This document shows, one piece after another, positions 1 to 64,000 of a stretch of 64,000 nt of DNA (within the stretch, counting starts at the first letter, position 1; each line of letters begins with the position of its first letter). Under the pieces are notes generated by a model that saw only the letters and a program-made list of their open reading frames with translations, was not told the DNA's origin and did no database searches. Location: the NCBI RefSeq assembly GCF_018316655.1, contig NZ_CP074136.1:80774-144773 (forward strand), given 5' to 3'. The translations under genes and the position numbers were made by a program. Origin of the DNA: Nocardiopsis changdeensis (GTDB taxonomy: Bacteria > Actinomycetota > Actinomycetes > Streptosporangiales > Streptosporangiaceae).

Positions 1-726
1 CTGTACCGGGCCGGGTTGGCCGCCGCCCAGGACGAGGGCCACCAGGTGGCCACCGCGCTCATGCTCCAGCGGGTGGCCACCATCACCGACGACCCCGATG
101 CCCGCAAACGCCACCTGGACCGCGCCCTGATCCTCTACACCGCCGCCGGCCACCACCCCGGGATGGCCTCCGCGCTCCAGACCCTCGGCGACCACGCCGC
201 CCAGACCCGGGACCTGGAGCGCGCCGGGGAGCTGTACCGGGAGTCGATCGACGCCCACCGCCACATCGGCCGCGCCCGCGGCGCGGCGATCAGCGAGCGC
301 AAGCTCGGCGAGGCCCTGGCCCGCCAGGGCAGGCTGGTGGACGCGCTGGCACTGTTCACCCGCGCCCGCACCACCCTCACCGGCCTGCCCGATGCGGACC
401 TGTACCAGGCGGGCAGGTGCACCCAGGCCGCAGCGGCCACCCTCCTGGACGGGGATCCCGACCCCGCCACCCTCAAGGCGACCGAGGACATGCTTCGCCG
501 GTCCCTGGCCGACGCCGCCCGCGGCGGCCGCATCCACCAGCAGGCCGGGATGCACCACCAGCTGTCCCGGATCGCCGCCCGGCGCGGCGACACCGCCGCC
601 GCGCGCGCCGAGCTGGTGCGGGCCCGGGAGCTGATGGAGGCCACCGGCCACCCCGACCTGGAGCAGATCACCCAGGACCTTCACGCCCTGGAGGACCCCC
701 ACCACGGGAAGGACGCCTCCCGGTGA
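1..726 (+). CDS. C-terminal part of a TPR-repeat protein (5' end outside window)
   Basis: The frame is open from base 1, so the gene starts before the window; 241 residues are visible. The protein is all-helical with degenerate repeats of about 40 residues of tetratricopeptide type, for example LQTLGDHAAQTRDLERAGEL near residue 60 followed by YRESI, and a second unit around GEALARQGRLVDALALF. The stop overlaps the GTG of the next gene (GTGA at 723-726), so the two are translationally coupled. TPR proteins ending next to an XRE/DUF5753 regulator are common in actinomycetes; a role as partner or sensor for that regulator is inference. No enzymatic motif is visible in this part. Confidence 0.75.
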   Translation: MYRAGLAAAQDEGHQVATALMLQRVATITDDPDARKRHLDRALILYTAAGHHPGMASALQTLGDHAAQTRDLERAGELYRESIDAHRHIGRARGAAISERKLGEALARQGRLVDALALFTRARTTLTGLPDADLYQAGRCTQAAAATLLDGDPDPATLKATEDMLRRSLADAARGGRIHQQAGMHHQLSRIAARRGDTAAARAELVRARELMEATGHPDLEQITQDLHALEDPHHGKDASR

Positions 727-1610
727 CCGTCGAGCGCGGCCCCGTCGTACACCAGCACCTGCTGATGCGCGCCCTGGTGGAGCTGCGCCACGCACGCGGC
801 CTCACCCAGCAGCAGGTCGCCCGGGCTCTGGACTGGTCCCACGCCAAACTGATGCGTTACGAGGGCGGGCAGCAGGTCCTGCCCCAGTCCATGCTCGACG
901 CCCTGCTGGTGGAGTACGGCGTGGCCGGAACCCCGCTGGCGCGGGAACTACGGGCCCTGGGCGCGGCCGCACGCAGGCCCGCCTGGTGGGCCCAGTTCCG
1001 TCGCCTGCTCACCCCCGACCAGCGCGCCTACATCGGTCTGGAGGCCGGCGCCGACACGATCCGCCACGCCGCCGCGACGGTGCTCCCCGACCTGCTCCAG
1101 ACCCGCGCCTACGCCCGGTGCATCGCCGCGTGCCATGCCGACCCCGGCACCGTCGACACGCGGGTGGAGGTGGTGATGCGCCGCCAGGCGACGCTGGCCT
1201 CCCGCGCCCTCGGGCCGCGGCAGCGCTACCTGGTCAGCGAGGCGGCGTTGCGCCTCCACGTGGGGGTCACGGCCGACCCCGGCATCATGGTGCGCCAGCT
1301 CCACCACCTGGAGGAGGCGGCGGGCGCCCCCGAGGTGGAGATCCGCGTCATCCCCTACGGCCACGGCGAACACCTGGCGATGGTCCAGGGCCCTTTCGCC
1401 CTGGTGGGGTTCGGTGCCGATCTCGGCCTGGACGACGTGCTCTTCGCCCGGGCCGCAGACCGGAGCCTGCTCACGGACAAGCCCGCCGACACCAGGCGCC
1501 ACACCGCCGTCTTCGAGGACGAGTGGGAACGCCTCGCGCTCCCCGCCGCCGCCTCGGTCCGCCTCATCCAAGACATCAGGACGTCCATGCTCCATGCGGC
1601 CCTTGCGTGA
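723..1610 (+). CDS. XRE-family HTH regulator with DUF5753 (Scr1-type) domain
   Basis: 295 residues. An N-terminal XRE helix-turn-helix lies at about residues 15-70 (RGLTQQQVARALDWSHAKL, then RYEGG). It is followed by a long DUF5753 region beginning around WWAQFRRLLTPDQRAYIGLE, with the family pattern of a YIGLE-like stretch, LLQTRAYAR, a conserved VMRRQ and a terminal RLIQDI helix. Members are abundant actinobacterial regulators, often paired with a small DUF397 protein; no such partner is seen next to it here. The GTG start overlaps the previous stop. The gene converges on the graspetide operon, separated by a strong hairpin. Target unknown. Confidence 0.85.
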   Translation: MTVERGPVVHQHLLMRALVELRHARGLTQQQVARALDWSHAKLMRYEGGQQVLPQSMLDALLVEYGVAGTPLARELRALGAAARRPAWWAQFRRLLTPDQRAYIGLEAGADTIRHAAATVLPDLLQTRAYARCIAACHADPGTVDTRVEVVMRRQATLASRALGPRQRYLVSEAALRLHVGVTADPGIMVRQLHHLEEAAGAPEVEIRVIPYGHGEHLAMVQGPFALVGFGADLGLDDVLFARAADRSLLTDKPADTRRHTAVFEDEWERLALPAAASVRLIQDIRTSMLHAALA

Positions 1611-1617
1611 CACAGAG

Positions 1618-1656
1618 CGGCGCGGCGGCCCCTGAGCTTCCAGGGTTGCCGCGCCG
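1618..1656. terminator. bidirectional hairpin between convergent genes
   Basis: The arms CGGCGCGGC and GCCGCGCCG are perfectly complementary and sit between the ends of the regulator (+) and the methyltransferase (-). There is no T-run, as is usual for actinomycete terminators. Confidence 0.6.
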
Positions 1657-1672
1657 TTCCACACCGGGCGGA

Positions 1673-2875
1673 CTACCCGGCCGCGGGCACCGGCAGCGGC
1701 CACCGGTCCGGGCTGTCGGGGGAGGCGTGCCACACCCACTGCTCACCAGCGGTGGCGGTGACGCCGAACGCCGACCAGTCCGGGCACCCCACACGCTCCC
1801 ACCACGTGCACGCCTGTTCCACCAGGTCCCACAGGCGGCGCGGCCCGGCCTGCGCCACCCGGTGGCGGCCACGCGGGTCCGCCTCCAGCTCCACCTCCGC
1901 CCACGACCCGTCGGCGCCCTCCAGCGCCAGCAGCGCGGTGCCGTCGGCGGCCGTGGTGAGCACGGTGCTGGCGTCGGTTGTGGCGAGCTGGGCCAGGAAC
2001 GCCCCGGCGGCGGCCTGCGGCCCGGCCCCGTGCACGGTGCCCGGATCCAGGGCCGTCCACCCCTGGTCGCCGTCGTCCTCCACCGCCCCGGCGCGCCGAG
2101 CGGGCACGGCGCTGCGGGCGGCCATGAACCCCGCCCACTGCGGCAGGAACCGGCCCTGGGCGGTGCCGTCCTTGACCTCCAGGCGCACCACCGCGCCGCC
2201 GGTGGCCCCGGCCAGGTTCACCAGGATGATCCCGCCCGGGGCCGCCTGGCCGATCCACGCCGGTGGGACGTGCGAGAAGGCCGCGGTCGCGATGATCCGG
2301 TCGAACGGCTCACGCTCGGGATGGCCGAGGTGGCCGTCTCCCGCCACGAGCACCGGGTGCAGCCCCTGGGAGGCCACCGCCGACCGGGCCGCGTCCACCA
2401 GGGCGGGCGAGATGTCGACGCTGGTCACCCGGTCACCGCCCACCAGGTGCGACAGCAGGGCGGCGTTGTAGCCGCTGCCCACCCCGATCTCCAGCACCCG
2501 CAGGCCCTCGTGCAGGTCCAGGGCGGCCAGGTGGCGGGCCATCAGGCTCGGCATCGTGGACGAGCTGGTCCACTGCCCCGTGCCGGTCCCGCCGGGCAGG
2601 GCGCGGCGGACCGGCTGCCCGCCGATCTCGATGATGAGGGTCTCATCGGCGTACACGTACCGGGCCCACTCGGCGCGCTGGGCGGGATCGGCGCCGTCGA
2701 TGAGCCGGTACCGCACCCCCTGGCCGGTGTGCTCGAACGCGGCGAACACGGGCACGAACGCGCCGCGGTCCACCGCGGCGAACGCGTCGGCGAGCCGTGT
2801 GCCCGCAGCGAGTTCGCCCGCGTCGATCAGCGCGGCCGCCAGCCCCGCCGGCGTGCGCTCCTGTTCTGCCGTCAT
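1673..2875 (-). CDS. PIMT-like O-methyltransferase of graspetide cluster (aspartimide-forming)
   Basis: 400 residues, twice the length of a canonical protein L-isoaspartyl methyltransferase. The SAM-binding core is clear at about residues 100-190: VLEIGVGSGYNAALLSHLVG (motif I), VTSVDISPALV, and DRIIATAAFSHVPPAW. A C-terminal extension of about 170 residues lacks PIMT similarity, as in the enzymes that act on ATP-grasp-modified RiPPs. In the known relatives (fuscimiditide and amycolimiditide clusters) such enzymes methylate one Asp of the cyclised core, which collapses to an aspartimide. The ATG at 2875 overlaps the stop of the ATP-grasp gene (ATGA), so it is the third gene of the operon. Its assignment to aspartimide formation is inference from context. 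Confidence 0.85.
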   Translation of the reverse strand: MTAEQERTPAGLAAALIDAGELAAGTRLADAFAAVDRGAFVPVFAAFEHTGQGVRYRLIDGADPAQRAEWARYVYADETLIIEIGGQPVRRALPGGTGTGQWTSSSTMPSLMARHLAALDLHEGLRVLEIGVGSGYNAALLSHLVGGDRVTSVDISPALVDAARSAVASQGLHPVLVAGDGHLGHPEREPFDRIIATAAFSHVPPAWIGQAAPGGIILVNLAGATGGAVVRLEVKDGTAQGRFLPQWAGFMAARSAVPARRAGAVEDDGDQGWTALDPGTVHGAGPQAAAGAFLAQLATTDASTVLTTAADGTALLALEGADGSWAEVELEADPRGRHRVAQAGPRRLWDLVEQACTWWERVGCPDWSAFGVTATAGEQWVWHASPDSPDRWPLPVPAAG

Positions 2876-3855
2876 GGGGTCCCTTTCTCCAGGAGGGTCG
2901 CGATCGTTGCGGCGATGGGCAGCGCGCACGCCTGCGCGAGCCAGCCCCATTCGCCGTTGGGGTTGACCTCCAGCAGCGTCCACGACCCGTCCGGCGAGAT
3001 CACGAAGTCCGCGGCGCCGTAGACCAGCCCGAAGGCGTGCATGTAGCGTCCCAGCCCGGCCCGCACCCGCGCAGGCACTTCCACCACCTCATAGGAGTGC
3101 GAGGCGTAGTCGCTGCGCCAGTCCACGTGCCCGGCCTGCGAGCCGACGCGGATCGCCACGGCGAACATGTGCCCGCCGACGATGACCACCCGCGCCTCAT
3201 GGTCCTTGTCCACCCACTCCTGGAGGCAGTGCGCCGTCAGCGACAGCGCCGGGTCGCGCAGCTCCTCCAGGTCGCCCACGCGGGTGGCGTAGACGATGCG
3301 TGTGCGGCTCTCCTCCACGTGGAAGGCCCCGCCCAGGGGCTTGTACACCACCGGGCCCGGGCGGGCCCTGGCCCAGGCGTGCGCGCGCTCGGGGTCGCTG
3401 GTGATCAGCGTGGGCGGCACCGCCAGCCCGCACCGGGCCGCGGTGGTCAGCTGTACCGGTTTGTACTCGGCGGCGCTCATCGCGGCGGGCCGGTTCAGCC
3501 ACAGGCAGTCCAGGGACAGCAGCACCCCGCCCAACCCCATCCGGGCCTCCCGGTAGGCCCACCGCTGTTCGGGCCCGGACATGCCCGGGGCCAGGGAGAA
3601 CGGGGTGGGCCGCCGGTAGTACACCGACCGCACCGAGGCCAGGTCCACGGCGCGGTGCGCGTCGCGGACCGATCCCGCCCACACGGCCCCGCCCAGTTCG
3701 GCGTCCAGCACCGCACCGGCGGGGAAGTCCCCGGGGTCCAGGCGCACCACGGGCACGCCGGCTTCCTGGAGGTGGTGGACGACCGGGTCGGCGGTGCCGT
3801 CCTGACGGGAGGTCAGGACCAGCACCGCCCCCCGCACAGGCGCAGAGCCCCCCAT
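2872..3855 (-). CDS. ATP-grasp graspetide ligase (macrocyclising ester/amide former)
   Basis: 327 residues, the usual size for RiPP ATP-grasp maturases (MvdD/TgmB type). Visible landmarks are the N-terminal VLVLTSRQDGTADPVVHHL, the central VYKPLGG nucleotide-loop lysine, an ARVVIVGG strand, and the C-terminal metal-binding signature LLEVNPNGEWGWLAQ with the conserved Glu and Asn. The family uses ATP to activate Asp/Glu side chains of a precursor peptide and joins them to Thr/Ser or Lys side chains. The ATG at 3855 overlaps the stop of the precursor gene (ATGA), and the downstream methyltransferase is also coupled. The substrate is inferred to be the 115-residue protein encoded directly upstream. 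Confidence 0.9.
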   Translation of the reverse strand: MGGSAPVRGAVLVLTSRQDGTADPVVHHLQEAGVPVVRLDPGDFPAGAVLDAELGGAVWAGSVRDAHRAVDLASVRSVYYRRPTPFSLAPGMSGPEQRWAYREARMGLGGVLLSLDCLWLNRPAAMSAAEYKPVQLTTAARCGLAVPPTLITSDPERAHAWARARPGPVVYKPLGGAFHVEESRTRIVYATRVGDLEELRDPALSLTAHCLQEWVDKDHEARVVIVGGHMFAVAIRVGSQAGHVDWRSDYASHSYEVVEVPARVRAGLGRYMHAFGLVYGAADFVISPDGSWTLLEVNPNGEWGWLAQACALPIAATIATLLEKGTP

Positions 3856-4202
3856 CAGTCGGACGTGGTCTCTTCGCCCGACGGCGCCGACCCGTCCGGC
3901 GTCCCGGTGGTCTCCTTGGTGCCGCTGCCGCGCCGCCCCAGGGTGGGGGCGCCGGTGAGGCGGTCCACGCCCTGCTGGCGGTCGGGGTCGTAGACCACCA
4001 TCGTGGCCTGCGCGGCGATCTGCGGGCGCAGCGGGGGCGTCACGGCCCACCGCAGCCCCCAGGGCCGCACCGCCGAGGGGCCGCCGGTGCTCGCCGCCTC
4101 GATCGCGGCCGCGGGGTCCAGGGGGAAGGCGTCGCCGGTGCGGGCGATGCAGGCGCGGGTCTCCCCGTCGGGGGACTCCAGCAACGCAGAGTGATCGGGC
4201 AT
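3855..4202 (-). CDS. putative ATP-grasp-modified RiPP precursor (graspetide)
   Basis: 115 residues. The leader carries family-like blocks RPWGLRW (46-52) and VVYDPDRQ (69-76), the latter typical of actinobacterial ATP-grasp target peptides. The C-terminus is a hydrophilic core rich in Thr, Glu and Asp, ending TTGTPDGSAPSGEETTSD. Thr clusters at both ends with acidic residues suggest ester cross-links that form a stem; the central P-D-G (102-104) is the likely aspartimide site, since Asp-Gly is the preferred motif of the PIMT-type enzyme. The start at 4202 is preceded by GGAAGGA; the frame extends upstream but without a better site. First gene of a three-gene coupled operon. Linkage pattern and bioactivity are unknown. 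Confidence 0.8.
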   Translation of the reverse strand: MPDHSALLESPDGETRACIARTGDAFPLDPAAAIEAASTGGPSAVRPWGLRWAVTPPLRPQIAAQATMVVYDPDRQQGVDRLTGAPTLGRRGSGTKETTGTPDGSAPSGEETTSD

Positions 4203-4277
4203 GGGGGGTTCCTTCCAGGGAGGGGCCGCAGTGACGCGAGGGAAAGAAGGCTGTGGCGGTGCCGCCACCCCCCAAGA

Positions 4278-4306
4278 TCACTACAGTCCGTTACGTTATG
4301 ACCTAA
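4278..4306 (-). promoter_or_regulatory. predicted promoter of graspetide operon
   Basis: Reading the minus strand, TTAGGT (-35, 4306-4301) and TAGTGA (-10, 4283-4278) are 17 bp apart, about 70 nt before the precursor ATG. The -35 contains TAGGT, the same half-site found in the palindrome at 4340, so the GntR protein may touch both. Confidence 0.4.
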
Positions 4307-4339
4307 TGCATCATCGCGTCCTCACCCCCTATCCCCGCA

Positions 4340-4355
4340 ATAGGTAATTACCTAT
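4340..4355. promoter_or_regulatory. GntR-type palindromic operator
   Basis: ATAGGTAATTACCTAT is a perfect 16-bp palindrome in an otherwise GC-rich divergent intergenic region, 43 bp before the GntR start. It is likely the autoregulatory site of that regulator. Confidence 0.6.
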
Positions 4356-4397
4356 CCTCGGGGGCAGGTCGCCCACCCCCGGGAGGAGACACCGCAC

Positions 4398-5165
4398 ATG
4401 CCACGCTGGGACGACATCGCCGCGGACCTCAGGCAGCGCATCACCGAAGGCGAGTTCGCCCCCGGCACGGCGCTGCCCCGGGAGAGCGACCTCATGGCCC
4501 ACTACCAGGCCAGCCGCACCCCCGTCCGCCAGGCCGTGGCCGCCCTGGCGGAGGAGGGGCTCGTGGACAAGGTGCGCCGGCGCGGCACCCTCGTGCGCCC
4601 CGCACCCGACCACCAGGTCCTCACCCGCGCCCGGCGGGTGTTCCGCGATGAGATCGGCTACTACTTCGACCCCGTCGCCCAGCCCTGGCGAGCCCTCCAG
4701 ACCCCGACGGTGGCCACCGCCCCCGCCCCGGCCGACATCGCCCGCCTCCTGGACGTGGCACCCGCGACGCCGGTCACCACCCGCACCCGCCTGATGGGCG
4801 ACCCCCGGACCCGCACCCCCGTCCAGCTCGCCGTGTCCTACCTGCACCCCGACGCGGTCGCCGAACTGCCCGTGCTCGCCGCCCCCGACACCGGCCCCGG
4901 CGGCATCTACGACCGCCTCGAAGAGGCCGGGCACGGGCCGCTGGAGTGGGCCGAGACCATCACCGCCCGAGCCGCGACCGCCCAGGAGCGCCGAGCCCTG
5001 GAGCTGCGCGCGGGGGTGCCGGTGCTGCGCATCATCCGCACCACCCGCTCGGCCCGCGCCCGCGGCCCCGTGGTCGAGGTCAACGACACCCGCATGAGCG
5101 CCGACCGGTTCGCGATCGGCTACCCGCTGGAGCGCCCTCCCGCGCCCGCACCGGCCGACCGCTGA
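4398..5165 (+). CDS. GntR-family transcriptional regulator with UTRA domain
   Basis: 255 residues. The N-terminal winged helix (residues 1-70) has the GntR signature IAADLRQRITEGEFAPGTAL, then the recognition helix in RTPVRQAVAALAEEGLV and the wing KVRRRGTLV. The C-terminal half is a ligand-binding UTRA fold (VLRIIRTTRSARARGPVVEV and a following NDTRMSADRF). It is divergent from the graspetide operon and its upstream region holds the palindrome at 4340-4355. Control of the RiPP operon by a small ligand is the simplest reading. GntR/UTRA regulators also control plasmid transfer genes in actinomycetes (KorSA type), but no transfer gene is present here. Confidence 0.85.
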   Translation: MPRWDDIAADLRQRITEGEFAPGTALPRESDLMAHYQASRTPVRQAVAALAEEGLVDKVRRRGTLVRPAPDHQVLTRARRVFRDEIGYYFDPVAQPWRALQTPTVATAPAPADIARLLDVAPATPVTTRTRLMGDPRTRTPVQLAVSYLHPDAVAELPVLAAPDTGPGGIYDRLEEAGHGPLEWAETITARAATAQERRALELRAGVPVLRIIRTTRSARARGPVVEVNDTRMSADRFAIGYPLERPPAPAPADR

Positions 5166-5265
5166 GACGGCCGCCGACCCGATCACCCCTCCCGCACCCA
5201 GGTACGGGACGGGCTCCCACCGCACCGCGCCCCCGCGGCGCCCCGGCACCGACAGGATGACCACC

Positions 5266-6018
5266 ATGCCTTCCGCCCCCGCGTCCCCGGTCCGGGTCGG
5301 CACCGCCACCGACCAGGGCCCCAGGCCCTCCCAGTGCGACGCCGTCACCGTGACCCGCATACCCCTGTCCACCACGTGGGCGGCCGCCCTGGTGGACGGC
5401 TACGGCCCCCACCCCGACGTGCCCGCCGCAGCCCAGGGCGCCGCCCTGGCCGCGATCCGCTCGGCCCTGTCGGGCGGCTCGGCCCCCGCCGCCCTGGAGA
5501 CCGCCGGGCGCACCCTCACCGGCCGCGACGCCGACGACTGGCCCGAGCCCGACGCCGTCGGCGCCGTGGCCGTCGGCGACGACCAGCGCGTATCCGTGGC
5601 CTGGACCGGCGACGTGCGCGCCTACGTCCTGGACCCCGACGGCCAGACCCTGCACCAACTCACCACCGACCACACCGAGGGCGCCCGGCTGCGCGCACTG
5701 GCCGCCGCCGGCGAACCCGTCGCCGAGGACCCCGCCGAGCACGACCACGTCGTCACGTCCACGCTGGGGCGCCTGGCGGCCGACCCCGCGAGCATGGGCA
5801 CCGCCACCCACTCCGGCCCGTGGACGGCCGTGGTGCTCACCAGCGACGGCGTCCACGACGCCCTGGACCACGCCGAGCTGCACCGCATCGTGGCCGCGAC
5901 CGCCGACCCGGCCCAGTGCGCGGCCGCCCTGGTCGCCGCAGCCCGCGCCGCGGACGCCCGGGCCGGCGCCCAGGCGGTGGACGACAACGCCACCGCCGCC
6001 GTCATCCGGCAGGGCTGA
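5266..6018 (+). CDS. PP2C-like Ser/Thr phosphatase domain protein
   Basis: 250 residues from the ATG at 5266, which has ACAGGA 8 nt upstream; an in-frame ATG at 5257 overlaps that site and is less likely. The fold is PP2C: an N-terminal TDQGPRPSQCDAV stretch in place of the usual RxxNED motif, VDGYGPHPD in place of DGMGGH, VAWTGDVRAYVL (GDSR-like), LTTDHTE, VTSTLG, VVLTSDGVHDAL (the conserved DG motif) and a terminal VDDNATAAVI (DN motif). Several metal ligands are recognisable, but the first motif is altered, so activity may be reduced. Soluble, with no membrane segment. Start and end are isolated from neighbours by non-coding DNA. Confidence 0.7.
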   Translation: MPSAPASPVRVGTATDQGPRPSQCDAVTVTRIPLSTTWAAALVDGYGPHPDVPAAAQGAALAAIRSALSGGSAPAALETAGRTLTGRDADDWPEPDAVGAVAVGDDQRVSVAWTGDVRAYVLDPDGQTLHQLTTDHTEGARLRALAAAGEPVAEDPAEHDHVVTSTLGRLAADPASMGTATHSGPWTAVVLTSDGVHDALDHAELHRIVAATADPAQCAAALVAAARAADARAGAQAVDDNATAAVIRQG

Positions 6019-6022
6019 CCCG

Positions 6023-6053
6023 GCGGCCGCCCCCGGAGCCGGGGCGCGGCCGC
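6023..6053. terminator. bidirectional hairpin
   Basis: GCGGCCGC-CCCCGG-AG-CCGGGG-C-GCGGCCGC forms a 14-bp stem with one bulged base between the convergent phosphatase and exonuclease genes. Confidence 0.6.
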
Positions 6054-6213
6054 CCGCTCACGCCGTCGAGGCGGGCACGGGCGCCGGTGCGGCGGCGTGC
6101 GCGGCGATCCGGCGCCGCAGCAGCGCCCGCCGGTCCAGCGCCCCGGATCCACCACGGCGCCCCGGGGCCCACGTGGCCACGTCCACAGCACCGCGCCAGC
6201 GCGTCGCCCGCCC

Positions 6214-7389
6214 TCAGGCGTCGAGCCCGGCGAGCACCGGCTGCCCCTGGTCCGCGGAACCGGCCGGGCTCAGGGCCGCAGCCATCTCCACCAGCCGCTC
6301 CCGGACGGCGCGGCAGTCCCCCAACGCCCGGTGCCCCCCGCCCAGCGGCTGCCACGTGTAGTCGCGGTGGTAGTGGTCCCACTCCCCGTACCACTGCGCG
6401 TACCACTCCATCGCGCACTCCCAGCGCGCGGAGCGCTCCAGCGGGAGCCAGTACCGCTCCACCAGGTCGCGCGGCCGCGGACCCAACTCGGCGGCCGCCC
6501 GCACCACCTCCCGCCGCAGCACCGCCGTGTCGAACTCCGCGTTGTAGATGACCACGCGGCGCCCCCGCAGCACCTCCCACAGGCGCGCGGCGAGATCGGC
6601 GTAGACCGGGGCCCCGACCAGGTCCGCGGCACCGATCCCGTGCACGGCCTGCGCCCCGGGGTCGATCTCGGCGCGCGGGTCGACCACCGTGTCCAGCAGC
6701 ACCCTGCCGCGCCGGTCGGTCACCGAGATCTCGACCAGGTACCCGCACAGGTCCGTGGTCTCGGTGTCCAGGAAGACCGTGGCCGGATCATCGAGCACCT
6801 CCCGAGCCCAAGCCGCCGCGTCCTGCCTGTCGGCGGCGAACTTGCGCGTCCAGGACTGCGCCACGCAGGTTGGGCACAGGCGCTTGGTCCGGGACAGCTC
6901 GCTGCGGTCGCCGGCCACCTTCCCGCACCCGGCGCAGGTGCGCGCCGCCAGCCTGCGCCGCTCGGCGGCCGCTTTCTGCGCCGCCGTCGGCTCCCGCTTG
7001 GGCACCGCCTCGCGCACGTCGTACAGGTACAGCCGGTCCCGGTCGCGCCGGAAGCGCACCACTCCGCGGATCGGGCCGCCGGGCCGCAGCGGCACCGGCC
7101 GGTCCGGGCCGGTCTCGGCGAGCTGGGCGCGGGTGAGCAGGTGCGCCGGCGCCTGCCCCCACCGGTACTCGGGAGCCGCCAGCACCTGGAGACCGGTGCG
7201 GATCGAGGCCCGCGACGCCCGAGCCCGTTCGACCGCCGCGGCCGACCACCGGGTCCCATCGACGTCCGCATGCCTGATCAGCCCCGACCGCACCGCCCGC
7301 CGCCACTCCCCCAGCGACAGCCCCGCCCGCGCGGCCGCCTGCCCGGGCCCGTAGTCCGCCCGCTCCGTGCTGCGCGTCTTGCCCACCAT
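6214..7389 (-). CDS. DEDD-type 3'-5' exonuclease with N-terminal HTH-like and zinc-ribbon parts
   Basis: 391 residues. The start ATG at 7389 follows GGGAGG. The order is a helical, DNA-binding-like region (residues 1-75), then a Cys4 cluster at about 150-185 (CAGCGK and CPTCVAQ), then an exonuclease fold: FLDTETTDLCGYLVEIS (ExoI, DxE), VHGI, VVIYNAEFDTAVL (ExoII, NxxFD) and a C-terminal GGHRALGDCRAVRE (ExoIII, HxAxxD), like DnaQ. Such proteins degrade or proofread single-stranded DNA or RNA ends. The upstream region has an inverted repeat at 7511-7532 that is shared with the next minus-strand gene, suggesting common control. Confidence 0.85.
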   Translation of the reverse strand: MVGKTRSTERADYGPGQAAARAGLSLGEWRRAVRSGLIRHADVDGTRWSAAAVERARASRASIRTGLQVLAAPEYRWGQAPAHLLTRAQLAETGPDRPVPLRPGGPIRGVVRFRRDRDRLYLYDVREAVPKREPTAAQKAAAERRRLAARTCAGCGKVAGDRSELSRTKRLCPTCVAQSWTRKFAADRQDAAAWAREVLDDPATVFLDTETTDLCGYLVEISVTDRRGRVLLDTVVDPRAEIDPGAQAVHGIGAADLVGAPVYADLAARLWEVLRGRRVVIYNAEFDTAVLRREVVRAAAELGPRPRDLVERYWLPLERSARWECAMEWYAQWYGEWDHYHRDYTWQPLGGGHRALGDCRAVRERLVEMAAALSPAGSADQGQPVLAGLDA

Positions 7390-7510
7390 CGTGCCTCCCG
7401 TTCGTGGTCGATGTGCAGCCGACAGTAACCCCACCGCGAGTACATGACAAGCGGTTCAGCCGCACCGGAAAACCCGTCTCACCAGGGCTTTTGTGAGCCC
7501 CAACCGGTGT

Positions 7511-7532
7511 GATTAAGTCTTCAGACTTAATC
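7511..7532. promoter_or_regulatory. inverted repeat, operator candidate A
   Basis: GATTAAGTCT-TC-AGACTTAATC is a perfect 10-bp inverted repeat 122 bp before the exonuclease start. The same AGTCT/AGACT arms recur at 8312-8325 before the next minus-strand gene. Confidence 0.55.
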
Positions 7533-7626
7533 TCAGAGGCCGTCGCGCACTGGTCGATGGCGGACCGCGGGCGGTGACCCCTCCCCGCGGTCCGGAGGAT
7601 GAGGCGCACCCAGGGGCGGCGGGCCG

Positions 7627-8289
7627 TCAGCTCACCGTGACCGGGCCGTGCACGGTCTCCGGCAACCGGATCCGGCGCAGGGCGGCCCGGTAGACGTCGC
7701 CGGGGGTGAGCACTCCGGTGGCGAGCCGGTCGTACTCGGCCCAGGCGTCCGGATCGTCGCGGCGGTGCACCAGCTTGGGGTGGGCGTCGCGCCAGGCGAT
7801 CAGCGCCGTGACCGCCGCGGCCGAGTGCTCCCAGCACCCGGCCACCGTGCGCTGCGGCAGGTCTGCCCGGACCCGGGCGTTGACCACCCCGCGCCAGGCC
7901 CGGCCCGGCTCCCCCGTCCCGGTACCGGGCCAGCGCGCCACCGGCACCATGTCCCGGTCCACCTCCGGCACCGGCCCGGCCAGCCATCCCCGCTCCCCCA
8001 GTTCCGCGACCAGGGCGTCCCCCACCAGGAGTTCCGCTTTGGGGCGGACCCCGCCGGCCACCACAGCGGCGGCGAACTCGCGGCGCACCCTGCGCCGCCG
8101 ACGCAGCTCCGCAGGGGGGACATCGACGGGTTCATCGTCCGGGTCGGTCGGCCAGCCCTCCTCCTTCAGGTGGCGTTGCATCCGGGCGTCGACCAGGCGC
8201 CGCAGTCGGCGCCGCTCGGACTGCCAGGCCAGGCGGACCCGTTCGGCGTCGGATTCGGTGGTGCGGATCTTGATGGGACTGAACTCCAT
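7627..8289 (-). CDS. hypothetical protein, Arg-rich and helical
   Basis: 220 residues from the ATG at 8289 (MEFSPIKIR); an in-frame TTG at 8310 is also possible and neither has a good Shine-Dalgarno site. The N-terminal third is a charged helix (RLAWQSERRRLRRLVDARMQ); the rest is a mixed domain with WRGVVNARVRADLPQRTVAG and a terminal AALRRIRLPETV. No known family is recognised. The perfect AAGTCTTAAGACTT palindrome at 8312-8325 lies just upstream and matches the inverted repeat ahead of the exonuclease gene, so the two minus-strand genes are probably co-regulated, perhaps by this protein. Confidence 0.65.
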   Translation of the reverse strand: MEFSPIKIRTTESDAERVRLAWQSERRRLRRLVDARMQRHLKEEGWPTDPDDEPVDVPPAELRRRRRVRREFAAAVVAGGVRPKAELLVGDALVAELGERGWLAGPVPEVDRDMVPVARWPGTGTGEPGRAWRGVVNARVRADLPQRTVAGCWEHSAAAVTALIAWRDAHPKLVHRRDDPDAWAEYDRLATGVLTPGDVYRAALRRIRLPETVHGPVTVS

Positions 8290-8311
8290 CCACGTATTTT
8301 TGCATGTCAAG

Positions 8312-8325
8312 AAGTCTTAAGACTT
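8312..8325. promoter_or_regulatory. palindrome, operator candidate B
   Basis: AAGTCTTAAGACTT is a perfect 14-bp palindrome in an AT-rich patch at the promoter of the 220-residue gene. It shares its arms with the repeat at 7511-7532. Confidence 0.55.
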
Positions 8326-8460
8326 AAACGAACCGTTAAGGGGTTCTGCGGCCGCGTGTGATCTACGTCGTAAGATTTCTGGTTCTTTTCTGTCCGCCCC
8401 AAGGGGCGCGCGCGAAGTGCGGGGCCGATCGCCTGTCGGCTAGCCGGGGCCCGCGCATCA

Positions 8461-8529
8461 GTGAAACTATGGTACTATAGTGATTGTTGATGAGGAGATT
8501 GGCCTCTCGTCATCAACGCGATACGACCG
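8461..8529 (+). promoter_or_regulatory. family I promoter and structured leader, copy 1
   Basis: The block GTGAAACTATGG then TACTATAGTG holds an extended -10 (TGG-TACTAT, 8470-8478) with an inverted repeat CTAT-N6-ATAG. About 7 nt later the RNA would start with a hairpin: GTTGATGA, G, GAGA, loop TTGGCC, TCTC, G, TCATCAAC (8486-8517). The conserved tail GATACGACCG (8520-8529) follows, then 26 nt to the ATG. The loop and tail are identical in copies at 11493, 34564 and 45749, while the stems vary with pairing kept. Confidence 0.75.
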
Positions 8530-8555
8530 CATCCGCAACGATTGGAGTGCGCCCT

Positions 8556-9173
8556 ATGGCGCGTGCACGGATCACCCCCGCGCACCTCACCGCACATCTA
8601 CAGCGCCTGCTCTGCTCGCTGGCCACACCCCGGCAGTGGGAAGACCTCATCACCGCGGCCGACCGCATCGGCCGCTACTCCCCCCGCAACCGGGCGATCA
8701 TCCTCGCCCAGTACCCGAACGCCACCAGCCTGGCCGGCAGCTCCGCGTGGGCCGGGTACGGCCGCCGGATCATCGGCGGACAGCGCGGGCTGGGCGTACT
8801 GGCCGTCACCCGCTCCCCCGGCGGCGCACACACCCGCGCCGACCACGAGCAGGACGTGTTCGCGCCCGACCTGCGTCCGCCCCACGAGCAGGACACCCCG
8901 GCCCACCACCCCGAGCCCGCCCCCTACCGGGGCGAGAGCGGCGCGACCGTGGTCAAGGTCTGGGACGTGACCCAGACCGCCAAGGTCACCGACTGCGCGG
9001 CGTGCGGCCGGGCCGCCGAGGCGCCGTGCGCGCCGGGCTGTGGCGGCATCCCCGGGGCGCCCGCCGAGTCGGTGACCCCGGCCCAGTGGTGGCAGCTGGT
9101 CCAGGAGCTGCCCGAGGGGTTCGACCCCGAGCCGGTGTGGGCCGCGCTCAACGAGGTCGTCTTCCTGGTCTGA
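8556..9173 (+). CDS. ArdC N-terminal-like (antirestriction-type ssDNA-binding) protein
   Basis: 205 residues from the ATG at 8556. Residues 1-85 resemble the ArdC-N domain, especially YSPRNRAIILAQYPNATSL followed by SSAWAGYGRRI and GLGVLAVTR, which matches the family pattern of SxxNxxLIxxQxPxAT and a later W-x3-GR. ArdC proteins bind single-stranded DNA and protect incoming plasmids from restriction. The metalloprotease half found in full ArdC is absent; instead there is a Cys cluster (CAACGRAAEAPCAPGC) at about 145-165 and a short helical tail. The family I leader precedes it. Confidence 0.6.
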   Translation: MARARITPAHLTAHLQRLLCSLATPRQWEDLITAADRIGRYSPRNRAIILAQYPNATSLAGSSAWAGYGRRIIGGQRGLGVLAVTRSPGGAHTRADHEQDVFAPDLRPPHEQDTPAHHPEPAPYRGESGATVVKVWDVTQTAKVTDCAACGRAAEAPCAPGCGGIPGAPAESVTPAQWWQLVQELPEGFDPEPVWAALNEVVFLV

Positions 9174-9277
9174 GAGGCCCCCAGGGGCGCGGGACCTCTC
9201 CCGCGCCCCGGCTTCGCCCTCCTACTGTCCGCCGTGTTCGGACACGGCCCCCTTCTTTGCTTACTTGGAGTGACCAT

Positions 9278-10171
9278 ATGTTCCATGGCGACCTGTACGA
9301 CGGTTCCCAGATGCTGCCCCATCCCGCCGTCGGCCGCCGAGCCGTGGTGCGCACGGACTGGGACAGCGGCCGGGTGGAGTACTCCCTCCTCTCCGTCGGC
9401 ACGTTCACCCTGATGCCCGTACTCGACTGCCCCGAGGGGTGGAGCGACCCGCACGGGCGCACCCTGCCCTGCAACCACGTCCGGCTGTACATGGGCACCG
9501 GCGGCCCCCACACCCGGCAGGAGAACCGCAAGCACACCCCCGCCGTGCACGGGTACGGGCTCACCGGCCCGCTCACGACCGACACCCGACCCGAGATGGG
9601 CGGCATCAGGGGAGAGAACCAGTTGGCGTTCTCGACCTGGCAGAGCCTGCCCTCCGCCACCCGTGAAGAGGCGGCGCGGATCGTCAAGGCGGTGGCCGCC
9701 CACTGGGGAGCACGCCCCGACCTGGACCGCATCAAGGCCGCCTACGCCCGCACCCAGGCCCCCCGCCTGGAGCGCCAGGCCCGCAAGCACGCGGAGAGGG
9801 CCCGCGCCCGGTTCGAGGCGGCCGCCCGCGAGCTGGCCGGTGCGCTCGCCGACGCACACCACCAGCAGCGCCTGGCCGACACCCGCAGCGCCGCGCAGGC
9901 GGCCCCGCTGATCAGCCCGGACGCCCCGGCCACGGCCGAGTACACCGTCCACGGCGAGCGCGAGCGCCTCACCGGCGAGTACGCGGTCAACGCGGTCACT
10001 GACGGCACCGGTCGGGTGGTCCACACCCCGGGGCGCGGGTGGGTCTGGCAGACCCTGGAGACGGTGGTGACCGCCGCCGGCCCCGAGGACGCCGCCCAGG
10101 TGGCGGCGGCGATGTTCCCGAGCTTTGACGAGCGGGAGCACGACGAGAGCGGCGAGGAGGACGAGGAGTAG
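9278..10171 (+). CDS. hypothetical protein with coiled-coil centre
   Basis: 297 residues, ATG at 9278 preceded by TTGGAGTGACC. The N-terminal 100 residues form a domain with HVRLYMGTGGPHTRQENRK and GYGLTGPLTTDT. A central helix rich in Arg, Ala and Glu (LERQARKHAERARARFEAAA, about 160-210) looks like a coiled coil, and the C-terminus is acidic (DEREHDESGEEDEE). No family is recognised. It lies 104 bp after the ArdC-like gene without its own obvious promoter and may be in the same transcript. Confidence 0.7.
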   Translation: MFHGDLYDGSQMLPHPAVGRRAVVRTDWDSGRVEYSLLSVGTFTLMPVLDCPEGWSDPHGRTLPCNHVRLYMGTGGPHTRQENRKHTPAVHGYGLTGPLTTDTRPEMGGIRGENQLAFSTWQSLPSATREEAARIVKAVAAHWGARPDLDRIKAAYARTQAPRLERQARKHAERARARFEAAARELAGALADAHHQQRLADTRSAAQAAPLISPDAPATAEYTVHGERERLTGEYAVNAVTDGTGRVVHTPGRGWVWQTLETVVTAAGPEDAAQVAAAMFPSFDEREHDESGEEDEE

Positions 10172-10172
10172 C

Positions 10173-10204
10173 GGCCCCGCGCCGCCCCGGGGAGGGGCGC
10201 GGCC
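10173..10204 (+). terminator. GC-rich hairpin after the coiled-coil gene
   Basis: Arms GGCCCCGCGCC and GGGCGCGGCC flank a GC loop directly after the stop. Confidence 0.4.
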
Positions 10205-10256
10205 CCGCGCCCCTCCCCCCACCCTCACCCGATCCGAGGAGCACAAGGAGACTCCC

Positions 10257-10997
10257 GTGGACGACGCCAAGGCCCGCCGCAGAATCGACGCCCTGCTGGC
10301 CACCGCCCGCCACCCCAACACCTCCCCTGCCGTCGCACAGGCGTACCTGGCCAAAGCCGCTGAGCTGCGCATCCGCTACAACGTCGACCCCGACGCCGCC
10401 CACCACTGCCCCGGCACCGGGCCGGACACGAAGGACGCCGGTGTGTCCTGGTGGGATTTCCACGTCCCCGACACCGGCGGGCGCGGAGCGGCGTGCGCCG
10501 CCGGCCTGGCCTACGTCATCGACGCCTGCGGAGGCATGTCGGTGCGCGGACGGGCCCGCAGCGCGGGCGGCTACCAGGTGACGGTGGTCGCCGCCGAGGG
10601 TGCCATGGCCCTCATCCGCGAGCTGGTGCCGGTGGTCCTGGAGCAGATGCACCGCCGGGCCGTGGCCGAGTGCCGCCGCTGGCGCGCCGAGCGGTACGGC
10701 GGCGCCACCGACGCCGAGGCGCGCCGGTGGCGCGAGGACTACGTGCGCGCGTTCGGTTTCGGCCTGGCCGAGCAGATCAACACCGGCAACCGCGATCTGG
10801 TCGCCGAGGGCGAGGCCGGGCGGGCGGCCGGGATGGTGCTGGCCGCCGACCGGACGCGGGTGCAGGCCGCCTACCGGCGCCGGTACGGGGGACGGGTGCG
10901 CACCGTGCCCGCCCACGGGGCGCGCCACGCCCAGGCCCTGGAGGCCGGGCGGCGCGATGGCCGCACCAGTGCCCCCCACACCCGGTCCGGCGCCTGA
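10257..10997 (+). CDS. DUF2786-domain protein
   Basis: 246 residues, GTG at 10257 with AAGGAG upstream. Residues 1-45 (ARRRIDALLATARHPNTSPA, then AQAYLAKAAELRIRYNVD) match the DUF2786 motif found on phages and plasmids, in which a KIxALLxKAxxTxxxxEAxxxxxKAxxLMxxY pattern is typical. The rest matches the long variant of that family: WWDFHVPDTGGRGAACA, LAYVIDACGGMSVRGRARS, and a helical C-terminus with AFGFGLAEQINTGNRDLVAE. Molecular function is unknown for the family. It is followed by a strong hairpin. Confidence 0.8.
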   Translation: MDDAKARRRIDALLATARHPNTSPAVAQAYLAKAAELRIRYNVDPDAAHHCPGTGPDTKDAGVSWWDFHVPDTGGRGAACAAGLAYVIDACGGMSVRGRARSAGGYQVTVVAAEGAMALIRELVPVVLEQMHRRAVAECRRWRAERYGGATDAEARRWREDYVRAFGFGLAEQINTGNRDLVAEGEAGRAAGMVLAADRTRVQAAYRRRYGGRVRTVPAHGARHAQALEAGRRDGRTSAPHTRSGA

Positions 10998-11018
10998 GCC
11001 GGACCCGACAGAGAAACC

Positions 11019-11046
11019 GGTGCGGGCCCCGCACGGGGCCCGCACC
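11019..11046 (+). terminator. perfect 12-bp hairpin
   Basis: GGTGCGGGCCCC-GCAC-GGGGCCCGCACC lies 22 nt after the DUF2786 stop and just ahead of the next, apparently damaged, gene. Confidence 0.55.
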
Positions 11047-11201
11047 CCGACCCGGAAGGAACACCCGGTACAGCAGGACACCGCGACGTTGACAGGACAC
11101 ATGCCCACGCCGGTCAACGCCTACAACGCCCCCACATCCCCGACGAGCCCCCGGCCCTGCCCGCGCCCGAGGGCGCCGGCCAGGGCACGGCCGACCTGCC
11201 G

Positions 11202-11471
11202 GTGCCCGGCAGGACCTACCGCGCCACCTACAGCACCGACTGGCAGGACGGCGGGCGCACCACCTACCAGGTGCAGGGGGTGGGGGCGTTCGAGCTGCGC
11301 GCCGACACGGTCTGCTGCGCATGCGGGAACGACGAGCAGGGCCGCCCCCGGCCGTGCCGTCACGTGGAGGTGATCTACGGGCGCGGGCCCCGCTACACGC
11401 CCCAGGGCCAGCGCCAGGACCTGCGGGACGACGACCACCGGGGGCGGTGCGGGAAGCACCCCACAAAGTGA
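11202..11471 (+). CDS. small Cys-containing protein, probably 5'-truncated by frameshift
   Basis: The clear coding part is 89 residues from GTG 11202: RTYRATYSTDWQDGGRTTY, then CCACGNDEQGRPRPCRHVEV, a likely zinc-binding C-C-x-C...C-x-H cluster, and a basic tail. GTG 11202 has no ribosome site. Protein-like sequence continues upstream in this frame to about 11130 (IPDEPPALPAPEGAGQGTAD) and then in another frame from about 11100 (MPTPVNAYNAP). Adding one C to the C5 run near 11130 would join them, and GGAAGGA at 11050 is the best ribosome site. It may therefore be a pseudogene or hold a sequencing error. Function unknown; the Cys pattern resembles SWIM-like zinc motifs only loosely. Confidence 0.5.
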   Translation: MPGRTYRATYSTDWQDGGRTTYQVQGVGAFELRADTVCCACGNDEQGRPRPCRHVEVIYGRGPRYTPQGQRQDLRDDDHRGRCGKHPTK

Positions 11472-11538
11472 AACTATGGTACTATAGCGTGTGTCGATAG
11501 GGGGGATTGGCCTCTTCCCGTCGACGCCGATACGACCG
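11466..11538 (+). promoter_or_regulatory. family I promoter and structured leader, copy 2
   Basis: GTGAAACTATGG plus TACTATAG matches copy 1 exactly over 20 bp. The hairpin runs from GTCGA (11493) through GGGGGGA, loop TTGGCC and TCTTCCC to TCGAC (11525), kept by G-U pairs in RNA. GATACGACCG at 11529-11538 is followed by 21 nt to the ATG. Confidence 0.75.
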
Positions 11539-11559
11539 TCTACCAGGGAGTACTCCCAC

Positions 11560-12285
11560 ATGATGCTGACGACGATCACCAAAAACTGGCTTTCCGCCCT
11601 CGGGATCTCCGAGGACCAGGTGCACAAGACCGCGCATGCCCTCCACGCCCTGGAGCCCACCGATCTCACCGTCCTGGTCGAGGCCGCCCGCTCCCCCTTC
11701 CTGGGCGAGCTGGCCGAGGTCGACCCCGCCGGGCGGATCGGAGCCCCGCGCCCCATCAGTGCGGCCCTGGCCGCGTCGGGATGCGTGTTCGCCCGCACGC
11801 TGCACGAGGGCACCCGCCCGCGCGACCACCATTGGCTCTCCCACCTGGGGTGGCTAGTGGCCTTGTACGTCCAGCCCGGCGGCGGCGACTGGGCCATGAG
11901 GCCCGAGGCCGTGGACCTGGACAAGGCCCTCGCCGAGCGGCACAGCGCCCACACGGGCGAGTTCAGCCTCCAGCCCCTGGCCACGCTCGGGCTGCTGCTG
12001 CACCGCACCCGCGTGCAGCTGGGCCTGTTCCACCCCGGCAACGACGTCGAGTACTGGCTGCTGACCCGCATCACGCGGTCAGTGCTCTGCGAGGTCATCA
12101 ACGCCAAAGTGCCGGGCTCACCCCTGACCGAAGGCGGCTACGACGACGCGGCCGCCGCGATGATCACCCAGGCCGTCATCCACGCCGAGAGCGACGACGA
12201 CGCATTCGACCTCGCTGACCGGGCGCGCATGCCCGACGCCTACAACGCCCGGCAGCGGTACATCCGCTCGCACGTCCGGTCCTAG
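11560..12285 (+). CDS. hypothetical helical protein
   Basis: 241 residues from ATG 11560 (a second ATG is at 11563), with AGGGAG upstream. An open frame reaches back to 11491 but runs through the leader hairpin, so that start is rejected. The sequence is mostly helical: AGRIGAPRPISAALAASGC, WLVALYVQPGGGDWAMRPEA, TLGLLLHRTRVQLGLFHPGN, and a C-terminal DEFDLADRAR-like segment. No family recognised. Controlled by family I leader copy 2, so it belongs to the same regulon as the genes at 8556, 34635 and 45815. Confidence 0.7.
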   Translation: MMLTTITKNWLSALGISEDQVHKTAHALHALEPTDLTVLVEAARSPFLGELAEVDPAGRIGAPRPISAALAASGCVFARTLHEGTRPRDHHWLSHLGWLVALYVQPGGGDWAMRPEAVDLDKALAERHSAHTGEFSLQPLATLGLLLHRTRVQLGLFHPGNDVEYWLLTRITRSVLCEVINAKVPGSPLTEGGYDDAAAAMITQAVIHAESDDDAFDLADRARMPDAYNARQRYIRSHVRS

Positions 12286-12289
12286 ACCC

Positions 12290-12320
12290 CCGGGGCCGCC
12301 CCACCACGGGGCGGCCCCGG
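12290..12320 (+). terminator. GC-rich 13-bp hairpin
   Basis: CCGGGGCCGCCCC and GGGGCGGCCCCGG pair perfectly 5 nt after the preceding stop. Confidence 0.55.
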
Positions 12321-12421
12321 CCCGCCGCGTGCACGGGCCGGCCGACACCCGGGGCTCCCGCCAGGACGCATGCGGGCCCGCGGCCACCCCGCCCGGCCCA
12401 GAAGGCCGCCGAAACACGAAA

Positions 12422-12497
12422 AACCGGCCCGGACCCCCTTGCGGGGCCCGCCCCGGAGGGCGAGTTGGCCTTGTCCGGGCCGGTTCCGATACGACCG
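12422..12497 (+). promoter_or_regulatory. family I structured leader, copy 5 (variant)
   Basis: A 13-bp perfect stem AACCGGCCCGGAC (12422-12434) / GTCCGGGCCGGTT (12473-12485) encloses an inner GC hairpin and the conserved TTGGCC (12465-12470). GATACGACCG follows at 12488-12497. The upstream promoter block of copies 1-4 is missing, and the leader-to-ATG distance is 84 nt rather than 20-27, so this is a diverged member. Confidence 0.6.
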
Positions 12498-12581
12498 CCT
12501 CCGATCGGCGGGGCGCACAATGGGGCCACACCACCGGAAACGACTGGACACATAGTAACCGCGGCAAGGAGAACGCACACC

Positions 12582-13550
12582 ATGAGCGACCACCAGGAGC
12601 CGACGCCGGACCAGGCCGACGCCGGACTGCTCACCCTGGAGGAGTGGGCGAACCGCTGCGGCTACAGCTACAGCCGCGCCTCCACCCTCGCGCGCGAGGA
12701 GGAGGACTTCCCCGACCCCGTCCGGTACCGGATGGTGCCCAAGCGGCGCGCGGACACGCCCCTGCCGCCGGGCACCGACCCCGACCAGGCGGTGACCCTG
12801 GATAGGTTCGCCGACCTGATCGGATCCTCCGCCAAGACCGTGCGCCGTGTGGTCACCACCCACTCCCGGCCGCTCCCGCCCCTGGCCGACCCCGCGGAGC
12901 GGACCGCGTGGCCCACCCAGGGGCACCGTGCGCTGGGCGCCCTCCTGGAGTGGTGGAACGCCCGCCCGGCCACCACCACGAAGGTCGCCCTGTACGACCC
13001 CGAGAAGCTGGCCCCGTTCGAGCCCCGCCGGCCCCGGCCTGTGCCTCCGCTGGAGAAGCTGGGCGTGGCCCCGGACGAGGAGGTGACGGCGAGCCGGTTC
13101 GCGTCCCTGATCGGCGTCGACTACAAAACGGTCGGCCAGTACCGGCAGCTCTCCCCCGAGAAGATGCCGCGCACGGCCGACGGCCGGCGCGTGCAGGACC
13201 TGGAGTACGGCGAGATCGCCCAGTTCCGGCTCGAGGACCTGTACCGGTGGTGGCAGAGCCGCCCCGGCAGCCGGCTGGGCGACCGCACGGGCCAGGGCGC
13301 GGGCAAGCGCCGGCGCCGCGGTGACCGCCCGGCGCCGGAGGGGATGACCCTGACCAGGTTCGCCAGACTCATCGAGGTGGATCCCGCGAAGATGCACCGG
13401 TACCGGCGCCGGCATGCCGGCTCGATGCCGGCCACGGTCGACGGACGCCGGGCGCAGGACCTCGCCAAGGGCGAACGCGCCTACTTCCCCGCCGAGGGAC
13501 TGCACCAGTGGTGGCAGAACCTTCCCGAGGACGACGAGGGCGCCCACTAG
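12582..13550 (+). CDS. protein with four tandem AlpA/MerR-like HTH units
   Basis: 322 residues; ATG 12582 with AAGGAG upstream. Four units of similar design can be aligned: LEEWANRCGYSYSRASTLAR (about 14), LDRFADLIGSSAKTVRRVV (about 67), ASRFASLIGVDYKTVGQYR (about 165) and LTRFARLIEVDPAKMHRYRR (about 255). Units 3 and 4 are each followed by the same DGRRxQDL.....Y...LxxWWQxxP module; unit 2 ends in a related LLEWWNARP. Each resembles an excisionase-type winged HTH. A protein with several DNA-binding modules could bridge repeated sites, but its target is unknown. It converges on the tyrosine recombinase gene, so a role in recombination control is possible. Confidence 0.7.
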   Translation: MSDHQEPTPDQADAGLLTLEEWANRCGYSYSRASTLAREEEDFPDPVRYRMVPKRRADTPLPPGTDPDQAVTLDRFADLIGSSAKTVRRVVTTHSRPLPPLADPAERTAWPTQGHRALGALLEWWNARPATTTKVALYDPEKLAPFEPRRPRPVPPLEKLGVAPDEEVTASRFASLIGVDYKTVGQYRQLSPEKMPRTADGRRVQDLEYGEIAQFRLEDLYRWWQSRPGSRLGDRTGQGAGKRRRRGDRPAPEGMTLTRFARLIEVDPAKMHRYRRRHAGSMPATVDGRRAQDLAKGERAYFPAEGLHQWWQNLPEDDEGAH

Positions 13551-13588
13551 TGTCGGCCGGCCCTTACCTGTGGCGGATCCCGCAGGGG

Positions 13589-14572
13589 TCAGGCGCTGAG
13601 CAGGAAGGTCGCCACCGCGTAGGCGGGGGCGTTGGCCAGCCGGTGCTCACCCTGTTCGTACCGCTGCGTGGTGCGCGGGTCGGCGTGGTCCATCGCCTCT
13701 TGCAGGTCCCACAGCGACACCCCGGCCGCCCGCGCCAGAGTCGCGTAGGTGGCGCGCAGCACATGCGGACGCACCTGCGCGGGGGCGCGCAGGCCCGCGG
13801 CGCGCGCGCACCGGGCCAGGATCCGCGTCACCTGGTCATCGGACAGGCGGCCGCCGTCGTTGGCCAGGAGCAGCGGCTCCCATGCCGCCACCGGCGCCAC
13901 TGCCCGCCGGGCCGCGTGGTGGGCGTCCAGGTAGCCGAGAACGGCCGGTACCAGCGGTGCCGTGCGGCGCTTGTCGCCTTTGCCGGTGTAGGTGATGGTC
14001 CGGTGCGCCCCGTGCACCCCCAGGTCGCCGACGTCCATGGAGGTCAGCGTGGCCACACGGAACCCGCCCATCCCCAGCAGCGCGACCACCGCGGCGTCGC
14101 GCGGCCCCCACGCCGGGGCGGCGTCCTCGGCGGCCGCCAGCAGGTCCAGGTACTCGCTCTTGTCCAGGGCCCGGGTGGGCGCACTGGCCTTGGGGGGGCG
14201 CTTGACCGACGCGGCCGGGTTGTGCAGGCCCAGGTCCTCGCGGCCGTTCTCCGCCGCGTAGCCCACCGCGAAGGAGTAGAACGAGGACACCGAGGCCAGG
14301 CGCCGGGCCCGGGTCGAGGAGGCGTCCCCGGCGGCCTGCCGGGCGCGCGTCCAGGCGTCCACGTGCACGCGCCGCGCCGCCAGCACGTCCACGCCCAGGC
14401 CGTCGAGGAACCCCGCCCACATCTCCAGGTCCCGGGCGTACGCCTGCCGTGTATGGGGGGAGGGCTGTGCGAGCAGCCACGCCACCCGGATCCGGTCGGC
14501 CAGGCCGGGCTCCGGCGCCGCTTCGGGGCGGGCGGTGGGGATGGTGTGCGCGGGCAGGGGCTCCAGGGTCAT
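13589..14572 (-). CDS. tyrosine recombinase / integrase
   Basis: 327 residues from ATG 14572. The N-terminal SAM-like core-binding domain (SPHTRQAYARDLEMWAGFLD) is followed by the catalytic domain with the expected residues: Arg in GMGGFRVATLTSMDVGDLG, Lys in TYTGKGDKRRTAPL, H-x-x-R in PHVLRATYATLARAAGV, His in MDHADPRTTQRY, and the nucleophilic Tyr of that same block. The architecture is XerC/D-like rather than phage-lambda-like (no arm-binding domain). It could integrate the element or resolve multimers. No att core can be recognised. It is convergent with the multi-HTH gene, with only 38 bp between. Confidence 0.9.
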   Translation of the reverse strand: MTLEPLPAHTIPTARPEAAPEPGLADRIRVAWLLAQPSPHTRQAYARDLEMWAGFLDGLGVDVLAARRVHVDAWTRARQAAGDASSTRARRLASVSSFYSFAVGYAAENGREDLGLHNPAASVKRPPKASAPTRALDKSEYLDLLAAAEDAAPAWGPRDAAVVALLGMGGFRVATLTSMDVGDLGVHGAHRTITYTGKGDKRRTAPLVPAVLGYLDAHHAARRAVAPVAAWEPLLLANDGGRLSDDQVTRILARCARAAGLRAPAQVRPHVLRATYATLARAAGVSLWDLQEAMDHADPRTTQRYEQGEHRLANAPAYAVATFLLSA

Positions 14573-14764
14573 GTCCCTGAGCCTACGGCCCGCGTGCCGT
14601 GTCGCGCCGTTCGCGCGGGTCATCGGCTTGCCCGCAGGGGCGGTTGAAGATTTCCGACCGGAATTGAGGCAGGAGGCGGGCGGGTCGCCCGTCGGGCTCC
14701 GTCGGGTGGCGCTGCGCCGCCCCTTGGCCCAGGGGTGTGTCCTTCCTGGTCGCGGGGGGTGCTC

Positions 14765-14866
14765 GGAATTCCTTGCGGTTTTTCCGCGAAAAGCCCCCCG
14801 AGAAGAGTACGACGGTGTACTCTTGGAGTGTTGATTACAACGATGTACACATTGAGAGGGGGGCCG
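14765..14866 (+). promoter_or_regulatory. repeated promoter block, copy a (GAGTAC operator)
   Basis: This block is repeated at 21603-21706. It runs from GGAATTCC through a GTTTTTCCGCGAAAAGC stretch to GAGTAC-GACGGT-GTACTC (14805-14822, perfect inverted repeat) and TTGGAG-N17-TACACA (-35/-10 candidate), ending in GAGAGGG just before the TTG start. Two near-identical copies upstream of unrelated genes argue for a shared repressor. Confidence 0.6.
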
Positions 14867-15331
14867 TTGTCCACCCAGACCGAGCCCAGTGCGCAGGTCA
14901 GAGACGCGCTCGGTGACCGTGTCCGCAGAGTCCAGGCCAGCGGGCAGACGCTCACACTGACCGTGGACGGCCGCGCCGACAGCGCTCTCGTGACGCTGGA
15001 GATGCTCACCGCCACCGGGCTGGCCCCGGTCGGGGCGTGGGGCATCCGCCAGGCCCGCGAGGAGTGGGCGCAGCTGCGCACCGCGGCCGCCGAACAGGGC
15101 CCGCAGATCATCACCGACCGGGGCACGCCCGTGGTCGCGCTCGTCTCGGCCGAGCACGCGCGCCTCATCGCCCAGGGCCTGCCCGTCCTGGAAGCGGCAG
15201 AGCTGCGCTTCGACGGGCACCAGATCACCGACCAGGACGGGCGCATCATCGCGCCCGGCACCTACAGCTACGTCGGGGGCGTACTCCACGTGCCCGCACC
15301 CGATGCCGACGGGGACGGCCATGACCGGTGA
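14867..15331 (+). CDS. protein with Phd/YefM antitoxin-like domain
   Basis: 154 residues from a TTG at 14867, chosen because GAGAGGG lies at the right distance and the paralogous block at 21700 places GAGGAGG before a GTG in the same position; an ATG at 14843 would lie inside the promoter. Residues 55-105 (AREEWAQLRTAAAEQGPQII, then TDRGTPVVALVSAEHARLI) are a typical Phd/YefM fold, which as an antitoxin binds DNA and a toxin. The N-terminal 50 residues are extra and the C-terminal 45 hold an unusual FDGHQITDQDGRIIAPGTY hairpin. No toxin gene follows, so it may be an orphan regulator. Confidence 0.65.
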   Translation: MSTQTEPSAQVRDALGDRVRRVQASGQTLTLTVDGRADSALVTLEMLTATGLAPVGAWGIRQAREEWAQLRTAAAEQGPQIITDRGTPVVALVSAEHARLIAQGLPVLEAAELRFDGHQITDQDGRIIAPGTYSYVGGVLHVPAPDADGDGHDR

Positions 15332-15464
15332 CCTTCCCCGATACGCCGCGGGGCGGTACGGCCCGGAGCGGCGACCGGGGCGCTGCGAGCAGGCGGGCGC
15401 CCGCCTGCCCGGAGGCCACCACGGCACCGTCGCCACTCACGCCGAGCACCACAGGGAGCGCACC

Positions 15465-16565
15465 ATGACCAGGACCGTCACCGTCATCGCCCACCGGACC
15501 CTGGAGGAGGTCACCCGCGAGTGGGAGCCCGTCCTGCACGGCCCTTCCCCCATCGAGGCGTACCAGACCTTCACCACCCGGGACTCCCGGAAACGGCGCC
15601 TGGTCCTGGAGCGCGTGGACGCCGGGCCCGGCCACGCCGGGCACCGGTGGGAGCTGGTCCACGCCGCCCCCGAGGACGCCGACCTGGACGAGAAGCTCGC
15701 GGCGCGGCGCACCCGTAACGACCTCCAGGGCTCCGCCACCCTCGAGGCCGCGCTGGTCGAGGCGACCCGGTACCTGCACGAGCACCCGGCCGGGCCGGAC
15801 ACCGCCCCGGCGCCCACCTACCCCGACACCGAGACCTACACCTGCACCCAGTGGGTTCCGGTGCTGCGCGAGGAGGTCACCGTGGCGTGGACCCGCACCC
15901 AGGGCACGTGGGAGGCCGAGGTTGACGGCCGCGCCTGGACGGCGCACGTGGACCGCACCGACTCCCGCAGCGGGCGCCGGGTGTGGGCCTACGGCACCGG
16001 CCCCGACGGCCGCGCCGAGTACGAGGCCGGCCCGCACGAGGAGGCCCACCAGGTGCTCACGCACCTGGCGTGGGAGATCGCGATCCGGGACCGGGTGGAG
16101 GCCCACCACCGGGCCGCCCCCAACACCCGACCCGCTCCCGCGCTCCGCCCGCGCGGGGTGCCGCTCCGCGCCGCGTCCCACCGCAGAGGAGTCGATGCGC
16201 CAGGGAATGCCGATACGGCTGAGCACCGCAGGCTGCAAGCCGCGCTGAACGACCGGGCCGAGTACCTGAACTCTACTGTCGGGTACGGCCACTGGGCGGC
16301 GTTCAAGTCGGTGACCGGGTGGGGCGGGTCCGTCGAAGAGTATGTGGCCGACGCCCTCCGAGGCCAAGTCGATGTCGATGTCGAGGTGGTCGCGGCCGAC
16401 TTCCGGGCTGCGCTCAACAAGACCCTCCCCGAAGGCGTGTCCCTCCAAAACAACGAGTTCTACGGCCCCAGCTCCGAACGCCCACCGTGGAACGCCGACG
16501 TCTTGAGGGCCGCGATCGACGCGGTGGACTTCTGGGGGATCGTCGCCGAACACGACAACTCCTGA
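15465..16565 (+). CDS. hypothetical protein
   Basis: 366 residues, ATG 15465 with GGGAG upstream. Two halves are visible: an N-terminal region (MTRTVTVIAHRTLEEVTREW, then YQTFTTRDSRKRRLVLERVD) with a central beta-rich stretch (VAWTRTQGTWEAEVDGRAWT), and a C-terminal helical part after about residue 245 (YLNSTVGYGHWAAFKSVTGW, VVAADFRAALNKTL) that is less GC-biased. The break near residue 230 (RPAPALRPRGVPLRAASHR) is low in complexity and could be a linker or fusion point. No known family. It may be expressed with the antitoxin-like gene upstream. Confidence 0.65.
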   Translation: MTRTVTVIAHRTLEEVTREWEPVLHGPSPIEAYQTFTTRDSRKRRLVLERVDAGPGHAGHRWELVHAAPEDADLDEKLAARRTRNDLQGSATLEAALVEATRYLHEHPAGPDTAPAPTYPDTETYTCTQWVPVLREEVTVAWTRTQGTWEAEVDGRAWTAHVDRTDSRSGRRVWAYGTGPDGRAEYEAGPHEEAHQVLTHLAWEIAIRDRVEAHHRAAPNTRPAPALRPRGVPLRAASHRRGVDAPGNADTAEHRRLQAALNDRAEYLNSTVGYGHWAAFKSVTGWGGSVEEYVADALRGQVDVDVEVVAADFRAALNKTLPEGVSLQNNEFYGPSSERPPWNADVLRAAIDAVDFWGIVAEHDNS

Positions 16566-16578
16566 CCCACCCCTGCTC

Positions 16579-16610
16579 CCCGCCCCCGCGGGGATACCGC
16601 CCTGGGCGGA
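16579..16610 (+). promoter_or_regulatory. family II leader (I-E repeat-like hairpin plus second hairpin), copy a
   Basis: CCCCGC-CCCC-GCGGGGATA is followed at once by CCGCCCTGGGCGG, two adjoining hairpins 29 nt before the ATG at 16639. The same order occurs at 17215, 18325, 24441 and 26037. Confidence 0.6.
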
Positions 16611-16638
16611 AGACAATCCCACAAGCAGAAAGGCCACC

Positions 16639-17205
16639 ATGGAACTCCAGCAGCGCCGCCGAGCGCGAGCCCGCGCCCTCATCGACACCCAGCTTGCCGA
16701 CTACGCCGGCACGTACACCGTCACCGAGGACACCGACGGTGAGACCCTTCTCGTGCACCCCACCGTGGACTGGGACCAGATCACGGAAGCACGGTGGGAG
16801 GAGGTCATGAGGATGCGGTCGGCACTGAACCGCTCACACGAGCTGATCATCGACCGCCGGATCGGTGAGGTCGACCTGGGCCCCATGGTGGTGCGCCTGG
16901 GCGCCCTGTACGAGCAGGCGGAGAAGATCGCAGGCTTCGGTGTCCACGCCCGCGCGGCCGAGTACCCCGTCCTGCTGCCGAGCGACAGTCGGCCCAGCCC
17001 CAAGGCCCTGGCCGCCGTGCATGCCTGGGAGGCCCAGCAGGGCGCCGAGCACGGGACCGTGAAGCTGCTCCTGATGGAGGCCCACCTGCCTCCGAACCTC
17101 TCGAAGTTCCATGCGGTGGGGTGGGACACCAGCGTCTCCGACGGCCCGGGGGCCCCGTGGGTGCTGGCACCGCTGGCCTACCTGGCCGCAAACGCCACCT
17201 CCTGA
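16639..17205 (+). CDS. hypothetical protein
   Basis: 188 residues, ATG 16639 with AAAGG upstream. It opens with a basic helix (LQQRRRARARALIDTQLADY), then YTVTEDTDGETLLVHPTVDW, a helical middle (VVRLGALYEQAEKIAGFGVH) and a less charged C-terminus ending VLAPLAYLAANATS. No family is recognised. It lies 73 bp after the previous gene, with a family II leader in the gap, and is the first of a run of three genes with such leaders. Confidence 0.65.
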   Translation: MELQQRRRARARALIDTQLADYAGTYTVTEDTDGETLLVHPTVDWDQITEARWEEVMRMRSALNRSHELIIDRRIGEVDLGPMVVRLGALYEQAEKIAGFGVHARAAEYPVLLPSDSRPSPKALAAVHAWEAQQGAEHGTVKLLLMEAHLPPNLSKFHAVGWDTSVSDGPGAPWVLAPLAYLAANATS

Positions 17206-17214
17206 GAGCGCAAG

Positions 17215-17250
17215 CCCCGCGCATTGCGGGGATGCCGCCCACCCGGGCGG
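17215..17250 (+). promoter_or_regulatory. family II leader, copy b
   Basis: CCCCGC-GCATT-GCGGGGATG then CCGCCCACCCGGGCGG; the end is 24 nt before the GTG at 17275. Confidence 0.6.
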
Positions 17251-17274
17251 ACCCGAACCTCCAGGAGGATCACC

Positions 17275-18309
17275 GTGCAGCACCAGATAACGTTCGCGGC
17301 CGACACCCGCGAGTTCGTGGAGATCGACCGGACCGTCACCGACTCGGGCGCCGTGCTCATCACCAAGTCGTCCCTGGTCGGGCTGACCGAGACCGGCCAG
17401 CCGGAGCGCTACCACAACGAGCGCACCGGCAGGTCCTTCGACCTGCACGTCTACGCCGACGCCAGCGGGGAGCGGTGGCACGTCGCCACCATGGTCACGG
17501 ACGAGGCGATGAAGCCGTTCGGAGGCGTCACCGGTCGGGAGGTCTGGCAGGTCCCCGCCCGGGAGTGGAGCTACGGCTACAGCTCACGGCACAACTTCCG
17601 CACCCGCCGCGAACTGCTGGCCCACCTGGGAGACGAGGACGCGCGGAAAGCCTGCTGGGAGCAGCTCGACACCACCATGAAGGACGCCGCCGCGGCGGCA
17701 GCCGCGGCCGGGGGGCGGGTGGAGTACGCCGAGCACCGGGAAGAGCCCGCGCTACTGGACCGGGCGGCGTACACGGCCGCGTGCGAGCGGGTCGGGCTCG
17801 TCCCCGGCACCGAGGACGAGATCCGCGCCTACCGGGGCCTGGCCGACCGGTGGCCCATGTTCGAGTACAGCGTGGACCACATCGTGTGGACGCAGCTGTC
17901 CCGGGCCTACGCCCAGTGGCTGGCGCAGCAGGACGACCGCCAGGCGCAGCGCCGCCTGGAGCAGGCCACCGCCGCCCACCCGGGCGACGCCTACAGCAGG
18001 GAGCAGTTCGAAGCCGCGTCCCGTGCCGCCGGGTACGAGGAGCCGCTGCCTGACGAGCGGGTCTCGATGATCTTGAACCCCTACTGCCTGACCCAGTGGG
18101 AGGAGGACCCGGTGCTGCTCGCGCTCGCGAAGCGCCGCGGCCGCGGCATGGTCGCCGAGGCCGAGCAGGAGGGTCGGCGCTGCGACGAGTGCGGGACCCT
18201 CATCGTCGGGAGCGGCCACGCGGCCAGTCTCGGGCTGGCGTGCGACTTCGAGTGCATGCACGCGATGTCGGCCCGTCCCGGCCGGTACGCCACCCGGCAC
18301 GGCAGCTGA
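17275..18309 (+). CDS. hypothetical protein with C-terminal zinc-finger-like tail
   Basis: 344 residues; GTG 17275 follows AGGAGG. The N-terminal half has a beta-rich domain (FDLHVYADASGERWHVATMV); the middle is helical with LDTTMKDAAAAAAAAGGRVE and YAQWLAQQDDRQAQRRLEQA. The last 50 residues carry RRCDECGTLIVGSGHAASLG followed by LACDFECMHAM, a four-Cys cluster. A closely similar cluster (NCGRRIHGGGMAASLGLACG) ends the protein at 18716-19276, so the two share a zinc-binding tail. No known family. Transcribed with family II leaders on both sides. Confidence 0.7.
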   Translation: MQHQITFAADTREFVEIDRTVTDSGAVLITKSSLVGLTETGQPERYHNERTGRSFDLHVYADASGERWHVATMVTDEAMKPFGGVTGREVWQVPAREWSYGYSSRHNFRTRRELLAHLGDEDARKACWEQLDTTMKDAAAAAAAAGGRVEYAEHREEPALLDRAAYTAACERVGLVPGTEDEIRAYRGLADRWPMFEYSVDHIVWTQLSRAYAQWLAQQDDRQAQRRLEQATAAHPGDAYSREQFEAASRAAGYEEPLPDERVSMILNPYCLTQWEEDPVLLALAKRRGRGMVAEAEQEGRRCDECGTLIVGSGHAASLGLACDFECMHAMSARPGRYATRHGS

Positions 18310-18324
18310 CCACCAGACACCTTG

Positions 18325-18361
18325 CCCCGCCTGCGCGGGGATGCCGCCCACCACGGGCGGG
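18325..18361 (+). promoter_or_regulatory. family II leader, copy c
   Basis: CCCCGC-CTGC-GCGGGGATG then CCGCCCACCACGGGCGG, 25 nt before the ATG at 18387. Confidence 0.6.
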
Positions 18362-18386
18362 ACCGACCCTCGAAGGAGAGAAAACC

Positions 18387-18650
18387 ATGCCCGACTTGAC
18401 CAGCGCCGACATCCGCGCCCTGCTCGGCTCCCGCGTCGAATCCCCGGTGCTGTACATCGATGAGGCCGGCGACCTCGCCGTGGGCCCCGCGGCCGAGGTC
18501 TGGCACCGCCGGGTGGTGTCCACCCAGGTGGCGATGAAGGATTCACTTCTTCCGCCGCACAGTGGTGAGCTGACCGACGACGACATCGAGGAGCTGCTTC
18601 CCCATCTCCAGAGCGATGTCGACCAGACCGCCGAGGCCCTGGACTCCTGA
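18387..18650 (+). CDS. small acidic hypothetical protein
   Basis: 87 residues, ATG 18387 with GAAGGAG upstream. Acidic throughout, for example VLYIDEAGDLAVGPAAEVWH and ELTDDDIEELLPHLQSDVDQ. No Cys, no membrane segment and no recognised family. The short length and acidity would suit an inhibitor or accessory subunit. Third gene in the series with family II leaders. Confidence 0.6.
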   Translation: MPDLTSADIRALLGSRVESPVLYIDEAGDLAVGPAAEVWHRRVVSTQVAMKDSLLPPHSGELTDDDIEELLPHLQSDVDQTAEALDS

Positions 18651-18715
18651 CCCCTCACCGGAACCGCACTCGCGGGGCCGGGTGCGCCCGGCCCCTGGAA
18701 CGGAACAACGACGCC

Positions 18716-19276
18716 ATGTCCACGACTTCCCGGCTTCCCGCCGAGCTGCGAGAGCACTACTGGATCGGTGTGCACTACCAGCGCCAGCCCCGCGTCAGCG
18801 GCATCAACCCGCCCATCCAGACCGCTTTGATCAAGCCCGTGCGGGAACCGGGGTACTACCCCGTGCTCTACCACCTGCGCGAAGGCCGCAAGGGGGACGG
18901 CGTGGTCATCCGGTGGGGGGAACGCATCCCCACCGACCGGGTCCCCGACAACGTGCACGCCGAACTGGTGGCCTTCGCCATCGACCATGACGTGCGCTGG
19001 CAGGAGCGCGAGGCCGAGCGGGCTCGGTCCGCCGCCGAGTACCAGGCCCTGCTTGACAAGGAGATCGCTGAAGAGGAGGCGAAGAGGGCCGCCCGCGCCG
19101 CCGCCGACAGCCGCCCGGTGTGCGGGATTCGCGCCCCCCACTGCGGGAACTGCGGGCGCCGGATCCACGGCGGCGGCATGGCCGCGTCCCTGGGCCTGGC
19201 CTGCGGCCCCGACTGCTTCGACGACATGGACAACGAACTCGGCGGGCACGACGAGGAGTACCAGCACCCCGGATAG
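18716..19276 (+). CDS. hypothetical protein with zinc-finger-like tail
   Basis: 186 residues, ATG 18716 with a weak ribosome site (GGAACAACGACGCC). The N-terminal 85 residues form a compact domain (REHYWIGVHYQRQPRVSGIN, GDGVVIRWGERIPTDRV), followed by a charged helix (AERARSAAEYQALLDKEIAE) and a Cys cluster CGIRAPHCGNCGRR...CGPDCFDDM. The tail AASLGLAC is almost identical to the one of the protein at 17275-18309, indicating paralogous modules. It ends 241 bp before the cas8e-like gene. Confidence 0.65.
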   Translation: MSTTSRLPAELREHYWIGVHYQRQPRVSGINPPIQTALIKPVREPGYYPVLYHLREGRKGDGVVIRWGERIPTDRVPDNVHAELVAFAIDHDVRWQEREAERARSAAEYQALLDKEIAEEEAKRAARAAADSRPVCGIRAPHCGNCGRRIHGGGMAASLGLACGPDCFDDMDNELGGHDEEYQHPG

Positions 19277-19310
19277 GGGCGCACCGGCAGGGCGCGCGTG
19301 TAGAGTGCCT

Positions 19311-19316
19311 GCCATA
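19311..19316 (+). promoter_or_regulatory. possible -10 ahead of repeat pair 1
   Basis: TAGAGT lies 41 bp before the first I-E-like repeat. No convincing -35 is visible, so this is only a candidate. Confidence 0.25.
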
Positions 19317-19351
19317 TCCGGCCCCTGACGCGAACGAGAACCCCTCCCCCA

Positions 19352-19441
19352 TCGGCCCCGCACCCGCGGGGATGCACACCGGTCCGGGCCGCTGCGCCCA
19401 GGCCCCCCTTTTTTCCTCCCGCGCTCGCGGGAACGGCCCCC
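19352..19441 (+). CRISPR. pair of degenerate type I-E-like repeats R1-R2, period 61 nt
   Basis: R1 (19352-19380) has core CCCCGCACCCGCGGGG then ATG; R2 (19413-19441) has core TCCCGCGCTCGCGGGA. The cores start exactly 61 nt apart, the period of a 29-nt repeat plus a 32-nt spacer in type I-E arrays. About 18 of 29 positions agree by eye. The outer stem pair changes from C-G in R1 to T-A in R2, keeping the hairpin. The pair ends 76 bp before the Cas8e-like gene. It is too short and diverged to be called an active array. Confidence 0.45.
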
Positions 19442-19517
19442 CTCTTCCGGGGGCGAGACCGCCGCGCCCGCACCCCTGTACGCGGGTCGCGGCTCCCTGA
19501 CGAGCGAGGAGTCCCCT

Positions 19518-20975
19518 ATGCCCGACCTTGGGTTGAACCTGTTCCGCGATCCGTGGATCCCCGTGGTCTACGCCGACGGCACCCGGACCGAGGTCGGTGT
19601 GCGCACTGCCCTGGCCGACGCCGACCGCATCGCGGCCCTGGCCGCCGAGAACCCCACCGTGGACATCGCCTTGTACCGGCTGCTGCTGGCCGTGGCCCAC
19701 CGCCTGGCCGGCCCGGTCGACTCCCGGCACTGGCCCGCCCTGTGGGAGTCGGGCCTGCCCCTGGAGGACCTGGAGGAGATCGGGCGGGGCCGGTGGGAAC
19801 TGCTGCCCGCCGACGGGGAGCCCGGCTTCGCTCAGGATCCCGTGCAGCGGCCCGAGCCCGCCCCGGTGGCGTCCCTGACCGCCCTGGCCGACCGCGGCGC
19901 CGGCGCCGGGTTCCTGTGGCGCATGCCCCCGGAGCTGAGCCTGTCCGAGGCGGCCCGGTGGCTGCTGTGGTGCCACGCCTGGGACACCGGCGGCATCCGC
20001 GCCGCCCACGAACGCGGGATCGACCGGGGGGTGCCGGTCGGCCCGGCGGCCGCCCTCCCCCACACCCGGCTGGTCGGCACCCCCCTCGCCCAGACCCTGC
20101 TGCTGAACCTGGCCCCCGGCCCCCAGGGGCCGGCCGGGCAGGGCTGGTGGGAGCGCACCACCCCGGTGGCGGGGCGCCGCCGCGGCCGCACCCCGGAGGG
20201 GATGGTGGACCTGTTGTGCTGGCCCGCCCGCCGCATCCGCCTGCTGCCCGACGCCGACGGCCTGGTGCGCCGGGTGTACATCACCGGCGGCGACGACCTC
20301 AGGGTGCCCGGCGACCCCGCGCACGGCGCCGACCAGTGCTTCCAGGACGCCTACAGGCTGGTGCTGCCCCGATCACTGGAGGCCACCGTCCCCGGCCTGG
20401 TCGCCCCGGCCAAGAGCCGCACCACACCTCCGTCGACCCCAACGGTCATCGACTGGTTCGCCGACCGCCACCACGTCCTGGACCGGGTGCAGGTCGAGAC
20501 CACCACCCTGGCCACCGACCGGCACCGGTCCGTCATCTACGACATCCACGACCGCACCTGGACGCTGCCCGCCGCCGCCCTGGTCCCGGGCACCGCCGCC
20601 CACGCCCGCCTGGCCCGGGTACGGGACATGGTCGCCCTCGCCGACAGCGCGGTGCGCGCCGCCGCGACCGCGACCGTTCCCAGCCGCGCCGCCCGCGCCA
20701 AGGAGCGAGTGGCCGACCTGGTGGCCCGCGCCCGCCATGAGTGGTCCGGGGACCTGGCCCCCGAACTCGCCGACCTGGACACCGACGCAGGAATGGAACA
20801 GTGCCGCGAGGCGCTGGCGGACGTGGTGGCACGGCATGTCGACCGGGCGGACAGGCGCCTGCGCAGCAACCCCGGGCGGCTGGCGGAGGGAGCGCCAGCG
20901 CTGTCCAAGGCCCGTGCGTTGAGCCACCGCCTCTCCCAGCCCGGCCCCGCAGAGCCCGCGGAAGCCGCCCTTTGA
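19518..20975 (+). CDS. Cas8e (Cse1/CasA)-like large Cascade subunit, orphan
   Basis: 485 residues, close to the usual 500-550 for Cse1. The N-terminus NLFRDPWIPVVYADGTRTEV, then VDIALYRLLLAVAHRL, is the hallmark of type I-E CasA, and the central ARWLLWCHAWDTGGIRAA fits the family pattern around LLxxxAxDTGGI. The C-terminal helical bundle (AARAKERVADLVARARHEWS) is present. In Cascade this subunit recognises the PAM and recruits Cas3. No cas3, cas7, cas5, cas6, cas1 or cas2 lies beside it; the only other Cascade-like gene is the Cas11e homologue at 26092. Repeat pairs flank it on both sides. It may be a captured decoy or part of a reduced system; this is inference. Start ATG 19518 with GAGGAG upstream. 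Confidence 0.8.
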   Translation: MPDLGLNLFRDPWIPVVYADGTRTEVGVRTALADADRIAALAAENPTVDIALYRLLLAVAHRLAGPVDSRHWPALWESGLPLEDLEEIGRGRWELLPADGEPGFAQDPVQRPEPAPVASLTALADRGAGAGFLWRMPPELSLSEAARWLLWCHAWDTGGIRAAHERGIDRGVPVGPAAALPHTRLVGTPLAQTLLLNLAPGPQGPAGQGWWERTTPVAGRRRGRTPEGMVDLLCWPARRIRLLPDADGLVRRVYITGGDDLRVPGDPAHGADQCFQDAYRLVLPRSLEATVPGLVAPAKSRTTPPSTPTVIDWFADRHHVLDRVQVETTTLATDRHRSVIYDIHDRTWTLPAAALVPGTAAHARLARVRDMVALADSAVRAAATATVPSRAARAKERVADLVARARHEWSGDLAPELADLDTDAGMEQCREALADVVARHVDRADRRLRSNPGRLAEGAPALSKARALSHRLSQPGPAEPAEAAL

Positions 20976-20999
20976 GTTGCGTCGCCTCCCGTGAACGCC

Positions 21000-21028
21000 G
21001 GACACGGCGACCGGGAGCCTGGTACCGT
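21000..21028 (+). promoter_or_regulatory. candidate promoter for repeat pair 2
   Basis: GGACAC (21000-21005) and TACCGT (21023-21028) are separated by 17 bp and lie 11 bp before the R3 repeat, between the cas8e stop and the repeats. Confidence 0.3.
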
Positions 21029-21038
21029 GGCATCAGCA

Positions 21039-21128
21039 AGCCGCCCCGCGCACGCGGGGGTAGTCCCTAAGGGGCCGGCTTGCCAGGGTGAAAGCCCGCC
21101 AAATCCTTGCGCACGCAGGGGAAACACC
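21039..21128 (+). CRISPR. pair of type I-E-like repeats R3-R4, period 61 nt
   Basis: R3 (21039-21067) contains CCCCGCGCACGCGGGG followed by GTAGTCCC and looks like an intact actinobacterial I-E repeat. R4 (21100-21128) contains CCTTGCGCACGCAGGG at exactly 61 nt distance. In the stem, C-G at position 4/13 becomes T-A in R4 and position 3/14 becomes T-G, so pairing survives. The 32-nt interval can itself fold (GGCTT...AAGCC). A terminator follows directly. Confidence 0.5.
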
Positions 21129-21149
21129 CCTCCTTCGGGAGGGGTTTTT
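21127..21149 (+). terminator. intrinsic terminator after R4
   Basis: CCCCTCC-TTCG-GGAGGGG followed by TTTTT, a strong textbook terminator overlapping the last base pairs of R4. Confidence 0.85.
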
Positions 21150-21350
21150 GCTGTCCGGGCCGACGGCTCCGCCGGGGACGCGCGCGGGCGTCGAAACCCC
21201 CGCCCACCCGCTGCGCAGTCCGACACGTCCTGATCGTGGGAAGTGCCCGCGCGGTCCGTCCGCCACGGGTTCCTGGACACCGCCCTCCGGGCCATCACCG
21301 GACATGGTGGCCCGCCGTCGGCTCCAGCCGTGAACTCCTTCCCCGGCTTG

Positions 21351-21356
21351 TAGACT
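21351..21356 (+). promoter_or_regulatory. candidate -10 ahead of repeat pair 3
   Basis: TAGACT lies 18 bp before the R5 hairpin, with CGTGAA 16 bp upstream as a weak -35. A transcript starting here would contain R5, R6 and the terminator only. Confidence 0.4.
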
Positions 21357-21365
21357 CCAGCCTCA

Positions 21366-21442
21366 CGACCCCGCACCTGGCGGGGATGACCCTTGGTACG
21401 GACACTGCTCCCACGGGTCCCCGCACCTCGCGGGGGAGACGG
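21366..21442 (+). repeat. pair of type I-E-like repeats R5-R6, period 50 nt
   Basis: The cores CCCCGCACCTGGCGGGG (21369-21385) and CCCCGCACCTCGCGGGG (21419-21435) differ at one base and are 50 nt apart, so they do not keep the 61-nt spacing of the other two pairs. Another intrinsic terminator with the same sequence as that after R4 follows R6. Confidence 0.55.
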
Positions 21443-21464
21443 CCCCTCCTTCGGGAGGGGTTTT
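21443..21464 (+). terminator. intrinsic terminator after R6
   Basis: CCCCTCC-TTCG-GGAGGGG plus TTTT, identical in stem and loop to the terminator at 21127. Confidence 0.85.
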
Positions 21465-21602
21465 CGCTTGTCCGCACCCCGCAGGCGTTCCCGTGGAACG
21501 CGCGGCCCCGGGCGCCGGCGGGCGGGCTCCGCGCCCGACCCGCAGCCTTCCCAGGGCCGGGTTCACTGTCTGCGGCGTGTTTTCCCAGTTCACGGGAGTC
21601 CG

Positions 21603-21706
21603 GGGAATTCCCCGGCAGTTTTTTCTCGAAAAGCACCCACGGATGAGTACAGCGGTGTACTCTTGAGTTGTTGATTACGACGCTGTACTCATTGAGGAGG
21701 TTTCCG
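21603..21706 (+). promoter_or_regulatory. repeated promoter block, copy b (GAGTAC operator)
   Basis: Second copy of the block at 14765-14866. GAGTAC-AGCGGT-GTACTC (21645-21662) is a perfect inverted repeat, and TTGAGT-N17-TACTCA is the matching promoter candidate. It ends in GAGGAGG before the GTG at 21707. Confidence 0.6.
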
Positions 21707-22558
21707 GTGGCCCTGCACAACACCCCCGTCCAGTTGGACACCCCCACGCTGGTCGACCAGCGGCCGCGCGAGCGGTTCGCCGACGCCGCCACCCGCCCCG
21801 ACCCCCAGGTCCGAGACCGCGCCCAGGCGATGGTCGTCATGGAGGTGTGGGACGCCGCCCTCGGCCCCGACCCCGCCCCCATCGCCGCCGACACGCTCGG
21901 CATCACCCCGGAGCGGGTCGACCAGCTCAAGCAGGTCGGCCAGGACTGGCTGTGGCAGGCCGTGGTGAACCCGCCGATCGAGGTCCTGGTCGGCGGCCGC
22001 CGCACCGAGCTGGCCGAGGCCCTGGAGGACGAGGACATGGGCGCTTTGGCCGACCGGATCCGCCGCCAGCGCTTGGGTGACGGCCAGTACGTGGCCCTGA
22101 CCCTGCGGGAGCTGGACTCCATCCGCCCGGTCGTGGAGGCGATCCCCGAGATGTACGCCGTCCGGGACCGGCTGGTGCCGCTGGTCCGGTCCGCCTGGTG
22201 GGACGCCGCCGCCGAGCAGCACCGGCGTTTCCACGCCGACCGGGCCGCCATGGACCAGGCGACGAGCCCCCGGGCGTGGGCGGACCTGTACGGCTACCAG
22301 CGGGCGTGCACCGCCCTGGAACAGGTGCTCGCCCACGGCAAGAAGCCGTACCCCGCCCCCTACCTGGGCGACGGCTCCGAGACGGTTGCCACGGCCGACC
22401 GGCTCGGCGAGCTGGACAGGGCCGTGCGGAAGCAGGAGCACCGTTTCATGACGTCGAAGGAACGGGACCGCGCCGACGGATGGGTGATGCCCCGGGACAC
22501 CCGGGAGGCACTGGATGCCCGCCCCGGCACCTGGCGGTGGGGCCAGGCCAGCGCCTGA
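21707..22558 (+). CDS. hypothetical protein with HTH-like N-terminal region
   Basis: 283 residues; GTG 21707 has GAGGAGG at a good distance, and a longer frame upstream runs through the promoter block. Residues 45-90 (ADTLGITPERVDQLKQVGQD, then WLWQAV) look like a helix-turn-helix. The rest is helical: LADRIRRQRLGDGQYVALTL and YGYQRACTALEQVLAHGKKP. No known family. It shares its duplicated promoter with the Phd-like gene at 14867, so the two are probably co-regulated. Confidence 0.65.
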   Translation: MALHNTPVQLDTPTLVDQRPRERFADAATRPDPQVRDRAQAMVVMEVWDAALGPDPAPIAADTLGITPERVDQLKQVGQDWLWQAVVNPPIEVLVGGRRTELAEALEDEDMGALADRIRRQRLGDGQYVALTLRELDSIRPVVEAIPEMYAVRDRLVPLVRSAWWDAAAEQHRRFHADRAAMDQATSPRAWADLYGYQRACTALEQVLAHGKKPYPAPYLGDGSETVATADRLGELDRAVRKQEHRFMTSKERDRADGWVMPRDTREALDARPGTWRWGQASA

Positions 22559-22605
22559 CCGCGCACCCGCGGGCGTGTCCGAGACGCCCGCCACAGTAGT
22601 GAGAA

Positions 22606-22640
22606 CCGTGTCCCGCCCTGGTGAGGAGGGCGGGCCACGG
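22606..22640 (+). promoter_or_regulatory. family III leader hairpin, copy 1 (GGTGAGGA loop)
   Basis: CCGTG, one mismatch, CCCGCCC, loop TGGTGAGGA, GGGCGGG, mismatch, CACGG. Two more copies occur at 25127 and 25182, with different stem bases but the same loop. It lies 50 nt before the ATG at 22690. Confidence 0.6.
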
Positions 22641-22689
22641 CCCCAGAACCAGGCGCGGCCGGGACAACACCAGATGAGGAGACAACCCC

Positions 22690-24354
22690 ATGACCAGTGA
22701 CAACGACGCCCCCACGATGCTGATCAGCTGCGGTAGCGGCGGTGCGGCCTGGCCCGAGCAGACGCGCCCCCGCACCGGCCGACCCCGGCGCGAGACCTGG
22801 TACGCCGACCAGGCCCCCGAGGGGTTCGCCGCGGACCAGGTCCCGGGCGGGCACACCACCAGCAGCGGACTCATCAGCGGCATCGTCGTCCCCGTCGACG
22901 TGCAGGAGCGGTACTACGCCGAGGACGGATTGTCGCTCGGTGTGGGCGCCGACGAGGGTTATGTCTGGACCGTGACGGTCCGGCCGGCCGCCGCCGAGGA
23001 GGCCGCGCCGCTGGTGGAGGCCGAGCAGCGCCGGGGCAGGCAAGCCCACGTCGCCGCCCGGCTGGTGCACCTGCTGGACTGGCGTTACGGCGGCCGCCAG
23101 CCCGACGCCTTCCACTACGACGGTGACACGGGTTCGAGCCCGGCCACCGCCGTGCCGGTCCCCATGGCCCCCCGCTACGACACCGCCGGCCTGCACCGGG
23201 AGCTGCTCATCGACCGCCGGTCCGGTGTGCTGTGGACGCTCGCCTACAACGGCGGCGACGGAGACGACTGGACACAGTCCACGTGGGGGTCGTGGATCGC
23301 CATCGGCCACCCCCTCACCCCCGACCGGGAACGCCTGGTCCAGGACCTCACCGACCTGTACGCCGACGATGACGACTGGCGCCACCAGGGCGTCGCCGCC
23401 GACGGGCAGCGGGCGCTGCTGGAGGCCGGATGGACCCTGCCCGCCCTGCGGCAGCGGCTCCAGACCATGCAGGTGGTGGACGCCGCCGACGTGGCGGCCC
23501 TGCTGGAGCGCACCCCGCAGGAGTGGAAAGAGGCGGGGTGGCCCTGGCAGTGGCCGCACGGCGGATACCAGCTGCGCGGGCACTGGCGGGTCACCGAGGC
23601 CGCCGCCCTGGCCGCGGCCGGGATGGACTACCCGCGGGCCAAGGCCCTGCGCGAGCACGGCGGGCACACCACCGTGGCCGCCACGCTCGCGGCCCGCCCC
23701 CCGCACGTGCCCGAGGGCACCCGCGTCAAGCTCACCCACCCGAACCCCCGCTACCCCGAGGACACGGCGCCGGTGTGGGCGGGCTCGGCGGAGGAGATGC
23801 GCACCTACCTGGAGCACAACGCGGACCGGTGGGACTGGCTGGTCTCTGCCGAGACCGGGCCGCGGGCGGTGCACCACGAAGGAGGAGGGGACCAGGGGTG
23901 GACGCTGTGGGACGACCACAGCATCACCCGCGGGGCGTGGGTCATCTGCCCGATCGGGCACGGATTCACCCGCCCCAGGGACCTGACGGCTCCCGCGCGC
24001 GCGGCGGTGGAGCTGTTCGTGGCCGCCGACCGGATCGGCCGCTCCGAGCAGTGGGTGCCGCTGCTGGAGGCGGTGGAGCACGACCGCACGCCGATGCGGG
24101 ATGCGGTCCTGAACCGGGCCGCCCCCTCCCCCTTCGGGGACGGGTGCATGGCCCAGGTGACCGAGCACCGATTCCTGGTCCGCCGCGGCGACGGCACCGA
24201 GCACACCGTCACCTGGTGGGAGGCCACCACCGCCAGGGGCGACTGCGAAGGCGACATCTGGGACAAGGCCACGACCCTGCACACCAGCGGCGCCGAGGCC
24301 CGGTCCGAGGCCCTGGAGCGACTGGGGCAGCTGCGCGCGGAGGCGGGTGTCTGA
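22690..24354 (+). CDS. large hypothetical protein
   Basis: 554 residues, ATG 22690 with GAGGAG upstream. The N-terminal part is beta-rich (VPVDVQERYYAEDGLSLGVG, YVWTVTVRPAAAEEAAPLVE); a similar YVWMLPDSPAEE segment appears in the next gene, so the two may share a domain. The centre has short, repeated helical motifs (LLEAGWTLPALRQRLQTMQV, ALAAAGMDYPRAKALREHGG). The C-terminus is rich in Trp (GWTLWDDHSITRGAWVICPI). No family recognised. Its coding content is convincing (strong GC3 and a ribosome site). Confidence 0.7.
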   Translation: MTSDNDAPTMLISCGSGGAAWPEQTRPRTGRPRRETWYADQAPEGFAADQVPGGHTTSSGLISGIVVPVDVQERYYAEDGLSLGVGADEGYVWTVTVRPAAAEEAAPLVEAEQRRGRQAHVAARLVHLLDWRYGGRQPDAFHYDGDTGSSPATAVPVPMAPRYDTAGLHRELLIDRRSGVLWTLAYNGGDGDDWTQSTWGSWIAIGHPLTPDRERLVQDLTDLYADDDDWRHQGVAADGQRALLEAGWTLPALRQRLQTMQVVDAADVAALLERTPQEWKEAGWPWQWPHGGYQLRGHWRVTEAAALAAAGMDYPRAKALREHGGHTTVAATLAARPPHVPEGTRVKLTHPNPRYPEDTAPVWAGSAEEMRTYLEHNADRWDWLVSAETGPRAVHHEGGGDQGWTLWDDHSITRGAWVICPIGHGFTRPRDLTAPARAAVELFVAADRIGRSEQWVPLLEAVEHDRTPMRDAVLNRAAPSPFGDGCMAQVTEHRFLVRRGDGTEHTVTWWEATTARGDCEGDIWDKATTLHTSGAEARSEALERLGQLRAEAGV

Positions 24355-24440
24355 CACCCGGCACGAGCACCGGAGCGGCCCGCCCGAATTGAGAAGGGCG
24401 GGCCCCTTCTCCCCACGACAACGCCTGATCCGCCCCTGTG

Positions 24441-24475
24441 CCCCGCACGTCGCGGGGATACCGCCACCCGGCGGG
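24441..24475 (+). promoter_or_regulatory. family II leader, copy d
   Basis: GTG then CCCCGC-ACGT-C-GCGGGGATA and CCGCCACCCGGCGG. As a 28-nt unit it resembles a type I-E CRISPR repeat more than the other leader copies do. It ends 31 nt before the ATG at 24507. Confidence 0.6.
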
Positions 24476-24506
24476 ATCGAACCCCATGAAGAGAGGTGAG
24501 AAGCCT

Positions 24507-25058
24507 ATGGAGACCGTGCCCATCCGCATGAACGGCATCCTGGTGGCCGCCCCCGTCGAGGGCGCGGACCAGGTCCCCCAGGACGCTTTGCCCGTGGAGG
24601 GCTATCGTGACGAGGACGGCGATGAGGAGTACTACACCGAGGCCGAACGTGAGGAGAGGATCACGGTCGGGTACGTGTGGATGCTGCCCGACTCCCCCGC
24701 CGAGGAGACCGGCCGGGACCAGTGGATGGCCTGGTCGCCCGTGATCGGCGTGGTCGCCCCCCAGACCCAGGAGCCCGGCCACCCCGGCCGCTACTTCGCC
24801 CGGGAGGCCGTCAAGGCCGCGTACGGGCTGCGGTACCTGGACGAGGAGCTGACCGCCGCGGTGTGCGCCGTGGTGGACGCCGGATCCTCCGCCCCGGTGG
24901 CGTTGCAGGAGCACAGCGAAGGGCTGTACGCGCTGGCCACCTACGGGAGCCTCGTGCTCAAGGACCCCACCGGTCCGGCCTACACCGGACACGCCCGGTA
25001 CTCGCCCACCCCGTTCGCCCAACGCCTGGTCCAGGCGTACCGGGCCGTCACCGGATAG
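24507..25058 (+). CDS. hypothetical protein
   Basis: 183 residues. ATG 24507 has GAGGTGAG in front; an in-frame ATG at 24486 lies closer to the leader and has no clear site. The protein is acidic (EGYRDEDGDEEYYTEAEREE) with VGYVWMLPDSPAEETGRDQW, related in style to the YVWTVTV segment of the 554-residue protein upstream, and ends PFAQRLVQAYRAVTG. No known family. Confidence 0.65.
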   Translation: METVPIRMNGILVAAPVEGADQVPQDALPVEGYRDEDGDEEYYTEAEREERITVGYVWMLPDSPAEETGRDQWMAWSPVIGVVAPQTQEPGHPGRYFAREAVKAAYGLRYLDEELTAAVCAVVDAGSSAPVALQEHSEGLYALATYGSLVLKDPTGPAYTGHARYSPTPFAQRLVQAYRAVTG

Positions 25059-25126
25059 CGCCCGGGACCAGCACGAGCCCTGCGCCCAGCAGGGGTCCCC
25101 GGGCCGCCCGGCCCGGGGAAACAGAA

Positions 25127-25155
25127 GGTTCCGCCCAGGTGAGGAGGGCGGAACC
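25127..25155 (+). promoter_or_regulatory. family III leader hairpin, copy 2
   Basis: GGTTCCGCCC, loop AGGTGAGGA, GGGCGGAACC: a perfect 10-bp stem whose outer pairs (GGTT/AACC) differ from copies 1 and 3 on both sides, i.e. covariation. It is in tandem with copy 3. Confidence 0.65.
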
Positions 25156-25181
25156 GAGCCCCACGATACCCGCTGACGCGC

Positions 25182-25216
25182 GGCGGCCCCGCCCTGGTGA
25201 GGAGGGCGGGCCCGCC
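25182..25216 (+). promoter_or_regulatory. family III leader hairpin, copy 3
   Basis: GGCGG, mismatch C-C, CCCGCCC, loop TGGTGAGGA, GGGCGGG, CCGCC. It has the same 5+1+7 layout as copy 1 with a different outer stem. It ends 43 nt before the ATG at 25259, so that gene has two tandem copies. Confidence 0.65.
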
Positions 25217-25258
25217 ACCCGACACACCGCACGACAACGAGGAGAGGAAGAGCCACCC

Positions 25259-26017
25259 ATGCATCTGTCCGGAGCCCACAACCGGGCCCCCGTCCGCGCC
25301 CTGGCCCGCGCCCTGGAGGCGGCCGCCCCCGGGCTGATCGACCGCGCCCACGACTGGGAGCGCACCACGCTGGCGGTGCACCCGCTGTGCACCGCCCCCC
25401 ACGACGGCGAGGGCGAGCGGGTGTGCGCCTGCCCCGCCCGCGAGCGCGCCGGCCGCGCGGGCTGGTACGAGGTCCGCCACACCGCCCCCGCCCTGGTCAC
25501 CGACCCCGACACCGGGTGGGAGGAGATCGGCTACGTGCCGGTGGGCGGCCGGATGGCGTTGCTGCCTCCGCCGCCGGTGCTCCCCCGCGCCGCCCGGCTC
25601 GCCGCCACCCCGCCGCCCCGCCTGGCCCTGTCCCCCGCCCAGATGGCGTTCTACGGCGCCGAGGAGCTGGCGCGCCAGGAGGAGGCCCTGCACCGGCAGG
25701 CCGCCGACCGCCCCACCAGCACCGCCTACGACTGGACCGGCTACGCCGCCCGGATCCTGCCCCTGCTGCGTACCCTGGACCGGCCCCGCCCGCTGGAGGG
25801 CGCCGCGTTCACCGAGGCGACCCGGGCCCGCCTGGCCGCCGCGCGCCTGGAGGTGGCCGCCGCGCACCGGTCCCTGCGCGACCGGCTGGCCGCCGACCCG
25901 GCCCGCCTGGACCGGGTGGCCGCTTCCCGCGCCCGCCTGGCCGCCGCCGAGCAGGAGGTGAAGGCCGCCGGGGCGCTGCTGGCGCACCTGGAGGACACCG
26001 GCCACCGCGCCGCCTGA
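25259..26017 (+). CDS. hypothetical protein with C-terminal coiled coil
   Basis: 252 residues from ATG 25259 with GAGGAG upstream. The N-terminal 75 residues form a compact domain with CTAPHDGEGERVCACPARER, a likely Cys3 cluster. A Pro-rich stretch (LPPPPVLPRAARLAATPPPR) links to a long Ala/Arg/Glu helix (about 175-250), with ARLEVAAAHRSLRDRLAADP and AAAEQEVKAAGALLAHLEDT. No family recognised. It is preceded by two tandem family III hairpins and followed, after a family II leader, by the Cas11e-like gene. Confidence 0.65.
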   Translation: MHLSGAHNRAPVRALARALEAAAPGLIDRAHDWERTTLAVHPLCTAPHDGEGERVCACPARERAGRAGWYEVRHTAPALVTDPDTGWEEIGYVPVGGRMALLPPPPVLPRAARLAATPPPRLALSPAQMAFYGAEELARQEEALHRQAADRPTSTAYDWTGYAARILPLLRTLDRPRPLEGAAFTEATRARLAAARLEVAAAHRSLRDRLAADPARLDRVAASRARLAAAEQEVKAAGALLAHLEDTGHRAA

Positions 26018-26036
26018 CCCGTTCCCGGTCTGCGTT

Positions 26037-26075
26037 CCCCGCACCTGCGGGGGTGGGGCCGCCACCAGGCGGCCC
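26037..26075 (+). promoter_or_regulatory. family II leader, copy e (before cas11e-like gene)
   Basis: CCCCGC-ACCT-GCGGGG-GTGGG then CCGCCACCAGGCGG. It ends 16 nt before the first ATG at 26092. Confidence 0.55.
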
Positions 26076-26091
26076 GCAACCGAAGGGACAG

Positions 26092-26613
26092 ATGATGAGC
26101 AACGAACCGACCGTTCCGGCCGGGTGGGACCGGGCGGCGCTGGAGAGCCACCTGGCCAGCCCCCGCCGGGGGTGGGCCCGCGACCTCACCAGCCGCGGCC
26201 TGGAGGTCGCCGTGGAGTCCGACGCCGGACCCCTCGCCCGCCAGATCACCGGCCAGGACGTGGACACCCCCGCTCACACCGCCGTGTGGCTGGTCCTGGC
26301 CCTGGCCGGCCTCGGCCGGACCGGCGAGCCCGGCAGCGGCGTGACCTTGGGCGCGTACCTGGCCGGCCTCGGCCGGCACCGCGGCCGCGAGCACTACCGG
26401 CGCATCGTGTCCTACAGCGCCGGTTCCGAGCCCGCCCGGACGGTGCAGATGGTGGCCGCGGTCCTGCGCGGTGGCGGCCGAGGCCCGGCCCCGGACCCGG
26501 TCCTGCTGGCCGCCGACCTGGCCGACCAGCTCAGCCCCGACGCCCAGGTGCGCCGCCGCGTCGCGATGCGGTGGGCCAGCACCCTGGCTGAGGCGGGCGT
26601 CAACGCCACCTGA
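26092..26613 (+). CDS. Cas11e (Cse2/CasB)-like small Cascade subunit, orphan
   Basis: 173 residues, typical for Cse2. ATG at 26092 or 26095, with GAAGGGA upstream. The family outline can be followed: WDRAALESHLASPRRGWARD (N-terminal helix), HTAVWLVLALAGLGR (the AxWxxLAL helix), SGVTLGAYLAGLGRHRGREH (slGxxLxxL), YRRIVSYSAGSEPARTVQMV and the C-terminal VRRRVAMRWASTLA, matching VRRRWAxxF. In type I-E Cascade two Cse2 copies run along the crRNA backbone. Cas7, Cas5 and Cas6 are absent here. It lies 5.1 kb after the Cas8e homologue with four unknown genes between. Identification is by pattern only, so it is less certain than cas8e. Confidence 0.65.
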   Translation: MMSNEPTVPAGWDRAALESHLASPRRGWARDLTSRGLEVAVESDAGPLARQITGQDVDTPAHTAVWLVLALAGLGRTGEPGSGVTLGAYLAGLGRHRGREHYRRIVSYSAGSEPARTVQMVAAVLRGGGRGPAPDPVLLAADLADQLSPDAQVRRRVAMRWASTLAEAGVNAT

Positions 26614-26619
26614 CGACCC

Positions 26620-26657
26620 CCGGGGCCCTCCCCCGCGTCGAGCGGGGAGGGCCCCGG
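26620..26657 (+). terminator. long GC hairpin after cas11e-like gene
   Basis: CCGGGGCCCTCCCC and GGGGAGGGCCCCGG pair perfectly around an inner CCCCGC-GTCGA-GCGGGG. It starts 7 nt after the stop. Confidence 0.6.
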
Positions 26658-26734
26658 CGCGGTGAAGAGCGCGGCCCGCCCGACACCCGGGCGGGCCGCC
26701 ACACAAGAACACGAGGAGGGAAAGGAGGAGGTGC

Positions 26735-27208
26735 GTGCGCAAACACGAGGTCTGGATCCGGCTCGGCTACGGCAAGGGCGACCTGTGCACCGTCCACACC
26801 CAGCGCGAGGACGGCACCCGCCGCAGCTACCGCGGCAAGGTGCTCGGCTGGACCCCGACGAACCGGCTGGTCCTGGAGGTCATCGAGCACGTGGACGGCG
26901 AGGCGCAGCGCATCAAGCGCGGCATCAGCCCCGAGGACGCCCAGCGGGCCTACATCGCCGACCGCAAGGACGCCGAGCGCCGGCGCATGGCCAACCTGCC
27001 CAAGGCCACCGGGCGGCAGGTGAAGTACGCCCTGTCCCTGCTGCGACAGATCAGCGACCAGCAGTGGGCCGCCACCCCCCGCGGCGCCCGCGGCGAGGAC
27101 CGCCCCGACGAGGACGCCCTGTGGATGATGTACCAGGAGGACATCAGCGACCTCATCGACGACATCAAGGACGTCCAGGAATCAGGAATGGGGACTGTGA
27201 CCAGCTGA
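26735..27208 (+). CDS. hypothetical basic protein
   Basis: 157 residues; GTG 26735 with GGAGG immediately upstream. An N-terminal beta-rich domain (VWIRLGYGKGDLCTVHTQRE, KVLGWTPTNRLVLEVIEHVD) is followed by a helical half (ATGRQVKYALSLLRQISDQQ) and an acidic end (YQEDISDLIDDIKDVQESGM). The segment GRQVKYALSLL resembles short DNA- or nucleotide-binding helices of phage proteins but no family can be named. Confidence 0.65.
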   Translation: MRKHEVWIRLGYGKGDLCTVHTQREDGTRRSYRGKVLGWTPTNRLVLEVIEHVDGEAQRIKRGISPEDAQRAYIADRKDAERRRMANLPKATGRQVKYALSLLRQISDQQWAATPRGARGEDRPDEDALWMMYQEDISDLIDDIKDVQESGMGTVTS

Positions 27209-27322
27209 CACGCGCTCATCGCCCCTGAGAGGGGAACCGGCCCGACCCTGCGTCCGGGCCCTGCGCGTGAACGGGCGGCCCGGCCCTGGCGCAATGTCGG
27301 CGCCAGCACACACACTGGTGCC

Positions 27323-28306
27323 ATGAGCGCCCCCGCGATCAGCCCCCGGCAACTGCCCGAGATCCGCCACCGGCTCGCCCAGTGGTACGCCTCCCCCGCC
27401 GCCGCCGACACCCTGGCGGCCGTCAGCAGGACGAGCCCGGACGCCGCACGGATCGGTGCCGAACGCTGGCGCGGCGCTCTGGACCAGGCCGGGATGGTCT
27501 ACGTCGCCGAGGACATGTGCGACACCGCCGAGGAGATGGCGGAGGGCCTCTCTACGCTGGCCGTGGACGCCGAGGACGACCTCCCCCAGCCCCACGGCAT
27601 CCTCATCTGGGGCCGCCGCCCCCGCGTTCCCGCCGACCCCGACGACGGGATGCACTACGCCCCCGACGGGGTGGTCTGGTCCACCCGCGGCCGCACGATC
27701 GAGGTCGGCCTCCTGCTGCACCCCGCCAGCACCACCCCGCGAGCGCTGGGCGAGGCCCTGCGCGCCCCGCTCGTCCACTTCACTCCGCCCCATCTGGTCC
27801 CCGACGTGGTCCCCATGGGGGACCTGCGCATCCCGGCCGACGGCCGCGAACGCCCCTGGTCGTCCCTCATCAACGGGGACGGCACCGAGGAGGCTCAGAG
27901 CGACACGGTCGCGGTGATGCGGATGCTGCTGGCGACCTGGCTGGTCATCCGCCAGCCCGCGAGCCGCCGCAGCCTGCACGACGTGGAGCACCTCAGTGCC
28001 CCCCGCGCGGCCGCGCGGCGCATCGAGCGCGCCGGGGGCGACCCGACCCGAACGGTGGACTACGTCACCCTGCGCCGGTACGAGCCGCCCACGGGCGCCG
28101 CCACCGGTGCCCGTCCCGGCCCCGGCGACGGGACGGGGCGCACCTACCACGTGCGGTGGTGGGTCGGACCGCACCGCATCACCCGGCACTGGCCGTCGAC
28201 CGGGGAGTCCAAGCGGGTGTGGCGCGGCCCCTACCTGGCTACTCCTGAGGGGTGCGAGACCGCGCCCATCCAGGGTGAGGAGCGGGTGTACGTCCTGCGC
28301 CGCTGA
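27323..28306 (+). CDS. hypothetical protein with C-terminal WW-x-G-x-HWR-like domain
   Basis: 327 residues from ATG 27323. The N-terminal 240 residues include LIWGRRPRVPADPDDGMHYA, VWSTRGRTIEVGLLLHPAST and an alpha-helical MRMLLATWLVIRQPASRR. The last 50 residues, TYHVRWWVGPHRITRHW to RVWRGPYLATPEG, resemble a domain common on actinobacterial mobile elements in which V-x-x-HWR is followed by a W-I-x-P-Y-x-x-G-P motif. The molecular role is not known to me. It is followed by a broken copy of the gene at 29253. Confidence 0.65.
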   Translation: MSAPAISPRQLPEIRHRLAQWYASPAAADTLAAVSRTSPDAARIGAERWRGALDQAGMVYVAEDMCDTAEEMAEGLSTLAVDAEDDLPQPHGILIWGRRPRVPADPDDGMHYAPDGVVWSTRGRTIEVGLLLHPASTTPRALGEALRAPLVHFTPPHLVPDVVPMGDLRIPADGRERPWSSLINGDGTEEAQSDTVAVMRMLLATWLVIRQPASRRSLHDVEHLSAPRAAARRIERAGGDPTRTVDYVTLRRYEPPTGAATGARPGPGDGTGRTYHVRWWVGPHRITRHWPSTGESKRVWRGPYLATPEGCETAPIQGEERVYVLRR

Positions 28307-28316
28307 CGCCCACCTC

Positions 28317-28372
28317 CGACCAGGTCCCCGACGGCCTTGGAGAACTCAATCATCCAGGGGATGCGCAACCGC
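28317..28372 (+). pseudogene. fragment duplicated from the 68-residue gene at 29253
   Basis: This stretch repeats 29268-29323 with a few substitutions and one extra A in the run ACTCAATCATCC (ACTCATCATCC in the intact gene), which breaks the frame. It is a truncated, frameshifted duplicate with no start codon. Confidence 0.6.
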
Positions 28373-28476
28373 GCCACTCGGCCCCGCCCGGCCATAGCCG
28401 CCGCGCCGGGAACCACCTGTGCCGCGCAGGGCTCTAACCCTGCGAACACCCCCGAACACCCTGTGGAGTACGCGGT

Positions 28477-29073
28477 ATGGCCCTGATCCTGACCATCCTG
28501 ATCGTCTGCGGCCTGGTCCTGGCGATCTACCCCCAGCTCGCCTGGCACCTGAAGTCCTGGCAGTACCGCGACCCCGAGCAGAATTACCCCTCGGACCTGT
28601 GGTTCTTCACCCAGCGCATGGCCGGCGGGGCCATGGTCGTGATGGGAGTGGTCGGATTCGTGCTGTGGAATCCCGCACCGCCGGCCGAAGACCCCACCGC
28701 GGCCGAACCCTCCGCCTCCGCCTCCCCCTCCGAGACCACACCCCGAGCGGGAGACCTGGCCCCGACCCGGCACCTGCTCACCGACGCCTCCACCCCGGAG
28801 GGCCGCCTGAGCGGGTACACGCTGGTGGGCGAGGACCGGATCGAGGTGCGCGCCTGGCTCGGCCACTGCTCCTCCGGATCCGATCCGCTCTCGGTCACGG
28901 TCCAGGAGGACGAGGAAACCGTGACCGTCCACGCCGTCTACTTCTCCAACACCTTCCTGTGCGGGCAGGGGGAGGAACACGGTGGTGAGACCAGCACCCT
29001 CGTGGACCTGGAGGCGCCGCTGGGGGATCGCACGGTCGTGGACACCGACGGCGAACCCCTGCTCTCCTACTGA
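28477..29073 (+). CDS. membrane protein, DUF6199-like N-terminus with external domain
   Basis: 198 residues. Two membrane helices: residues 2-20 (LILTILIVCGLVLAIYPQL) and about 48-65 (MAGGAMVVMGVVGFVLW). The stretch between (WHLKSWQYRDPEQNYPSDLW) matches the DUF6199 pattern, which places a short loop between two helices. A low-complexity linker rich in Ser, Ala and Glu leads to a C-terminal domain of about 100 residues with two Cys (LGHCSSGSD and NTFLCGQG), probably a disulfide outside the cell. ATG 28477 with GTGGAG upstream. Confidence 0.7.
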   Translation: MALILTILIVCGLVLAIYPQLAWHLKSWQYRDPEQNYPSDLWFFTQRMAGGAMVVMGVVGFVLWNPAPPAEDPTAAEPSASASPSETTPRAGDLAPTRHLLTDASTPEGRLSGYTLVGEDRIEVRAWLGHCSSGSDPLSVTVQEDEETVTVHAVYFSNTFLCGQGEEHGGETSTLVDLEAPLGDRTVVDTDGEPLLSY

Positions 29074-29133
29074 CCGGCCCGGCACCCGCCGGGCCCATCA
29101 GGTGCGGGCGGCGCGGGGTGGGATCATCGGCAG

Positions 29134-29256
29134 GTGACCGATACCTCCCACCCCACCCTCGCCCGTGTGCACGCCGACCTGAGTGAGGCCGCCGACTTGC
29201 TGCGCCGCGGCTCGCCCCTGTCGCCCCCGGAACCCGGAACGGAGACGATGGAATGA
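29134..29256 (+). CDS. 40-residue hypothetical peptide
   Basis: GTG 29134 starts MTDTSHPTLARVHADLSEAA, followed by DLLRRGSPLSPPEPGTETME. Its stop overlaps the ATG of the next gene (ATGA), which is the main support for it being real. It has one amphipathic helix and no similarity I recognise. No strong ribosome site is visible (TCATCGGCAG). Confidence 0.5.
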   Translation: MTDTSHPTLARVHADLSEAADLLRRGSPLSPPEPGTETME

Positions 29257-29459
29257 CACCACCCGAACCCGACCAGGTCCCCGACGACCTCGGAGGACTC
29301 ATCATCCAGGGAATGCACAACCACGCTGCTGAAACCCGCCGGACCATTGCCGCCGTGCTGGGAAACGCCCGCGCTGCGCAGGAGCGCCTGAACCGCACCC
29401 TGGCCGCCCAGGAAAAACCTGACGGCGACGAGTCCAAGGACCCCCCGGCCGCGCTGTGA
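29253..29459 (+). CDS. 68-residue hypothetical protein
   Basis: ATG 29253 overlaps the preceding stop. The protein starts Pro-rich (TPPEPDQVPDDLGGLIIQGM), has a central helix (TRRTIAAVLGNARAAQERLN) and ends acidic. A damaged duplicate lies 950 bp upstream at 28317, which shows that the locus has been copied. Function unknown; the size suits an antitoxin-like or regulatory role, but no partner is evident. Confidence 0.55.
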   Translation: MTPPEPDQVPDDLGGLIIQGMHNHAAETRRTIAAVLGNARAAQERLNRTLAAQEKPDGDESKDPPAAL

Positions 29460-29478
29460 CGGCGCCAGACTGGCGCCC

Positions 29479-29730
29479 ATGATCACCTCTCGCCGCCGAG
29501 CCCTGGCCGTTGAGCTGGCCCGCGCGCACATGCTGTAGGCGGTCGAGATCCCGACCGCCGCCGACCCGGCGCCAGCCCTGCGCACCCGATGGGGTGGGCG
29601 GACATCGCCAGCGGCAGCCCCCTGGTCACCTGAGCGCGAGCGCCCCGCGCCTGCGTACTGGTGGCTCCGGTTGGCGTCTCCTGGCCCTACAGGGCAGCAA
29701 AACGGGGCACCCCGGACTGTAGAGCCGTGA
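29479..29730 (+). pseudogene. possible decayed small gene with internal amber codon
   Basis: From ATG 29479 the frame reads MITSRRRALAVELARAHML, then TAG, then AVEIPTAADPAPALRTRWGG and on to a stop at 29728. The first 40 codons look protein-like, while later coding-like sequence shifts frame (IASGSPLVT in another frame near 29610). A gene with one nonsense change and one frameshift would fit. Weak evidence. Confidence 0.3.
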
Positions 29731-30057
29731 GGGCGCCCCGTTCCCATTGTGCGCCTCGGCCCCTGCAAGCCACCAAGGATTCAAGGCCAGGCTAGGAGAA
29801 CAATGTGGAATTACCGTACCGAGGTCAGGTGCGGTGCCGCAGGAAAACAGCCCAAACCCATCGCACCGGGCATCCCAGGTGAACGGCGTCCGCCGACATG
29901 CTCTCGGCGCTCGGGGCCCCGGGGATGGCGCAGAGTCCTACGGGCGGTTCTGCTGCGCACGGCCCTGGCAGCGCCTACGCTGGCCAGGGGAGGACCCGCG
30001 CGGTGAATTGAGACGCACACGCATGGGCCCTCCCCTGGGACTCCACCGGCCAGGTCC
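29731..30057. other. 327 bp without a supported gene
   Basis: Open frames exist on both strands but lack a ribosome site and protein-like composition. A perfect 11-bp hairpin (CCACCGGCCAG...CTGGCCGGTGG, 30043-30071) overlaps the end of the small minus-strand gene that follows. Confidence 0.5.
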
Positions 30058-30219
30058 CTACTGGCCGGTGGGTCCCTCCTCTCCCTGGCGCCACAGCCAC
30101 AGGGCGGCCCGGACCAGTGCAAGCACGGTCCGGGCTGCGTCCGCAGCCAGGCGCCACAGCCACCACTGCGGCTGTCGGCCGCTCTCATCGTCGGAGCGGC
30201 CTCTACCGGGGATGCGCAC
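30058..30219 (-). CDS. 53-residue Trp-rich amphipathic peptide
   Basis: Reading the minus strand, GTG 30219 is preceded by GAGGAGG at the ideal distance. The peptide starts VRIPGRGRSDDESGRQPQ and continues WWLWRLAADAARTVLALVRA then ALWLWRQGEEGPTGQ. The middle is a hydrophobic, Arg-containing helix of about 25 residues with four Trp, as seen in membrane-active or toxin-like peptides. It is too short for routine gene calling. An inverted repeat at 30332-30357 lies upstream between it and the divergent membrane-protein gene. Confidence 0.5.
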   Translation of the reverse strand: MRIPGRGRSDDESGRQPQWWLWRLAADAARTVLALVRAALWLWRQGEEGPTGQ

Positions 30220-30331
30220 AGTGCCTCCTCACCCAGCGGGCAGGGCCCTCCCGCCCGCGACCAGGGGCACCCCACAGGGGGTGAGCAGGACCGGCACCCG
30301 GCACACGGAATCTACCGCCCTCGTTCAGGGT

Positions 30332-30357
30332 TGTGCACGTGCATCTGCACATGCACA
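30332..30357. promoter_or_regulatory. 12-bp inverted repeat, operator candidate
   Basis: TGTGCACGTGCA-TC-TGCACATGCACA pairs at 11 of 12 positions. It lies in a low-GC patch between the divergent genes at 30219 (-) and 30462 (+). Confidence 0.45.
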
Positions 30358-30461
30358 TTGTCCGGATGCGGCCACCCGAACAGGGCTTTCGTCCCTGGCT
30401 GGGCAAAACGGATCACGCAACCCCGCCTGCGAACCGGGCCGCCGGCCGTCAGGATAGGGCC

Positions 30462-30860
30462 ATGTCCTCTCTTGACACCGCACCCCCACCCGCGCTGCCC
30501 GAACGCGGCCCCCTCGCCCGCGCCGTCAACGCCGCAGCACTGACCTTGTTCACCGCCACCGGGGCTGCCCTGTGCATCTGGATGCTGCGCCCCTCGCTGG
30601 GCGTCGCGCTGGCGGTCGGTTACCCGCTCATCCTGGTCTGCCTCATCTGGTGGCGGTCCTCGCGCGCGGCCCCGGGAAGGTGGAGGCTCACCGCCCTGAT
30701 CGCGCTCATCCTCGCCGGGCTCGTCTACGCCGCGTTCGAGGCGGCGGGCCTGCGTGGGCTGGAGCCGTCCGGCCGGCTCGGCTGGGCGGTGCTGGCTGTG
30801 GTGTTCTACCTGCCCGCGGTCATCACCGCGACGGACGACCCTCGCCCCTCGCGATCCTGA
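30462..30860 (+). CDS. four-helix membrane protein
   Basis: 132 residues from ATG 30462. Four hydrophobic segments are visible: about 24-45 (NAAALTLFTATGAALCIWML), 48-66 (LGVALAVGYPLILVCLIWW), 77-95 (LTALIALILAGLVYAAF) and 108-126 (GWAVLAVVFYLPAVITA). Short basic loops fit the positive-inside rule. No family recognised; the protein may be an integral partner of a neighbouring small gene. Confidence 0.65.
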   Translation: MSSLDTAPPPALPERGPLARAVNAAALTLFTATGAALCIWMLRPSLGVALAVGYPLILVCLIWWRSSRAAPGRWRLTALIALILAGLVYAAFEAAGLRGLEPSGRLGWAVLAVVFYLPAVITATDDPRPSRS

Positions 30861-31050
30861 TCGTCGACACGCCGCAGTCTCAGGGATCGTTCATCCGTCG
30901 GTCGCGTGGGGCCAGAGGGGGCGGCCGACTTCGCCCCGAGTGCCAGCGGCCGGGCAGGGAACCGCCGAGGGCACTGTAGAGGTCCCCACCGACAAAACCG
31001 GGTGTCCTCGGGGAGTTTTTTCGACCGCGGAAAGCCCTGCCGTGTCGGGG

Positions 31051-31073
31051 ATCCCCGCGCCAGCAGGGGTTCC
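31051..31073 (+). repeat. solo I-E repeat-like hairpin upstream of dnaE2
   Basis: CCCCGC-GCCA-GCAGGGG then TTCC, similar in layout to R3-R6. It lies in the 323-bp gap before dnaE2, which otherwise holds a GTTTTTTCGACCGCGGAAAGC stretch like the upstream part of the duplicated promoter blocks. Confidence 0.3.
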
Positions 31074-31121
31074 AGGGCAGGTCAGGCGGGTTTTCCGTGG
31101 TCTCGCACAGCGCTACAGTCA

Positions 31122-31137
31122 TCGAACACAGGTTCGA
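31122..31137 (+). promoter_or_regulatory. LexA (SOS) box of dnaE2
   Basis: TCGAACACAGGTTCGA matches the actinobacterial LexA consensus TCGAAC-N4-GTTCGA at every fixed position, 46 bp before the dnaE2 start. Confidence 0.9.
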
Positions 31138-31183
31138 TTTTCGGCGGCGCACTTCCCCGGAGCCGCAGCATCAGAGGGGAGGG

Positions 31184-34100
31184 GTGTGCGCGTTGCATCT
31201 GCGGGTCGCCTCGTTCTACTCGCTGCGGCACGGCACCGCCGCTCCGCGCACCCTGGTGGACGCCGCGGCCTTCGCCGGGTACACCACCGCCGCGCTCACC
31301 GACCGGGACACCCTCATCGGCGCCGCCGAGCACGTCGCCGCGTGCCGACAGGTCGGGCTCGGCCCGGTGCTGGGTGCCGACCTGGCCCTGGCGGTGCCCG
31401 GCGGGGGCCGGGCCACGGTACTGGCCCGCGGTCGAACAGGGTGGGGGTCGTTGTGCCGCCTGGTGAGCGCCGCCCACCACGGGCCCGCCCCGGCCGCGAT
31501 CACCCCCGCGATGGTGGCCGAGCGCCCCGACGGGCTCGTGGTGCTGCTGGGCCTGGACTCCGACGTCGGCAGGGCGCTGGCCCACCGGAACCCGGCCGCG
31601 GCCCGCGCGGCGCTGGACGCCTGGCAGGCCGGCGGCGCCGACACCGTGCTGGGCGTGCACGACCACGGAGTCCCCGGCCAGCGCGAGAGCGCCCGCGCCC
31701 TGCTGCGCCTGGGCGAGGACCGCCGCCTGCTGGTGGTCGCCGCGGGCCCGGTCCGCTACCCCGCCCCCGACGGGGCGCCGCTGGCCGCGGCCCTGGACCG
31801 GATCCGCAGCCACGCCCCCGGCATCCCCGAGCTGGAGCCGGAGACCGGCCGCGCCCACCCGGCCGCTGAGGAGGCCGTGTTCGGGGAGGCGGTCGGCATC
31901 TGCTCAGGGGACACGGCCCGCGCCCGCCGGCTGCTCGCCCACACCCGCGCCCTGGCCGCGTCCTGTGTCCTGGGCCCGGCCGCCGACCTCGGCATGGGCC
32001 AGGCCCACCTGCCCGAGCACCGCGAGGCCCGCGCCCAGCTCCGGGCGCGGGTGGCCGACGGCGCCGCCCGCCTGGGGCTGGAGCGTTCCCCCGCCGCGCG
32101 CGAGCGCGCCGCCTACGAGCTGTCCGTCATCGACCGGATGGGGTACTGGAGCTACTTCACCGCGGTCGATGACGCCGCCCGTGCCATCCGGGAGAAAGGG
32201 ATCCGGTGCGCGGCACGGGGCTCGGCGGTCGGCTCCCTGGTGGTGCACCTGCTGGGGATCAGCCCCGTGGACCCGCTCCAGCACGGCCTGCTGTTCGAAC
32301 GGTTCCTCACCCCCTCACGCGGGGAGCTGCCCGACATCGACCTGGACGTGGAATCCCACCGCCGCCTGGAGGCGTACGACGCGGTGCTGGCCTCCCACCC
32401 GGGCCCGGCCGGGGCGGTGGCCATGGTGGACACCTACCGCGCCCGCAGCGCGCTGCGCGACGCCGGCGCCGCCCTGTCCCTGCCCGCCGCCGAAGTCGAC
32501 CTCATCGCGTCCGCGATCCCCCGGGTACGGGCCGACCGGATCCGGGAGACCATCGCCGAACTGCCCGAACTCCGGGCGGTGCGCGCCATCACGGGCCCCC
32601 GGACCGAGGCCCTGTACGACCTCGCCGAACAGCTCGCCGGGCTGCCCCGGCACCTGGCGATGCATCCGTGCGGTCTCGTCCTCGGCGGCCCTGACCTGCC
32701 CGACCGGGTGGCCTCCCAGCCCTCCCCGGCCGGGTACCCGCTGCTCCAGGCCGACAAGCACCACGTCGAGGAGTGGGGACTACTCAAACTCGATGTGCTC
32801 GGCGTGCGCATGCAATCCGCGATCAGCCACGCCCTGGCCCAGATCGAAGCCACCACCGGCACCGCGCCGGACCTGGACACCGTCCCCGAGGACGACCCCG
32901 CGACCCTGCACCTCATGGCCACCAGCGCCACGATCGGGGCGTTCCAGGTCGAATCAGGTGGCCAGCGCGAATTGCTCTCGCGCCTGCGCCCCCAGGGGAT
33001 GCAGGATCTGATCGCCGACATCAGCCTGTTCAGACCGGGCCCGGTCGGGGTGGACATGGTCGGCGCCTACCTGGACGGGCGGGCGGGCAGCCCCCGACCG
33101 ACACCCCACACCGACCTGGACCCCGTCCTCGCCGATACCGGAGGCGCCGTGCTCTACCACGAGCAGCTCCTCCGGGTGCTGGACGTCTACCTCGGGTGCG
33201 GACTGGACGCCGCCGAGGCGATGCGCCGCACCCTCGCCACCCCGCACGGGCTCACCCAGGTCCGCGAGCAGTTCCATGCGGCGGCCGCCGCCCGCGGCCG
33301 GCCCGCCGATGCCACGGCCAAGGTGTGGGAGATCGTGGACGGGTTCCGCAGCTACGGGTTCTGCGCCGCCCATGCCGCCGCGTTCGCGACCCCCGCCCTC
33401 CAGTCTGTGTGGTTGAAGGCCCACCACCCCGCCGCGTTCTTCGCCGGGCTGCTGACCCACCACCCGGGCATGTACCCGCGGCGCACCCTCATCGCCGAGG
33501 CCCGCCGGATGGGCGTGCGCATCCTGCCCCTGGACCTGCACACCTCCGCCGCCACCTGGCAGGTGGAGAAGGTCGGCGATCTGGCACGGGGGATCCGCCC
33601 GCCGCTGTCCGACATCGGATCCCTTACCGACGCCGACCGCGACCGGCTCCTGGCCGGCCGCCCCTACACCGACCTGCGCGACCTCATCACCCGCACCCGT
33701 CTGCCCTCGGAGGCCCTGGACGACCTCATCATGGTCGGCGCCCTGGACGCCCTCTGCGCAGCAGAGACCCCGGACGGTCCCGGACGGCGCGACGTCCTGC
33801 TGCACGCCCACGCCCTGGTCCGAGCCCGCCCCCGCACCGCGGCGGCCGCCGGCGGCGGCGGGGACCAGCTCGCCCTGGACGCCGCACCCGCCCCCATCCC
33901 GACGGGCCGCACGCTACCGCTCACCCACACCGAGCGCCTCGCCGAGGAGGCCCGCGTCCTGGGGTACGAGATCAGCGGGCACCACCTCGACCCGCACGTG
34001 GACCGCCTCACCGAACTCGCCGCATCCCCCACCGGACTGGTGGTCGCCGCGGACCTGCACCACCACCCCGACGGCTCCCGGGTCACCGTCGCCGGGCGCC

Positions 34101-34330
34101 GCATCGGCTACCAGACCCCGCCCACTCGCTCCGGAAGGCGGGTCGTGTTCTTCACCGTCGAGGACCGGACCGGCGTCACCGAGTGCGCGATGTTCGCCGA
34201 CACCGCCGCCCATGCCGCCGCCACGCTGGCAGCGGAGACGCTGGTGGTCGTCCGGGGCCGGGTGCGCCGGGCCGCCCCCGGTGCCCTGCCCACCCTCACC
34301 GTCACCGGTGTGCGCCCTCTCCTGGGGTGA
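31184..34330 (+). CDS. dnaE2: error-prone DNA polymerase III alpha subunit DnaE2
   Basis: 1048 residues from GTG 31184, chosen because GAGGGGAGGGG precedes it; a longer frame to 31097 would cover the LexA box. Order: PHP domain (LHLRVASFYSLRHGTAAPR, LTDRDTLIGA), polymerase core with ARGSAVGSLVVHLLGISPVD and the catalytic PDIDLD (383-388), the fingers and HhH region (FRPGPVGVDMVGAYLDGRA, YGFCAAHAAAFATPALQSVW), and a C-terminal OB fold (VVFFTVEDRTGVTECAMFAD). DnaE2 performs mutagenic translesion synthesis and normally works with ImuA' and ImuB. Neither lies nearby. The perfect SOS box shows damage control. A mobile-element copy could raise host mutation; that is inference. Confidence 0.93.
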   Translation: MCALHLRVASFYSLRHGTAAPRTLVDAAAFAGYTTAALTDRDTLIGAAEHVAACRQVGLGPVLGADLALAVPGGGRATVLARGRTGWGSLCRLVSAAHHGPAPAAITPAMVAERPDGLVVLLGLDSDVGRALAHRNPAAARAALDAWQAGGADTVLGVHDHGVPGQRESARALLRLGEDRRLLVVAAGPVRYPAPDGAPLAAALDRIRSHAPGIPELEPETGRAHPAAEEAVFGEAVGICSGDTARARRLLAHTRALAASCVLGPAADLGMGQAHLPEHREARAQLRARVADGAARLGLERSPAARERAAYELSVIDRMGYWSYFTAVDDAARAIREKGIRCAARGSAVGSLVVHLLGISPVDPLQHGLLFERFLTPSRGELPDIDLDVESHRRLEAYDAVLASHPGPAGAVAMVDTYRARSALRDAGAALSLPAAEVDLIASAIPRVRADRIRETIAELPELRAVRAITGPRTEALYDLAEQLAGLPRHLAMHPCGLVLGGPDLPDRVASQPSPAGYPLLQADKHHVEEWGLLKLDVLGVRMQSAISHALAQIEATTGTAPDLDTVPEDDPATLHLMATSATIGAFQVESGGQRELLSRLRPQGMQDLIADISLFRPGPVGVDMVGAYLDGRAGSPRPTPHTDLDPVLADTGGAVLYHEQLLRVLDVYLGCGLDAAEAMRRTLATPHGLTQVREQFHAAAAARGRPADATAKVWEIVDGFRSYGFCAAHAAAFATPALQSVWLKAHHPAAFFAGLLTHHPGMYPRRTLIAEARRMGVRILPLDLHTSAATWQVEKVGDLARGIRPPLSDIGSLTDADRDRLLAGRPYTDLRDLITRTRLPSEALDDLIMVGALDALCAAETPDGPGRRDVLLHAHALVRARPRTAAAAGGGGDQLALDAAPAPIPTGRTLPLTHTERLAEEARVLGYEISGHHLDPHVDRLTELAASPTGLVVAADLHHHPDGSRVTVAGRRIGYQTPPTRSGRRVVFFTVEDRTGVTECAMFADTAAHAAATLAAETLVVVRGRVRRAAPGALPTLTVTGVRPLLG

Positions 34331-34539
34331 GCGGATCGTGTCCCGCTCAGTCCTGCCGCTGCCGGCGGGTCTGCCGAGGCGTCCGGCAGGGGCCTGTCGG
34401 AGAGGGCCGAAAGGGCTTCCGGAGTACGGGGGCGACCTGGATCTTCACCATGGGCCGCGCCCGCCCGAGGCGGTCACCGACTGCTGGCGCGTTGCCGGAG
34501 TTCTGAGGCCCAAGGAGCGGCGAAGAACACCCGCCAGCT
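34331..34539. other. 209 bp without a gene
   Basis: I see only GC-rich sequence between dnaE2 and the family I promoter, with no repeat or frame worth calling. Confidence 0.5.
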
Positions 34540-34607
34540 TGAAACTATGGTAATATAGTGCTTGTTGATGAGGAGAATTGGCCTTCTCGCATCAACCGAT
34601 ACGACCG
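34540..34607 (+). promoter_or_regulatory. family I promoter and structured leader, copy 3
   Basis: TTGAAACTATGG plus TAATATAGTG, then the hairpin GTTGATG, A, GGAGAA, loop TTGGCC, TTCTC, G, CATCAAC (34564-34596), and GATACGACCG (34598-34607). The ATG is 27 nt further on. Confidence 0.75.
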
Positions 34608-34634
34608 TTCGACCACCCGAAAGGGTTGACACCC

Positions 34635-35615
34635 ATGCCATCGACCGATGAGCGATTGACCGACGTCCAGTGGGAGGCGTTCGCCGCTGCCCACCCACAA
34701 GACAGCTTCCAGCTGTCACTGCCTGAGGACATCACGTGCCTGTGGGCGCAGGTTTGGGACTTCTTCCTTGACCGGTTGGGCCCGCTGAGCCTGCCTGAAG
34801 TCGAAGAGGTGTGGCTGTGGGACACCTCCAACACCGACGAAGCTGGCCTGTTCATGACGGTGGACCTGTCCAGCAAACTGCGCATCGCTTCGCTGGCCTT
34901 CACCCCCACCAGCCTGTACACCACCACTGACCGCCGCGAAGTCCCGCAAGGGCCGCAGGTCGCGCGTGAGGTCATCGACTCTCTTTTGGGAATGCGGGCC
35001 CGCCTCATCGCCGAGGCCCAGAAAGACAGGGTCACCCGTGTTCCCGGCCAGGTGGCCGCCCCACGGTCGGCTTTCGCCTTGGCCGAACTGTGCGCGTGCC
35101 ACGGCCGTGCTTACCGCCTCACGGGCGATCCTGTCACCGGCGTCACCGAACTGCGCGTGACCTGGCCCACCGGAGACCCAAGCGGGCTGTGGTCCCTGCG
35201 CGCTGAATGGGCCCCGGGCCACAGCACCACGGACCCGTTCCGGGCCGAGGTGCACCGCCGGGACCCGGCCAGCGGGAAGCGCATCAACGAGGAAGTCCGC
35301 CCTGAACAGGCCGTGGACCTCATCACCGGAGGAGAGGCCGCCTCCGCAGCGCACGGCATCCCCCAGGGCTCCGTCAACACGGTCACCGTCAAGGGCCTGC
35401 TCCAGGCCCTGTTCGAGGCCGAGCGGGAGTGCCTGAGCCCGGCCGCGCGCCTCGTGGTCGCCCACAACGGCGCCCCCGACCTAGGCGACCCGGTCACCGA
35501 GGTCACGGTGCTGCCGTACCGCACCGACCCCGGAACCGGTCAAGGGCTTCTCGGCGCGGCAGCCGACGGTCACGCGGACGCCGATCCGGCGCTGGTCCTG
35601 TTCACCGAACGCTGA
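34635..35615 (+). CDS. hypothetical protein
   Basis: 326 residues, ATG 34635 after AAAGGG. The N-terminal half is acidic and Trp-rich (CLWAQVWDFFLDRLGPLSLP, VEEVWLWDTSNTDEAGLFMT), with lower GC than its neighbours. From about residue 145 a second region begins (ALAELCACHGRAYRLTGDPV, LRVTWPTGDPSGLWSLRAEW). The gene at 35704 has a similar segment (SGRYSVETHWV with THWVRPTGG), suggesting a shared domain. Family I leader copy 3 controls it. No known family. Confidence 0.7.
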   Translation: MPSTDERLTDVQWEAFAAAHPQDSFQLSLPEDITCLWAQVWDFFLDRLGPLSLPEVEEVWLWDTSNTDEAGLFMTVDLSSKLRIASLAFTPTSLYTTTDRREVPQGPQVAREVIDSLLGMRARLIAEAQKDRVTRVPGQVAAPRSAFALAELCACHGRAYRLTGDPVTGVTELRVTWPTGDPSGLWSLRAEWAPGHSTTDPFRAEVHRRDPASGKRINEEVRPEQAVDLITGGEAASAAHGIPQGSVNTVTVKGLLQALFEAERECLSPAARLVVAHNGAPDLGDPVTEVTVLPYRTDPGTGQGLLGAAADGHADADPALVLFTER

Positions 35616-35703
35616 CCGGCCCAGGCGCCCCCAGGGTGGCGGCCGCACACCGATGCTGCGGCCGCCACCCGCGACCGTGTTGACGACGTCGAGGACCTTG
35701 ACC

Positions 35704-36036
35704 ATGCACCGAATGCAGCCCGGCGCCGTGCCAGCCGGGCACACCACCGAACCCACCCTGGCCGATCTCCTCCAGGCCGCCACCACCGCCCGCTACCGGA
35801 CGGACATCCGCTTCACCCCGTCCACGGGCCGCGCCCCCGCCCTCTGCTACCTGTTCGTGCTCTGGCCAGCAGCCGATCCGAGCGGGCGCTACAGCGTGGA
35901 GACCCATTGGGTGCGTCCCACCGGGGGCGTATGGCGGCCCGCCCAGGTACGCGAGCACACCCGCACCGGCGCTCGGGACATCACCGTGGCCCAGGCCATC
36001 ACCCTGCTCACCACCGCAGGCTGCGCTAGCACCTGA
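35704..36036 (+). CDS. small hypothetical protein related to C-terminal half of its neighbour
   Basis: 110 residues from ATG 35704 with GAGGA upstream. Segments LADLLQAATTARYRTDIRFT, PALCYLFVLWPAADPSGRYS and ITVAQAITLLTTAGCAST run in the same order as LAELCACHGRAYRL, WPTGDPSGLWSL and EQAVDLITGGEAAS in the upstream protein. It therefore looks like a stand-alone copy of that domain. Likely in the same transcript, 88 bp downstream. Confidence 0.65.
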   Translation: MHRMQPGAVPAGHTTEPTLADLLQAATTARYRTDIRFTPSTGRAPALCYLFVLWPAADPSGRYSVETHWVRPTGGVWRPAQVREHTRTGARDITVAQAITLLTTAGCAST

Positions 36037-36064
36037 CCCACAGGAGCCGACCCCGCAGCACACC

Positions 36065-36112
36065 ACCGGCCGCCCCGGACAGGCCACCCCTGTTCCCACC
36101 GGGGCGGCCGGT
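36065..36112 (+). terminator. 14-bp GC hairpin
   Basis: ACCGGCCGCCCCGG and CCGGGGCGGCCGGT pair perfectly around a 20-nt loop, 28 nt after the preceding stop. The rest of the gap to 36368 holds nothing I can identify. Confidence 0.55.
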
Positions 36113-36368
36113 GACCCCACAGAGCATCACTGCGGTGGCCGATGCCGTGACCGCTCCGGCCCGCGAACCCGGCCTGTCCTGACACCCCAGCGGGCCTTGG
36201 TGAGGCGGCCCCGCTGGGCACCGACAGAGCACCCGTACAGCTTCCACCACAGTGCGCAACGACATCCCCGCGGGCAGCCGAGGCCGCCCGCTTCAGCCAC
36301 TCGACCGACACGACAGGCTGCGACCCGCCATGATGAAACGCCCGCCCCCGCCCACACGAAGGAGCCCC

Positions 36369-38072
36369 GTGCCCACCGTCCCGCCCGTCCCCGCCCCCTA
36401 CCGCTGCCTGTGGCGGTGCACCGGCGACGGTCCGGCGGTGGACACCGCGGCTCCCCTGATCCTGCGATGGGCCAACCGCAACCACCCCGGAGCCGTGCCA
36501 CACCTGGACGCACCGGGCCGCTACCGGCTCAGCGCCCGCTCCCGCGTCGTGGTCGCATCCCACACCGGCCACGAAGGCACCCGCGGGGTACAGGTGAGCG
36601 TCCTGACCGACCGCGGAGACGACCGGTGGACGACGAGCCTGGCCGTGGTCGAAACCCCCACCGCCGGAGCCTGGGTCCAGGCCACCGTCCACCGCACCCC
36701 GCCCGCCCCCGGAGACCAGATACTTCCTCCGCAAGTCCTGACCGACCTCATGGCCGCGCTCGGCGCCGCCGACGGCCACACCTCGCTGCCGGGCCGCCTG
36801 GTCCTGCACCGCGACCCCGGCAGCGTCGCGGCCCTGGCCGATGCCCTCACCGATCCGACCCGCATCCTGCCGCTGGTCCTGGGCTGCTCCCCCGCTCCCG
36901 CACAGCCCGGACCACGCCCTCTTCCCGCGGGGTTGGTGCCGACCCTGGCGGGCATGGCCGCCGTGCACGTCCTGGACGTGGCCGCCCAACAGGAGGTCAC
37001 CCCGCTGCTGCCCTCGCACGTGCGGTTGCGTCCCGGGCGGCTGTTCGTCCTGGGCCCGCCCCCGGCCCTGGCCGTAGCCGAGTACGACCCCACCGACCCC
37101 CGCACCCCCGACCTGGCCCGGGCCGCGGTCACCGGCCACGCCCACCGTGCGTCCCCACCCGAACCGGTGGCGGAGGTGCTGGCCGAGCTGGAGCACCACA
37201 CCACACAGCTGGACACCGACCCGCACACGACAACGCTGGTGTACACCACCGCCTCCTCCCCCACCGACCAAAAACCCGCAGGCGCAAACGACGTCATCGA
37301 CGAGGCACGCGAACGCGCCCGCCTGGCCGACCAGGTCGAGCGCCTGCGCACGGAGGTGACCCGCCTGACCGCGCTGGCGGCGACCGCGACCGCCCGCGCC
37401 GAGGAACTGGACCAGGACAACACCGACCTGGCCACCGAGCGCGACCGGCAGACCGACCGCGCCGACCGTGCCGAGGCCGAAGCCGCCTGGCTGCGCGCCC
37501 AGGCCGCCGAACACGGCCTGCACCAGCTCGCCGCAGCCCCCGCACCACCACCGCCCCCATCGAGCGGGCCGCCCCGGCGGGTGCAGGACCTACTGGAGCG
37601 CATCACGTCCGGGGAACTGCCCCACCTGGTGTTCACCCTGGACGAGGGGCCGGTCCACGACCTGGCCCTGGACCGCGCCAAAGAGGCCCTGTGGGTGGGC
37701 AGGGCGTGGCAGGCCATGGAAGCGCTGGAGGACTGGTGCCGCTACCAGCAGGACCACCCCGAGGCGGGAGTCGGCTTCCACCTCTACCTCACCCAGGCGC
37801 CGACCGGGTACCGGATCATCCCGCCGCGCAGACTCGGCACCACCGAGTCCGAAGCCGTCCGCAGCAACGAGCGCCTGGCCGCCCAACGCGTGTTCACCGT
37901 CCCCACCGACCTCGACCCGACCGGGAAGGCGCCGATGTTCGCGCACATCAAACTCGACGTCGACTATGGGATCTGCCCGCGCATCCATTTCCTGCCCCAC
38001 CCCGAAGGTCCCACCCCGACGGTCGTGGTCGGGTATCTGGGCCGCCACCTGCCCGTGATCTCCACGAACTGA
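36369..38072 (+). CDS. hypothetical coiled-coil protein
   Basis: 567 residues from GTG 36369 with GAAGGAG upstream; the frame is open to 36252 but without a ribosome site. Three parts: an N-terminal region of about 290 residues with beta strands (RYRLSARSRVVVASHTGHEG, LPSHVRLRPGRLFVLGPPPA); a coiled coil at about 310-385 (ARLADQVERLRTEVTRLTAL, TERDRQTDRADRAEAEAAWL); and a C-terminal domain of about 160 residues (RVQDLLERITSGELPHLVFT, VFTVPTDLDPTGKAPMFAHI) ending VVVGYLGRHLPV. The last domain with its GYxGxHL end resembles uncharacterised actinobacterial plasmid proteins. Pro-rich linker between. Function unknown. Confidence 0.7.
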   Translation: MPTVPPVPAPYRCLWRCTGDGPAVDTAAPLILRWANRNHPGAVPHLDAPGRYRLSARSRVVVASHTGHEGTRGVQVSVLTDRGDDRWTTSLAVVETPTAGAWVQATVHRTPPAPGDQILPPQVLTDLMAALGAADGHTSLPGRLVLHRDPGSVAALADALTDPTRILPLVLGCSPAPAQPGPRPLPAGLVPTLAGMAAVHVLDVAAQQEVTPLLPSHVRLRPGRLFVLGPPPALAVAEYDPTDPRTPDLARAAVTGHAHRASPPEPVAEVLAELEHHTTQLDTDPHTTTLVYTTASSPTDQKPAGANDVIDEARERARLADQVERLRTEVTRLTALAATATARAEELDQDNTDLATERDRQTDRADRAEAEAAWLRAQAAEHGLHQLAAAPAPPPPPSSGPPRRVQDLLERITSGELPHLVFTLDEGPVHDLALDRAKEALWVGRAWQAMEALEDWCRYQQDHPEAGVGFHLYLTQAPTGYRIIPPRRLGTTESEAVRSNERLAAQRVFTVPTDLDPTGKAPMFAHIKLDVDYGICPRIHFLPHPEGPTPTVVVGYLGRHLPVISTN

Positions 38073-38215
38073 CCAGGTCAGACCGCGCAGGGCACGAAAG
38101 CGGCCGAGCACCACACGGTGGCGGCAGGCGCCGCCTCCCGGCCCTTGTCGGGCACGGCGTGGTGACCTTCCGGAGGCGGGCCGGGGCGAGCTGACCAGCG
38201 CCCACAGGACCCCTT

Positions 38216-38290
38216 TTACTGCCGTGCCCACCGAAGCACGTCCCGGCGTCGGCGCTCCAGGGCGGTCACCACTTCAACTCGCACCACCGC
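38216..38290 (-). pseudogene. C-terminal fragment related to the gene at 40455
   Basis: The minus strand encodes VVTALERRRRDVLRWARQ and a TAA stop, nearly the same as LVAALERRRRQDVLRWAQQ at the end of the 183-residue protein at 40455-41006. Only about 25 codons remain, with no start. It is a relic of a duplication or rearrangement. Confidence 0.6.
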
Positions 38291-38465
38291 CCCGACGGCT
38301 CCCGCGCCACCGCCACCCACGCCGCCGCTAGGGCCCCGTTCAAGGCCAGGCCGTAGCGCACGTGTCCGTGTGATCTGCGATGATGCCGTTCCGCGCCTGT
38401 GGAACGGAGGCCCTGATGCCACGCTCATCCCCCGCCTCCTGCGCACGCTAGAGAAAGGCACCCCC

Positions 38466-39113
38466 ATGCCCCAGCTCCTCACCGCCCCGCAGAGCACCGT
38501 CCTGCACGCCATCGCCGCCCTGACCCAGGAGATGGGCCACGCCCCCACCCTGCGCGAGATCGGCGCCCGGGCCGGCCTGGCAAGCGCCTCCAGCGTCACC
38601 CACCACGTACGCGCCCTCGAACGCCTCGGGATGATCACCCGCAACCCCCGGGCGCCCCGCAGCGTGCGGCTCGTCGGCGCCGCCGCCACCGCCCCCGTGA
38701 AAGACCTGCCCGACCTGGTCGCCCTGACCCGCACCGCCCACGACGCCGAACAGCGCACCCGCGCAGCCGAGAGCGAGCTATCCACCCTGCGCACCCAGGC
38801 CGCGCGCGCCCGCACCCGCGCCGAACGCCTCGAACGCCAGGTGAAAACCGTGCGCGCTCTGCACAAGCCGGTCCCCGAGCACCCCCGCGCCCTGCTGGAC
38901 CCCCACGGCAGCGACACCGAGTGCATCGCGTGCGGCCGCGACGTGTTCACCGACCAGCGCCGCCACCACTTCGACCTCCTCACCGAGACGTGGCGGTGCA
39001 CCGCCCGCGGCGCCCGATCCCCCATGGTGTGCCCCGTCTGCCGAGACGGCCAGGGCCGCCGCCTGGCTGCACCCTGCCCCACCTTCCAGGCGGTGGACCC
39101 CACTGCTCCGTGA
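38466..39113 (+). CDS. LexA-type DNA-binding domain fused to coiled coil and zinc ribbon (no protease)
   Basis: 215 residues from ATG 38466 with AAAGGC upstream. Residues 1-68 match the LexA winged helix: LTAPQSTVLHAIAALTQEMG, APTLREIGARAGLASASSVT, HHVRALERLGMITRNPRAPR. The autoproteolytic S24 half is missing. Instead there is a helix at about 75-130 (AESELSTLRTQAARARTRAE) and a Cys cluster (ECIACGRDVFT...VCPVCRDGQG). It cannot self-cleave in the LexA manner, so it could bind SOS-type sites in a non-inducible way or respond to another signal. The SOS-regulated dnaE2 is 4 kb upstream; a link is inference. Confidence 0.75.
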   Translation: MPQLLTAPQSTVLHAIAALTQEMGHAPTLREIGARAGLASASSVTHHVRALERLGMITRNPRAPRSVRLVGAAATAPVKDLPDLVALTRTAHDAEQRTRAAESELSTLRTQAARARTRAERLERQVKTVRALHKPVPEHPRALLDPHGSDTECIACGRDVFTDQRRHHFDLLTETWRCTARGARSPMVCPVCRDGQGRRLAAPCPTFQAVDPTAP

Positions 39114-39176
39114 CCGGCCCTGGCCGCAACTGGACACCCCGGCCGGGGCGGGCACGGATGGCCCTAGGATCCGCGC

Positions 39177-39704
39177 ATGGCCCTCGCCGCGCTCATCATC
39201 TCCCTGCTCAGCCTGCTCATCTCGGGCATCGCCCTGTACCCGCAGCTGACACAGCACCGGCGCGACGCCGACCGCCGCCACGACGAACTCACCCCGCACG
39301 TACACGTCGCCGTCCGGCGCCAGGACGGCGACCGTGCCGTATTGGAGGTGACCGTCACCGGACCCCGTTCCCTGGAGCGCCTGGACACACTCCAGGTCCG
39401 TCTGGAGGACGACCACCCGCGGTCCCCCGTGGTCGCCGGCGGACCCACCCAGGAGGACCTGGACGCGCAGCTGTGGGGCCCCTACCAGCTCTCCCAGGGG
39501 GACGGACGCACCGTCGAGCTGACCGACGTCGCCGTGCGGCAGCTCTACGCGCTGAGGCTCACCGCCACCCCGCCCCCTCCCTGGGCGGTGCCCGCGCACT
39601 GGCGCCAAGACCAGAACAGCGCCCCGCTCATCGTCACGGTCCAGTGCCGCAGCGGCCGCACGTCCTGGACACCGCTGCGCCGGGAACACGTTCACCCCCG
39701 GTGA
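39177..39704 (+). CDS. membrane-anchored hypothetical protein
   Basis: 175 residues, ATG 39177. One N-terminal membrane helix (ALAALIISLLSLLISGIALY), then a basic stretch and a soluble beta-rich domain (HVHVAVRRQDGDRAVLEVTV, LYALRLTATPPPPWAVPAHW). The basic residues after the helix suggest the domain faces the cytoplasm. No family recognised. The start has only a weak ribosome site (CTAGGATCCGCGC). Confidence 0.65.
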   Translation: MALAALIISLLSLLISGIALYPQLTQHRRDADRRHDELTPHVHVAVRRQDGDRAVLEVTVTGPRSLERLDTLQVRLEDDHPRSPVVAGGPTQEDLDAQLWGPYQLSQGDGRTVELTDVAVRQLYALRLTATPPPPWAVPAHWRQDQNSAPLIVTVQCRSGRTSWTPLRREHVHPR

Positions 39705-39808
39705 CGGCGCCCCCGCTTCCGAGCACCGAATTCCGGTCCCTGCGGCCGGGCTCGCGCGGTACCGTCCGAGAGCTACCGGTGCCCACACCTGTTAGAGGAG
39801 TGAAAAGA

Positions 39809-40435
39809 GTGGTTGCTCATGTGGTGTTCGCACCGTCCTCGGCGCCGGTGCCGCTGCTGCCGATGAGCCCGGAGGAGCCGCTGGTGGCCATCGGCGAGGA
39901 CCTGGACCACCTCATCGAGTCCGTCGGCGCGCTGACGGGCGAGGACCCCGTACAGGTCCTCACCGGCATCACCCCCACCACCCGGTTGGCCATGCCCGCC
40001 GCCGTCGTGCTGGACCTGGTCGGAGCCGGCCACGACGCGTTCGCCTGGGGGCAGCTCGGGCTCCTGCTGCGACTGATCTGCGACCAGGACCCCGACATGG
40101 TCCGGTTCGACGTGGGCACCGACCCCAGGAACCTGCTGTCCGTCCTGCTGCTGCCCGCCGCCCGCGCCCTCCACGAGCTGGGCGTCCCGGTGGAGCTGTG
40201 GGCGTTCGAGGGCCACCAGGGCCCGGTCCGGATCCCCCTGTTGACCGGGACCGCGTGGGCTCCCCCGCTACTGCCGCACCTGGCCGAGCTGGCGGCGTTC
40301 GACCACCAGGGGCGCGCCGCCCGGGTTCCCGGCCAGGAGCTGGACGGCTACGCCTACCAGGCGCCCGCCGACGGCGGATACGTGCTGACCCCCACCGGGG
40401 CTCTGCTGCGCGGCCTGCTGGTCACGGCGAGCTGA
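39809..40435 (+). CDS. hypothetical protein
   Basis: 208 residues from GTG 39809 with AGAGGAG upstream (another GTG is at 39800). Hydrophobic but without a clear membrane segment: VVFAPSSAPVPLLPMSPEEP, LGLLLRLICDQDPDMVRFDV, LHELGVPVELWAFEGHQGPV. It ends with TPTGALLRGLLVTAS. No known family. It converges on the 183-residue minus-strand gene with 19 bp between the stops. Confidence 0.65.
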   Translation: MVAHVVFAPSSAPVPLLPMSPEEPLVAIGEDLDHLIESVGALTGEDPVQVLTGITPTTRLAMPAAVVLDLVGAGHDAFAWGQLGLLLRLICDQDPDMVRFDVGTDPRNLLSVLLLPAARALHELGVPVELWAFEGHQGPVRIPLLTGTAWAPPLLPHLAELAAFDHQGRAARVPGQELDGYAYQAPADGGYVLTPTGALLRGLLVTAS

Positions 40436-40454
40436 CCGGCGCCCGCACACTCTC

Positions 40455-41006
40455 TTACTGCTGGGCCCACCGAAGCACGTCCTGCCGGCGTCGGCGCTCC
40501 AGGGCGGCCACCAGCTCGGGATGCTCACGGTCGAACGCCTCCAGGGCCTGGAGGGCGTCGGTGACGGCCTGTTCGTGGCGGCCGGAGTCCCCGCGGGGCG
40601 AGAGGTAGGGGTCCAGCTCTCCGGCGTCGTGTGCCCGGCCCGCCGCCTCGGTCGCGATGTCCTGCGCGGCCCGGAGCGCCTCCACCAGGTGGGCGCGGGC
40701 CTGTTCCAGGTTCGGCGGGACGGTGGACCGCACTGCCTTGAGTGCGGCCTCGATCTGGGCGGCCTCGGCTGCGGTGAACGCCGCCCGGCCGAGCGCGGCC
40801 GTCGCTCCTGCGGGAAGGTCTCGGGGGTGGGTGAGCGCCCAGCCCCGGCCCAGCTCCACCCCGTCCAGGGAGGCGATGAGGACCACGTCGTCCTGGCGAC
40901 CCAGGTCGGTGGGGCGCACAGTGTGCACCACCTCTACGCGGACGGTGCGCCCGTCCCTGGTCCGTTTGGTGAGCGCGGTCGTGACGTGCTGCTGCGGCGC
41001 TGCCAT
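40455..41006 (-). CDS. hypothetical protein with helical C-terminal half
   Basis: 183 residues, ATG 41006 with GGAAGGGC upstream. The N-terminal part has beta strands (GRTVRVEVVHTVRPTDLGRQ, DDVVLIASLDGVELGRGWAL), the remainder is a long helix (AAQIEAALKAVRSTVPPNLE, LVEALRAAQDIATEAAGRAH) ending in ALERRRRQDVLRWAQQ. A relic of that end lies at 38216-38290. A CCCCGC-type hairpin on the same strand is at 41195-41179, in the 478-bp leader region. No family recognised. Confidence 0.65.
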   Translation of the reverse strand: MAAPQQHVTTALTKRTRDGRTVRVEVVHTVRPTDLGRQDDVVLIASLDGVELGRGWALTHPRDLPAGATAALGRAAFTAAEAAQIEAALKAVRSTVPPNLEQARAHLVEALRAAQDIATEAAGRAHDAGELDPYLSPRGDSGRHEQAVTDALQALEAFDREHPELVAALERRRRQDVLRWAQQ

Positions 41007-41178
41007 GAGATGTGCCCTTCCGGCCGAGGAATCCGAACCGGGACGGCAGGCACACGGGCCCGCCGCCCCTGTGCAAGGAGCGGTTGTGATCCTCGGCCCC
41101 GGGCGGGGCCGCCACGACTCCCCCGGGCAGAGCCGGGGTGTCCTTCACCGGCGCCGGTGCGCCGGCGGTGCTGCGATA

Positions 41179-41195
41179 CCCCCGCGGAGGCGGGG
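41179..41195 (-). repeat. solo I-E repeat-like hairpin on minus strand
   Basis: Minus strand: CCCCGC-CTCC-GCGGGGGTATCGC. It resembles repeat R3 and the family II hairpins, but without the second hairpin at the usual distance. The gap 41007-41484 holds nothing else I can name apart from the promoter region of the next plus-strand gene. Confidence 0.35.
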
Positions 41196-41484
41196 AGGCC
41201 GCACAGGCTGATCGTTGTACGCGAGCGCGGAACACCATCGAGCGTTCCCCTGTGCGGCCTGTTCGTGAGTCTAGCCCGCCGGCGCCCACGGGCGGAGGCC
41301 ATCGGCGAACACGGGAGCAGCGGCCCGCCGGCGCCGTTCACGTCGCGTGTCCCCGGCCTGGTCTACCCTGGGCCCCTTCCACGGCCCACCCGAGACACCC
41401 CGGGCCGTCCACGTTGAAGTACCCGGTGAAGGCCCGCCCAGGCGGCGGGCCGCCTTTCGGCGTTGGACGAACAGGGACGGATCC

Positions 41485-41874
41485 ATGGACCACAGCGACC
41501 GCGACCGCACACTCATGGCCGAGCTGTACCGGCTCGGGTACACCAGCTACGAGATCGGCCGCGCCTTCGAGCGGGACCCCTCCACCGTGCGCTGGCACCT
41601 GCGTGAGCACGGAGTGGAGGTCCGCCGCCGCGGCTCACGCCCGCGCCCGGATGTGGACACCGCCGCCATCGTGCACCTGGTGGACGGGCTGGGGATGTCC
41701 TACGTGGTGACGGCACGCCTGGTCGGGCTCTCCCGCACCGCCACTCGGAACCGGTACCTGCGCCACCACTACGGCTACGGGTGGCGGGTGTCACCGCCGC
41801 ACCTGCGCGGCACCACCCCCAGCGGTCTGCCGGCCGGCGCCAGGGGAGGCCGCCCCGGACCCGGCCCGGAGTGA
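41485..41874 (+). CDS. small HTH DNA-binding protein
   Basis: 129 residues from ATG 41485 with AGGGACGG upstream. Two helix-turn-helix units are visible: LMAELYRLGYTSYEIGRAFE then RDPSTVRWHLREHGVEVRRR, which resembles the Hin-recombinase or resolvase HTH, and IVHLVDGLGMSYVVTARLVG then LSRTATRNRYLRHHYG. It has no catalytic domain, so it is probably a regulator. Its C-terminus is Gly/Pro-rich. It converges on the gene at 41915. Confidence 0.7.
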   Translation: MDHSDRDRTLMAELYRLGYTSYEIGRAFERDPSTVRWHLREHGVEVRRRGSRPRPDVDTAAIVHLVDGLGMSYVVTARLVGLSRTATRNRYLRHHYGYGWRVSPPHLRGTTPSGLPAGARGGRPGPGPE

Positions 41875-41877
41875 GGG

Positions 41878-41909
41878 CCGGGCCGCCCCGCGCACACGGG
41901 GCGGCCCGG
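41878..41909. terminator. bidirectional 13-bp hairpin
   Basis: CCGGGCCGCCCCG-CGCACA-CGGGGCGGCCCGG sits between convergent genes ending at 41874 (+) and 41915 (-). Confidence 0.65.
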
Positions 41910-41914
41910 AGGGG

Positions 41915-42136
41915 TCAGGCCACGTTCTGCGCGATGGCCCCCAAGATGATCATCAGGACCAGCAGCGCCCCGAGGAGAAAACCGAAGTCGCCGGAGGAAC
42001 CGCCCCGGCCCCGGGAGCCGCCGCCCCGGGACGGAGGGCCGCCGGCGCCGGGACGGGAACGGTAGTGGCCGCGCACGTAGGTGCCGTCCTTGCGCTGGTA
42101 GCCGCGGACGCGCTTGCGGGGGGTGTAGTCGGACAT
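41915..42136 (-). CDS. small membrane protein with basic, Gly-rich N-terminus
   Basis: 73 residues from ATG 42136, which has AGGAGA 6 nt upstream. The N-terminal half is basic and Gly/Ser/Arg-rich (YRSRPGAGGPPSRGGGSRGR); one membrane helix closes the protein (FGFLLGALLVLMIILGAIA). The KDGTYVRGHYRS stretch resembles a short motif seen in several phage and plasmid small proteins. Function unknown. Confidence 0.65.
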   Translation of the reverse strand: MSDYTPRKRVRGYQRKDGTYVRGHYRSRPGAGGPPSRGGGSRGRGGSSGDFGFLLGALLVLMIILGAIAQNVA

Positions 42137-42227
42137 CACGGATCTCCTGGTTCTGTGCGAGTGACATGCCGCGGCGGGGCCGGCCCATTCCAGGGCAGGC
42201 CCCGCCGTCGTTGGGGAACAGCGGAGG

Positions 42228-42500
42228 TCAGGGAGCGCTGCGGCGCGTCAGCGCCTTGATCAGCTCCATGCGGTGCGCGGACTGGGAGGGCCAGCAGGCG
42301 CGCAGCACCGCCAGCGCGAGGACGAAGACCAGGGCCAGCAGGGCCACGAGCAGCAGGAGGGCCCACGCCCAGGCGGGCAGGGGCGGGATCGTGTCGGCCA
42401 GGGCTTGGGCGATGGCGGCGAGGGCGCTCAGTCCCCCGGCGCCGAAGAGCAGGGCGATCAGCCCTCGGGCCCGGCGGCGGACGGTGGAGGGTGCGGACAC
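42228..42500 (-). CDS. small two-helix membrane protein
   Basis: 90 residues; GTG 42500 with GAGAGGA upstream. Hydrophobic segments at about 13-35 (GLIALLFGAGGLSALAAIAQ) and 43-68 (AWALLLLVALLALVFVLALA), followed by a basic tail (MELIKALTRRSAP). No known family. It precedes the 73-residue membrane protein on the same strand. Confidence 0.6.
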   Translation of the reverse strand: MSAPSTVRRRARGLIALLFGAGGLSALAAIAQALADTIPPLPAWAWALLLLVALLALVFVLALAVLRACWPSQSAHRMELIKALTRRSAP

Positions 42501-43112
42501 GTCGACAGGTTCCTCTCGGACAGGCAGGCGGAATCGGACATGGGTGACAGGGGCGCGGCGCGGTGGGCCGTCCCCGGGGTGGATACGCCGACGGCCGATC
42601 GCTGCGGATCGGCCGTCGTTCGGTTATGGGTGCGCGTGTTCGTCGGGCCGCCGGTGGGCGGTCGGTGCAGGTCTCCCGGTCGCTGGTCGGTCGGGGGGTC
42701 GGGTACGCGGACGGCCCCGACGCGAGGTCGGGGCCGTCCGGCCGCCGGGTCGAGTGCAACGCTCTGACCAGGCAAAACAAGATCAAGATGTGTTTAGGCA
42801 AAGCTCCGCTAAGGGCAAGTCAAGAGTAGCTTTGTCGCGTTACCCCTGTCCAGTGGGATGAGCAATCCCAAGGCTCATCGCTGTGTGGCTTAAATCACAT
42901 AAAAATGGTTGTGCGGGAACCATGCGCGGCGCGAGGGGCTTCCTCGGCCCGGGCGGGGTTCCGGCGCCTGCCTCCCGCGCCGCCCGCACATCCGGTCGGC
43001 GCCGGGTTCCCGGCCGGAACAGGGGGTCCCGGGGGCGTGAGCCCCCGGGTACCACCAGTCCCCGGCGATGTGTGTCCCCTAGTTATTGGTCCCGGGGTAC
43101 CGGAGTGCTCGC
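42501..43112. other. 612-bp non-coding region with hairpins and an AT-rich patch
   Basis: No supported gene. It contains ACGGCCGATC...GATCGGCCGT (near 42590), GGACGGCCCCGAC...GTCGGGGCCGTCC (near 42710) and, at about 42770-42910, a clearly AT-richer stretch with the inverted repeat GATGAGC...GCTCATC (42858-42880) and a TTAAATCACATAAAAAT run. Such a patch could be a promoter cluster, a replication or transfer site, or imported DNA. Confidence 0.5.
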
Positions 43113-43928
43113 CTAGAGGCGCGCGTCCGCGACGGCCTCCGCCACCGCGACCGGTGCCGGCGCCTGCCCGGTCTCGATGTCGTGCGCCGCCAGGGCCAGG
43201 TCCGGGCGGTCCCACACCAGCACGGCCACGCCCTGGTTGCGGTGCGGCCGGAGGGCCCAGGCGGGGGTGGTCTTCACCAGCAGCCGCGCCAGCTCGGCCG
43301 GGGCGCCGGTCCACCACTGCCGGATGCTCCCACCGCCGGAGATGCGCACGTACCGGGCGCCACCCAGGGTGAACCCGCCCAGCAGCCCGTGGTCGTCACC
43401 ACCGCGCTCGGAGCGGCAAGCCTGGTGCCAGGTGTAGGCCCGCCACGGCTCGGGCACGGCCGTGGCGGTGTCCAACCCCTGGTCCCATGCGGCTTCCTGC
43501 GCCTGCGCCAGCTCGGCCAAGGCGACGGCGGCCGCGGGGGCGAAGCCGGTGACCAGGGGCCGGCGGGGTTCGGCGTCGTGGAGGTCCGGCGGCTCCAGCC
43601 AGGTCACGCCCTCGCGGATCGTGGCCGCCAGCGGGGCGAGCACCCCGGTCAGCCACGCCTCCACCGCGGCGGCCGGAGCGGGCGGCAGGGTCAGCCGGAA
43701 GTCCTGCAAGAGCGGTTTTCCCGCAGCGGGCGGCTGCGGAAGCGGGTCGGGGCGCAACCGCCCCTCGTCGCCGGCCGACAGGTGTTCGGGCAGCGCCAGG
43801 CGCGCGGTGATGCGCTCCCGGGCCAGATCCACCCGGACGATGTGCCCCAGCTCGGGCGGATCGGCCAGCCGGGTCGGGCTGTCGGCGAAGGCGTAGGGCA
43901 CCAAGGCGGTGTCAAGGGTGAAGGACAC
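43113..43928 (-). CDS. hypothetical protein
   Basis: 271 residues from GTG 43928 with CGGAG upstream; the frame stays open to 44105 through a hairpin-rich leader. Features: GHIVRVDLARERITARLALP near the start, a helical middle (PAAAVEAWLTGVLAPLAATI, AVALAELAQAQEAAWDQGLD), then GGFTLGGARYVRISGGGSIR and GVAVLVWDRPDLALAAHDIE. No known family. Three tandem hairpins lie in its leader. Confidence 0.65.
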   Translation of the reverse strand: MSFTLDTALVPYAFADSPTRLADPPELGHIVRVDLARERITARLALPEHLSAGDEGRLRPDPLPQPPAAGKPLLQDFRLTLPPAPAAAVEAWLTGVLAPLAATIREGVTWLEPPDLHDAEPRRPLVTGFAPAAAVALAELAQAQEAAWDQGLDTATAVPEPWRAYTWHQACRSERGGDDHGLLGGFTLGGARYVRISGGGSIRQWWTGAPAELARLLVKTTPAWALRPHRNQGVAVLVWDRPDLALAAHDIETGQAPAPVAVAEAVADARL

Positions 43929-43991
43929 GGGTGTCTCCGTTCGAGGGCGTGCGGAACCGGGCCCCGCCCGGGCGCGGGCGGAGCGGGGAGC

Positions 43992-44046
43992 CCCTCGAAG
44001 GGACGATGAGCACCCTTGTGGGTGCGGCCGCACCTCGAAGGTGCGG
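43992..44046 (-). promoter_or_regulatory. three tandem hairpins in the leader of the 271-residue gene
   Basis: On the minus strand: CCGCACCT-TCG-AGGTGCGG (44046-44028), GCACCC-ACAA-GGGTGC (44025-44010) and CCCT-TCG-AGGG (44002-43992). The first and third share a CCTTCGAGG core. They end 64 nt before the start codon. Confidence 0.5.
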
Positions 44047-44150
44047 TGTGTTTCACCGTAGCGGGGCCCGCGGACATCCGGGCGGGCACGGAGATGATCC
44101 GCCATGAGCGGAGACGGGGCCGGGTGGGCCGTCGACCGGGGAATGTCCGG

Positions 44151-44561
44151 TCAACGGCGTGCACACCCGGTCGCCTGGACGAGCACGAGGCCCGGCCACA
44201 CCGGGAACCCCAGGGTGGCGCCCACGATGGCGCCGGTCACGACGTCGTACACCGTTCCCTGCCCCCACGCTGTGGCCAGGGCGGGCGCCAGGGGGCAGGA
44301 CACCAGCAGCGCCCACATCGCCACCGGCCCGTTGATGGCGCTGTGCGGAAGCACCCGCTGGTCGGCGAGCGCTCCGTAGGCGATCACCAGGCAGGCCGCC
44401 GCGGCCAGGAACACGCCCGCCGGTGCCGGGACTTTGAGCGGCATGGTGTACACGCTGAACCCCGCGCAGGCCAGGGCGATCAGCCACGACCACAACGGGA
44501 GCGGCCGCGCGTCGGCGTGGGCCGCATCAGGTACTGGGGGGACGGGGGGCGTCGGTGTCAC
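44151..44561 (-). CDS. membrane protein with several helices
   Basis: 136 residues; GTG 44561 overlaps the stop of the preceding small gene (GTGA). After a Pro-rich N-terminus there are about four hydrophobic segments: LWSWLIALACAGFSVYTMPL, AGVFLAAAACLVIAYGAL, AINGPVAMWALLVSCPLAPA and YDVVTGAIVGATLGFPVWPG. No recognised family. It forms a two-gene membrane operon with the gene at 44558-44767. Confidence 0.6.
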   Translation of the reverse strand: MTPTPPVPPVPDAAHADARPLPLWSWLIALACAGFSVYTMPLKVPAPAGVFLAAAACLVIAYGALADQRVLPHSAINGPVAMWALLVSCPLAPALATAWGQGTVYDVVTGAIVGATLGFPVWPGLVLVQATGCARR

Positions 44562-44767
44562 GGGCGCCGCTCCCGCCACCGCCGGAGGTGGTATCCGACC
44601 TGCTGGGCCACCATCAGCGCCAGTCCTGTCGCCATCAGGAGCAGGCTGCCGGTGCCGGGCCCGGTGGAGAGGGCCAGCCAGACGCCCGCCGCCCACGCCA
44701 GGGCCGCGCCGAGCAGGACCGTCCGGTCCACGTGAGTCAGCAGCGACTCGGTTCTGTAATTGAGCAT
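44558..44767 (-). CDS. small two-helix membrane protein
   Basis: 69 residues from ATG 44767. Membrane helices at about 16-34 (VLLGAALAWAAGVWLAL) and 40-57 (SLLLMATGLALMVAQQVGY), basic tail HLRRWRERRP. The -10-like TACAGT (44777-44782 region on the minus strand) lies only about 10 nt before the ATG, so the message may be leaderless. Coupled to the downstream membrane protein gene. Confidence 0.6.
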   Translation of the reverse strand: MLNYRTESLLTHVDRTVLLGAALAWAAGVWLALSTGPGTGSLLLMATGLALMVAQQVGYHLRRWRERRP

Positions 44768-45067
44768 GCGCGTACTGTAGCGATCCTGGTGGGAGTGCGC
44801 TCCGGCTTCGACGCATTCGCCTCTGCTTGATGATCTCGCACCGAACATGCGGCGCCGCCCCGGTTGCCGCAGGCCCTCGTCGCCGCGCCGGCAGGCCACA
44901 TCGGGGTGGAGGCGGCCGCGGCGCGGCGGGCCGGAGGGTCCGGGGAAACGTCGGCGCCCCCGTCTACGGTGGTGGTTCAACGGCGCCCGCCGCCGTCCAC
45001 GTTGATCCACCCGCCCGCCGGACCGCGTCCGGTCGGGCTCTCCTGCGATCGGTGAGGACGGCACCCG
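44768..45067. other. 300-bp divergent intergenic region
   Basis: It holds the promoter region of the minus-strand membrane operon and of the plus-strand gene at 45068. No repeat family member or further gene is seen. Confidence 0.5.
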
Positions 45068-45655
45068 ATGGACACCGAGGACCTGGAGCAGGTGCGCCGG
45101 CACCTGCCCGCACACGTGCACCTGACCCGCCACAGCGCCACCCTGACCGGTTCCCGCCGGGAGGTGGACGTGCTGGTGCTGTGGACCGACCATCCTTATG
45201 AGCGGTGCCCGCGCTGCCGCGAACCCCTGCCGCGGACCGCCCCCTGCCCGCTGTACCTCCACGCGGAGGCCGCTGGCGTGGAGGCCGCGGTGGAGGCCGT
45301 GAACCGCGAGCACGAGGCGTGCGGCCGGTGGCTGGATGTCGCCTACGCCCACCTGGACACCGATCGCGCCGACGCCGCCGACGTCGCCGAGCTGGCCCGC
45401 GACCTGGCCGCCCGGTGGCAGTCCCAGGTCGGGCACTGGCGCCGGGTACGCCGCGGGGAGCTGCGCGAGCTGCTCCAGGACCTGGACACCGCACCCGAGG
45501 AGGGCGAGACCCTCCAGGAGGCCCGCGACCGGATCAGCGCGGGTGCCCAGATGGACCCGGGCCCGTACTGGGATGCCGACCGCGGCTGCTGGGCGGCGTG
45601 GGACTACGACCCCGGTGACGACGAGCAGATCCTCATCGAGCACGCCCCTTCCTGA
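45068..45655 (+). CDS. hypothetical protein with CxxC motif
   Basis: 195 residues from ATG 45068 with GTGAGGA upstream. N-terminal part: EQVRRHLPAHVHLTRHSATL, VDVLVLWTDHPYERCPRCRE with a third Cys in PRTAPCPLYLH, probably a zinc site. The rest is helical (DVAELARDLAARWQSQVGHW, LRELLQDLDTAPEEGETLQE) and ends acidic with Trp (DRGCWAAWDYDPGDDEQILI). No recognised family. Confidence 0.65.
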   Translation: MDTEDLEQVRRHLPAHVHLTRHSATLTGSRREVDVLVLWTDHPYERCPRCREPLPRTAPCPLYLHAEAAGVEAAVEAVNREHEACGRWLDVAYAHLDTDRADAADVAELARDLAARWQSQVGHWRRVRRGELRELLQDLDTAPEEGETLQEARDRISAGAQMDPGPYWDADRGCWAAWDYDPGDDEQILIEHAPS

Positions 45656-45723
45656 GGGCGACCGGTTGCGGGCGGGTGACCCCTGTCACCAGGGGTTTCC
45701 GGCGGGCACGGGAACCCCGCGCG

Positions 45724-45794
45724 GTGAAATCCTGGTAATATAGTGACTGTTGATGCGGAGAATTGGCCTTCTCGCGTCGACAGCGATACGACCG
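45724..45794 (+). promoter_or_regulatory. family I promoter and structured leader, copy 4
   Basis: GTGAAATCCTGG plus TAATATAGTG; hairpin GTTGATGC, GGAGAA, loop TTGGCC, TTCTC, GCGTCGAC (45749-45781), where two T-G pairs replace Watson-Crick pairs of the other copies; then GATACGACCG (45785-45794) and 20 nt to the GTG. Confidence 0.75.
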
Positions 45795-45814
45795 ATCCCG
45801 ACACCAGGAGAACC

Positions 45815-46582
45815 GTGTACGACGACGTTCCCCGCGAGGCCATCGACCTGATGGCCTTGAACCGGCTCGAATCCATCCCATGGCGCGCACCCCGATTGGA
45901 GGGGCTCCGCTCGGCGGTCGCGGTGGTCATCGACGCCGCCGCCCGCCACCAGGGCACCAGCCGCGCCGACGCCCTCGCCCGGATGTGGCCCCGGGCGCTG
46001 GAATACGCCTCCCGCTGGCCCACCCCCGCCGAGGGCGACCGGCGGCGGCTCGCGGAGTTCATGGACTGCTACGTCGACCGCCGCCCGCAGGACCACCGCC
46101 GGGTGAGGGTCCTGGTGCGCGACCTCGCCCGCCCCCGGACCGGGACGCGACCGGCCCGCGCCCCTCAGGCGCTGGTGCGCCTGCTGGCCGGGGCCCTTCC
46201 GTGGCTGCCGCTCCTGCGCGATGCGCGCGAGGTGGCGGACATGGCCGACCTGACCGTCCTGCCCGTCGGGCTGCTGCTGATGGACGCGCTCGCCGAGCGC
46301 GGGCTGGACAGCACCATCCACGACGACGGCGGGCGCGCCGTCGAGCACGTCAGCGTGGACACCGAGTCGTGCTCCGGTGTGTACACCCACATCGGCGTGT
46401 GCACCCAGGACGAGAACGTCAGCCGCACCCCGGCCGCGAGCGTGAACGTCATCGTGGAGTACCTCGACGCGGACGGCGATGACGAGCAGATGGAGTACGG
46501 GGCCTCCCCCGTGACCCTGCGGCACATCGACGTCGTGGCCGACGCGGTCGCCGACCTGGCTCGCACGCCCAGCGCCTCCTGA
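45815..46582 (+). CDS. hypothetical protein
   Basis: 255 residues; GTG 45815 with AGGAG upstream. The N-terminal 160 residues are helical and Arg-rich (GLRSAVAVVIDAAARHQGTS, RRVRVLVRDLARPRTGTRPA), the middle holds a hydrophobic stretch (VRLLAGALPWLPLLRDAREV), and a beta-rich end follows (VSVDTESCSGVYTHIGVCTQ, ASVNVIVEYLDADGDDEQME). No known family. It is expressed from family I leader copy 4, so it is a member of the same regulon as the ArdC-N-like gene. Confidence 0.7.
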   Translation: MYDDVPREAIDLMALNRLESIPWRAPRLEGLRSAVAVVIDAAARHQGTSRADALARMWPRALEYASRWPTPAEGDRRRLAEFMDCYVDRRPQDHRRVRVLVRDLARPRTGTRPARAPQALVRLLAGALPWLPLLRDAREVADMADLTVLPVGLLLMDALAERGLDSTIHDDGGRAVEHVSVDTESCSGVYTHIGVCTQDENVSRTPAASVNVIVEYLDADGDDEQMEYGASPVTLRHIDVVADAVADLARTPSAS

Positions 46583-46589
46583 CACCCCA

Positions 46590-46617
46590 GGGGGCCGCCC
46601 GGCGAAGGGCGGCCCCC
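46590..46617 (+). terminator. 11-bp hairpin
   Basis: GGGGGCCGCCC-GGCGAA-GGGCGGCCCCC lies 7 nt after the stop and just ahead of the next ribosome site, so it may act as terminator or attenuator. Confidence 0.5.
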
Positions 46618-46637
46618 GCTACCGAGAAAGGGCGCCC

Positions 46638-47357
46638 ATGGAGCGCTCCACCCGCGCACGGGGCCACTTCGGATTGGCGGACCTGGCCGACCGCATCGGC
46701 CCCGACGGCCGCCTGCCCGACGACATCGACACCTCGGACCTGGTGCACCAGGTCCTGGCCCGACGCACCCCCGCCGGGGTCTACCTCACCCAGGGAGCAC
46801 GCACGGACCTGCCCCCGGCGCACCCCGCCCGCCGCAGCGCCCACACCCTGGCGTGGGACTGGGGCAGAGACCCCTACCCCCCGGCCCCGGCCTCCGCGCC
46901 CACACCCCAGGACCTGCGCACCTGGCCGCACTACTGGACCACCGGGCCCGGCCGGGCCGTGGCCGCACGGGGTGCGTGCGCCCATCCGGGAACCCGCCGC
47001 CCCCGCCTGTGCCCGGTGTGCGAGGAGGCCGCCCACACCCGTGGCGAGGACCCCGGCGACACCACCACCGGCAGCCTGATCCTCGCCGCGCTCACCGCGC
47101 ACGGTGTGCGCGCCCGGCCCTCCACCGAGGGCGATTGCGTCATGGTGGACCTCGGCGCGGTACGGGTCGAGATCACCGACGCGTTCGGCCCGCGATACGA
47201 CTACCCGCCGGGTCGGCACCGTGGATTCTGTGCCCAGGTCGTGCACCAGGACGAGCCGTACCGCAACTACCTGGTCTACGCCTCCGCCGACCGCGACGCC
47301 GTGCGCGACGCCGACCAGCTGGCCCGCACCGTGGCCAGGGTGAGCGCCAGCCGCTGA
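46638..47357 (+). CDS. hypothetical protein with Cys/His cluster
   Basis: 239 residues, ATG 46638 after GAAAGGGCG. A central cluster GACAHPGTRRPRLCPVCEEA suggests a zinc-binding knuckle. The N-terminal part includes DLADRIGPDGRLPDDIDTSD and AHTLAWDWGRDPYPPAPASA; the C-terminal part is a compact alpha/beta domain (GDCVMVDLGAVRVEITDAFG, VVHQDEPYRNYLVYASADRD). No known family. The gap to the next gene (47358-47578) holds nothing recognisable except the promoter of that gene. Confidence 0.65.
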   Translation: MERSTRARGHFGLADLADRIGPDGRLPDDIDTSDLVHQVLARRTPAGVYLTQGARTDLPPAHPARRSAHTLAWDWGRDPYPPAPASAPTPQDLRTWPHYWTTGPGRAVAARGACAHPGTRRPRLCPVCEEAAHTRGEDPGDTTTGSLILAALTAHGVRARPSTEGDCVMVDLGAVRVEITDAFGPRYDYPPGRHRGFCAQVVHQDEPYRNYLVYASADRDAVRDADQLARTVARVSASR

Positions 47358-47565
47358 CCGGCACACCGTGGCGCTCCAGGACCGGCCAGGGTGTCGGCGG
47401 CCGTGGGGGTGAGCCCGGCGGCCTGTGACTGGCGGGACGGTGCCTGTGGAGACCGTGGGAACGGTGCTGGACCCGCCGGAGGTGGCCGCCGGGTTGTGCC
47501 TCGGGTGTGGGGCCCAACTTCCTGCCGGAGGGGCTGAAACCCCTGCTGTGCAGGGCTTTCCCGCC

Positions 47566-47571
47566 TAGAAT
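47566..47571 (+). promoter_or_regulatory. -10 element of a leaderless RNase H-like gene
   Basis: TAGAAT ends 7 bp before the ATG at 47579. Transcription would start at or next to the start codon, giving a leaderless mRNA, which is common in actinomycetes. Confidence 0.5.
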
Positions 47572-47578
47572 AGACCTC

Positions 47579-48736
47579 ATGGACCCCCAGAACCCGAACC
47601 CGCTCCCGGTCGGGGTTGCAGCTGTTGCGGCCCCTGCCGGGTGGGAATGGATCATCGCCACCGAGGGCACCGAACTCCGCGGCACCTTCGATGGCCCCCA
47701 GGCCCACCTCGCCGACGACCTTCGTGTCCGTTTCGTGGAGTTCAGCGGGGGGCGGGACGTAGTGCCGGCGTTCGTGGGCTTCGACGCGAACACCACCCCT
47801 GAAGTGGCGCAACGCGAGCACCAGGCGCATAGGGACGCTGGCCCCGAGGTGGTGAGGAACAGTGTCCGGATCGCGCGTCAGGCCCAGGTCCGCCTTCACT
47901 TCGAGCACCCTCACCGCGTTCCCAAGCACTCCGACCGGCCGCAGACACCGCCGTTCGCGTTCGACCCGGGCCGGATCGGGCAGATCGCTTGTGACGCTTC
48001 GGTGTCTACCGGAACCGGTCAAGGGGCATGGGCGGTGACATCCGACGCCGGGTGGTACCAGTGCGGCCTCATCGAAGCGGACCCGGGCTATCTGCCGTCG
48101 AACACCGCGGAGTTGATCGCCTTGTACCGGGCGGTGTCTTTTGCCCGTTGCGTTCCTGGTGAGGTCCAGGTGTTCAACGACAACCAGCAGGCCGTCAAGA
48201 TGGTGCACCTGCTAGAGGGCGGGGCGACCCAGCAAGAGGTGTACGCGCGCTGGCCGGCGCTTTTGCAGCCCCCGGTCGCCGGGCTGTTCGACCTGTTCAG
48301 GCACCACCGCTCCCCGTATGTGATGAACGTGGTGTGGTGGCCTCGCAACATCACCCCGGCCATGGAGTGGGCGGACCGTCTTGCGGTGGCGACGAGCAGG
48401 GGGGAGATGGCGCCGACCGCTCCGACGATGAACTTGCGGGGTGCCCGGCCGCCGTTCCGCATGGACCTGCCCCGGCTGGTGTTGGAGTTCATCGACTACG
48501 CGGAAACGGCCGGGTGGGAGGTCATCGGTGCCGGCATCAGCCCGGCAGGCCCTGGTTCTCCGCTTTCACGGACGGTGAAGGTCCGGAGAGGCGGTGTGCA
48601 GATCGTCGGGAAGTGGGAGAGGCGGCGAAAGCAGTGGGAGCCGTGTGTGGTGCAGCGGTACAGCGGGGGGCGGTCCGAGTCGGTGGGGTGGGATGAGGCG
48701 TTCGCTGAACTTGCCCAAGGTGGGCTTCGAGCGTGA
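47579..48736 (+). CDS. RNase H-like fold protein
   Basis: 385 residues. The centre (about 135-290) shows an RNase HI pattern: IACDASVSTGTGQGAWAVTS (first Asp), PSNTAELIALYRAVSFA (Glu), VQVFNDNQQAVKMVH (Asp) and VVWWPRNITPAMEWADRLAV (final Asp). RNase H cuts RNA in RNA-DNA hybrids; other users of the fold act on DNA. Flanks of 130 and 95 residues are unknown. Codon use is less GC-biased than in the neighbours, and the gene has no ribosome site, consistent with a leaderless message and possible separate origin. Confidence 0.75.
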   Translation: MDPQNPNPLPVGVAAVAAPAGWEWIIATEGTELRGTFDGPQAHLADDLRVRFVEFSGGRDVVPAFVGFDANTTPEVAQREHQAHRDAGPEVVRNSVRIARQAQVRLHFEHPHRVPKHSDRPQTPPFAFDPGRIGQIACDASVSTGTGQGAWAVTSDAGWYQCGLIEADPGYLPSNTAELIALYRAVSFARCVPGEVQVFNDNQQAVKMVHLLEGGATQQEVYARWPALLQPPVAGLFDLFRHHRSPYVMNVVWWPRNITPAMEWADRLAVATSRGEMAPTAPTMNLRGARPPFRMDLPRLVLEFIDYAETAGWEVIGAGISPAGPGSPLSRTVKVRRGGVQIVGKWERRRKQWEPCVVQRYSGGRSESVGWDEAFAELAQGGLRA

Positions 48737-48984
48737 TGCTCGGCTACCCGCAGGGCGGGCGTGAGGGCCTGCTATGTGGGCGATTCGCCGTGGTCTGGAG
48801 GATGGTTCGCGGTTTCGCCCCCGACGAGCAGCCCCCGGACACGTAGATCACCAACGACGAGGACCCCGATCGCCAGGACGAGCGAAGCACGCACCGCGCC
48901 GCGGTGAGGAGGCCGCCCCTGGCATGGCCAGGGCCCGGGGCAGCATCGCCGGGCTGTAGCGGAGCGGTGCGCCCAGGGAGGGGG
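48737..48984. other. 248 bp without a gene
   Basis: Open frames on both strands lack protein-like composition. It separates convergent genes, without a strong terminator hairpin that I can see. Confidence 0.5.
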
Positions 48985-49146
48985 CTACTCCGCGCTGGGG
49001 GGCGTGTCATCGGCACCGACCTGTACCGACTCCCCCCATGCGTAGGTGAGCTTCCACTGGAGAGCCGCAAGGACGTTCAGGCAGGTCTCCACCGGGCGGC
49101 CGCCGCACGGGCGGCCGGGCGTGGTCGCGGCACGCAGGACCTTCAC
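48985..49146 (-). CDS. 53-residue hypothetical protein in operon with RapZ-C-like gene
   Basis: GTG 49146 begins one base after the stop of the RapZ-like gene, and the overlapping TGAGGTGAAG provides a ribosome site. The protein starts VKVLRAATTPGRPCGGRPVE and continues TCLNVLAALQWKLTYAWGES. Two Cys and a short hydrophobic helix. Short, but the arrangement supports translation. No similarity recognised. Confidence 0.5.
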   Translation of the reverse strand: MKVLRAATTPGRPCGGRPVETCLNVLAALQWKLTYAWGESVQVGADDTPPSAE

Positions 49147-49147
49147 C

Positions 49148-49552
49148 TCAGCCGGCCAGGACCGGCCGGTGCAGGTCCCGGTGAACGACGTCGACCACCC
49201 ACCCGGCCGCCCGTGCGGCGACCGCCAGGTGTTCGGCCATGGCGACACTGCGGTGCTTACCGCCCGTACACCCCCAGCCGATCACCGCCGGGCCAGCGCC
49301 AACCCGGCGCCGCAGCAGGTCGAGCGCCGCCACCGTGCCCGCGGCCACCTCCAGCGCGCCGGGCGTGGTCAGCACGTGGGCTGCGATCACCGGATCCAAG
49401 CCGGTCCGCTGGCGCTGGAGGTCGTCGAGTACGTAGGCCGGATCGTCCAGGAGGGCCCGCAGGTCCCACACCAGCCACATCCCGAGTGGAGCACCGTGCG
49501 CGTAGCCGAAGGAGATCATCCGGAGCCGAGGAGGAAGAGAAGAAGCAGGCAT
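49148..49552 (-). CDS. RapZ C-terminal domain-like protein (stand-alone)
   Basis: 134 residues. The sequence RMISFGYAHGAPLGMWLVWD, LRALLDDPAYVLDDLQRQRT, GLDPVIAAHVLTTPGALEVA and VIGWGCTGGKHRSVAMAEHL follows the C-terminal domain of RapZ point by point (SFGYKxG, DxRxxxNP, TGxDxxV, IGCTGGxHRSV). In E. coli that domain binds small RNAs; in actinomycetes RapZ carries an N-terminal P-loop kinase-like half, absent here. The start at ATG 49552 lacks a clear ribosome site. A stand-alone module on an element rich in RNA leaders is noteworthy, but any link is inference. Confidence 0.8.
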   Translation of the reverse strand: MPASSLPPRLRMISFGYAHGAPLGMWLVWDLRALLDDPAYVLDDLQRQRTGLDPVIAAHVLTTPGALEVAAGTVAALDLLRRRVGAGPAVIGWGCTGGKHRSVAMAEHLAVAARAAGWVVDVVHRDLHRPVLAG

Positions 49553-49708
49553 ACCGCCAGGGTGGCGGTCGGCGCGCCGGTCCCGGCAGGGGTTGCCTGT
49601 TGCCCATCGCCGCAGGCAACAGGCAACACCCCGATTTTTGCCCCCCAGGGCCGGGTCCGCTGCGATGATGGTCCGCGACGACGCCCCGACCCCCGAGAGG
49701 AACCCCCT

Positions 49709-50068
49709 GTGTCCGACCTCAGCGACGACCTGCGTAACCTCACCCCCGACCCCGACGACCAGCCTCTGAAAATCGAGGTGGACGAGGCGACCCGCACCGA
49801 CAACCCCCAGGTCACGTTCCAGACGCTGGCCGAGGAGTTCGCCGAGCACTACCGCAAGATCCTCACCAGGCTCCCCGCGGACCGCAGGGCCGCCCATGAG
49901 CAGGGGTGGGAGGAGATCCACCGCAGCACGCTGGTGTACTGGGAGCAGACCAAGTGCAACGGCCACGACCCCGCGACCCTGTACGGATGGGAGACCGTGG
50001 CCGCCATGGTCGACATCTCCCAGCACATGCTGAACATCGCCGCAGAGGCTGCCGAGCAGGACGAGTAG
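49709..50068 (+). CDS. hypothetical acidic helical protein
   Basis: 119 residues; GTG 49709 with GAGAGGAA upstream. Acidic N-terminus (LSDDLRNLTPDPDDQPLKIE), then helices (EFAEHYRKILTRLPADRRAA, EEIHRSTLVYWEQTKCNGHD) and a final VAAMVDISQHMLNIAAEAAE. No family recognised. It converges on the gene at 50187 with a strong hairpin between. Confidence 0.65.
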   Translation: MSDLSDDLRNLTPDPDDQPLKIEVDEATRTDNPQVTFQTLAEEFAEHYRKILTRLPADRRAAHEQGWEEIHRSTLVYWEQTKCNGHDPATLYGWETVAAMVDISQHMLNIAAEAAEQDE

Positions 50069-50081
50069 GCACACTCACTAC

Positions 50082-50114
50082 CGCGGGCCGCCCTGGAGCA
50101 CAGGGCGGCCCGCG
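50082..50114. terminator. bidirectional 14-bp hairpin
   Basis: CGCGGGCCGCCCTG-GAGCA-CAGGGCGGCCCGCG lies between convergent genes. Confidence 0.65.
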
Positions 50115-50186
50115 ACGCGGTCGAGGACGTCCGCGCAGTCCGTCACACCGACGCGGCGGCGCCTGGCCCGGCCAGCCGGACACCAG

Positions 50187-50690
50187 TCAGCGCGGGCGCC
50201 GAAGTGCTCCGCGCTCGAACACGCCACGAACCGCCGCCCAGGCGCCGGCCAGGCCGCGCCGCACCGCGCCGGCACGGTGAAGCCCAGGCCCGCCCAGGCT
50301 CATGCCGCGGGACCGGGCCAGGTCCGTCAGGGCGTTGACCGCCAACAGCGCGGTGACCTTGTCGATCTGCAACCGGCCCAGCTCCGCCATCTGGACCTGT
50401 CCTCCGAGTATGCGGTCGTCGGCTTCATCGAACCGGGCCTGCCAGTGGCCCACCGCCCCCGCGATCACCATCGTGGGCACCGCCGACGGGCCGTCGGCGT
50501 CCAGGACACGGCGGGCCTGCACCAGCGCATCGCGCCGCCGCCGACAGCCCACGGCATCGGTGGTTCCGGCGACCAGGGCCGCGACCTGGCCCTGTTCGGC
50601 GATGGCGTGATCCAGGTAGCGGGCCAGCGCCGACCGCGCTTCCTCCGCGTACCGGGGGTGGGCGGCCGACAACGTGCTCAGGGAGTCCAT
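50187..50690 (-). CDS. hypothetical helical protein
   Basis: 167 residues from ATG 50690. All-helical: YAEEARSALARYLDHAIAEQ, GQVAALVAGTTDAVGCRRRR, AVGHWQARFDEADDRILGGQ and LQIDKVTALLAVNALTDLAR. The basic C-terminus (VRRGLAGAWAAVRGVFERGA) lacks a domain signature. No family recognised. It follows the STAND ATPase gene on the same strand at 255 bp, probably with its own promoter. Confidence 0.6.
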   Translation of the reverse strand: MDSLSTLSAAHPRYAEEARSALARYLDHAIAEQGQVAALVAGTTDAVGCRRRRDALVQARRVLDADGPSAVPTMVIAGAVGHWQARFDEADDRILGGQVQMAELGRLQIDKVTALLAVNALTDLARSRGMSLGGPGLHRAGAVRRGLAGAWAAVRGVFERGALRRPR

Positions 50691-50944
50691 GCACGCCACC
50701 GTAGAAGACCGGCCTGTGGCCCGGCACCCCAAGAGCGCCTTCTGGCCGCGACCGGACACCAGGCCAGCTCTCCCCCAGTAGGGGCGGACGGGTTCCGTCT
50801 GCGTCTGGGGTGTGCTCCCAAGCCTGTGCGCCGACCGCAGGCAGCACGGGTGACATCGTCCGGACCGGTGCGCGTTCGTCGGGCAGCGGCACGGAGGCAG
50901 TGCCGCATCAGCACTGTATGGGGCACAACATGATGCCGGAGTCG

Positions 50945-53900
50945 TCAGGGTCGTGGCCTTGGTTCCTCCCACGTCCACCGCCCCGCGGGGGAGCCGTCCG
51001 GATGACGGCCGTAGGGCCACAGCGACGGGGGCGGCACAGCGAGCCCGCCGGCGTCCAGTACTCGCCTCTCGAATTTCGCTGCCGATTGTTCCTGCCCCGT
51101 TCGGTGCAGTTCCTCCAATAGAGAGGCGACATCGTGCGCATGGATGTTGGTGTGTACGGCTGCCCGGGCCGCCAGTTCCTCCGCGGCCTGTGCCTGCCCC
51201 GTTCGGTGCAGCGCTCCCAGCAGGGAGGCGACGGCGTGCGGGTGGGTGAGGTCAGCATGTGCGGCCGCTCGGGACGCCACTTCCTCCGCGGCCTGTGCCT
51301 GCCCCGTTTGGTGAAGTGCGACCAGTAGGCTGCCGGCGGGGGACGGGTTGGTGAGGTCGGCGTGTATGGCTGCCCGGGACGCCAGTTCCTCCAGGGCCTG
51401 TTCCTGCCCCATGTCGCGCAGCGCCTTCAACAGGAAGTTGACGGCGACCGGGTCGGTGAGGTTGGCGTGTACGGCGGGGTTGCGTGCCAGCAAGGCAGCC
51501 ACAGCCTGTCCCTGTCCCGCTCCGTGCAGGTCCCTCAGGAGGGAAGCGACAGCGCTCGGGTCGGTGAGGTCGGCGTGTACGGCTGCTCGGGACGCCAGTT
51601 CCTCCATGGCCTGTTCCTGTCCCGTGTGTCGCAGCAACTCCAGTAGGACGCCAACGGCGCCTGGGTCGGTGAGGTCGGCGTGTACAGCTGCCCGGGACGC
51701 CAGTTCCTTCGCGGTCCGTGCCTGCCCCAAGTCGCGCAGCTCCCCCACCAGGAAGAACACTTTGCCCGGGTGAGAGAGGTCGGCGTGTACGGCGGGGTTG
51801 CGTGCCAACAAGGCAGCCGTGGCCTGCTCCTGCCCTGCGTCGCGCAGCTTCTCCAGTAGGAAGGCGACGGCGCGCGGGTCGGTGAGGTCGACGTGCGCGG
51901 CCGCCCGGGACGCCAGTTCCTTCGCGGCCCGTACCTGCCCTGCGTCGCGCAGCCCCTCCACTAGGGAGATGACGGCGCTCGGGTCGGTGAGGTCGGCGTG
52001 TACGGCGGGGTTGCGTGCCAACAAGGCAGTCACGGCCTGTCCCTGCCTCATGCGGTGCAGAACCTCCAGCAGGGAGGCGACGGCGTGCGGTTGGGTGAGG
52101 TCGGCGTGTACGGCGGGGTTGCGTGCCAACAAGGCAGTCACGGCCTGTCCCTGCCTCATGCGGTGCAGAACCTCCAGCAGGGAGGCGACGGCGCTCGGGT
52201 TGGTGAGGTCGGCGTGTACGGCTGCCCGGGACGCCAGTTCCTTCACCGCCTGTTCTTGCCCTGCGTCGCGCAGCTTCTCCAGTAGGAAGGCGACGGCGCT
52301 CGGGTTGGTGAGGTCGGCGTGTACGGCTGCCCGGGACGCCAGTTCCTTCACCGCCTGTTCTTGCCCTGCGTCGCGCAGTTTCTTCAGTAGGGAGGCAGCG
52401 GCGTACGGTTGGGTGAGGTTGGCGTGTGCGGCCGCCCGGGACGCCAGTTCCTTCACCGCCTGTTCCTGCCCTGCGTTGTGCAGCTTCTCCAGTAGGAAGG
52501 CGGCGGTGTCCGGGTCGGTGGGGACGGTGTGCGCCGCGATCCAGCCCGCACCATGCTGGTCGGGATCGGTTTCAGGCAACAGCAGCCTGACGGCCAGAAG
52601 CGCGGCCCGGGGGTGACGGGCCAAGATGGCCCGCTGGCTGAGTCGGACTGCGTGCCAGAGCAGGCCGCGATTCCGAGCCGCCTTCACCAGGATGTACAAG
52701 TCATCAGGGTCGGTGAGGTGTTCCTCTACGGCGTGCCAGAACGAAGCCGGAGGACACTTCTCCCGACGCGTGTGGTTGGCGTGCTGTTCGAGGTAGTCCT
52801 CCAACCGGTACACCGGCCCCTGCGCCGTGGAGGTGGTCTGGTCACTGCGGCGGGTCCGGACCAGCCGCAGCGGGGCCTGCCCGCCGTGCACCACCGTTCC
52901 CGCCTCCTCCAGGGCCTGGTCCACCCACTGGTCAGGCAAGGCGTCGAGTTCGTCGTCGGTGAGGTAGCCCTCCGCGGCCTGGACCAGGAAACCCAGGGGC
53001 AGGTGCAGGCTCACCCCGAGGCGGCGGGCGTCCATGGCCGCGTTCAAGAGCGCCCTGGCCCCCGGCGAGGCGGTCTCGTAGCGGCGCACGAGTTCGGGAG
53101 CCCCGGCCAGCGTCTGCGCCAGACGCCCGTCACGGACGTGCTCCAGGGCGTGGGCGAGTTGGCCATCACCGGATTGGGCGAGCTCTCGGGCGTTGTCGAG
53201 CTGGTCGTTGGTGAAAGCGACGGGGACCGTGACCTGCCGGCCCTCCAGCAGGGCCCGGGCCTGGGCATGCGCGTCCTGATGTCCCGGGTCGGGTTGGGCG
53301 GTCAGAGCGTCGCAGTACTTCTTCCACAGGGTGCCCAGGACCAGCACCGGACCGCGGGCGGGGTTGGTGAGCAGGACGTGCAGGGCCGCGGCGATCTGTT
53401 CACCGAAACGGGGGTGGGCGAGGTAGTGCTGGGACTCGTTGAGCCACACCACCGTGCGCGGACCCACCCGGCCCAGGCCCTCCAGCGCCGCCTCGGCGCG
53501 GGTGGGGTCGAAGGGATGCCACAGCCGCCATCCGTGCTCGGCCAGGGGCTGGACCGCTTCCCAGCAGGCGCGGGTCTTGCCGGTGGAGGACAATCCGACC
53601 AGCACCACCATGCGACTGGACCCGCCCAGGGCGGCCCGGACGGCGCGGTCCAGGACGTCGTCGTGGTCCCGCCGCACGTATCCGGGCAGCCGTGCCGTGT
53701 CGCGTTGGGGCACGCTCACGGTCGCAGCGGGTGAAGTCGGAGGGCTGCCCGCCACGCGCATCTCCAGGTCGTGGGGGTCGCATTCACCGATGGGCCTGCC
53801 CGGTGCGGGCCGGGGGGCGGGCGCGGGCGGGTTCGGCGGGGAGATGATGGCCGTGTGGGCCTGGATCACGGTGCTGTGGGAGAGGTCGCCGATGATCGTG

Positions 53901-54220
53901 TTGGCGGCGTGCGTTGACGGGTCCGGAGCAGGGAGGTCCGGCGGGGCCGACCCGGGGGCGGCCACCGCCCCGACCTGGCCAGGCGGATCCGCGGCCTTGC
54001 GGCGTAGCTCCAGCAGGGGCCCGGGCTCCAGGCCCAGGGCCCGGGCCAGCGCCGTGATGGTCTCCTTCGTGGGCAGCGGCCCGGTGCCATTGAGCGCGTT
54101 GCTGACCGTGGTCCGGCTCAACCCAGCGCGGGCGCGCAGTTGTTCCTTGGTCAGCCCCGACCGAAGGCGGGCGGTGTCCAGGCGCTCACTCAGTTCCTCC
54201 CGAGGGCCGGCCTGGTCCAC
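50945..54220 (-). CDS. STAND-type ATPase with XRE HTH and fourteen 36-residue repeats
   Basis: 1091 residues. GTG 54220 is chosen because GGGAGG lies 5 nt upstream; the frame extends to 54304. Order: XRE HTH (about 10-70: LRSGLTKEQLRARAGLSRTT, VSNALNGTG), a Pro-rich linker, and an NTPase with Walker A in VVLVGLSSTGKTRACWEA and Walker B-like RTVVWLNESQHYLAHP. A winged/helical part follows, then about 14 tandem repeats of the type HADLTDPSAVASLLEVLHRM. Such proteins act as signal-transducing switches whose repeat arrays sense a ligand; several relatives defend against phage. The repeats are nearly identical in DNA, so length changes by recombination are likely. The divergent partner is a 70-residue membrane protein. 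Confidence 0.8.
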   Translation of the reverse strand: MDQAGPREELSERLDTARLRSGLTKEQLRARAGLSRTTVSNALNGTGPLPTKETITALARALGLEPGPLLELRRKAADPPGQVGAVAAPGSAPPDLPAPDPSTHAANTIIGDLSHSTVIQAHTAIISPPNPPAPAPRPAPGRPIGECDPHDLEMRVAGSPPTSPAATVSVPQRDTARLPGYVRRDHDDVLDRAVRAALGGSSRMVVLVGLSSTGKTRACWEAVQPLAEHGWRLWHPFDPTRAEAALEGLGRVGPRTVVWLNESQHYLAHPRFGEQIAAALHVLLTNPARGPVLVLGTLWKKYCDALTAQPDPGHQDAHAQARALLEGRQVTVPVAFTNDQLDNARELAQSGDGQLAHALEHVRDGRLAQTLAGAPELVRRYETASPGARALLNAAMDARRLGVSLHLPLGFLVQAAEGYLTDDELDALPDQWVDQALEEAGTVVHGGQAPLRLVRTRRSDQTTSTAQGPVYRLEDYLEQHANHTRREKCPPASFWHAVEEHLTDPDDLYILVKAARNRGLLWHAVRLSQRAILARHPRAALLAVRLLLPETDPDQHGAGWIAAHTVPTDPDTAAFLLEKLHNAGQEQAVKELASRAAAHANLTQPYAAASLLKKLRDAGQEQAVKELASRAAVHADLTNPSAVAFLLEKLRDAGQEQAVKELASRAAVHADLTNPSAVASLLEVLHRMRQGQAVTALLARNPAVHADLTQPHAVASLLEVLHRMRQGQAVTALLARNPAVHADLTDPSAVISLVEGLRDAGQVRAAKELASRAAAHVDLTDPRAVAFLLEKLRDAGQEQATAALLARNPAVHADLSHPGKVFFLVGELRDLGQARTAKELASRAAVHADLTDPGAVGVLLELLRHTGQEQAMEELASRAAVHADLTDPSAVASLLRDLHGAGQGQAVAALLARNPAVHANLTDPVAVNFLLKALRDMGQEQALEELASRAAIHADLTNPSPAGSLLVALHQTGQAQAAEEVASRAAAHADLTHPHAVASLLGALHRTGQAQAAEELAARAAVHTNIHAHDVASLLEELHRTGQEQSAAKFERRVLDAGGLAVPPPSLWPYGRHPDGSPAGRWTWEEPRPRP
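51085..52540 (-). repeat. tandem 108-bp repeats inside the STAND gene
   Basis: About 13-14 units of 36 codons. Two sub-types alternate irregularly: units ending ELASRAAVHADLT and units ending ALLARNPAVHADLT. The units at about 51990-52080 and 52100-52190 are almost identical over some 90 bp, a sign of recent duplication or gene conversion. Confidence 0.85.
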
Positions 54221-54348
54221 ATCGCCTCCCGTCGCGACCGCCTCATATGTGCGTCGGTGTTCATCTTTGTCCAGGCGGTCACCGGCGGCCACCCCTTCGG
54301 CCACATTCGATCCCGTCGACTGGACACCGATGACGGAGGAGAACCGAC

Positions 54349-54561
54349 ATGTCCGCGTGGATCGTATCCCTGGCTTTGTCCGGTGCCGTGGTCACGGTCG
54401 TGGCCGTACTGGCCGGGGCCGGCGCCGCCTACCTGGCCCGCCGCGACGGCGCCACCTACCCCAAGGCCATCCGCCACGCCGCGGCGACGCTGGCCGCCAC
54501 CCTCACCCTGGCCGCGGTCCTGGCCACGGCCCTGGCCGCACTGGTCACCCTGCTCCGGTGA
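54349..54561 (+). CDS. small two-helix membrane protein
   Basis: 70 residues, ATG 54349 with GGAGGAG upstream. Hydrophobic segments at 3-28 (AWIVSLALSGAVVTVVAVLA) and 45-68 (AAATLAATLTLAAVLATALA) flank a short charged loop (ARRDGATYPKAIRHA). Divergent from the STAND gene with 128 bp between the starts. No known family. A membrane partner for the STAND protein is conceivable but unproven. Confidence 0.65.
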   Translation: MSAWIVSLALSGAVVTVVAVLAGAGAAYLARRDGATYPKAIRHAAATLAATLTLAAVLATALAALVTLLR

Positions 54562-54750
54562 CCACCGTCCTCTTCAAGGGGGCCTCACCGACGCGAGGGC
54601 GCCGCACGGGGACACCCCGGCGGCGCCCCGACTCGTGCGCACCAGTCACCCCCTGTGCGAACACAGGGATCGACCAGTGTCTTCGCCCCCACGTCGGAGC
54701 CTGCGCCGGGAATCATGGGGCTCCCCGATTGCTGGGCCCTGCACCGAGCG

Positions 54751-55302
54751 CTAACGTCCGCACACCGACTCGTCGGCGCCGGTGGCCACAGCCCCGGCCG
54801 GGAGCCCGGCCGTGCGCACCGGGCGCGGGAGCATCTCCACCAGCAGCGCCTGAGCCCCGAGTGCGCGCGGCGCATCGCGCCGGTACGCGGCGGTGAGCGG
54901 GATCCCGTAGTAGGCCGTCCCGGGTTCGGGCCAGGTCGGATCCAGTGCCGCCCCGTCCGACAGCCGCCCGGCCCAGGCGTGCGGAAACGCCCAGGTGCTC
55001 CCTGCGAACGGCGTGGCATAGCCCTCCACGTACACCAGCCCGTCCACGGCATCGGCCAAGTGGGCGGCGAACTCATAGCAGTGCCCGGGGTACCCGCGCC
55101 AGTCCTCCAGGTCCTCGGGCAGCGGTACCGGTCTCCACGCCCGGCCCTGGTCCAGCACCAGGGCCTGCGCGGACCCGTACCGCTCCCCCACCGCCGCCGG
55201 ATGGAGGTCGGCGATCTGACCGATCGACGCGAGCAGGGACCGGCCGATGTCGCCCAGCTCCCCGGCCGGCGCGCCGCCGGGGTCCGGCGCCGAGGCCGTC
55301 AC
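54751..55302 (-). CDS. transglutaminase/papain-like fold protein
   Basis: 183 residues; GTG 55302 overlaps the preceding stop (GTGA). A Cys-His-Asp triad can be laid out in order: GHCYEFAAHLADAVDGLVYV (Cys), STWAFPHAWAGRLSDGAALD (His in PHAW, Asp in ALDPTW), then GTAYYGIPLTAAY. The spacing and the trailing YxGIPL motif match small transglutaminase-like proteins that may act as proteases, deamidases or cross-linkers. The assignment is by pattern, so the activity is open. Fourth gene of an overlapping cassette. Confidence 0.6.
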   Translation of the reverse strand: MTASAPDPGGAPAGELGDIGRSLLASIGQIADLHPAAVGERYGSAQALVLDQGRAWRPVPLPEDLEDWRGYPGHCYEFAAHLADAVDGLVYVEGYATPFAGSTWAFPHAWAGRLSDGAALDPTWPEPGTAYYGIPLTAAYRRDAPRALGAQALLVEMLPRPVRTAGLPAGAVATGADESVCGR

Positions 55303-55559
55303 CGGGCCGGACACCGGTTCTCGGCAATGCGGTGCGTGTGCAGGCCGCACCCGGCGCCACCGGGGCCCCGGAGATAGTCCTCCGCGGCCGCCGTCGCCCT
55401 GGCGAACGCCTCTGCCAGCCCCGGAGGCACATCACCGGCGGCGTGCAGTACGGCCACAGACCGAGGCAGCCCCGGCCGCAGCCGAACAGGCACGCCGTCC
55501 AGCGGAGAGGGCAGATCGCGAGATGCGTCACGGGGCGTCGGTGAAGCAGTCTCAAACAT
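55299..55559 (-). CDS. 86-residue hypothetical protein of overlapping cassette
   Basis: ATG 55559 lies inside the end of the preceding membrane-protein gene. Sequence: MFETASPTPRDASRDLPSPL, DGVPVRLRPGLPRSVAVLHA, then a helix LAEAFARATAAAEDYLRGPG and a C-terminus with two Cys and His (GCGLHTHRIAENRC). Its stop overlaps the GTG of the transglutaminase-like gene. No family recognised. Confidence 0.6.
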   Translation of the reverse strand: MFETASPTPRDASRDLPSPLDGVPVRLRPGLPRSVAVLHAAGDVPPGLAEAFARATAAAEDYLRGPGGAGCGLHTHRIAENRCPAR

Positions 55560-55788
55560 CAGAGTCCTCCCTTTCCGGGCGGTAGAGACCGCGGAGGTCC
55601 CACAGGGTGACGAACAGGTACCAGCCGACGAACACCAGGAACGCGGCACCCAGCACCATCAGGGCGATCCCGGAGACGACCGGGGCCAAGCGCACGGCCA
55701 GGAGGAACCCCAGGCCGATCGCCCCGCCCAGGCCGGACCACAGCCAGGGATGGCGGTGCAGAACGGACAGCAGGCGGTCGGTGCTCAC
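55552..55788 (-). CDS. small two-helix membrane protein of overlapping cassette
   Basis: 78 residues; GTG 55788 overlaps the stop of the 54-residue gene. Two membrane helices, about 15-35 (WLWSGLGGAIGLGFLLAVRL) and 38-60 (VVSGIALMVLGAAFLVFVGW), with a charged C-terminus (YRPEREDSDV). No known family. Confidence 0.6.
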   Translation of the reverse strand: MSTDRLLSVLHRHPWLWSGLGGAIGLGFLLAVRLAPVVSGIALMVLGAAFLVFVGWYLFVTLWDLRGLYRPEREDSDV

Positions 55789-55949
55789 TGGCCGTTCTCC
55801 TTTTCCGTGTCCGGCGGGGCCAGGAGAGGTAGCGGCCGGTCGTCGTCGGAGACGTCGACCAGCGGGCCGCTGGTCACGGTCACGCTCGTCTTCTCGAGGC
55901 TGCCGCGCTGTACAGCGGCGAAGCGGCGGGGGGTCTCGTCTGTGCTCAT
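55785..55949 (-). CDS. 54-residue peptide, first gene of overlapping cassette
   Basis: ATG 55949; sequence MSTDETPRRFAAVQRGSLEK, TSVTVTSGPLVDVSDDDRPL, then PLLAPPDTEKENGQ. It is hydrophilic, acidic towards the end, and its stop overlaps the next start (GTGA). The only ribosome-site candidate is weak (GCGGAGAATGG). Four genes with overlaps of 4-8 bp follow one another from here. The peptide could be a precursor, an inhibitor or a small subunit; nothing in it is diagnostic. Confidence 0.55.
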   Translation of the reverse strand: MSTDETPRRFAAVQRGSLEKTSVTVTSGPLVDVSDDDRPLPLLAPPDTEKENGQ

Positions 55950-56004
55950 CCGTCCATTCTCCGCTCAGGTGCCGGCACAGGGGAGGTCTTCCCCGGAGCC
56001 GTTC

Positions 56005-56139
56005 TCACCGGTCTTCTCGTCGTTGGTCGTGTCGCAGTGGGGCGGACCGGCCCGTTGGGGTCACCGGGCGTCCTCTCCGGCCGACTCCGGACGATAGCTG
56101 TGGGCTTCGCGCGAGCACGTCCAGCACCACCCGGTTCAT
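56005..56139 (-). CDS. possible 44-residue peptide
   Basis: ATG 56139 overlaps the stop of the 177-residue gene (ATGA), the usual sign of coupling here. Sequence MNRVVLDVLARSPQLSSGVG then GRRGRPVTPTGRSAPLRHD. Basic, with one short helix. No similarity recognised; it may be an artefact. Confidence 0.35.
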   Translation of the reverse strand: MNRVVLDVLARSPQLSSGVGRRGRPVTPTGRSAPLRHDQRREDR

Positions 56140-56669
56140 CCCGTCCACCCCCGCCCCGGGGTGTAGGTGGCGCCCGGGGGCATCCCGAGCTGTTCGCGCT
56201 GGAACCGGCCATGCCGCCACAGGTACACGAGCCAGTCGGGCACCTCCCGCCAGTTCTCGCCCGGTTCGGGCAGCCGCGGCAGCGCCGGGATCGGCTGCGT
56301 GAAGTGCGCGGCGTCGCGCTCGGCCGAGTAGGGCCGCCACTCCACCGCGCAGGCGTCCACCGCGTCGGGGGTGTCGTGCTTGACGCACCGCTGCTCACGC
56401 CAGGCCCGCAGCGCGTCCGTGCTGCCGCCCATCTGGTACACGCCGATCATCCCGGCGGTGGACCAGCGCACGTCCAGGCCGCCGTTGATACGGTCGCGCC
56501 GGCCGTCCATCACGTGGTTGCGGCACCGGCGTCCGGCCTGAGTGCGGCCCACGCACTGCAAGCGGACGGAGGGCACCACGAGCCACTCGTCCTTGTACGG
56601 GTCGTCCTGGCGGGGGATCTCCACCAGGTGCGGACCGTGGGCTTCCTCGTGGGGGTCATGGAACTTCAC
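56136..56669 (-). CDS. hypothetical protein, DNA/zinc-binding-like Cys pattern
   Basis: 177 residues; GTG 56669 with GAGGAAA upstream. Sequence PRQDDPYKDEWLVVPSVRLQ, then CVGRTQAGRRCRNHV, WREQRCVKHDTPDAVDACAV and a C-terminal PDWLVYLWRHGRFQREQLGM. The C-x-A-x-T-x-x-G-x-x-C-x-x-x pattern followed by C-x-x-H is a type of small zinc knuckle found in phage and plasmid proteins (CVGRTKxGxxCxxxA is frequent). Function unknown. Confidence 0.65.
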   Translation of the reverse strand: MKFHDPHEEAHGPHLVEIPRQDDPYKDEWLVVPSVRLQCVGRTQAGRRCRNHVMDGRRDRINGGLDVRWSTAGMIGVYQMGGSTDALRAWREQRCVKHDTPDAVDACAVEWRPYSAERDAAHFTQPIPALPRLPEPGENWREVPDWLVYLWRHGRFQREQLGMPPGATYTPGRGWTG

Positions 56670-56724
56670 AGGATTCGTTTCCTCGTCCGAAGGGTCGTGT
56701 TCCCGGGGTAGGTCGAAGATGGGG

Positions 56725-57441
56725 TCACAGCGGGGGGAGCTGGTTGACGAAGTAGCCGATCACCCCACCGAGGAGGAGAGAGATTCCCCCCGTGATGGTA
56801 TTGGAAATGTACGTCACCCGATGCTTCTCCCAATGCGTGGGCCGCGTCGACCGGGGTGCGTTGATGATGCGTGCCCCTACGGGAAGCTTCGCGGCCCGGA
56901 ACATGTAAGAGGTGATGGTGCTTATTAGCGCCGAGAAGATCAAAGCGGACGAAGCTGCTGTAATGAATACCTGGGCTGGTGGTGCGTCCTCTTGTGTCAA
57001 GAAGTAAAAAAGGATCACCATGGCCAAGAGGCATAGTGCCACGGGGCCAGCCAGCCCGTAGAGGAGCGCCTGCTGCCGCACCCTTGTCATCGGTTTCCCC
57101 CTGCGCTCTGCACAGGCGTCCAGGATCCTCTGGGCGGTGCCCAGTGCTGCGTCGTCCGGGTTGACGATGTGGATTTTCGCCTCCCCGGGATCCAGGGTAA
57201 CCGTCAAAGAAGTCTTCCCCCTCTCGCTTTTCATGGTGAGGGAATTGATCTCCTCCCTGTCATAATCCTTGAAATCGGAAGGCAGTTCACCCTTGCTTCC
57301 CGCGTCGTCGTGAAAGTCGATCTCTAGTGTGTCGAACGAGCCGTGGATGATTGTCGCGATGTCCACGAGTTCCTCTTGGAAGAGGACGATGGGGCCGAGG
57401 TCGAAGGATTTAGTGGGATCCTTTGATCGAGTGATCGGCAT
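56725..57441 (-). CDS. membrane protein with three helices and soluble N-terminal domain
   Basis: 238 residues from ATG 57441. The first 120 residues are soluble and acidic (LVDIATIIHGSFDTLEIDFH, TLDPGEAKIHIVNPDDAALG). Three membrane segments follow: about 125-148 (GLAGPVALCLLAMVILFYFL), 157-178 (VFITAASSALIFSALISTIT) and 212-235 (ISNTITGGISLLLGGVIGYF). The GC content is clearly below that of the neighbours, suggesting recent transfer. No family recognised. Confidence 0.65.
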   Translation of the reverse strand: MPITRSKDPTKSFDLGPIVLFQEELVDIATIIHGSFDTLEIDFHDDAGSKGELPSDFKDYDREEINSLTMKSERGKTSLTVTLDPGEAKIHIVNPDDAALGTAQRILDACAERRGKPMTRVRQQALLYGLAGPVALCLLAMVILFYFLTQEDAPPAQVFITAASSALIFSALISTITSYMFRAAKLPVGARIINAPRSTRPTHWEKHRVTYISNTITGGISLLLGGVIGYFVNQLPPL

Positions 57442-57614
57442 CTGCGAGATCCTTGGGGGTCGTAGTAGAGGTTCTCCAGCGATCAGTTTGCCGGGGGTGG
57501 CTCGCTGCTGCTTTCACCGGGCCGTAGCCGGGCGGAGGCTCCCGCCGGCGTTCAGTGCGACATAGAGGGTGTCGCCCAGGGCGCCGGCGGGAGGTGCGGT
57601 GACGGTCCCCTCTC

Positions 57615-60260
57615 CTACTGGTTGTCGTAGGCATGGGCGAGGGCGCGCAGCGCTTCGGCGACCTGCGGGTACTTGTTGATCGGGGGCCGGTTGGGGCGAA
57701 GGGCCATCACCCCCCTCAGGGCGCCGCTGATGGTGGCCTGGTGCCCGGTCTCCACGACCTGCACCAGGTGGTGGAGCGCCCTGTAGGTGTTCGCCCACCC
57801 CAGGTCGCCGCTGCCCAGGTGCGGGGCGGCGGCCGTGATGAGCCGTCCCACCGCCACGGCCAGCTCTGGCGCCGAGGGCAGCGTCCGGGCTGCGGCGTCC
57901 TGCCATGTCTGCTCCGGATCGCCCAGGTCCCCCAGATCCAACCCCAGCTCCCCCGGGACGGGGCCGGGGTTGTCGGCGCGCCAGCGTTTCCAGGCCGCCG
58001 CCAGCGTCTCCCACGCCAGGGTGAGCGCACCAGGGTCGTCGGCGGGCAGGTCGATCTCCTCCAGAGCCGCCACCTGGTCCAGGGCCTCGGGCAGCTCATC
58101 GGCCAAAGCGGCGTCCAAGTCGGCGAACAGCGCGTGGAAGGCCGGTGCGGCCGCCACCGGGGCGTGCCCGGGAGCGTCGGCGGCCAGCAGCCCGACCCGG
58201 GCGGCCCGAATGAGGCCGCCCAGGTGGCGGGCCACGTCCTCGGGCAGGCCGGCGTCGGCGACCAGCATGGGCACGTTGACCGGGGCCTCCAGGTGCCGGG
58301 CGTGGGTCTGAAGCTCCAGCACCAGCTCCCCCCACTCCGGGAGCCCGTACGCGTCCAGGTGCGGCAGGGCGTGCAGCAGCGTCCGCATCCGCCGCGGATC
58401 CCTGCTGGTCAAGGCGGGATCGACCGCCGCCAGGGCGTGGCGCAGCACGCCGTCGCGCTGGCGGCGCGCGGCCAGGTGCGCGGCGGTGGCGAAGCGGCCC
58501 ACGGATGCGGCCAGCGCGGTGGCCGCCGCGCGGGTCAGCCCGCCCCGGTGCAGGGCCAGACCGTACCCGGACAGTCCTGCCCCCTTACCGTCCTCGGGTT
58601 CGGACCCGGCGGGGGGTTCGGTGGGGCCGGTGGCGATCCGGTGCAGCACCTGCCAGGCGCGGGCGGTGTCCGGTTCACGGATGAGCTGCGCGACGGCGGG
58701 TCCGTTCACCGCGGACAGTGAACGCACCACCCGGCCCAGGGCCGCGGCGTTCCCGGTGCGGTAGGCGTCGATGAGTGCGCCCAGCCCCTCGCCCAGGGGG
58801 TGGCCGATCCCGGAGCGCACCAGCGCGGGAAGGACGTCGCGGTCGCACAGCTGCGCCAGGGGTTCGGCGGCGGCCGTGGGCAGTCCGGCGGCCGCCACCA
58901 GGTCCGGGCGCGGGGTGAGCGGCCCCCAGTTGCGCCACGCGCGCTCCCACAGCCGCTCCCCGGCCGTGCCGAGGAGGCGTGCGCGCTCGGCGTCGCCGAG
59001 TGCGGCCACGGCCGCCAGCGGCTTCTCCAGCAGGGTGGGGGCGCCGGTGTCGATGGCATTGGCCAGGGCGTCCAGCGCGTTCGCGGCGGTGCCGGGCTCC
59101 AGCTCGGACGGCACCTGGCGGATGTGCCCGGCCAGGGCCAGCAGGTTCTGCACCGCGTCCCATTCTGACCGCGTGGGGGTGCTCCGGGGGGTGCCGCCGC
59201 TGCCGGGCGGCACGGTGGCCGGCAGCGGTGCGCTGTCGGCGTCCCAGGCCCGGTGCGCCTGCTGCCACAGCCGCTCCCCGTCCTCGCCCAGAGCGCGGGT
59301 CCGCTCTGCGGCATCCAGGCCGGCCACGGTCGCCATCGCCTGGTCCACCAGGTCCGGGACACCGACGTGAAGCGCCTGCCCCAGGTCGCGCAGTGCCCTG
59401 GCGACCGGCCCCGGGGCCAGGACGGGCAGCAGCACGTGGATCCGCTCGTACAGCTCCACCAGCGGGTGCACCGGCCTGTCGGCGGCGCCCGGTGCGGCCG
59501 CGGGCGGGGCGTCCAGGGCGGCGACCGCGGTGTCGGAGGCCAGGGCCCACGGGCTGTCCCGGACGGCCTCGCGCAGGATGTCCAGAAGGTCGGCGCGGGT
59601 GCCGGGCCGCACCCCGGCGAACTCGGTCAGGGCCTTGTGGGCGCCGTCGTTCTTGGGGTGGCGGGCCGCGGCCGCGGTCACCGCGGCCAGGGCCGGGTCG
59701 GTGAGCCAGTGGCCCACCAGGTGGGGGGTCTCCTCCAGGGTGGCGGTGAGCAGGACCGCGCCCAGCAGCCGGGCGGCCGCGTGGGCGAGGTAGGGGCCGG
59801 GCGGGTCGGCGATGGCGGCGATGAGGTCGCTGGCGCGGGAGATGTGGGCGCCCAGGGTAGGGGGCAGGGGGGCGGTGTAGTCGGGGTGGCGGGCCGCGGC
59901 GCGGTCGAACTTGTCGCGGGCGCCGTCGGCGGTGAGCCCCAGGGCTTTGCCGATGCGGGGCCAGGACCAGCCGCGGCTGCGGGCGGCGCCGATGGCCATG
60001 AGGGCGGCCCGGTCCACGGCGGCCTCGGCGGGGGTGATGCCGCGCAGGAGCCGGGTCAGGTCGGGGTCGGTGGTGTCGGGGGCGGGGCGGCCGCCGGTGG
60101 CCTCCAGCGCGTCGGCGGCCGCCAGCAGGGCGCGGGCCGCTTCCGGCGACGGCGGGCCGGGGGTGCGCCCCGCAGAAGACTGTGCGGTGCTCGGACCCCG
60201 GTGCGCGGACCCGGGGGCGGGCTCCACAGGCACGGTGCAGGTGGTCGGCTTCGTACTCAT
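57615..60260 (-). CDS. large helical protein with N-terminal HTH-like module
   Basis: 881 residues from ATG 60260. An N-terminal disordered segment leads to a module at about 80-125, AALMAIGAARSRGWSWPRIG then KALGLTADGARDKFDRAAAR, that looks like a helix-turn-helix. Similar modules are found in the plus-strand genes at 60669 (GMTWEEIAVVRRKTSGSSYR) and 63412 (GVSWDDLAALRGHAGGASTQ). The rest is about 700 residues of Ala/Leu-rich helices with recurring WERAWRNWG-like and ERTRALGEDGERLWQQAHRA segments, probably a solenoid. No catalytic motif is visible. It is divergent from the paralogue at 60669. Confidence 0.7.
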   Translation of the reverse strand: MSTKPTTCTVPVEPAPGSAHRGPSTAQSSAGRTPGPPSPEAARALLAAADALEATGGRPAPDTTDPDLTRLLRGITPAEAAVDRAALMAIGAARSRGWSWPRIGKALGLTADGARDKFDRAAARHPDYTAPLPPTLGAHISRASDLIAAIADPPGPYLAHAAARLLGAVLLTATLEETPHLVGHWLTDPALAAVTAAAARHPKNDGAHKALTEFAGVRPGTRADLLDILREAVRDSPWALASDTAVAALDAPPAAAPGAADRPVHPLVELYERIHVLLPVLAPGPVARALRDLGQALHVGVPDLVDQAMATVAGLDAAERTRALGEDGERLWQQAHRAWDADSAPLPATVPPGSGGTPRSTPTRSEWDAVQNLLALAGHIRQVPSELEPGTAANALDALANAIDTGAPTLLEKPLAAVAALGDAERARLLGTAGERLWERAWRNWGPLTPRPDLVAAAGLPTAAAEPLAQLCDRDVLPALVRSGIGHPLGEGLGALIDAYRTGNAAALGRVVRSLSAVNGPAVAQLIREPDTARAWQVLHRIATGPTEPPAGSEPEDGKGAGLSGYGLALHRGGLTRAAATALAASVGRFATAAHLAARRQRDGVLRHALAAVDPALTSRDPRRMRTLLHALPHLDAYGLPEWGELVLELQTHARHLEAPVNVPMLVADAGLPEDVARHLGGLIRAARVGLLAADAPGHAPVAAAPAFHALFADLDAALADELPEALDQVAALEEIDLPADDPGALTLAWETLAAAWKRWRADNPGPVPGELGLDLGDLGDPEQTWQDAAARTLPSAPELAVAVGRLITAAAPHLGSGDLGWANTYRALHHLVQVVETGHQATISGALRGVMALRPNRPPINKYPQVAEALRALAHAYDNQ

Positions 60261-60441
60261 GGGGGCGAAGCTACACGCCTCAGGCCGGTGACCGCAGGCG
60301 AACGCCGCATTCGGATCGCCTGGTTTCCACCCCGCAGGGCCGAAGCCGGGGCCGAACACCGGATGCCCCATGCGGGGGATCACCCTGGTTCGAGGATGCG
60401 GGGGTTTCCCCCGCCCGCGCATAACTGGCCTTATGCGCCAC

Positions 60442-60456
60442 CGTCCATGATGGACG
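60442..60456. promoter_or_regulatory. 15-bp palindrome in divergent region
   Basis: CGTCCATGATGGACG is perfect around a central base, and CGTCCAT recurs near 60584. It lies in the 408-bp gap between divergent paralogues; TACGAT near 60490 may be a -10. No other feature is seen in the gap. Confidence 0.45.
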
Positions 60457-60668
60457 ATCCTCATTTCTCAGAAAACTTTCGGGAAGCAAGCTACGATCAC
60501 CTGTGACAGACGGGGCCGGTTTTCGCGGGTGGGCATGTCTGACCTGTGAGCACCCCCGAACCGTGACCCCAGAACCACGACCGTCCATGAGGAGTCCCCG
60601 ATGGGCCCGACCGACCCCGCGCGCTCGCCCGCAGCGCGCACCGACCGCATCCACCGAGGGGGGCGCCG

Positions 60669-61916
60669 ATGAGCCGGCTCCTCACCGCCCCCGACGGCGC
60701 CGTGTGGGCCGAACAGGTCCTCACCGCCCGCTACCCCGAGCTGGAGGCGCAGGCGCACGGCATCGCCTCGGTGTTCGCCGTCCTGGCCGTCTCCAGGCTC
60801 GCCGCGGATGTCACCCTGCGCCAGCTCGGCGTGGACGGCGTGGAGCCGCTCACCCCCGACCAGGCCCGCGCCGGCCTGGTCCTGGTCGAGGACGCCACCC
60901 GCGCCCCGCGCTTCGCCGAGCTGCTCCTGGCCCACAGCGCCCACGCCCTCGGAATGACGTGGGAGGAGATCGCCGTGGTGCGCCGCAAGACCAGCGGCTC
61001 CAGCTACCGCAAGCGCCTGGACCGCATCCAGGCCGAGTTCTTCATCCCCACCTACGAGCTGCCCGCCCGCCCGGTACTGGGCGAGTACGGCAAGCACGCC
61101 AAGGCCCTGCTACAGGAGGCGCTCGAGGGCCGCCTGGTGAACCCCCACCAGAACGCGGCGGCCGCCGACCTGCTCGCCGCCCTGCTGTTCGTCCGCACCG
61201 AGGCGGGCCAACCCGCGCAGGCGCTGCGGACCTGGCTGGAGACCGCGAACCTGGCCCCCGCCCTGGAGGCCCTGGAGGACCTGGCCACCGACCAGGCCCG
61301 CGCCGCCCAGGACCTGCTCACCGCGCACACCACCGGTGACCAGCACTTCCGCGCCTCCGTCGAGAGCCTCGTCGTCCTGGCCCTGTCCCACCTGCCCGAC
61401 CCGGAGCACCCCATGTCCACAGACCCCCGCGCCCAGCCCCCCGGCTCCCCCGCACTGGTCCTTCTGTCCCAGGCCGCCCGCACCTTCCTGGCCTGGTGGC
61501 TGGAGGAGGACGACCCCGACACCGCCCGGACCATCAAGCAGCGCGGGACGGCGCGACTGGACGCCGAGCGCATCGACGCCCTGCTGGAGGAGCTGAAAAC
61601 CCCGGACAACGTCGCCGGCCACGAGGAGGCCGTGCAGGACCTGCTGCGCGCGCGGGGGGAGCTGGCCGAACTGGACGCCGCTCGCACCGACATCGCCCGC
61701 ATGCGCGAGATCGGTTGGGAGGGCTTCCAACGCGAGGTCGAGGACGCCCAGGCCGCCGCCGGAGACATGTACCCCGACGGGTTCGGCCGCCTCTGCGACG
61801 CGCTGGGGCTGACCGGGGTCTACCGGGAGGCCGGCTTGACGGACGACCCCACCGAGGACGACGTGCAGCGGCGCGCCCGCGCCTTCGGCCTGTCGCCCAC
61901 CGTGTACCCGCGCTGA
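60669..61916 (+). CDS. hypothetical helical protein with HTH-like module
   Basis: 415 residues from ATG 60669. The N-terminal 200 residues parallel the gene at 63412: QVLTARYPELEAQAHGIASV against RILTARYPDLPAQAGTGTPH, then AVSRLAADVTLRQ, a helical stretch ending in GMTWEEIAVVRRKTSGSSYR, and LLAALLFVRTEAGQPAQALR. The C-terminal half has TFLAWWLEEDDPDTARTIKQ and RGELAELDAARTDIARMREI and looks coiled. No known function. Clustering with its paralogues suggests tandem duplication. Confidence 0.7.
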   Translation: MSRLLTAPDGAVWAEQVLTARYPELEAQAHGIASVFAVLAVSRLAADVTLRQLGVDGVEPLTPDQARAGLVLVEDATRAPRFAELLLAHSAHALGMTWEEIAVVRRKTSGSSYRKRLDRIQAEFFIPTYELPARPVLGEYGKHAKALLQEALEGRLVNPHQNAAAADLLAALLFVRTEAGQPAQALRTWLETANLAPALEALEDLATDQARAAQDLLTAHTTGDQHFRASVESLVVLALSHLPDPEHPMSTDPRAQPPGSPALVLLSQAARTFLAWWLEEDDPDTARTIKQRGTARLDAERIDALLEELKTPDNVAGHEEAVQDLLRARGELAELDAARTDIARMREIGWEGFQREVEDAQAAAGDMYPDGFGRLCDALGLTGVYREAGLTDDPTEDDVQRRARAFGLSPTVYPR

Positions 61917-61931
61917 CGGGAGGAAGCCCTC

Positions 61932-62309
61932 ATGGAATTCGCTGACCTGTGGCGCAGGCTCACCGGCCGCGGCGCACGCACGGGACCCGATGAGGCCGCC
62001 GACCCGTGGCGGTCCCCGGAGGGGGCCCGGCTGCTCGGGCGCCTGCACCGGGCCAACCCCGGCCTGGCCGCCGGGGTCGAACGAGGGCGTGAGCGGCGGG
62101 GAGAACCGGCGCCCGCACCGGAGCCGGGGGCCGTCGCCGCACCGGAGCCGGGCGGTCCCCTGCACGCCCACGAGGTGACCCCCGACGATGCCGCCTGGAT
62201 GCGCAGGATGGCGCACGCCCACTTCGCAGACGATGCGGTGGTCATGCTGCCCTCGGGGCGGACGGTCAGCGGCGCGGAGGTGCGCCGGTGGATCCAGGAG
62301 CAGGGCTGA
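61932..62309 (+). CDS. hypothetical protein
   Basis: 125 residues; ATG 61932 with GGGAGGAAG upstream, 15 bp after the previous stop, so probably the same operon. Basic N-terminal helix (FADLWRRLTGRGARTGPDEA), a low-complexity Pro/Ala/Glu segment, and a C-terminal motif DAAWMRRMAHAHFADDAVVM, then LPSGRTVSGAEVRRWIQEQG, that resembles the short helical ends of other proteins on this element. Function unknown. Confidence 0.65.
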   Translation: MEFADLWRRLTGRGARTGPDEAADPWRSPEGARLLGRLHRANPGLAAGVERGRERRGEPAPAPEPGAVAAPEPGGPLHAHEVTPDDAAWMRRMAHAHFADDAVVMLPSGRTVSGAEVRRWIQEQG

Positions 62310-62371
62310 CGGTGTGAGCCCTGCGCCGGGCCGGTCCGCCCGGCGCAGGGAACCGGCACGAGATCCGAGAT

Positions 62372-62466
62372 CGTCAAAGTGACGGTCTTAAAATTTTCTC
62401 GTCAAAGTGACGACATCACGCTAGATCCGCGCTATGATGGTTACATCAGAGATCGTCAAAGCGACG
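62372..62466 (+). promoter_or_regulatory. promoter with three CGTCA-N3-TGACG operators
   Basis: CGTCAAAGTGACG occurs at 62372-62384 and 62400-62412, and CGTCAAAGCGACG at 62454-62466; each is an inverted repeat with a 3-bp centre. TATGAT at 62433-62438 is the likely -10. The sites flank the promoter, which suggests repression by a protein that binds cooperatively. Confidence 0.65.
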
Positions 62467-62484
62467 AGAAACGGAGTGGTCGTC

Positions 62485-62988
62485 ATGGTGGCAACCCGCC
62501 GGGTGGGTCCCGGGCAGAACCCGTACCTGTCCCCGGAGGACGTGCGGACCGAACTCGCGGCCGAGGTCGAGGCGCTCCCTGCCGTCGAACTGCTGGCCCA
62601 GATCCTCGCCGCCCTGGAGCCCACCGACGTCCCCGCGAACGCCACCGTGGCCCTGGCCCCCACCCGCACGAGCGTCGCCGTCGGCGGCCGTATCGGCGAC
62701 GACGACCGGGAACTGACCGTGGCCGTCATCGGGGAGGGTTACGACCACTACCCCCGCACCCCCGCCGAGTCTGCCGCCCCCCGCGCGGACCGGCCGCTGC
62801 CCCTGGACGAGGTCGCCGCCCACGTGGACCCCGCCGACGGGGACTATGTCCTGTTGCTGGAGATCCTGCGCGCCCTGGCCGCCGTCGACCCCCAGATGAG
62901 CGTGGAGGCCATCGCCCCCGCCTACTGGGGGCCCGAGGTCATCGTTCGCACCCCGGGCGGCGACCGGCTCACCATCGCCACCGGCTGA
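62485..62988 (+). CDS. hypothetical protein under a three-operator promoter
   Basis: 167 residues from ATG 62485 with CGGAG upstream; an open frame to 62434 crosses the third operator. Sequence: SPEDVRTELAAEVEALPAVE, LLAQILAALEPTDVPANATV, then a beta-rich part (VALAPTRTSVAVGGRIGDDD, ELTVAVIGEGYDHYPRTPAE) and VLLLEILRALAAVDPQMSVE. Acidic, with no DNA-binding motif, so the repressor of its own promoter is probably encoded elsewhere. No family recognised. Confidence 0.65.
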   Translation: MVATRRVGPGQNPYLSPEDVRTELAAEVEALPAVELLAQILAALEPTDVPANATVALAPTRTSVAVGGRIGDDDRELTVAVIGEGYDHYPRTPAESAAPRADRPLPLDEVAAHVDPADGDYVLLLEILRALAAVDPQMSVEAIAPAYWGPEVIVRTPGGDRLTIATG

Positions 62989-62999
62989 CCACCCACCCC

Positions 63000-63030
63000 G
63001 GGGCCGCCGCCCCGTCCTGGCGGCGGCCCC
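63000..63030 (+). terminator. 12-bp GC hairpin
   Basis: GGGGCCGCCGCC and GGCGGCGGCCCC pair perfectly 12 nt after the stop at 62988. Confidence 0.5.
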
Positions 63031-63054
63031 ACCACACCGAGAACGGAGCACACC

Positions 63055-63339
63055 GTGGACCACCGCAAGGAAGCCCCCCGCACCAGCGCCGAGGACGTCG
63101 CCGAGCTGCTGGCCGCCATGTTCGCCGAGTACCCCATGAGCGACGGCCCCAAGACGACCATCGCCCTGACCGGCCCCGACGGCAAGACCCACAAGGCCGA
63201 GGCTGACCCCGAACAGCTCGGATGGCTCGGCAACCAGATCCAGGCCGGGCACGCCGACGCCGACCGCTCCCACTACGACCACCCCGACCACGGCGTGTGC
63301 GCCCACTGCGGACAGCACGAGGACGCCGTGCAGATCTGA
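63055..63339 (+). CDS. small hypothetical protein with CxxC and His cluster
   Basis: 94 residues; GTG 63055 with CGGAG upstream. Sequence APRTSAEDVAELLAAMFAEY, TTIALTGPDGKTHKAEADPE, then HADADRSHYDHPDHGVCAHC followed by GQHEDAVQI. The His/Cys-rich end may bind zinc. It is the second gene after the three-operator promoter, separated by a hairpin. No family recognised. Confidence 0.65.
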   Translation: MDHRKEAPRTSAEDVAELLAAMFAEYPMSDGPKTTIALTGPDGKTHKAEADPEQLGWLGNQIQAGHADADRSHYDHPDHGVCAHCGQHEDAVQI

Positions 63340-63350
63340 CCACCCACCCA

Positions 63351-63383
63351 AGGGCCGCCCCGACCCGTCCACGGGGCGGCCCT
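63351..63383 (+). terminator. 12-bp GC hairpin
   Basis: AGGGCCGCCCCG and CGGGGCGGCCCT pair perfectly, 12 nt after the stop at 63339. Confidence 0.5.
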
Positions 63384-63411
63384 CCCCGATCACCACCCCG
63401 ACAGGAACACC

Positions 63412-64000
63412 GTGACCAGAGACCGCCTCACCGCCGACGACGCCGTGCGCATCCTGACCGCCCGCTACCCCGACCTTCCCGCCCAGGCCGGAACCGGCAC
63501 CCCGCACACGTTCGCCGCGCTCGCCGTCGCCCGCGTGGCCGCCGACCTCAGTCGCGGGCCCGCCGACGGGTACGCCGCCGCGCCCGTGACCCGCCAGGAA
63601 CTGGACGCCGCCACCGTGCTGATCAGCGACGCCCACACCGGCATCGAGCACGCCGAGGTGATCATCACCGCCGCCCAGTACGCCCACGACGGCGTTTCCT
63701 GGGACGACCTCGCCGCCCTGCGCGGCCACGCCGGGGGAGCCAGCACCCAGAAGCGCCAGAGCAGGCTGATCGAGCGGCTCGGCGTCCCGGACACCGTGCT
63801 GCCCGTGGCCCCGACCCTGCCCGCGCACACCAAGCGCGCCCGCGCCCTGGTCGAGGCAGCCACCGCCGAGGAGCCCACCAGCCCCTACCTGGCGGCCCAG
63901 GCCGCCGACGTGCTCGGCGCGCTGCTTCTGGCCGCCCGGTACGACCAGGCCACCGGCGCCGACCTGCGCGCCTGGACCGAAGACCCCACGTTCACCGGAG
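63412..64000 (+). CDS. hypothetical protein, paralogue of the 415-residue gene (3' end outside window)
   Basis: GTG 63412 with GACAGGAA upstream; 196 residues are visible before the window ends. RILTARYPDLPAQAGTGTPH, LAVARVAADLSRGPAD, ITAAQYAHDGVSWDDLAALR, and QAADVLGALLLAARYDQATG line up in order with the protein at 60669. The HTH-like module GVSWDDLAALRGHAGGASTQ is the best-conserved part, and a related one occurs in the 881-residue protein at 57615. Function unknown. Confidence 0.65.
   Translation, partial: MTRDRLTADDAVRILTARYPDLPAQAGTGTPHTFAALAVARVAADLSRGPADGYAAAPVTRQELDAATVLISDAHTGIEHAEVIITAAQYAHDGVSWDDLAALRGHAGGASTQKRQSRLIERLGVPDTVLPVAPTLPAHTKRARALVEAATAEEPTSPYLAAQAADVLGALLLAARYDQATGADLRAWTEDPTFTG

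Follow-up and report, generated by a model that had tools for sequence, protein, structure and literature searches.

The window analysed here, a stretch of 64,000 nucleotides from Nocardiopsis changdeensis, is part of a plasmid that matches Nocardiopsis sp. MT53 and encodes a MobF relaxase and a coupling protein; the conjugation genes of this plasmid and of the sister plasmid described below are called by annotation only, and PLSDB types both as non-mobilizable. Five genes of the window are each preceded by a copy of one structured leader, always on the plus strand (Table 1). The leader consists of a hairpin, 32-33 nt in its simple type and 64 nt in its long type, which carries the motif TTGGCC and is followed by a tail that ends 11-13 nt beyond it. 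A five-copy leader of this kind had been described by a sequence-only reading of the DNA, and the count bears this out: the pattern TTGGCCT-N11..16-CGATACGACCG has five matches in the window, all on the plus strand and beginning at the TTGGCC positions of Table 1, with 0.00 expected and none in 100 shuffles. The related pattern TTGGCC-N10..25-GATACGACCG finds the same five places and no other in the entire 7.4 Mb genome, while a reversed control pattern finds none.

Table 1. Leader copies and downstream genes in the window (window positions)
Feature	Position	Strand	Remarks
Copy 1 upstream block	8461..8482	+	extended -10 TGG-TACTAT at 8470-8478
Copy 1 hairpin	8486..8517	+	loop TTGGCC 8499-8504
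Copy 1 tail GATACGACCG	8520..8529	+	
Gene after copy 1	8556..9173	+	205 aa; record 123608-124225; ArdC-N-like in the sequence-only reading
Copy 2 upstream block	11468..11489	+	extended -10 at 11477-11485
Copy 2 hairpin	11493..11525	+	loop TTGGCC 11507-11512
Copy 2 tail GATACGACCG	11529..11538	+	
Gene after copy 2	11560..12285	+	241 aa; record 126612-127337
Copy 3, long type	12422..12485	+	outer stem 12422-12434 with 12473-12485, inner helices, TTGGCC 12465-12470; no -10 block
Copy 3 tail GATACGACCG	12488..12497	+	
Gene after copy 3, multi-HTH protein	12582..13550	+	start 12582 by fit to N. exhalans orthologue
Copy 4 upstream block	34540..34560	+	extended -10 at 34548-34556
Copy 4 hairpin	34564..34596	+	loop TTGGCC 34578-34583
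Copy 4 tail GATACGACCG	34598..34607	+	
Gene after copy 4	34635..35615	+	326 aa
Copy 5 upstream block	45724..45745	+	3 mismatches; extended -10 at 45733-45741
Copy 5 hairpin	45749..45781	+	two U-G wobbles, loop TTGGCC 45763-45768
Copy 5 tail GATACGACCG	45785..45794	+	
Gene after copy 5	45815..46582	+	255 aa, GTG start

Several details of the earlier description need adjustment. The upstream block claimed for four copies is matched at four places, but at 45724 it reads GTGAAATCCTGG and not GTGAAACTATGG. A gap of 20-27 nt between tail and start codon holds for four of the five copies, whereas copy 3 stands 84 nt before ATG 12582. That copy, called diverged, is present with an exact tail but represents a separate long type and not a mere weaker version: its 13-pair outer stem is unrelated in sequence to the other copies and TTGGCC lies close to the 3′ arm.

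The five downstream genes share no homology with one another, as had been claimed (best off-diagonal blastp E 0.09). The multi-HTH label of the copy 3 protein is supported by PHROG profiles (best E 1.4e-6), and its gene more likely starts at ATG 12582 than at the annotated 12792, judging by the better fit to the N. exhalans orthologue. The ArdC-N-like label of the copy 1 protein is not confirmed: a profile search returned no family for it, and no ArdC family even at E 10 for six members. Ten proteins were found for the copy 2 protein, its own cluster counted in, and the copy 4 protein has no homologue among the N. exhalans plasmid proteins. Relatives of leader-linked genes exist among proteins from metagenome or assembly sources. 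Structure predictions were poor (pLDDT 36.7 for the copy 1 protein and 53.7 for that of copy 2). A leader peptide starting at the TTG of the loop was rejected, since its frame agrees with that of the gene for copies 1, 3 and 4 (57, 117 and 57 nt) but not for copies 2 and 5 (53 and 52 nt).

A plasmid of N. exhalans also carries five copies, four on one strand and one on the opposite strand. Four of them, including the long copy, form orthologous pairs with window copies, and each plasmid has one copy of its own; the genes behind the paired copies are orthologues with 50-63% identity. The tail reads GATACGACCG in all five MT53 copies and GATACATCCG in all five N. exhalans copies, only two positions being different, and the spelling of the upstream block is likewise plasmid-specific. 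Since tail and block change together plasmid by plasmid, this backs the earlier proposal of a common trans-acting reader, and the plasmid-wide spelling of the tail suggests a factor that reads the leader. With only two lineages to compare, the concerted change may partly be homogenisation or shared drift.

The geometry of the simple type is fixed. All eight simple copies, four per plasmid and thus eight of the ten overall, have a promoter-like extended -10 (TGKTANTAT) whose hexamer begins exactly 13 nt before the hairpin and ends 7 nt short of it, which probably places the 5′ end of the mRNA at the hairpin. A predicted start at the hairpin base in eight of eight simple copies is also what a 5′ hairpin that stabilises or insulates the mRNA against decay, with no dedicated reader, would show, and an intercistronic copy could shield a processed end. 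We consider this explanation quite unlikely, as a generic stabiliser has no need of a loop fixed as TTGGCC or of a 10-nt tail that is identical in five of five copies and different at two positions between plasmids.

The joint change of tail and block could also reflect control at the level of DNA, in which a plasmid-encoded repressor or activator, such as the copy 3 multi-HTH protein, would bind both elements as its operators and the hairpin would be secondary. Besides that member of the regulon, a small HTH protein (window 41485-41874) is common to both plasmids. A precedent exists in EGeRS2/Reg of Bacillus p576, where several establishment operons (PMC8708921) stand behind one shared promoter type under plasmid-wide regulation and the reader is an RHH repressor bound to dual-heptamer DNA operators, which lie at promoters on one or both sides. 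In Nocardiopsis, by contrast, the conserved part is a hairpin with a tail, and the dual-heptamer operators TTATCCCnnTTATCCC have no match in the window with up to three mismatches. Stem, TTGGCC and tail all recur in the two long copies, one per plasmid, within another fold and without the -10 block, which fits an RNA and not a promoter element, and among the copies pairing and loop are kept while the stem sequence changes. We therefore regard operators as a rather unlikely explanation.

The claim that stem pairing is preserved proved correct: GTTGATGC with GCGTCGAC and GTCGA with TCGAC do pair, partly by G-U. Over the seven distinct simple copies 94.0% of cells are paired, against at most 61.4% when slid. 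Three pairs changed on both sides, and 13-31 of 500 shuffles scored as high, so the covariation is only modestly above chance; it is suggestive and supports a structured leader without being decisive.

Folding with RNAfold gave sense and antisense values of -19.7 (z -3.47) and -19.5 (z -3.53) for copy 1 (8486-8530), -18.1 (z -0.87) and -13.0 (z 0.36) for copy 2 (11493-11539), -13.5 (z -2.07) and -13.1 (z -2.13) for copy 4 (34564-34608) and -16.5 (z -2.14) and -11.7 (z -0.57) for copy 5 (45749-45795); the long copy 3 gave -43.6 (z -1.90) and -50.3 (z -3.40). On these segments, which include the tail, both strands of copy 1 and of copy 4 thus fold about equally well. For the hairpins alone the sense strand folds better in seven of eight simple copies, two of these seven being identical, and in seven of all ten; of the three that fold better as antisense, two are the long copies and one is simple.

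Frpo/ssi single-strand promoters are likewise hairpins that precede plasmid genes alongside transfer genes, and Frpo promoters drive some leading-region genes (PMC11541004). The leader could act as single-stranded DNA on the strand that is transferred, for instance as an Frpo-like promoter active on entry; the plasmid encodes a MobF relaxase and a coupling protein, and the five window copies share one strand. This seems highly improbable to us: Frpo holds its -35, its -10 and their complements within the folded strand (PMC11541004), while the Nocardiopsis -10 lies outside the hairpin in all eight simple copies, and at least about 27 kb separate the copies from mobF. The split of the N. exhalans copies, four on one strand and one on the other, may also count against it.

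Rfam 15 has no match at or above the gathering cut-off in the 64 kb, in agreement with the earlier view that this is no known Rfam family. An integron attC site was rejected since the GTT/AAC stem ends of the attC consensus are not kept in copy 2, in the N. exhalans copy at 74896 or in the long copies. Likewise rejected was a type I-E CRISPR repeat or Racr, since in the host repeats a hairpin of the CCCCGCGCACGCGGGG type precedes ATGCTCCC, ATGGTCCC or ATGGACCG, and the leader does not match these. A looser idea, that the hairpin with a handle ending in CCG mimics a type I-E repeat and occupies host Cas6e, can point to three Cas6e loci in the host, with one repeat type having the handle ATGGACCG, and to orphan Cas8e and Cas11e on the plasmid. 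It is nevertheless barely credible: stem and loop are unlike the repeats, 1-3 extra bases precede the tail, the 12 repeat-like sites in N. exhalans read ATGGTCC, ATGGACC and similar (with a pattern blind to other handle lengths), and the N. exhalans plasmid lacks homologues of both plasmid cas genes. No CRISPR array was found in the 60 kb around the N. exhalans Cas6e.

The leader appears to be narrowly distributed. A covariance model (R1) run over 40 genomes of the genus gave some match at E 0.1 in 34 but more than 26 bits in only two, one of them taken to be N. exhalans on the strength of agreeing coordinates. It matched one of 250 family genomes (its own), two of 345 order genomes and one of 396 genomes sampled from the phylum (again its own); in these larger sets only 15-24 candidates were scored per genome, so weak copies can be missed. 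R1 scores the long copies at 15.4 and 10.2 bits, not above noise, and these were assigned by loop, tail and orthology. Among 72,556 plasmids, with one copy queried per search, convincing matches came only from the two Nocardiopsis plasmids; further homologues exist as five copies on a second plasmid, and no wider spread over actinobacterial plasmids was found in these searches. BLAST matches in Borrelia and Caballeronia plasmids (E 4) and in 48 further plasmid records, mostly from enterobacteria (E 2 among the matches listed), were set aside as chance. Phages had no match to copy 5, the sole copy queried. One DNA pattern search of viral contigs returned nothing; two others returned five and two stretches with no good stem (R1 15.2-26.1 bits where matched), and a pattern search of genome contigs 55 stretches from widely different taxa, all judged chance, including the best of the latter (24.1 bits), which has ATACATCCG and the inner hairpin and lacks the outer stem. 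No relative came from a protein-led search of genome and viral contigs. A Nonomuraea element, whose ATP-binding transfer protein is 71% identical, has only transfer genes in common and was rejected (R1 at best 11.1 bits). Searches of the published, chiefly open-access literature turned up nothing on these leaders among the papers listed.

Which factor might read the leader? A plasmid protein resembling the RapZ C-terminal part is 87% identical between the two plasmids and has relatives in 117 plasmid records. The basic tail of E. coli RapZ is its supposed RNA-binding part, and here the last 17 aligned residues hold three Arg and no Lys, against four Arg and two Lys in E. coli; with this less basic end the protein is a possible but weak candidate. 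An antisense RNA partner, allowing G-U pairs and one mismatch, has no locus common to both plasmids.

A further explanation would make the leader a nut, put or dfn-like site of processive antitermination or pausing, at which hairpin and tail, as they emerge, recruit a factor to RNA polymerase. The distance from hairpin to tail end is pause-like, resembling that of the his pause. LoaP antitermination needs a leader hairpin, and like the Nocardiopsis leader the LoaP/dfn system shares a small hairpin among more than one operon with a trans factor as reader (PMC12691694). That system differs in having a UNCG-type hairpin, a leader terminator and a NusG paralogue as opposed to the hexaloop TTGGCC. 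The plasmid has no NusG paralogue, the sole NusG-family match in the genome being chromosomal, and none of the five copies is separated from its gene by a terminator-like site: the plus strand has two such sites in 8200-14700 (8272 and 9231) and none in 34300-47400. We hold this explanation to be improbable.

We favour, with middling confidence, a cis-acting RNA leader of a small regulon on a plasmid with conjugation genes, read by a putative plasmid-specific trans factor. Its joint basis is the sequences, the fixed geometry, the kept pairing and the change of tail and block together between the two plasmids; from these we infer the transcription start, action at the RNA level, the existence of a reader, the sign of control and a role in plasmid establishment or maintenance. 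RNA polymerase would start at the shared extended -10 promoter, giving an mRNA that begins at or beside the hairpin. The hairpin, with loop UUGGCC, would leave the 10 nt of the tail, GAUACnnCCG, unpaired ahead of the ribosome-binding site, and the plasmid-specific factor would read loop and tail and set translation or decay of the downstream genes jointly. The one copy per plasmid that has no -10 is probably intercistronic and would be read on the transcript of the preceding gene.

In kind, such a leader resembles the regulatory leaders that establishment genes share on plasmids of the Bacillus pLS20 family. EGeRS1 of the conjugative plasmid pLS20 is likewise a structured sequence present in several copies, each placed immediately before the ribosome-binding site of another operon, and copies from the same plasmid mostly cluster together (PMC8708921). 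EGeRS1 spans 420-751 bp with multiple inverted repeats, no promoter was found in it, and it blocks read-through from upstream (PMC8708921). The Nocardiopsis leader is far shorter, with a fixed loop and tail, and most of its copies have a promoter-like -10.

The same two plasmids carry, outside the window, a larger second leader family, GACCGACACC, which precedes 19 of 27 and 16 of 19 genes in the region adjoining mobF. Its pattern occurs in the own genome only among 250 genomes, and on two plasmids; an instance in one viral contig lies inside an ORF and was judged chance.

To our knowledge, the way in which actinobacterial conjugative plasmids turn on sets of genes on reaching a new host is little known. 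Speculatively, and with some doubt, the leaders could form an RNA barcode system, in which unrelated genes, also within operons, are each tagged with a hairpin showing a short single-stranded code, and a dedicated plasmid-encoded reader for each code would switch the gene set after transfer; code and reader would co-evolve, all copies of each sister plasmid having drifted jointly to a spelling of their own. The leader points to the larger second family on both plasmids and defines, in one step, a regulon of otherwise unnamed genes, and the two-nucleotide difference between the tails of sister plasmids makes its putative reader directly testable.

The window belongs to a plasmid and carries five copies of the hairpin leader, numbered 1 to 5 along the sequence (near 8486, 11493, 12422, 34564 and 45749; copy 3 is of a long type and the others are simple). 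The sequence-only reading had counted five, and the pattern TTGGCCT-N11..16-CGATACGACCG indeed occurs five times, always on the + strand and in none of 100 shuffles. A looser loop-tail pattern searched outside these sites gave no match in the rest of the 7.4 Mb genome. Stretches of 121 and 181 bases tested against NZ_CP080600.1 (Nocardiopsis sp. MT53 plasmid unnamed2, 144,776 bp) are 100 % identical, with record position equal to window position plus 115,052, modulo plasmid length. PLSDB lists this record as linear; contrary to that entry we take the plasmid as circular because the window spans the ends of the record. PLSDB also types it as non-mobilizable, despite an annotated MobF relaxase that is accompanied by a type IV coupling protein and conjugal transfer proteins.

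The prediction that further homologues would exist is borne out by the plasmid NZ_CP099838.1 of N. exhalans, which also contains five copies; leader geometry was compared over these ten. All eight simple copies have a -10 hexamer that starts exactly 13 nt ahead of the first stem base, within an extended -10 element that reads TGG-TAMTAT in MT53 and TGT-TAKTAT in N. exhalans. Usual promoter spacing would put the start of transcription at or beside the stem. The upstream block is present at four of the five window copies, and a search of window 8200-14700 and 34300-47400 gave no standard -35/-10 pair. The simple stem consists of about 7 outer and 5 inner pairs separated by a small internal loop and closed by the TTGGCC loop, with 1-3 nt between stem end and tail. 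In MT53 the tail lies 26, 21, 27 and 20 nt from the start codon at copies 1, 2, 4 and 5, and 84 nt at copy 3. Each plasmid has one long copy, without the extended -10, before the orthologous multi-HTH gene. Its outer stem is longer and unlike the simple type and encloses inner helices, with the exact tail and a TTGGCC directly ahead of the 3' arm retained. In the N. exhalans long copy the predicted fold leaves this TTGGCC unpaired; in the MT53 long copy the same state lies 1.5 kcal/mol above the optimum (-41.1 vs -42.6). At NZ_CP099838.1 82005-82469, two divergent leader copies share one intergenic region, one of them before gene 81346 and the other before the DUF2786 gene 82490.

Across the seven distinct simple copies, pairing is kept in 94.0 % of 83 cells, against 61.4 % for the best slid control. 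Both sides have changed at three pairs, in four cells, and the five measures were matched by 13-31 of 500 shuffles; by our reading the row of copy 1 in this alignment is off by one base. These figures support the hairpin structure, short of proof because the sequences are few and related. For the hairpin alone, the sense strand folds better than the antisense in seven of eight simple copies (two of these identical), and the antisense folds better in both long copies and in the simple copy before the N. exhalans 77736 gene; sums over the ten hairpins are -212.1 (sense) and -201.5 (antisense). When the tail is folded too, the two strands are about equal for copies 1 and 4, whereas copies 2 and 5 clearly favour sense and copy 3 favours antisense. 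Sense-strand shuffle z-scores for copies 1 to 5 are -3.47, -0.87, -1.90, -2.07 and -2.14.

Comparison of the two plasmids reveals a concerted change. Four copies of each precede orthologous genes (62.5, 57.9, 55.2 and 49.6 % protein identity), and the remaining copy is unique to its plasmid, before gene 4911 in MT53 and before gene 82490 in N. exhalans. The tail is GATACGACCG in all five MT53 copies and GATACATCCG in all five N. exhalans copies, a difference limited to positions 6-7; the spelling of the upstream block likewise depends on the plasmid. A random plasmid-wise split of ten two-state copies has a chance of 0.008, a guide only, the copies being related. Gene conversion may have produced this uniformity, but it would need ten bases to be copied between unlike sequences. 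The four orthologous pairs all show the same difference, even the long copies, which otherwise have little in common with the rest; from this we infer a trans-acting reader of the leader.

Several candidates for this reader were considered (see table). The MT53 plasmid has no NusG paralogue, and no antisense match to the leader common to both plasmids was found. An isolated RapZ C-terminal domain can bind RNA, apparently through its basic C-terminal tail, according to PMC7073468. The plasmid RapZ-like protein keeps the GCTGGKHRSV of RapZ and has a less basic C-terminal end; it is not specific to the leader, since 117 plasmid records (69 Streptomyces) contain relatives. Apart from these candidates, the plasmid carries two orphan cas genes, and eight further proteins scanned in their region matched no Cas family. 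Three Cas6e loci lie on the host chromosome, arrays being found near two. Cas8e and Cas11e may be a decoy of host Cascade.

Coordinates of features on the two plasmids
Feature	Record	Position	Strand	Remark
Copy-3 multi-HTH gene	window	12582-13550	+	ORF from ATG 12582
Cas8e (Cse1), orphan type I-E	window	19518-20975	+	on plasmid
Cas11e (Cse2), orphan type I-E	window	26095-26613	+	on plasmid
Small HTH protein gene, candidate reader	window	41485-41874		common to both plasmids
RapZ C-terminal-like gene, stand-alone	window	49148-49552	-	87 % identity between the two plasmids
Family II leaders, MT53 (L012)	NZ_CP080600.1	64.7-83.4 kb		outside window, adjoining mobF
Family II leaders, N. exhalans (L009)	NZ_CP099838.1	26.7-38.3 kb		adjoining mobF

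The five genes behind the leader share no homology with one another, as originally proposed, and hardly any with described families. The multi-HTH label of the copy-3 gene is upheld by excisionase and HTH matches (best E 1.4e-6), and the ArdC-N label of the copy-1 gene is not confirmed, six proteins of its family yielding no ArdC family. At E 0.1 the genes behind copies 1, 2, 4 and 5 matched no Pfam family. Among 5.8 billion proteins at E 1e-5, the copy-1 gene has 6 homologues and the copy-2 gene 10, including its own cluster. For the copy-3 gene, the annotated start (12792) probably lies 210 nt downstream of the true one: the upstream ATG is favoured because the resulting alignment starts at residue 21 of both the ORF and its N. 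exhalans orthologue and because a GGAG lies upstream.

A second leader type, family II, adjoins mobF. On the strand examined, 19 of 27 MT53 genes and 16 of 19 in N. exhalans have GACCGACACC, or one of its variants GACCGATACC and GACCGAAACC, no more than 120 nt ahead of them. Counts of the exact 10-mer are 20 for the MT53 plasmid and 18 for that of N. exhalans, with no occurrence on the opposite strand. Its promoter blocks are GGGGTAATATTAAAGC or ACTACTGATATACTCATATTGAAA. Up to four MT53 and six N. exhalans genes have the motif without the tested blocks, and among the four, MT_68471 carries a block variant. Folding of one N. exhalans copy gave a hairpin whose 9-nt loop is made up of the motif (z -2.84). 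Two MT53 copies were fully folded, and there the motif lies 3' of a hairpin with a 6-nt loop, at z -0.52 and -1.18, not clearly above chance. More than one type of shared leader seems to be in use on these plasmids. In L012 (record 59150-83324), GCTTTAATATTAC recurs at 13 sites between genes, and at 12 of these it is the complement of the family II promoter block. TAATATTAC is the nonanucleotide nicked by Rep proteins of the geminivirus type, a likeness that probably reflects chance agreement with an AT-rich -10. The Nonomuraea record NZ_LT559118.1 (11.236-11.247 Mb) has a cluster of transfer genes, among them one for an ATP-binding protein with 71 % identity; our covariance model found no leader hairpin there above 11.1 bits.

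The leader lacks features that were tested for Frpo promoters, dfn/LoaP leaders and CRISPR repeats. Its nearest counterparts in kind are the establishment gene regulatory sequences found on Bacillus plasmids of the pLS20 family, likewise multi-copy and clustering mostly plasmid-wise (PMC8708921). As EGeRS1 is described there, the leader has about one tenth of its length and, unlike it, has a promoter-like element, a fixed loop and a fixed tail; the operators of EGeRS2 are absent. The relation to EGeRS1 or EGeRS2 may be a likeness in kind rather than membership. We regard the element as a regulatory leader common to several plasmid genes and probably active at the RNA level; by analogy its regulon would serve plasmid establishment or maintenance.
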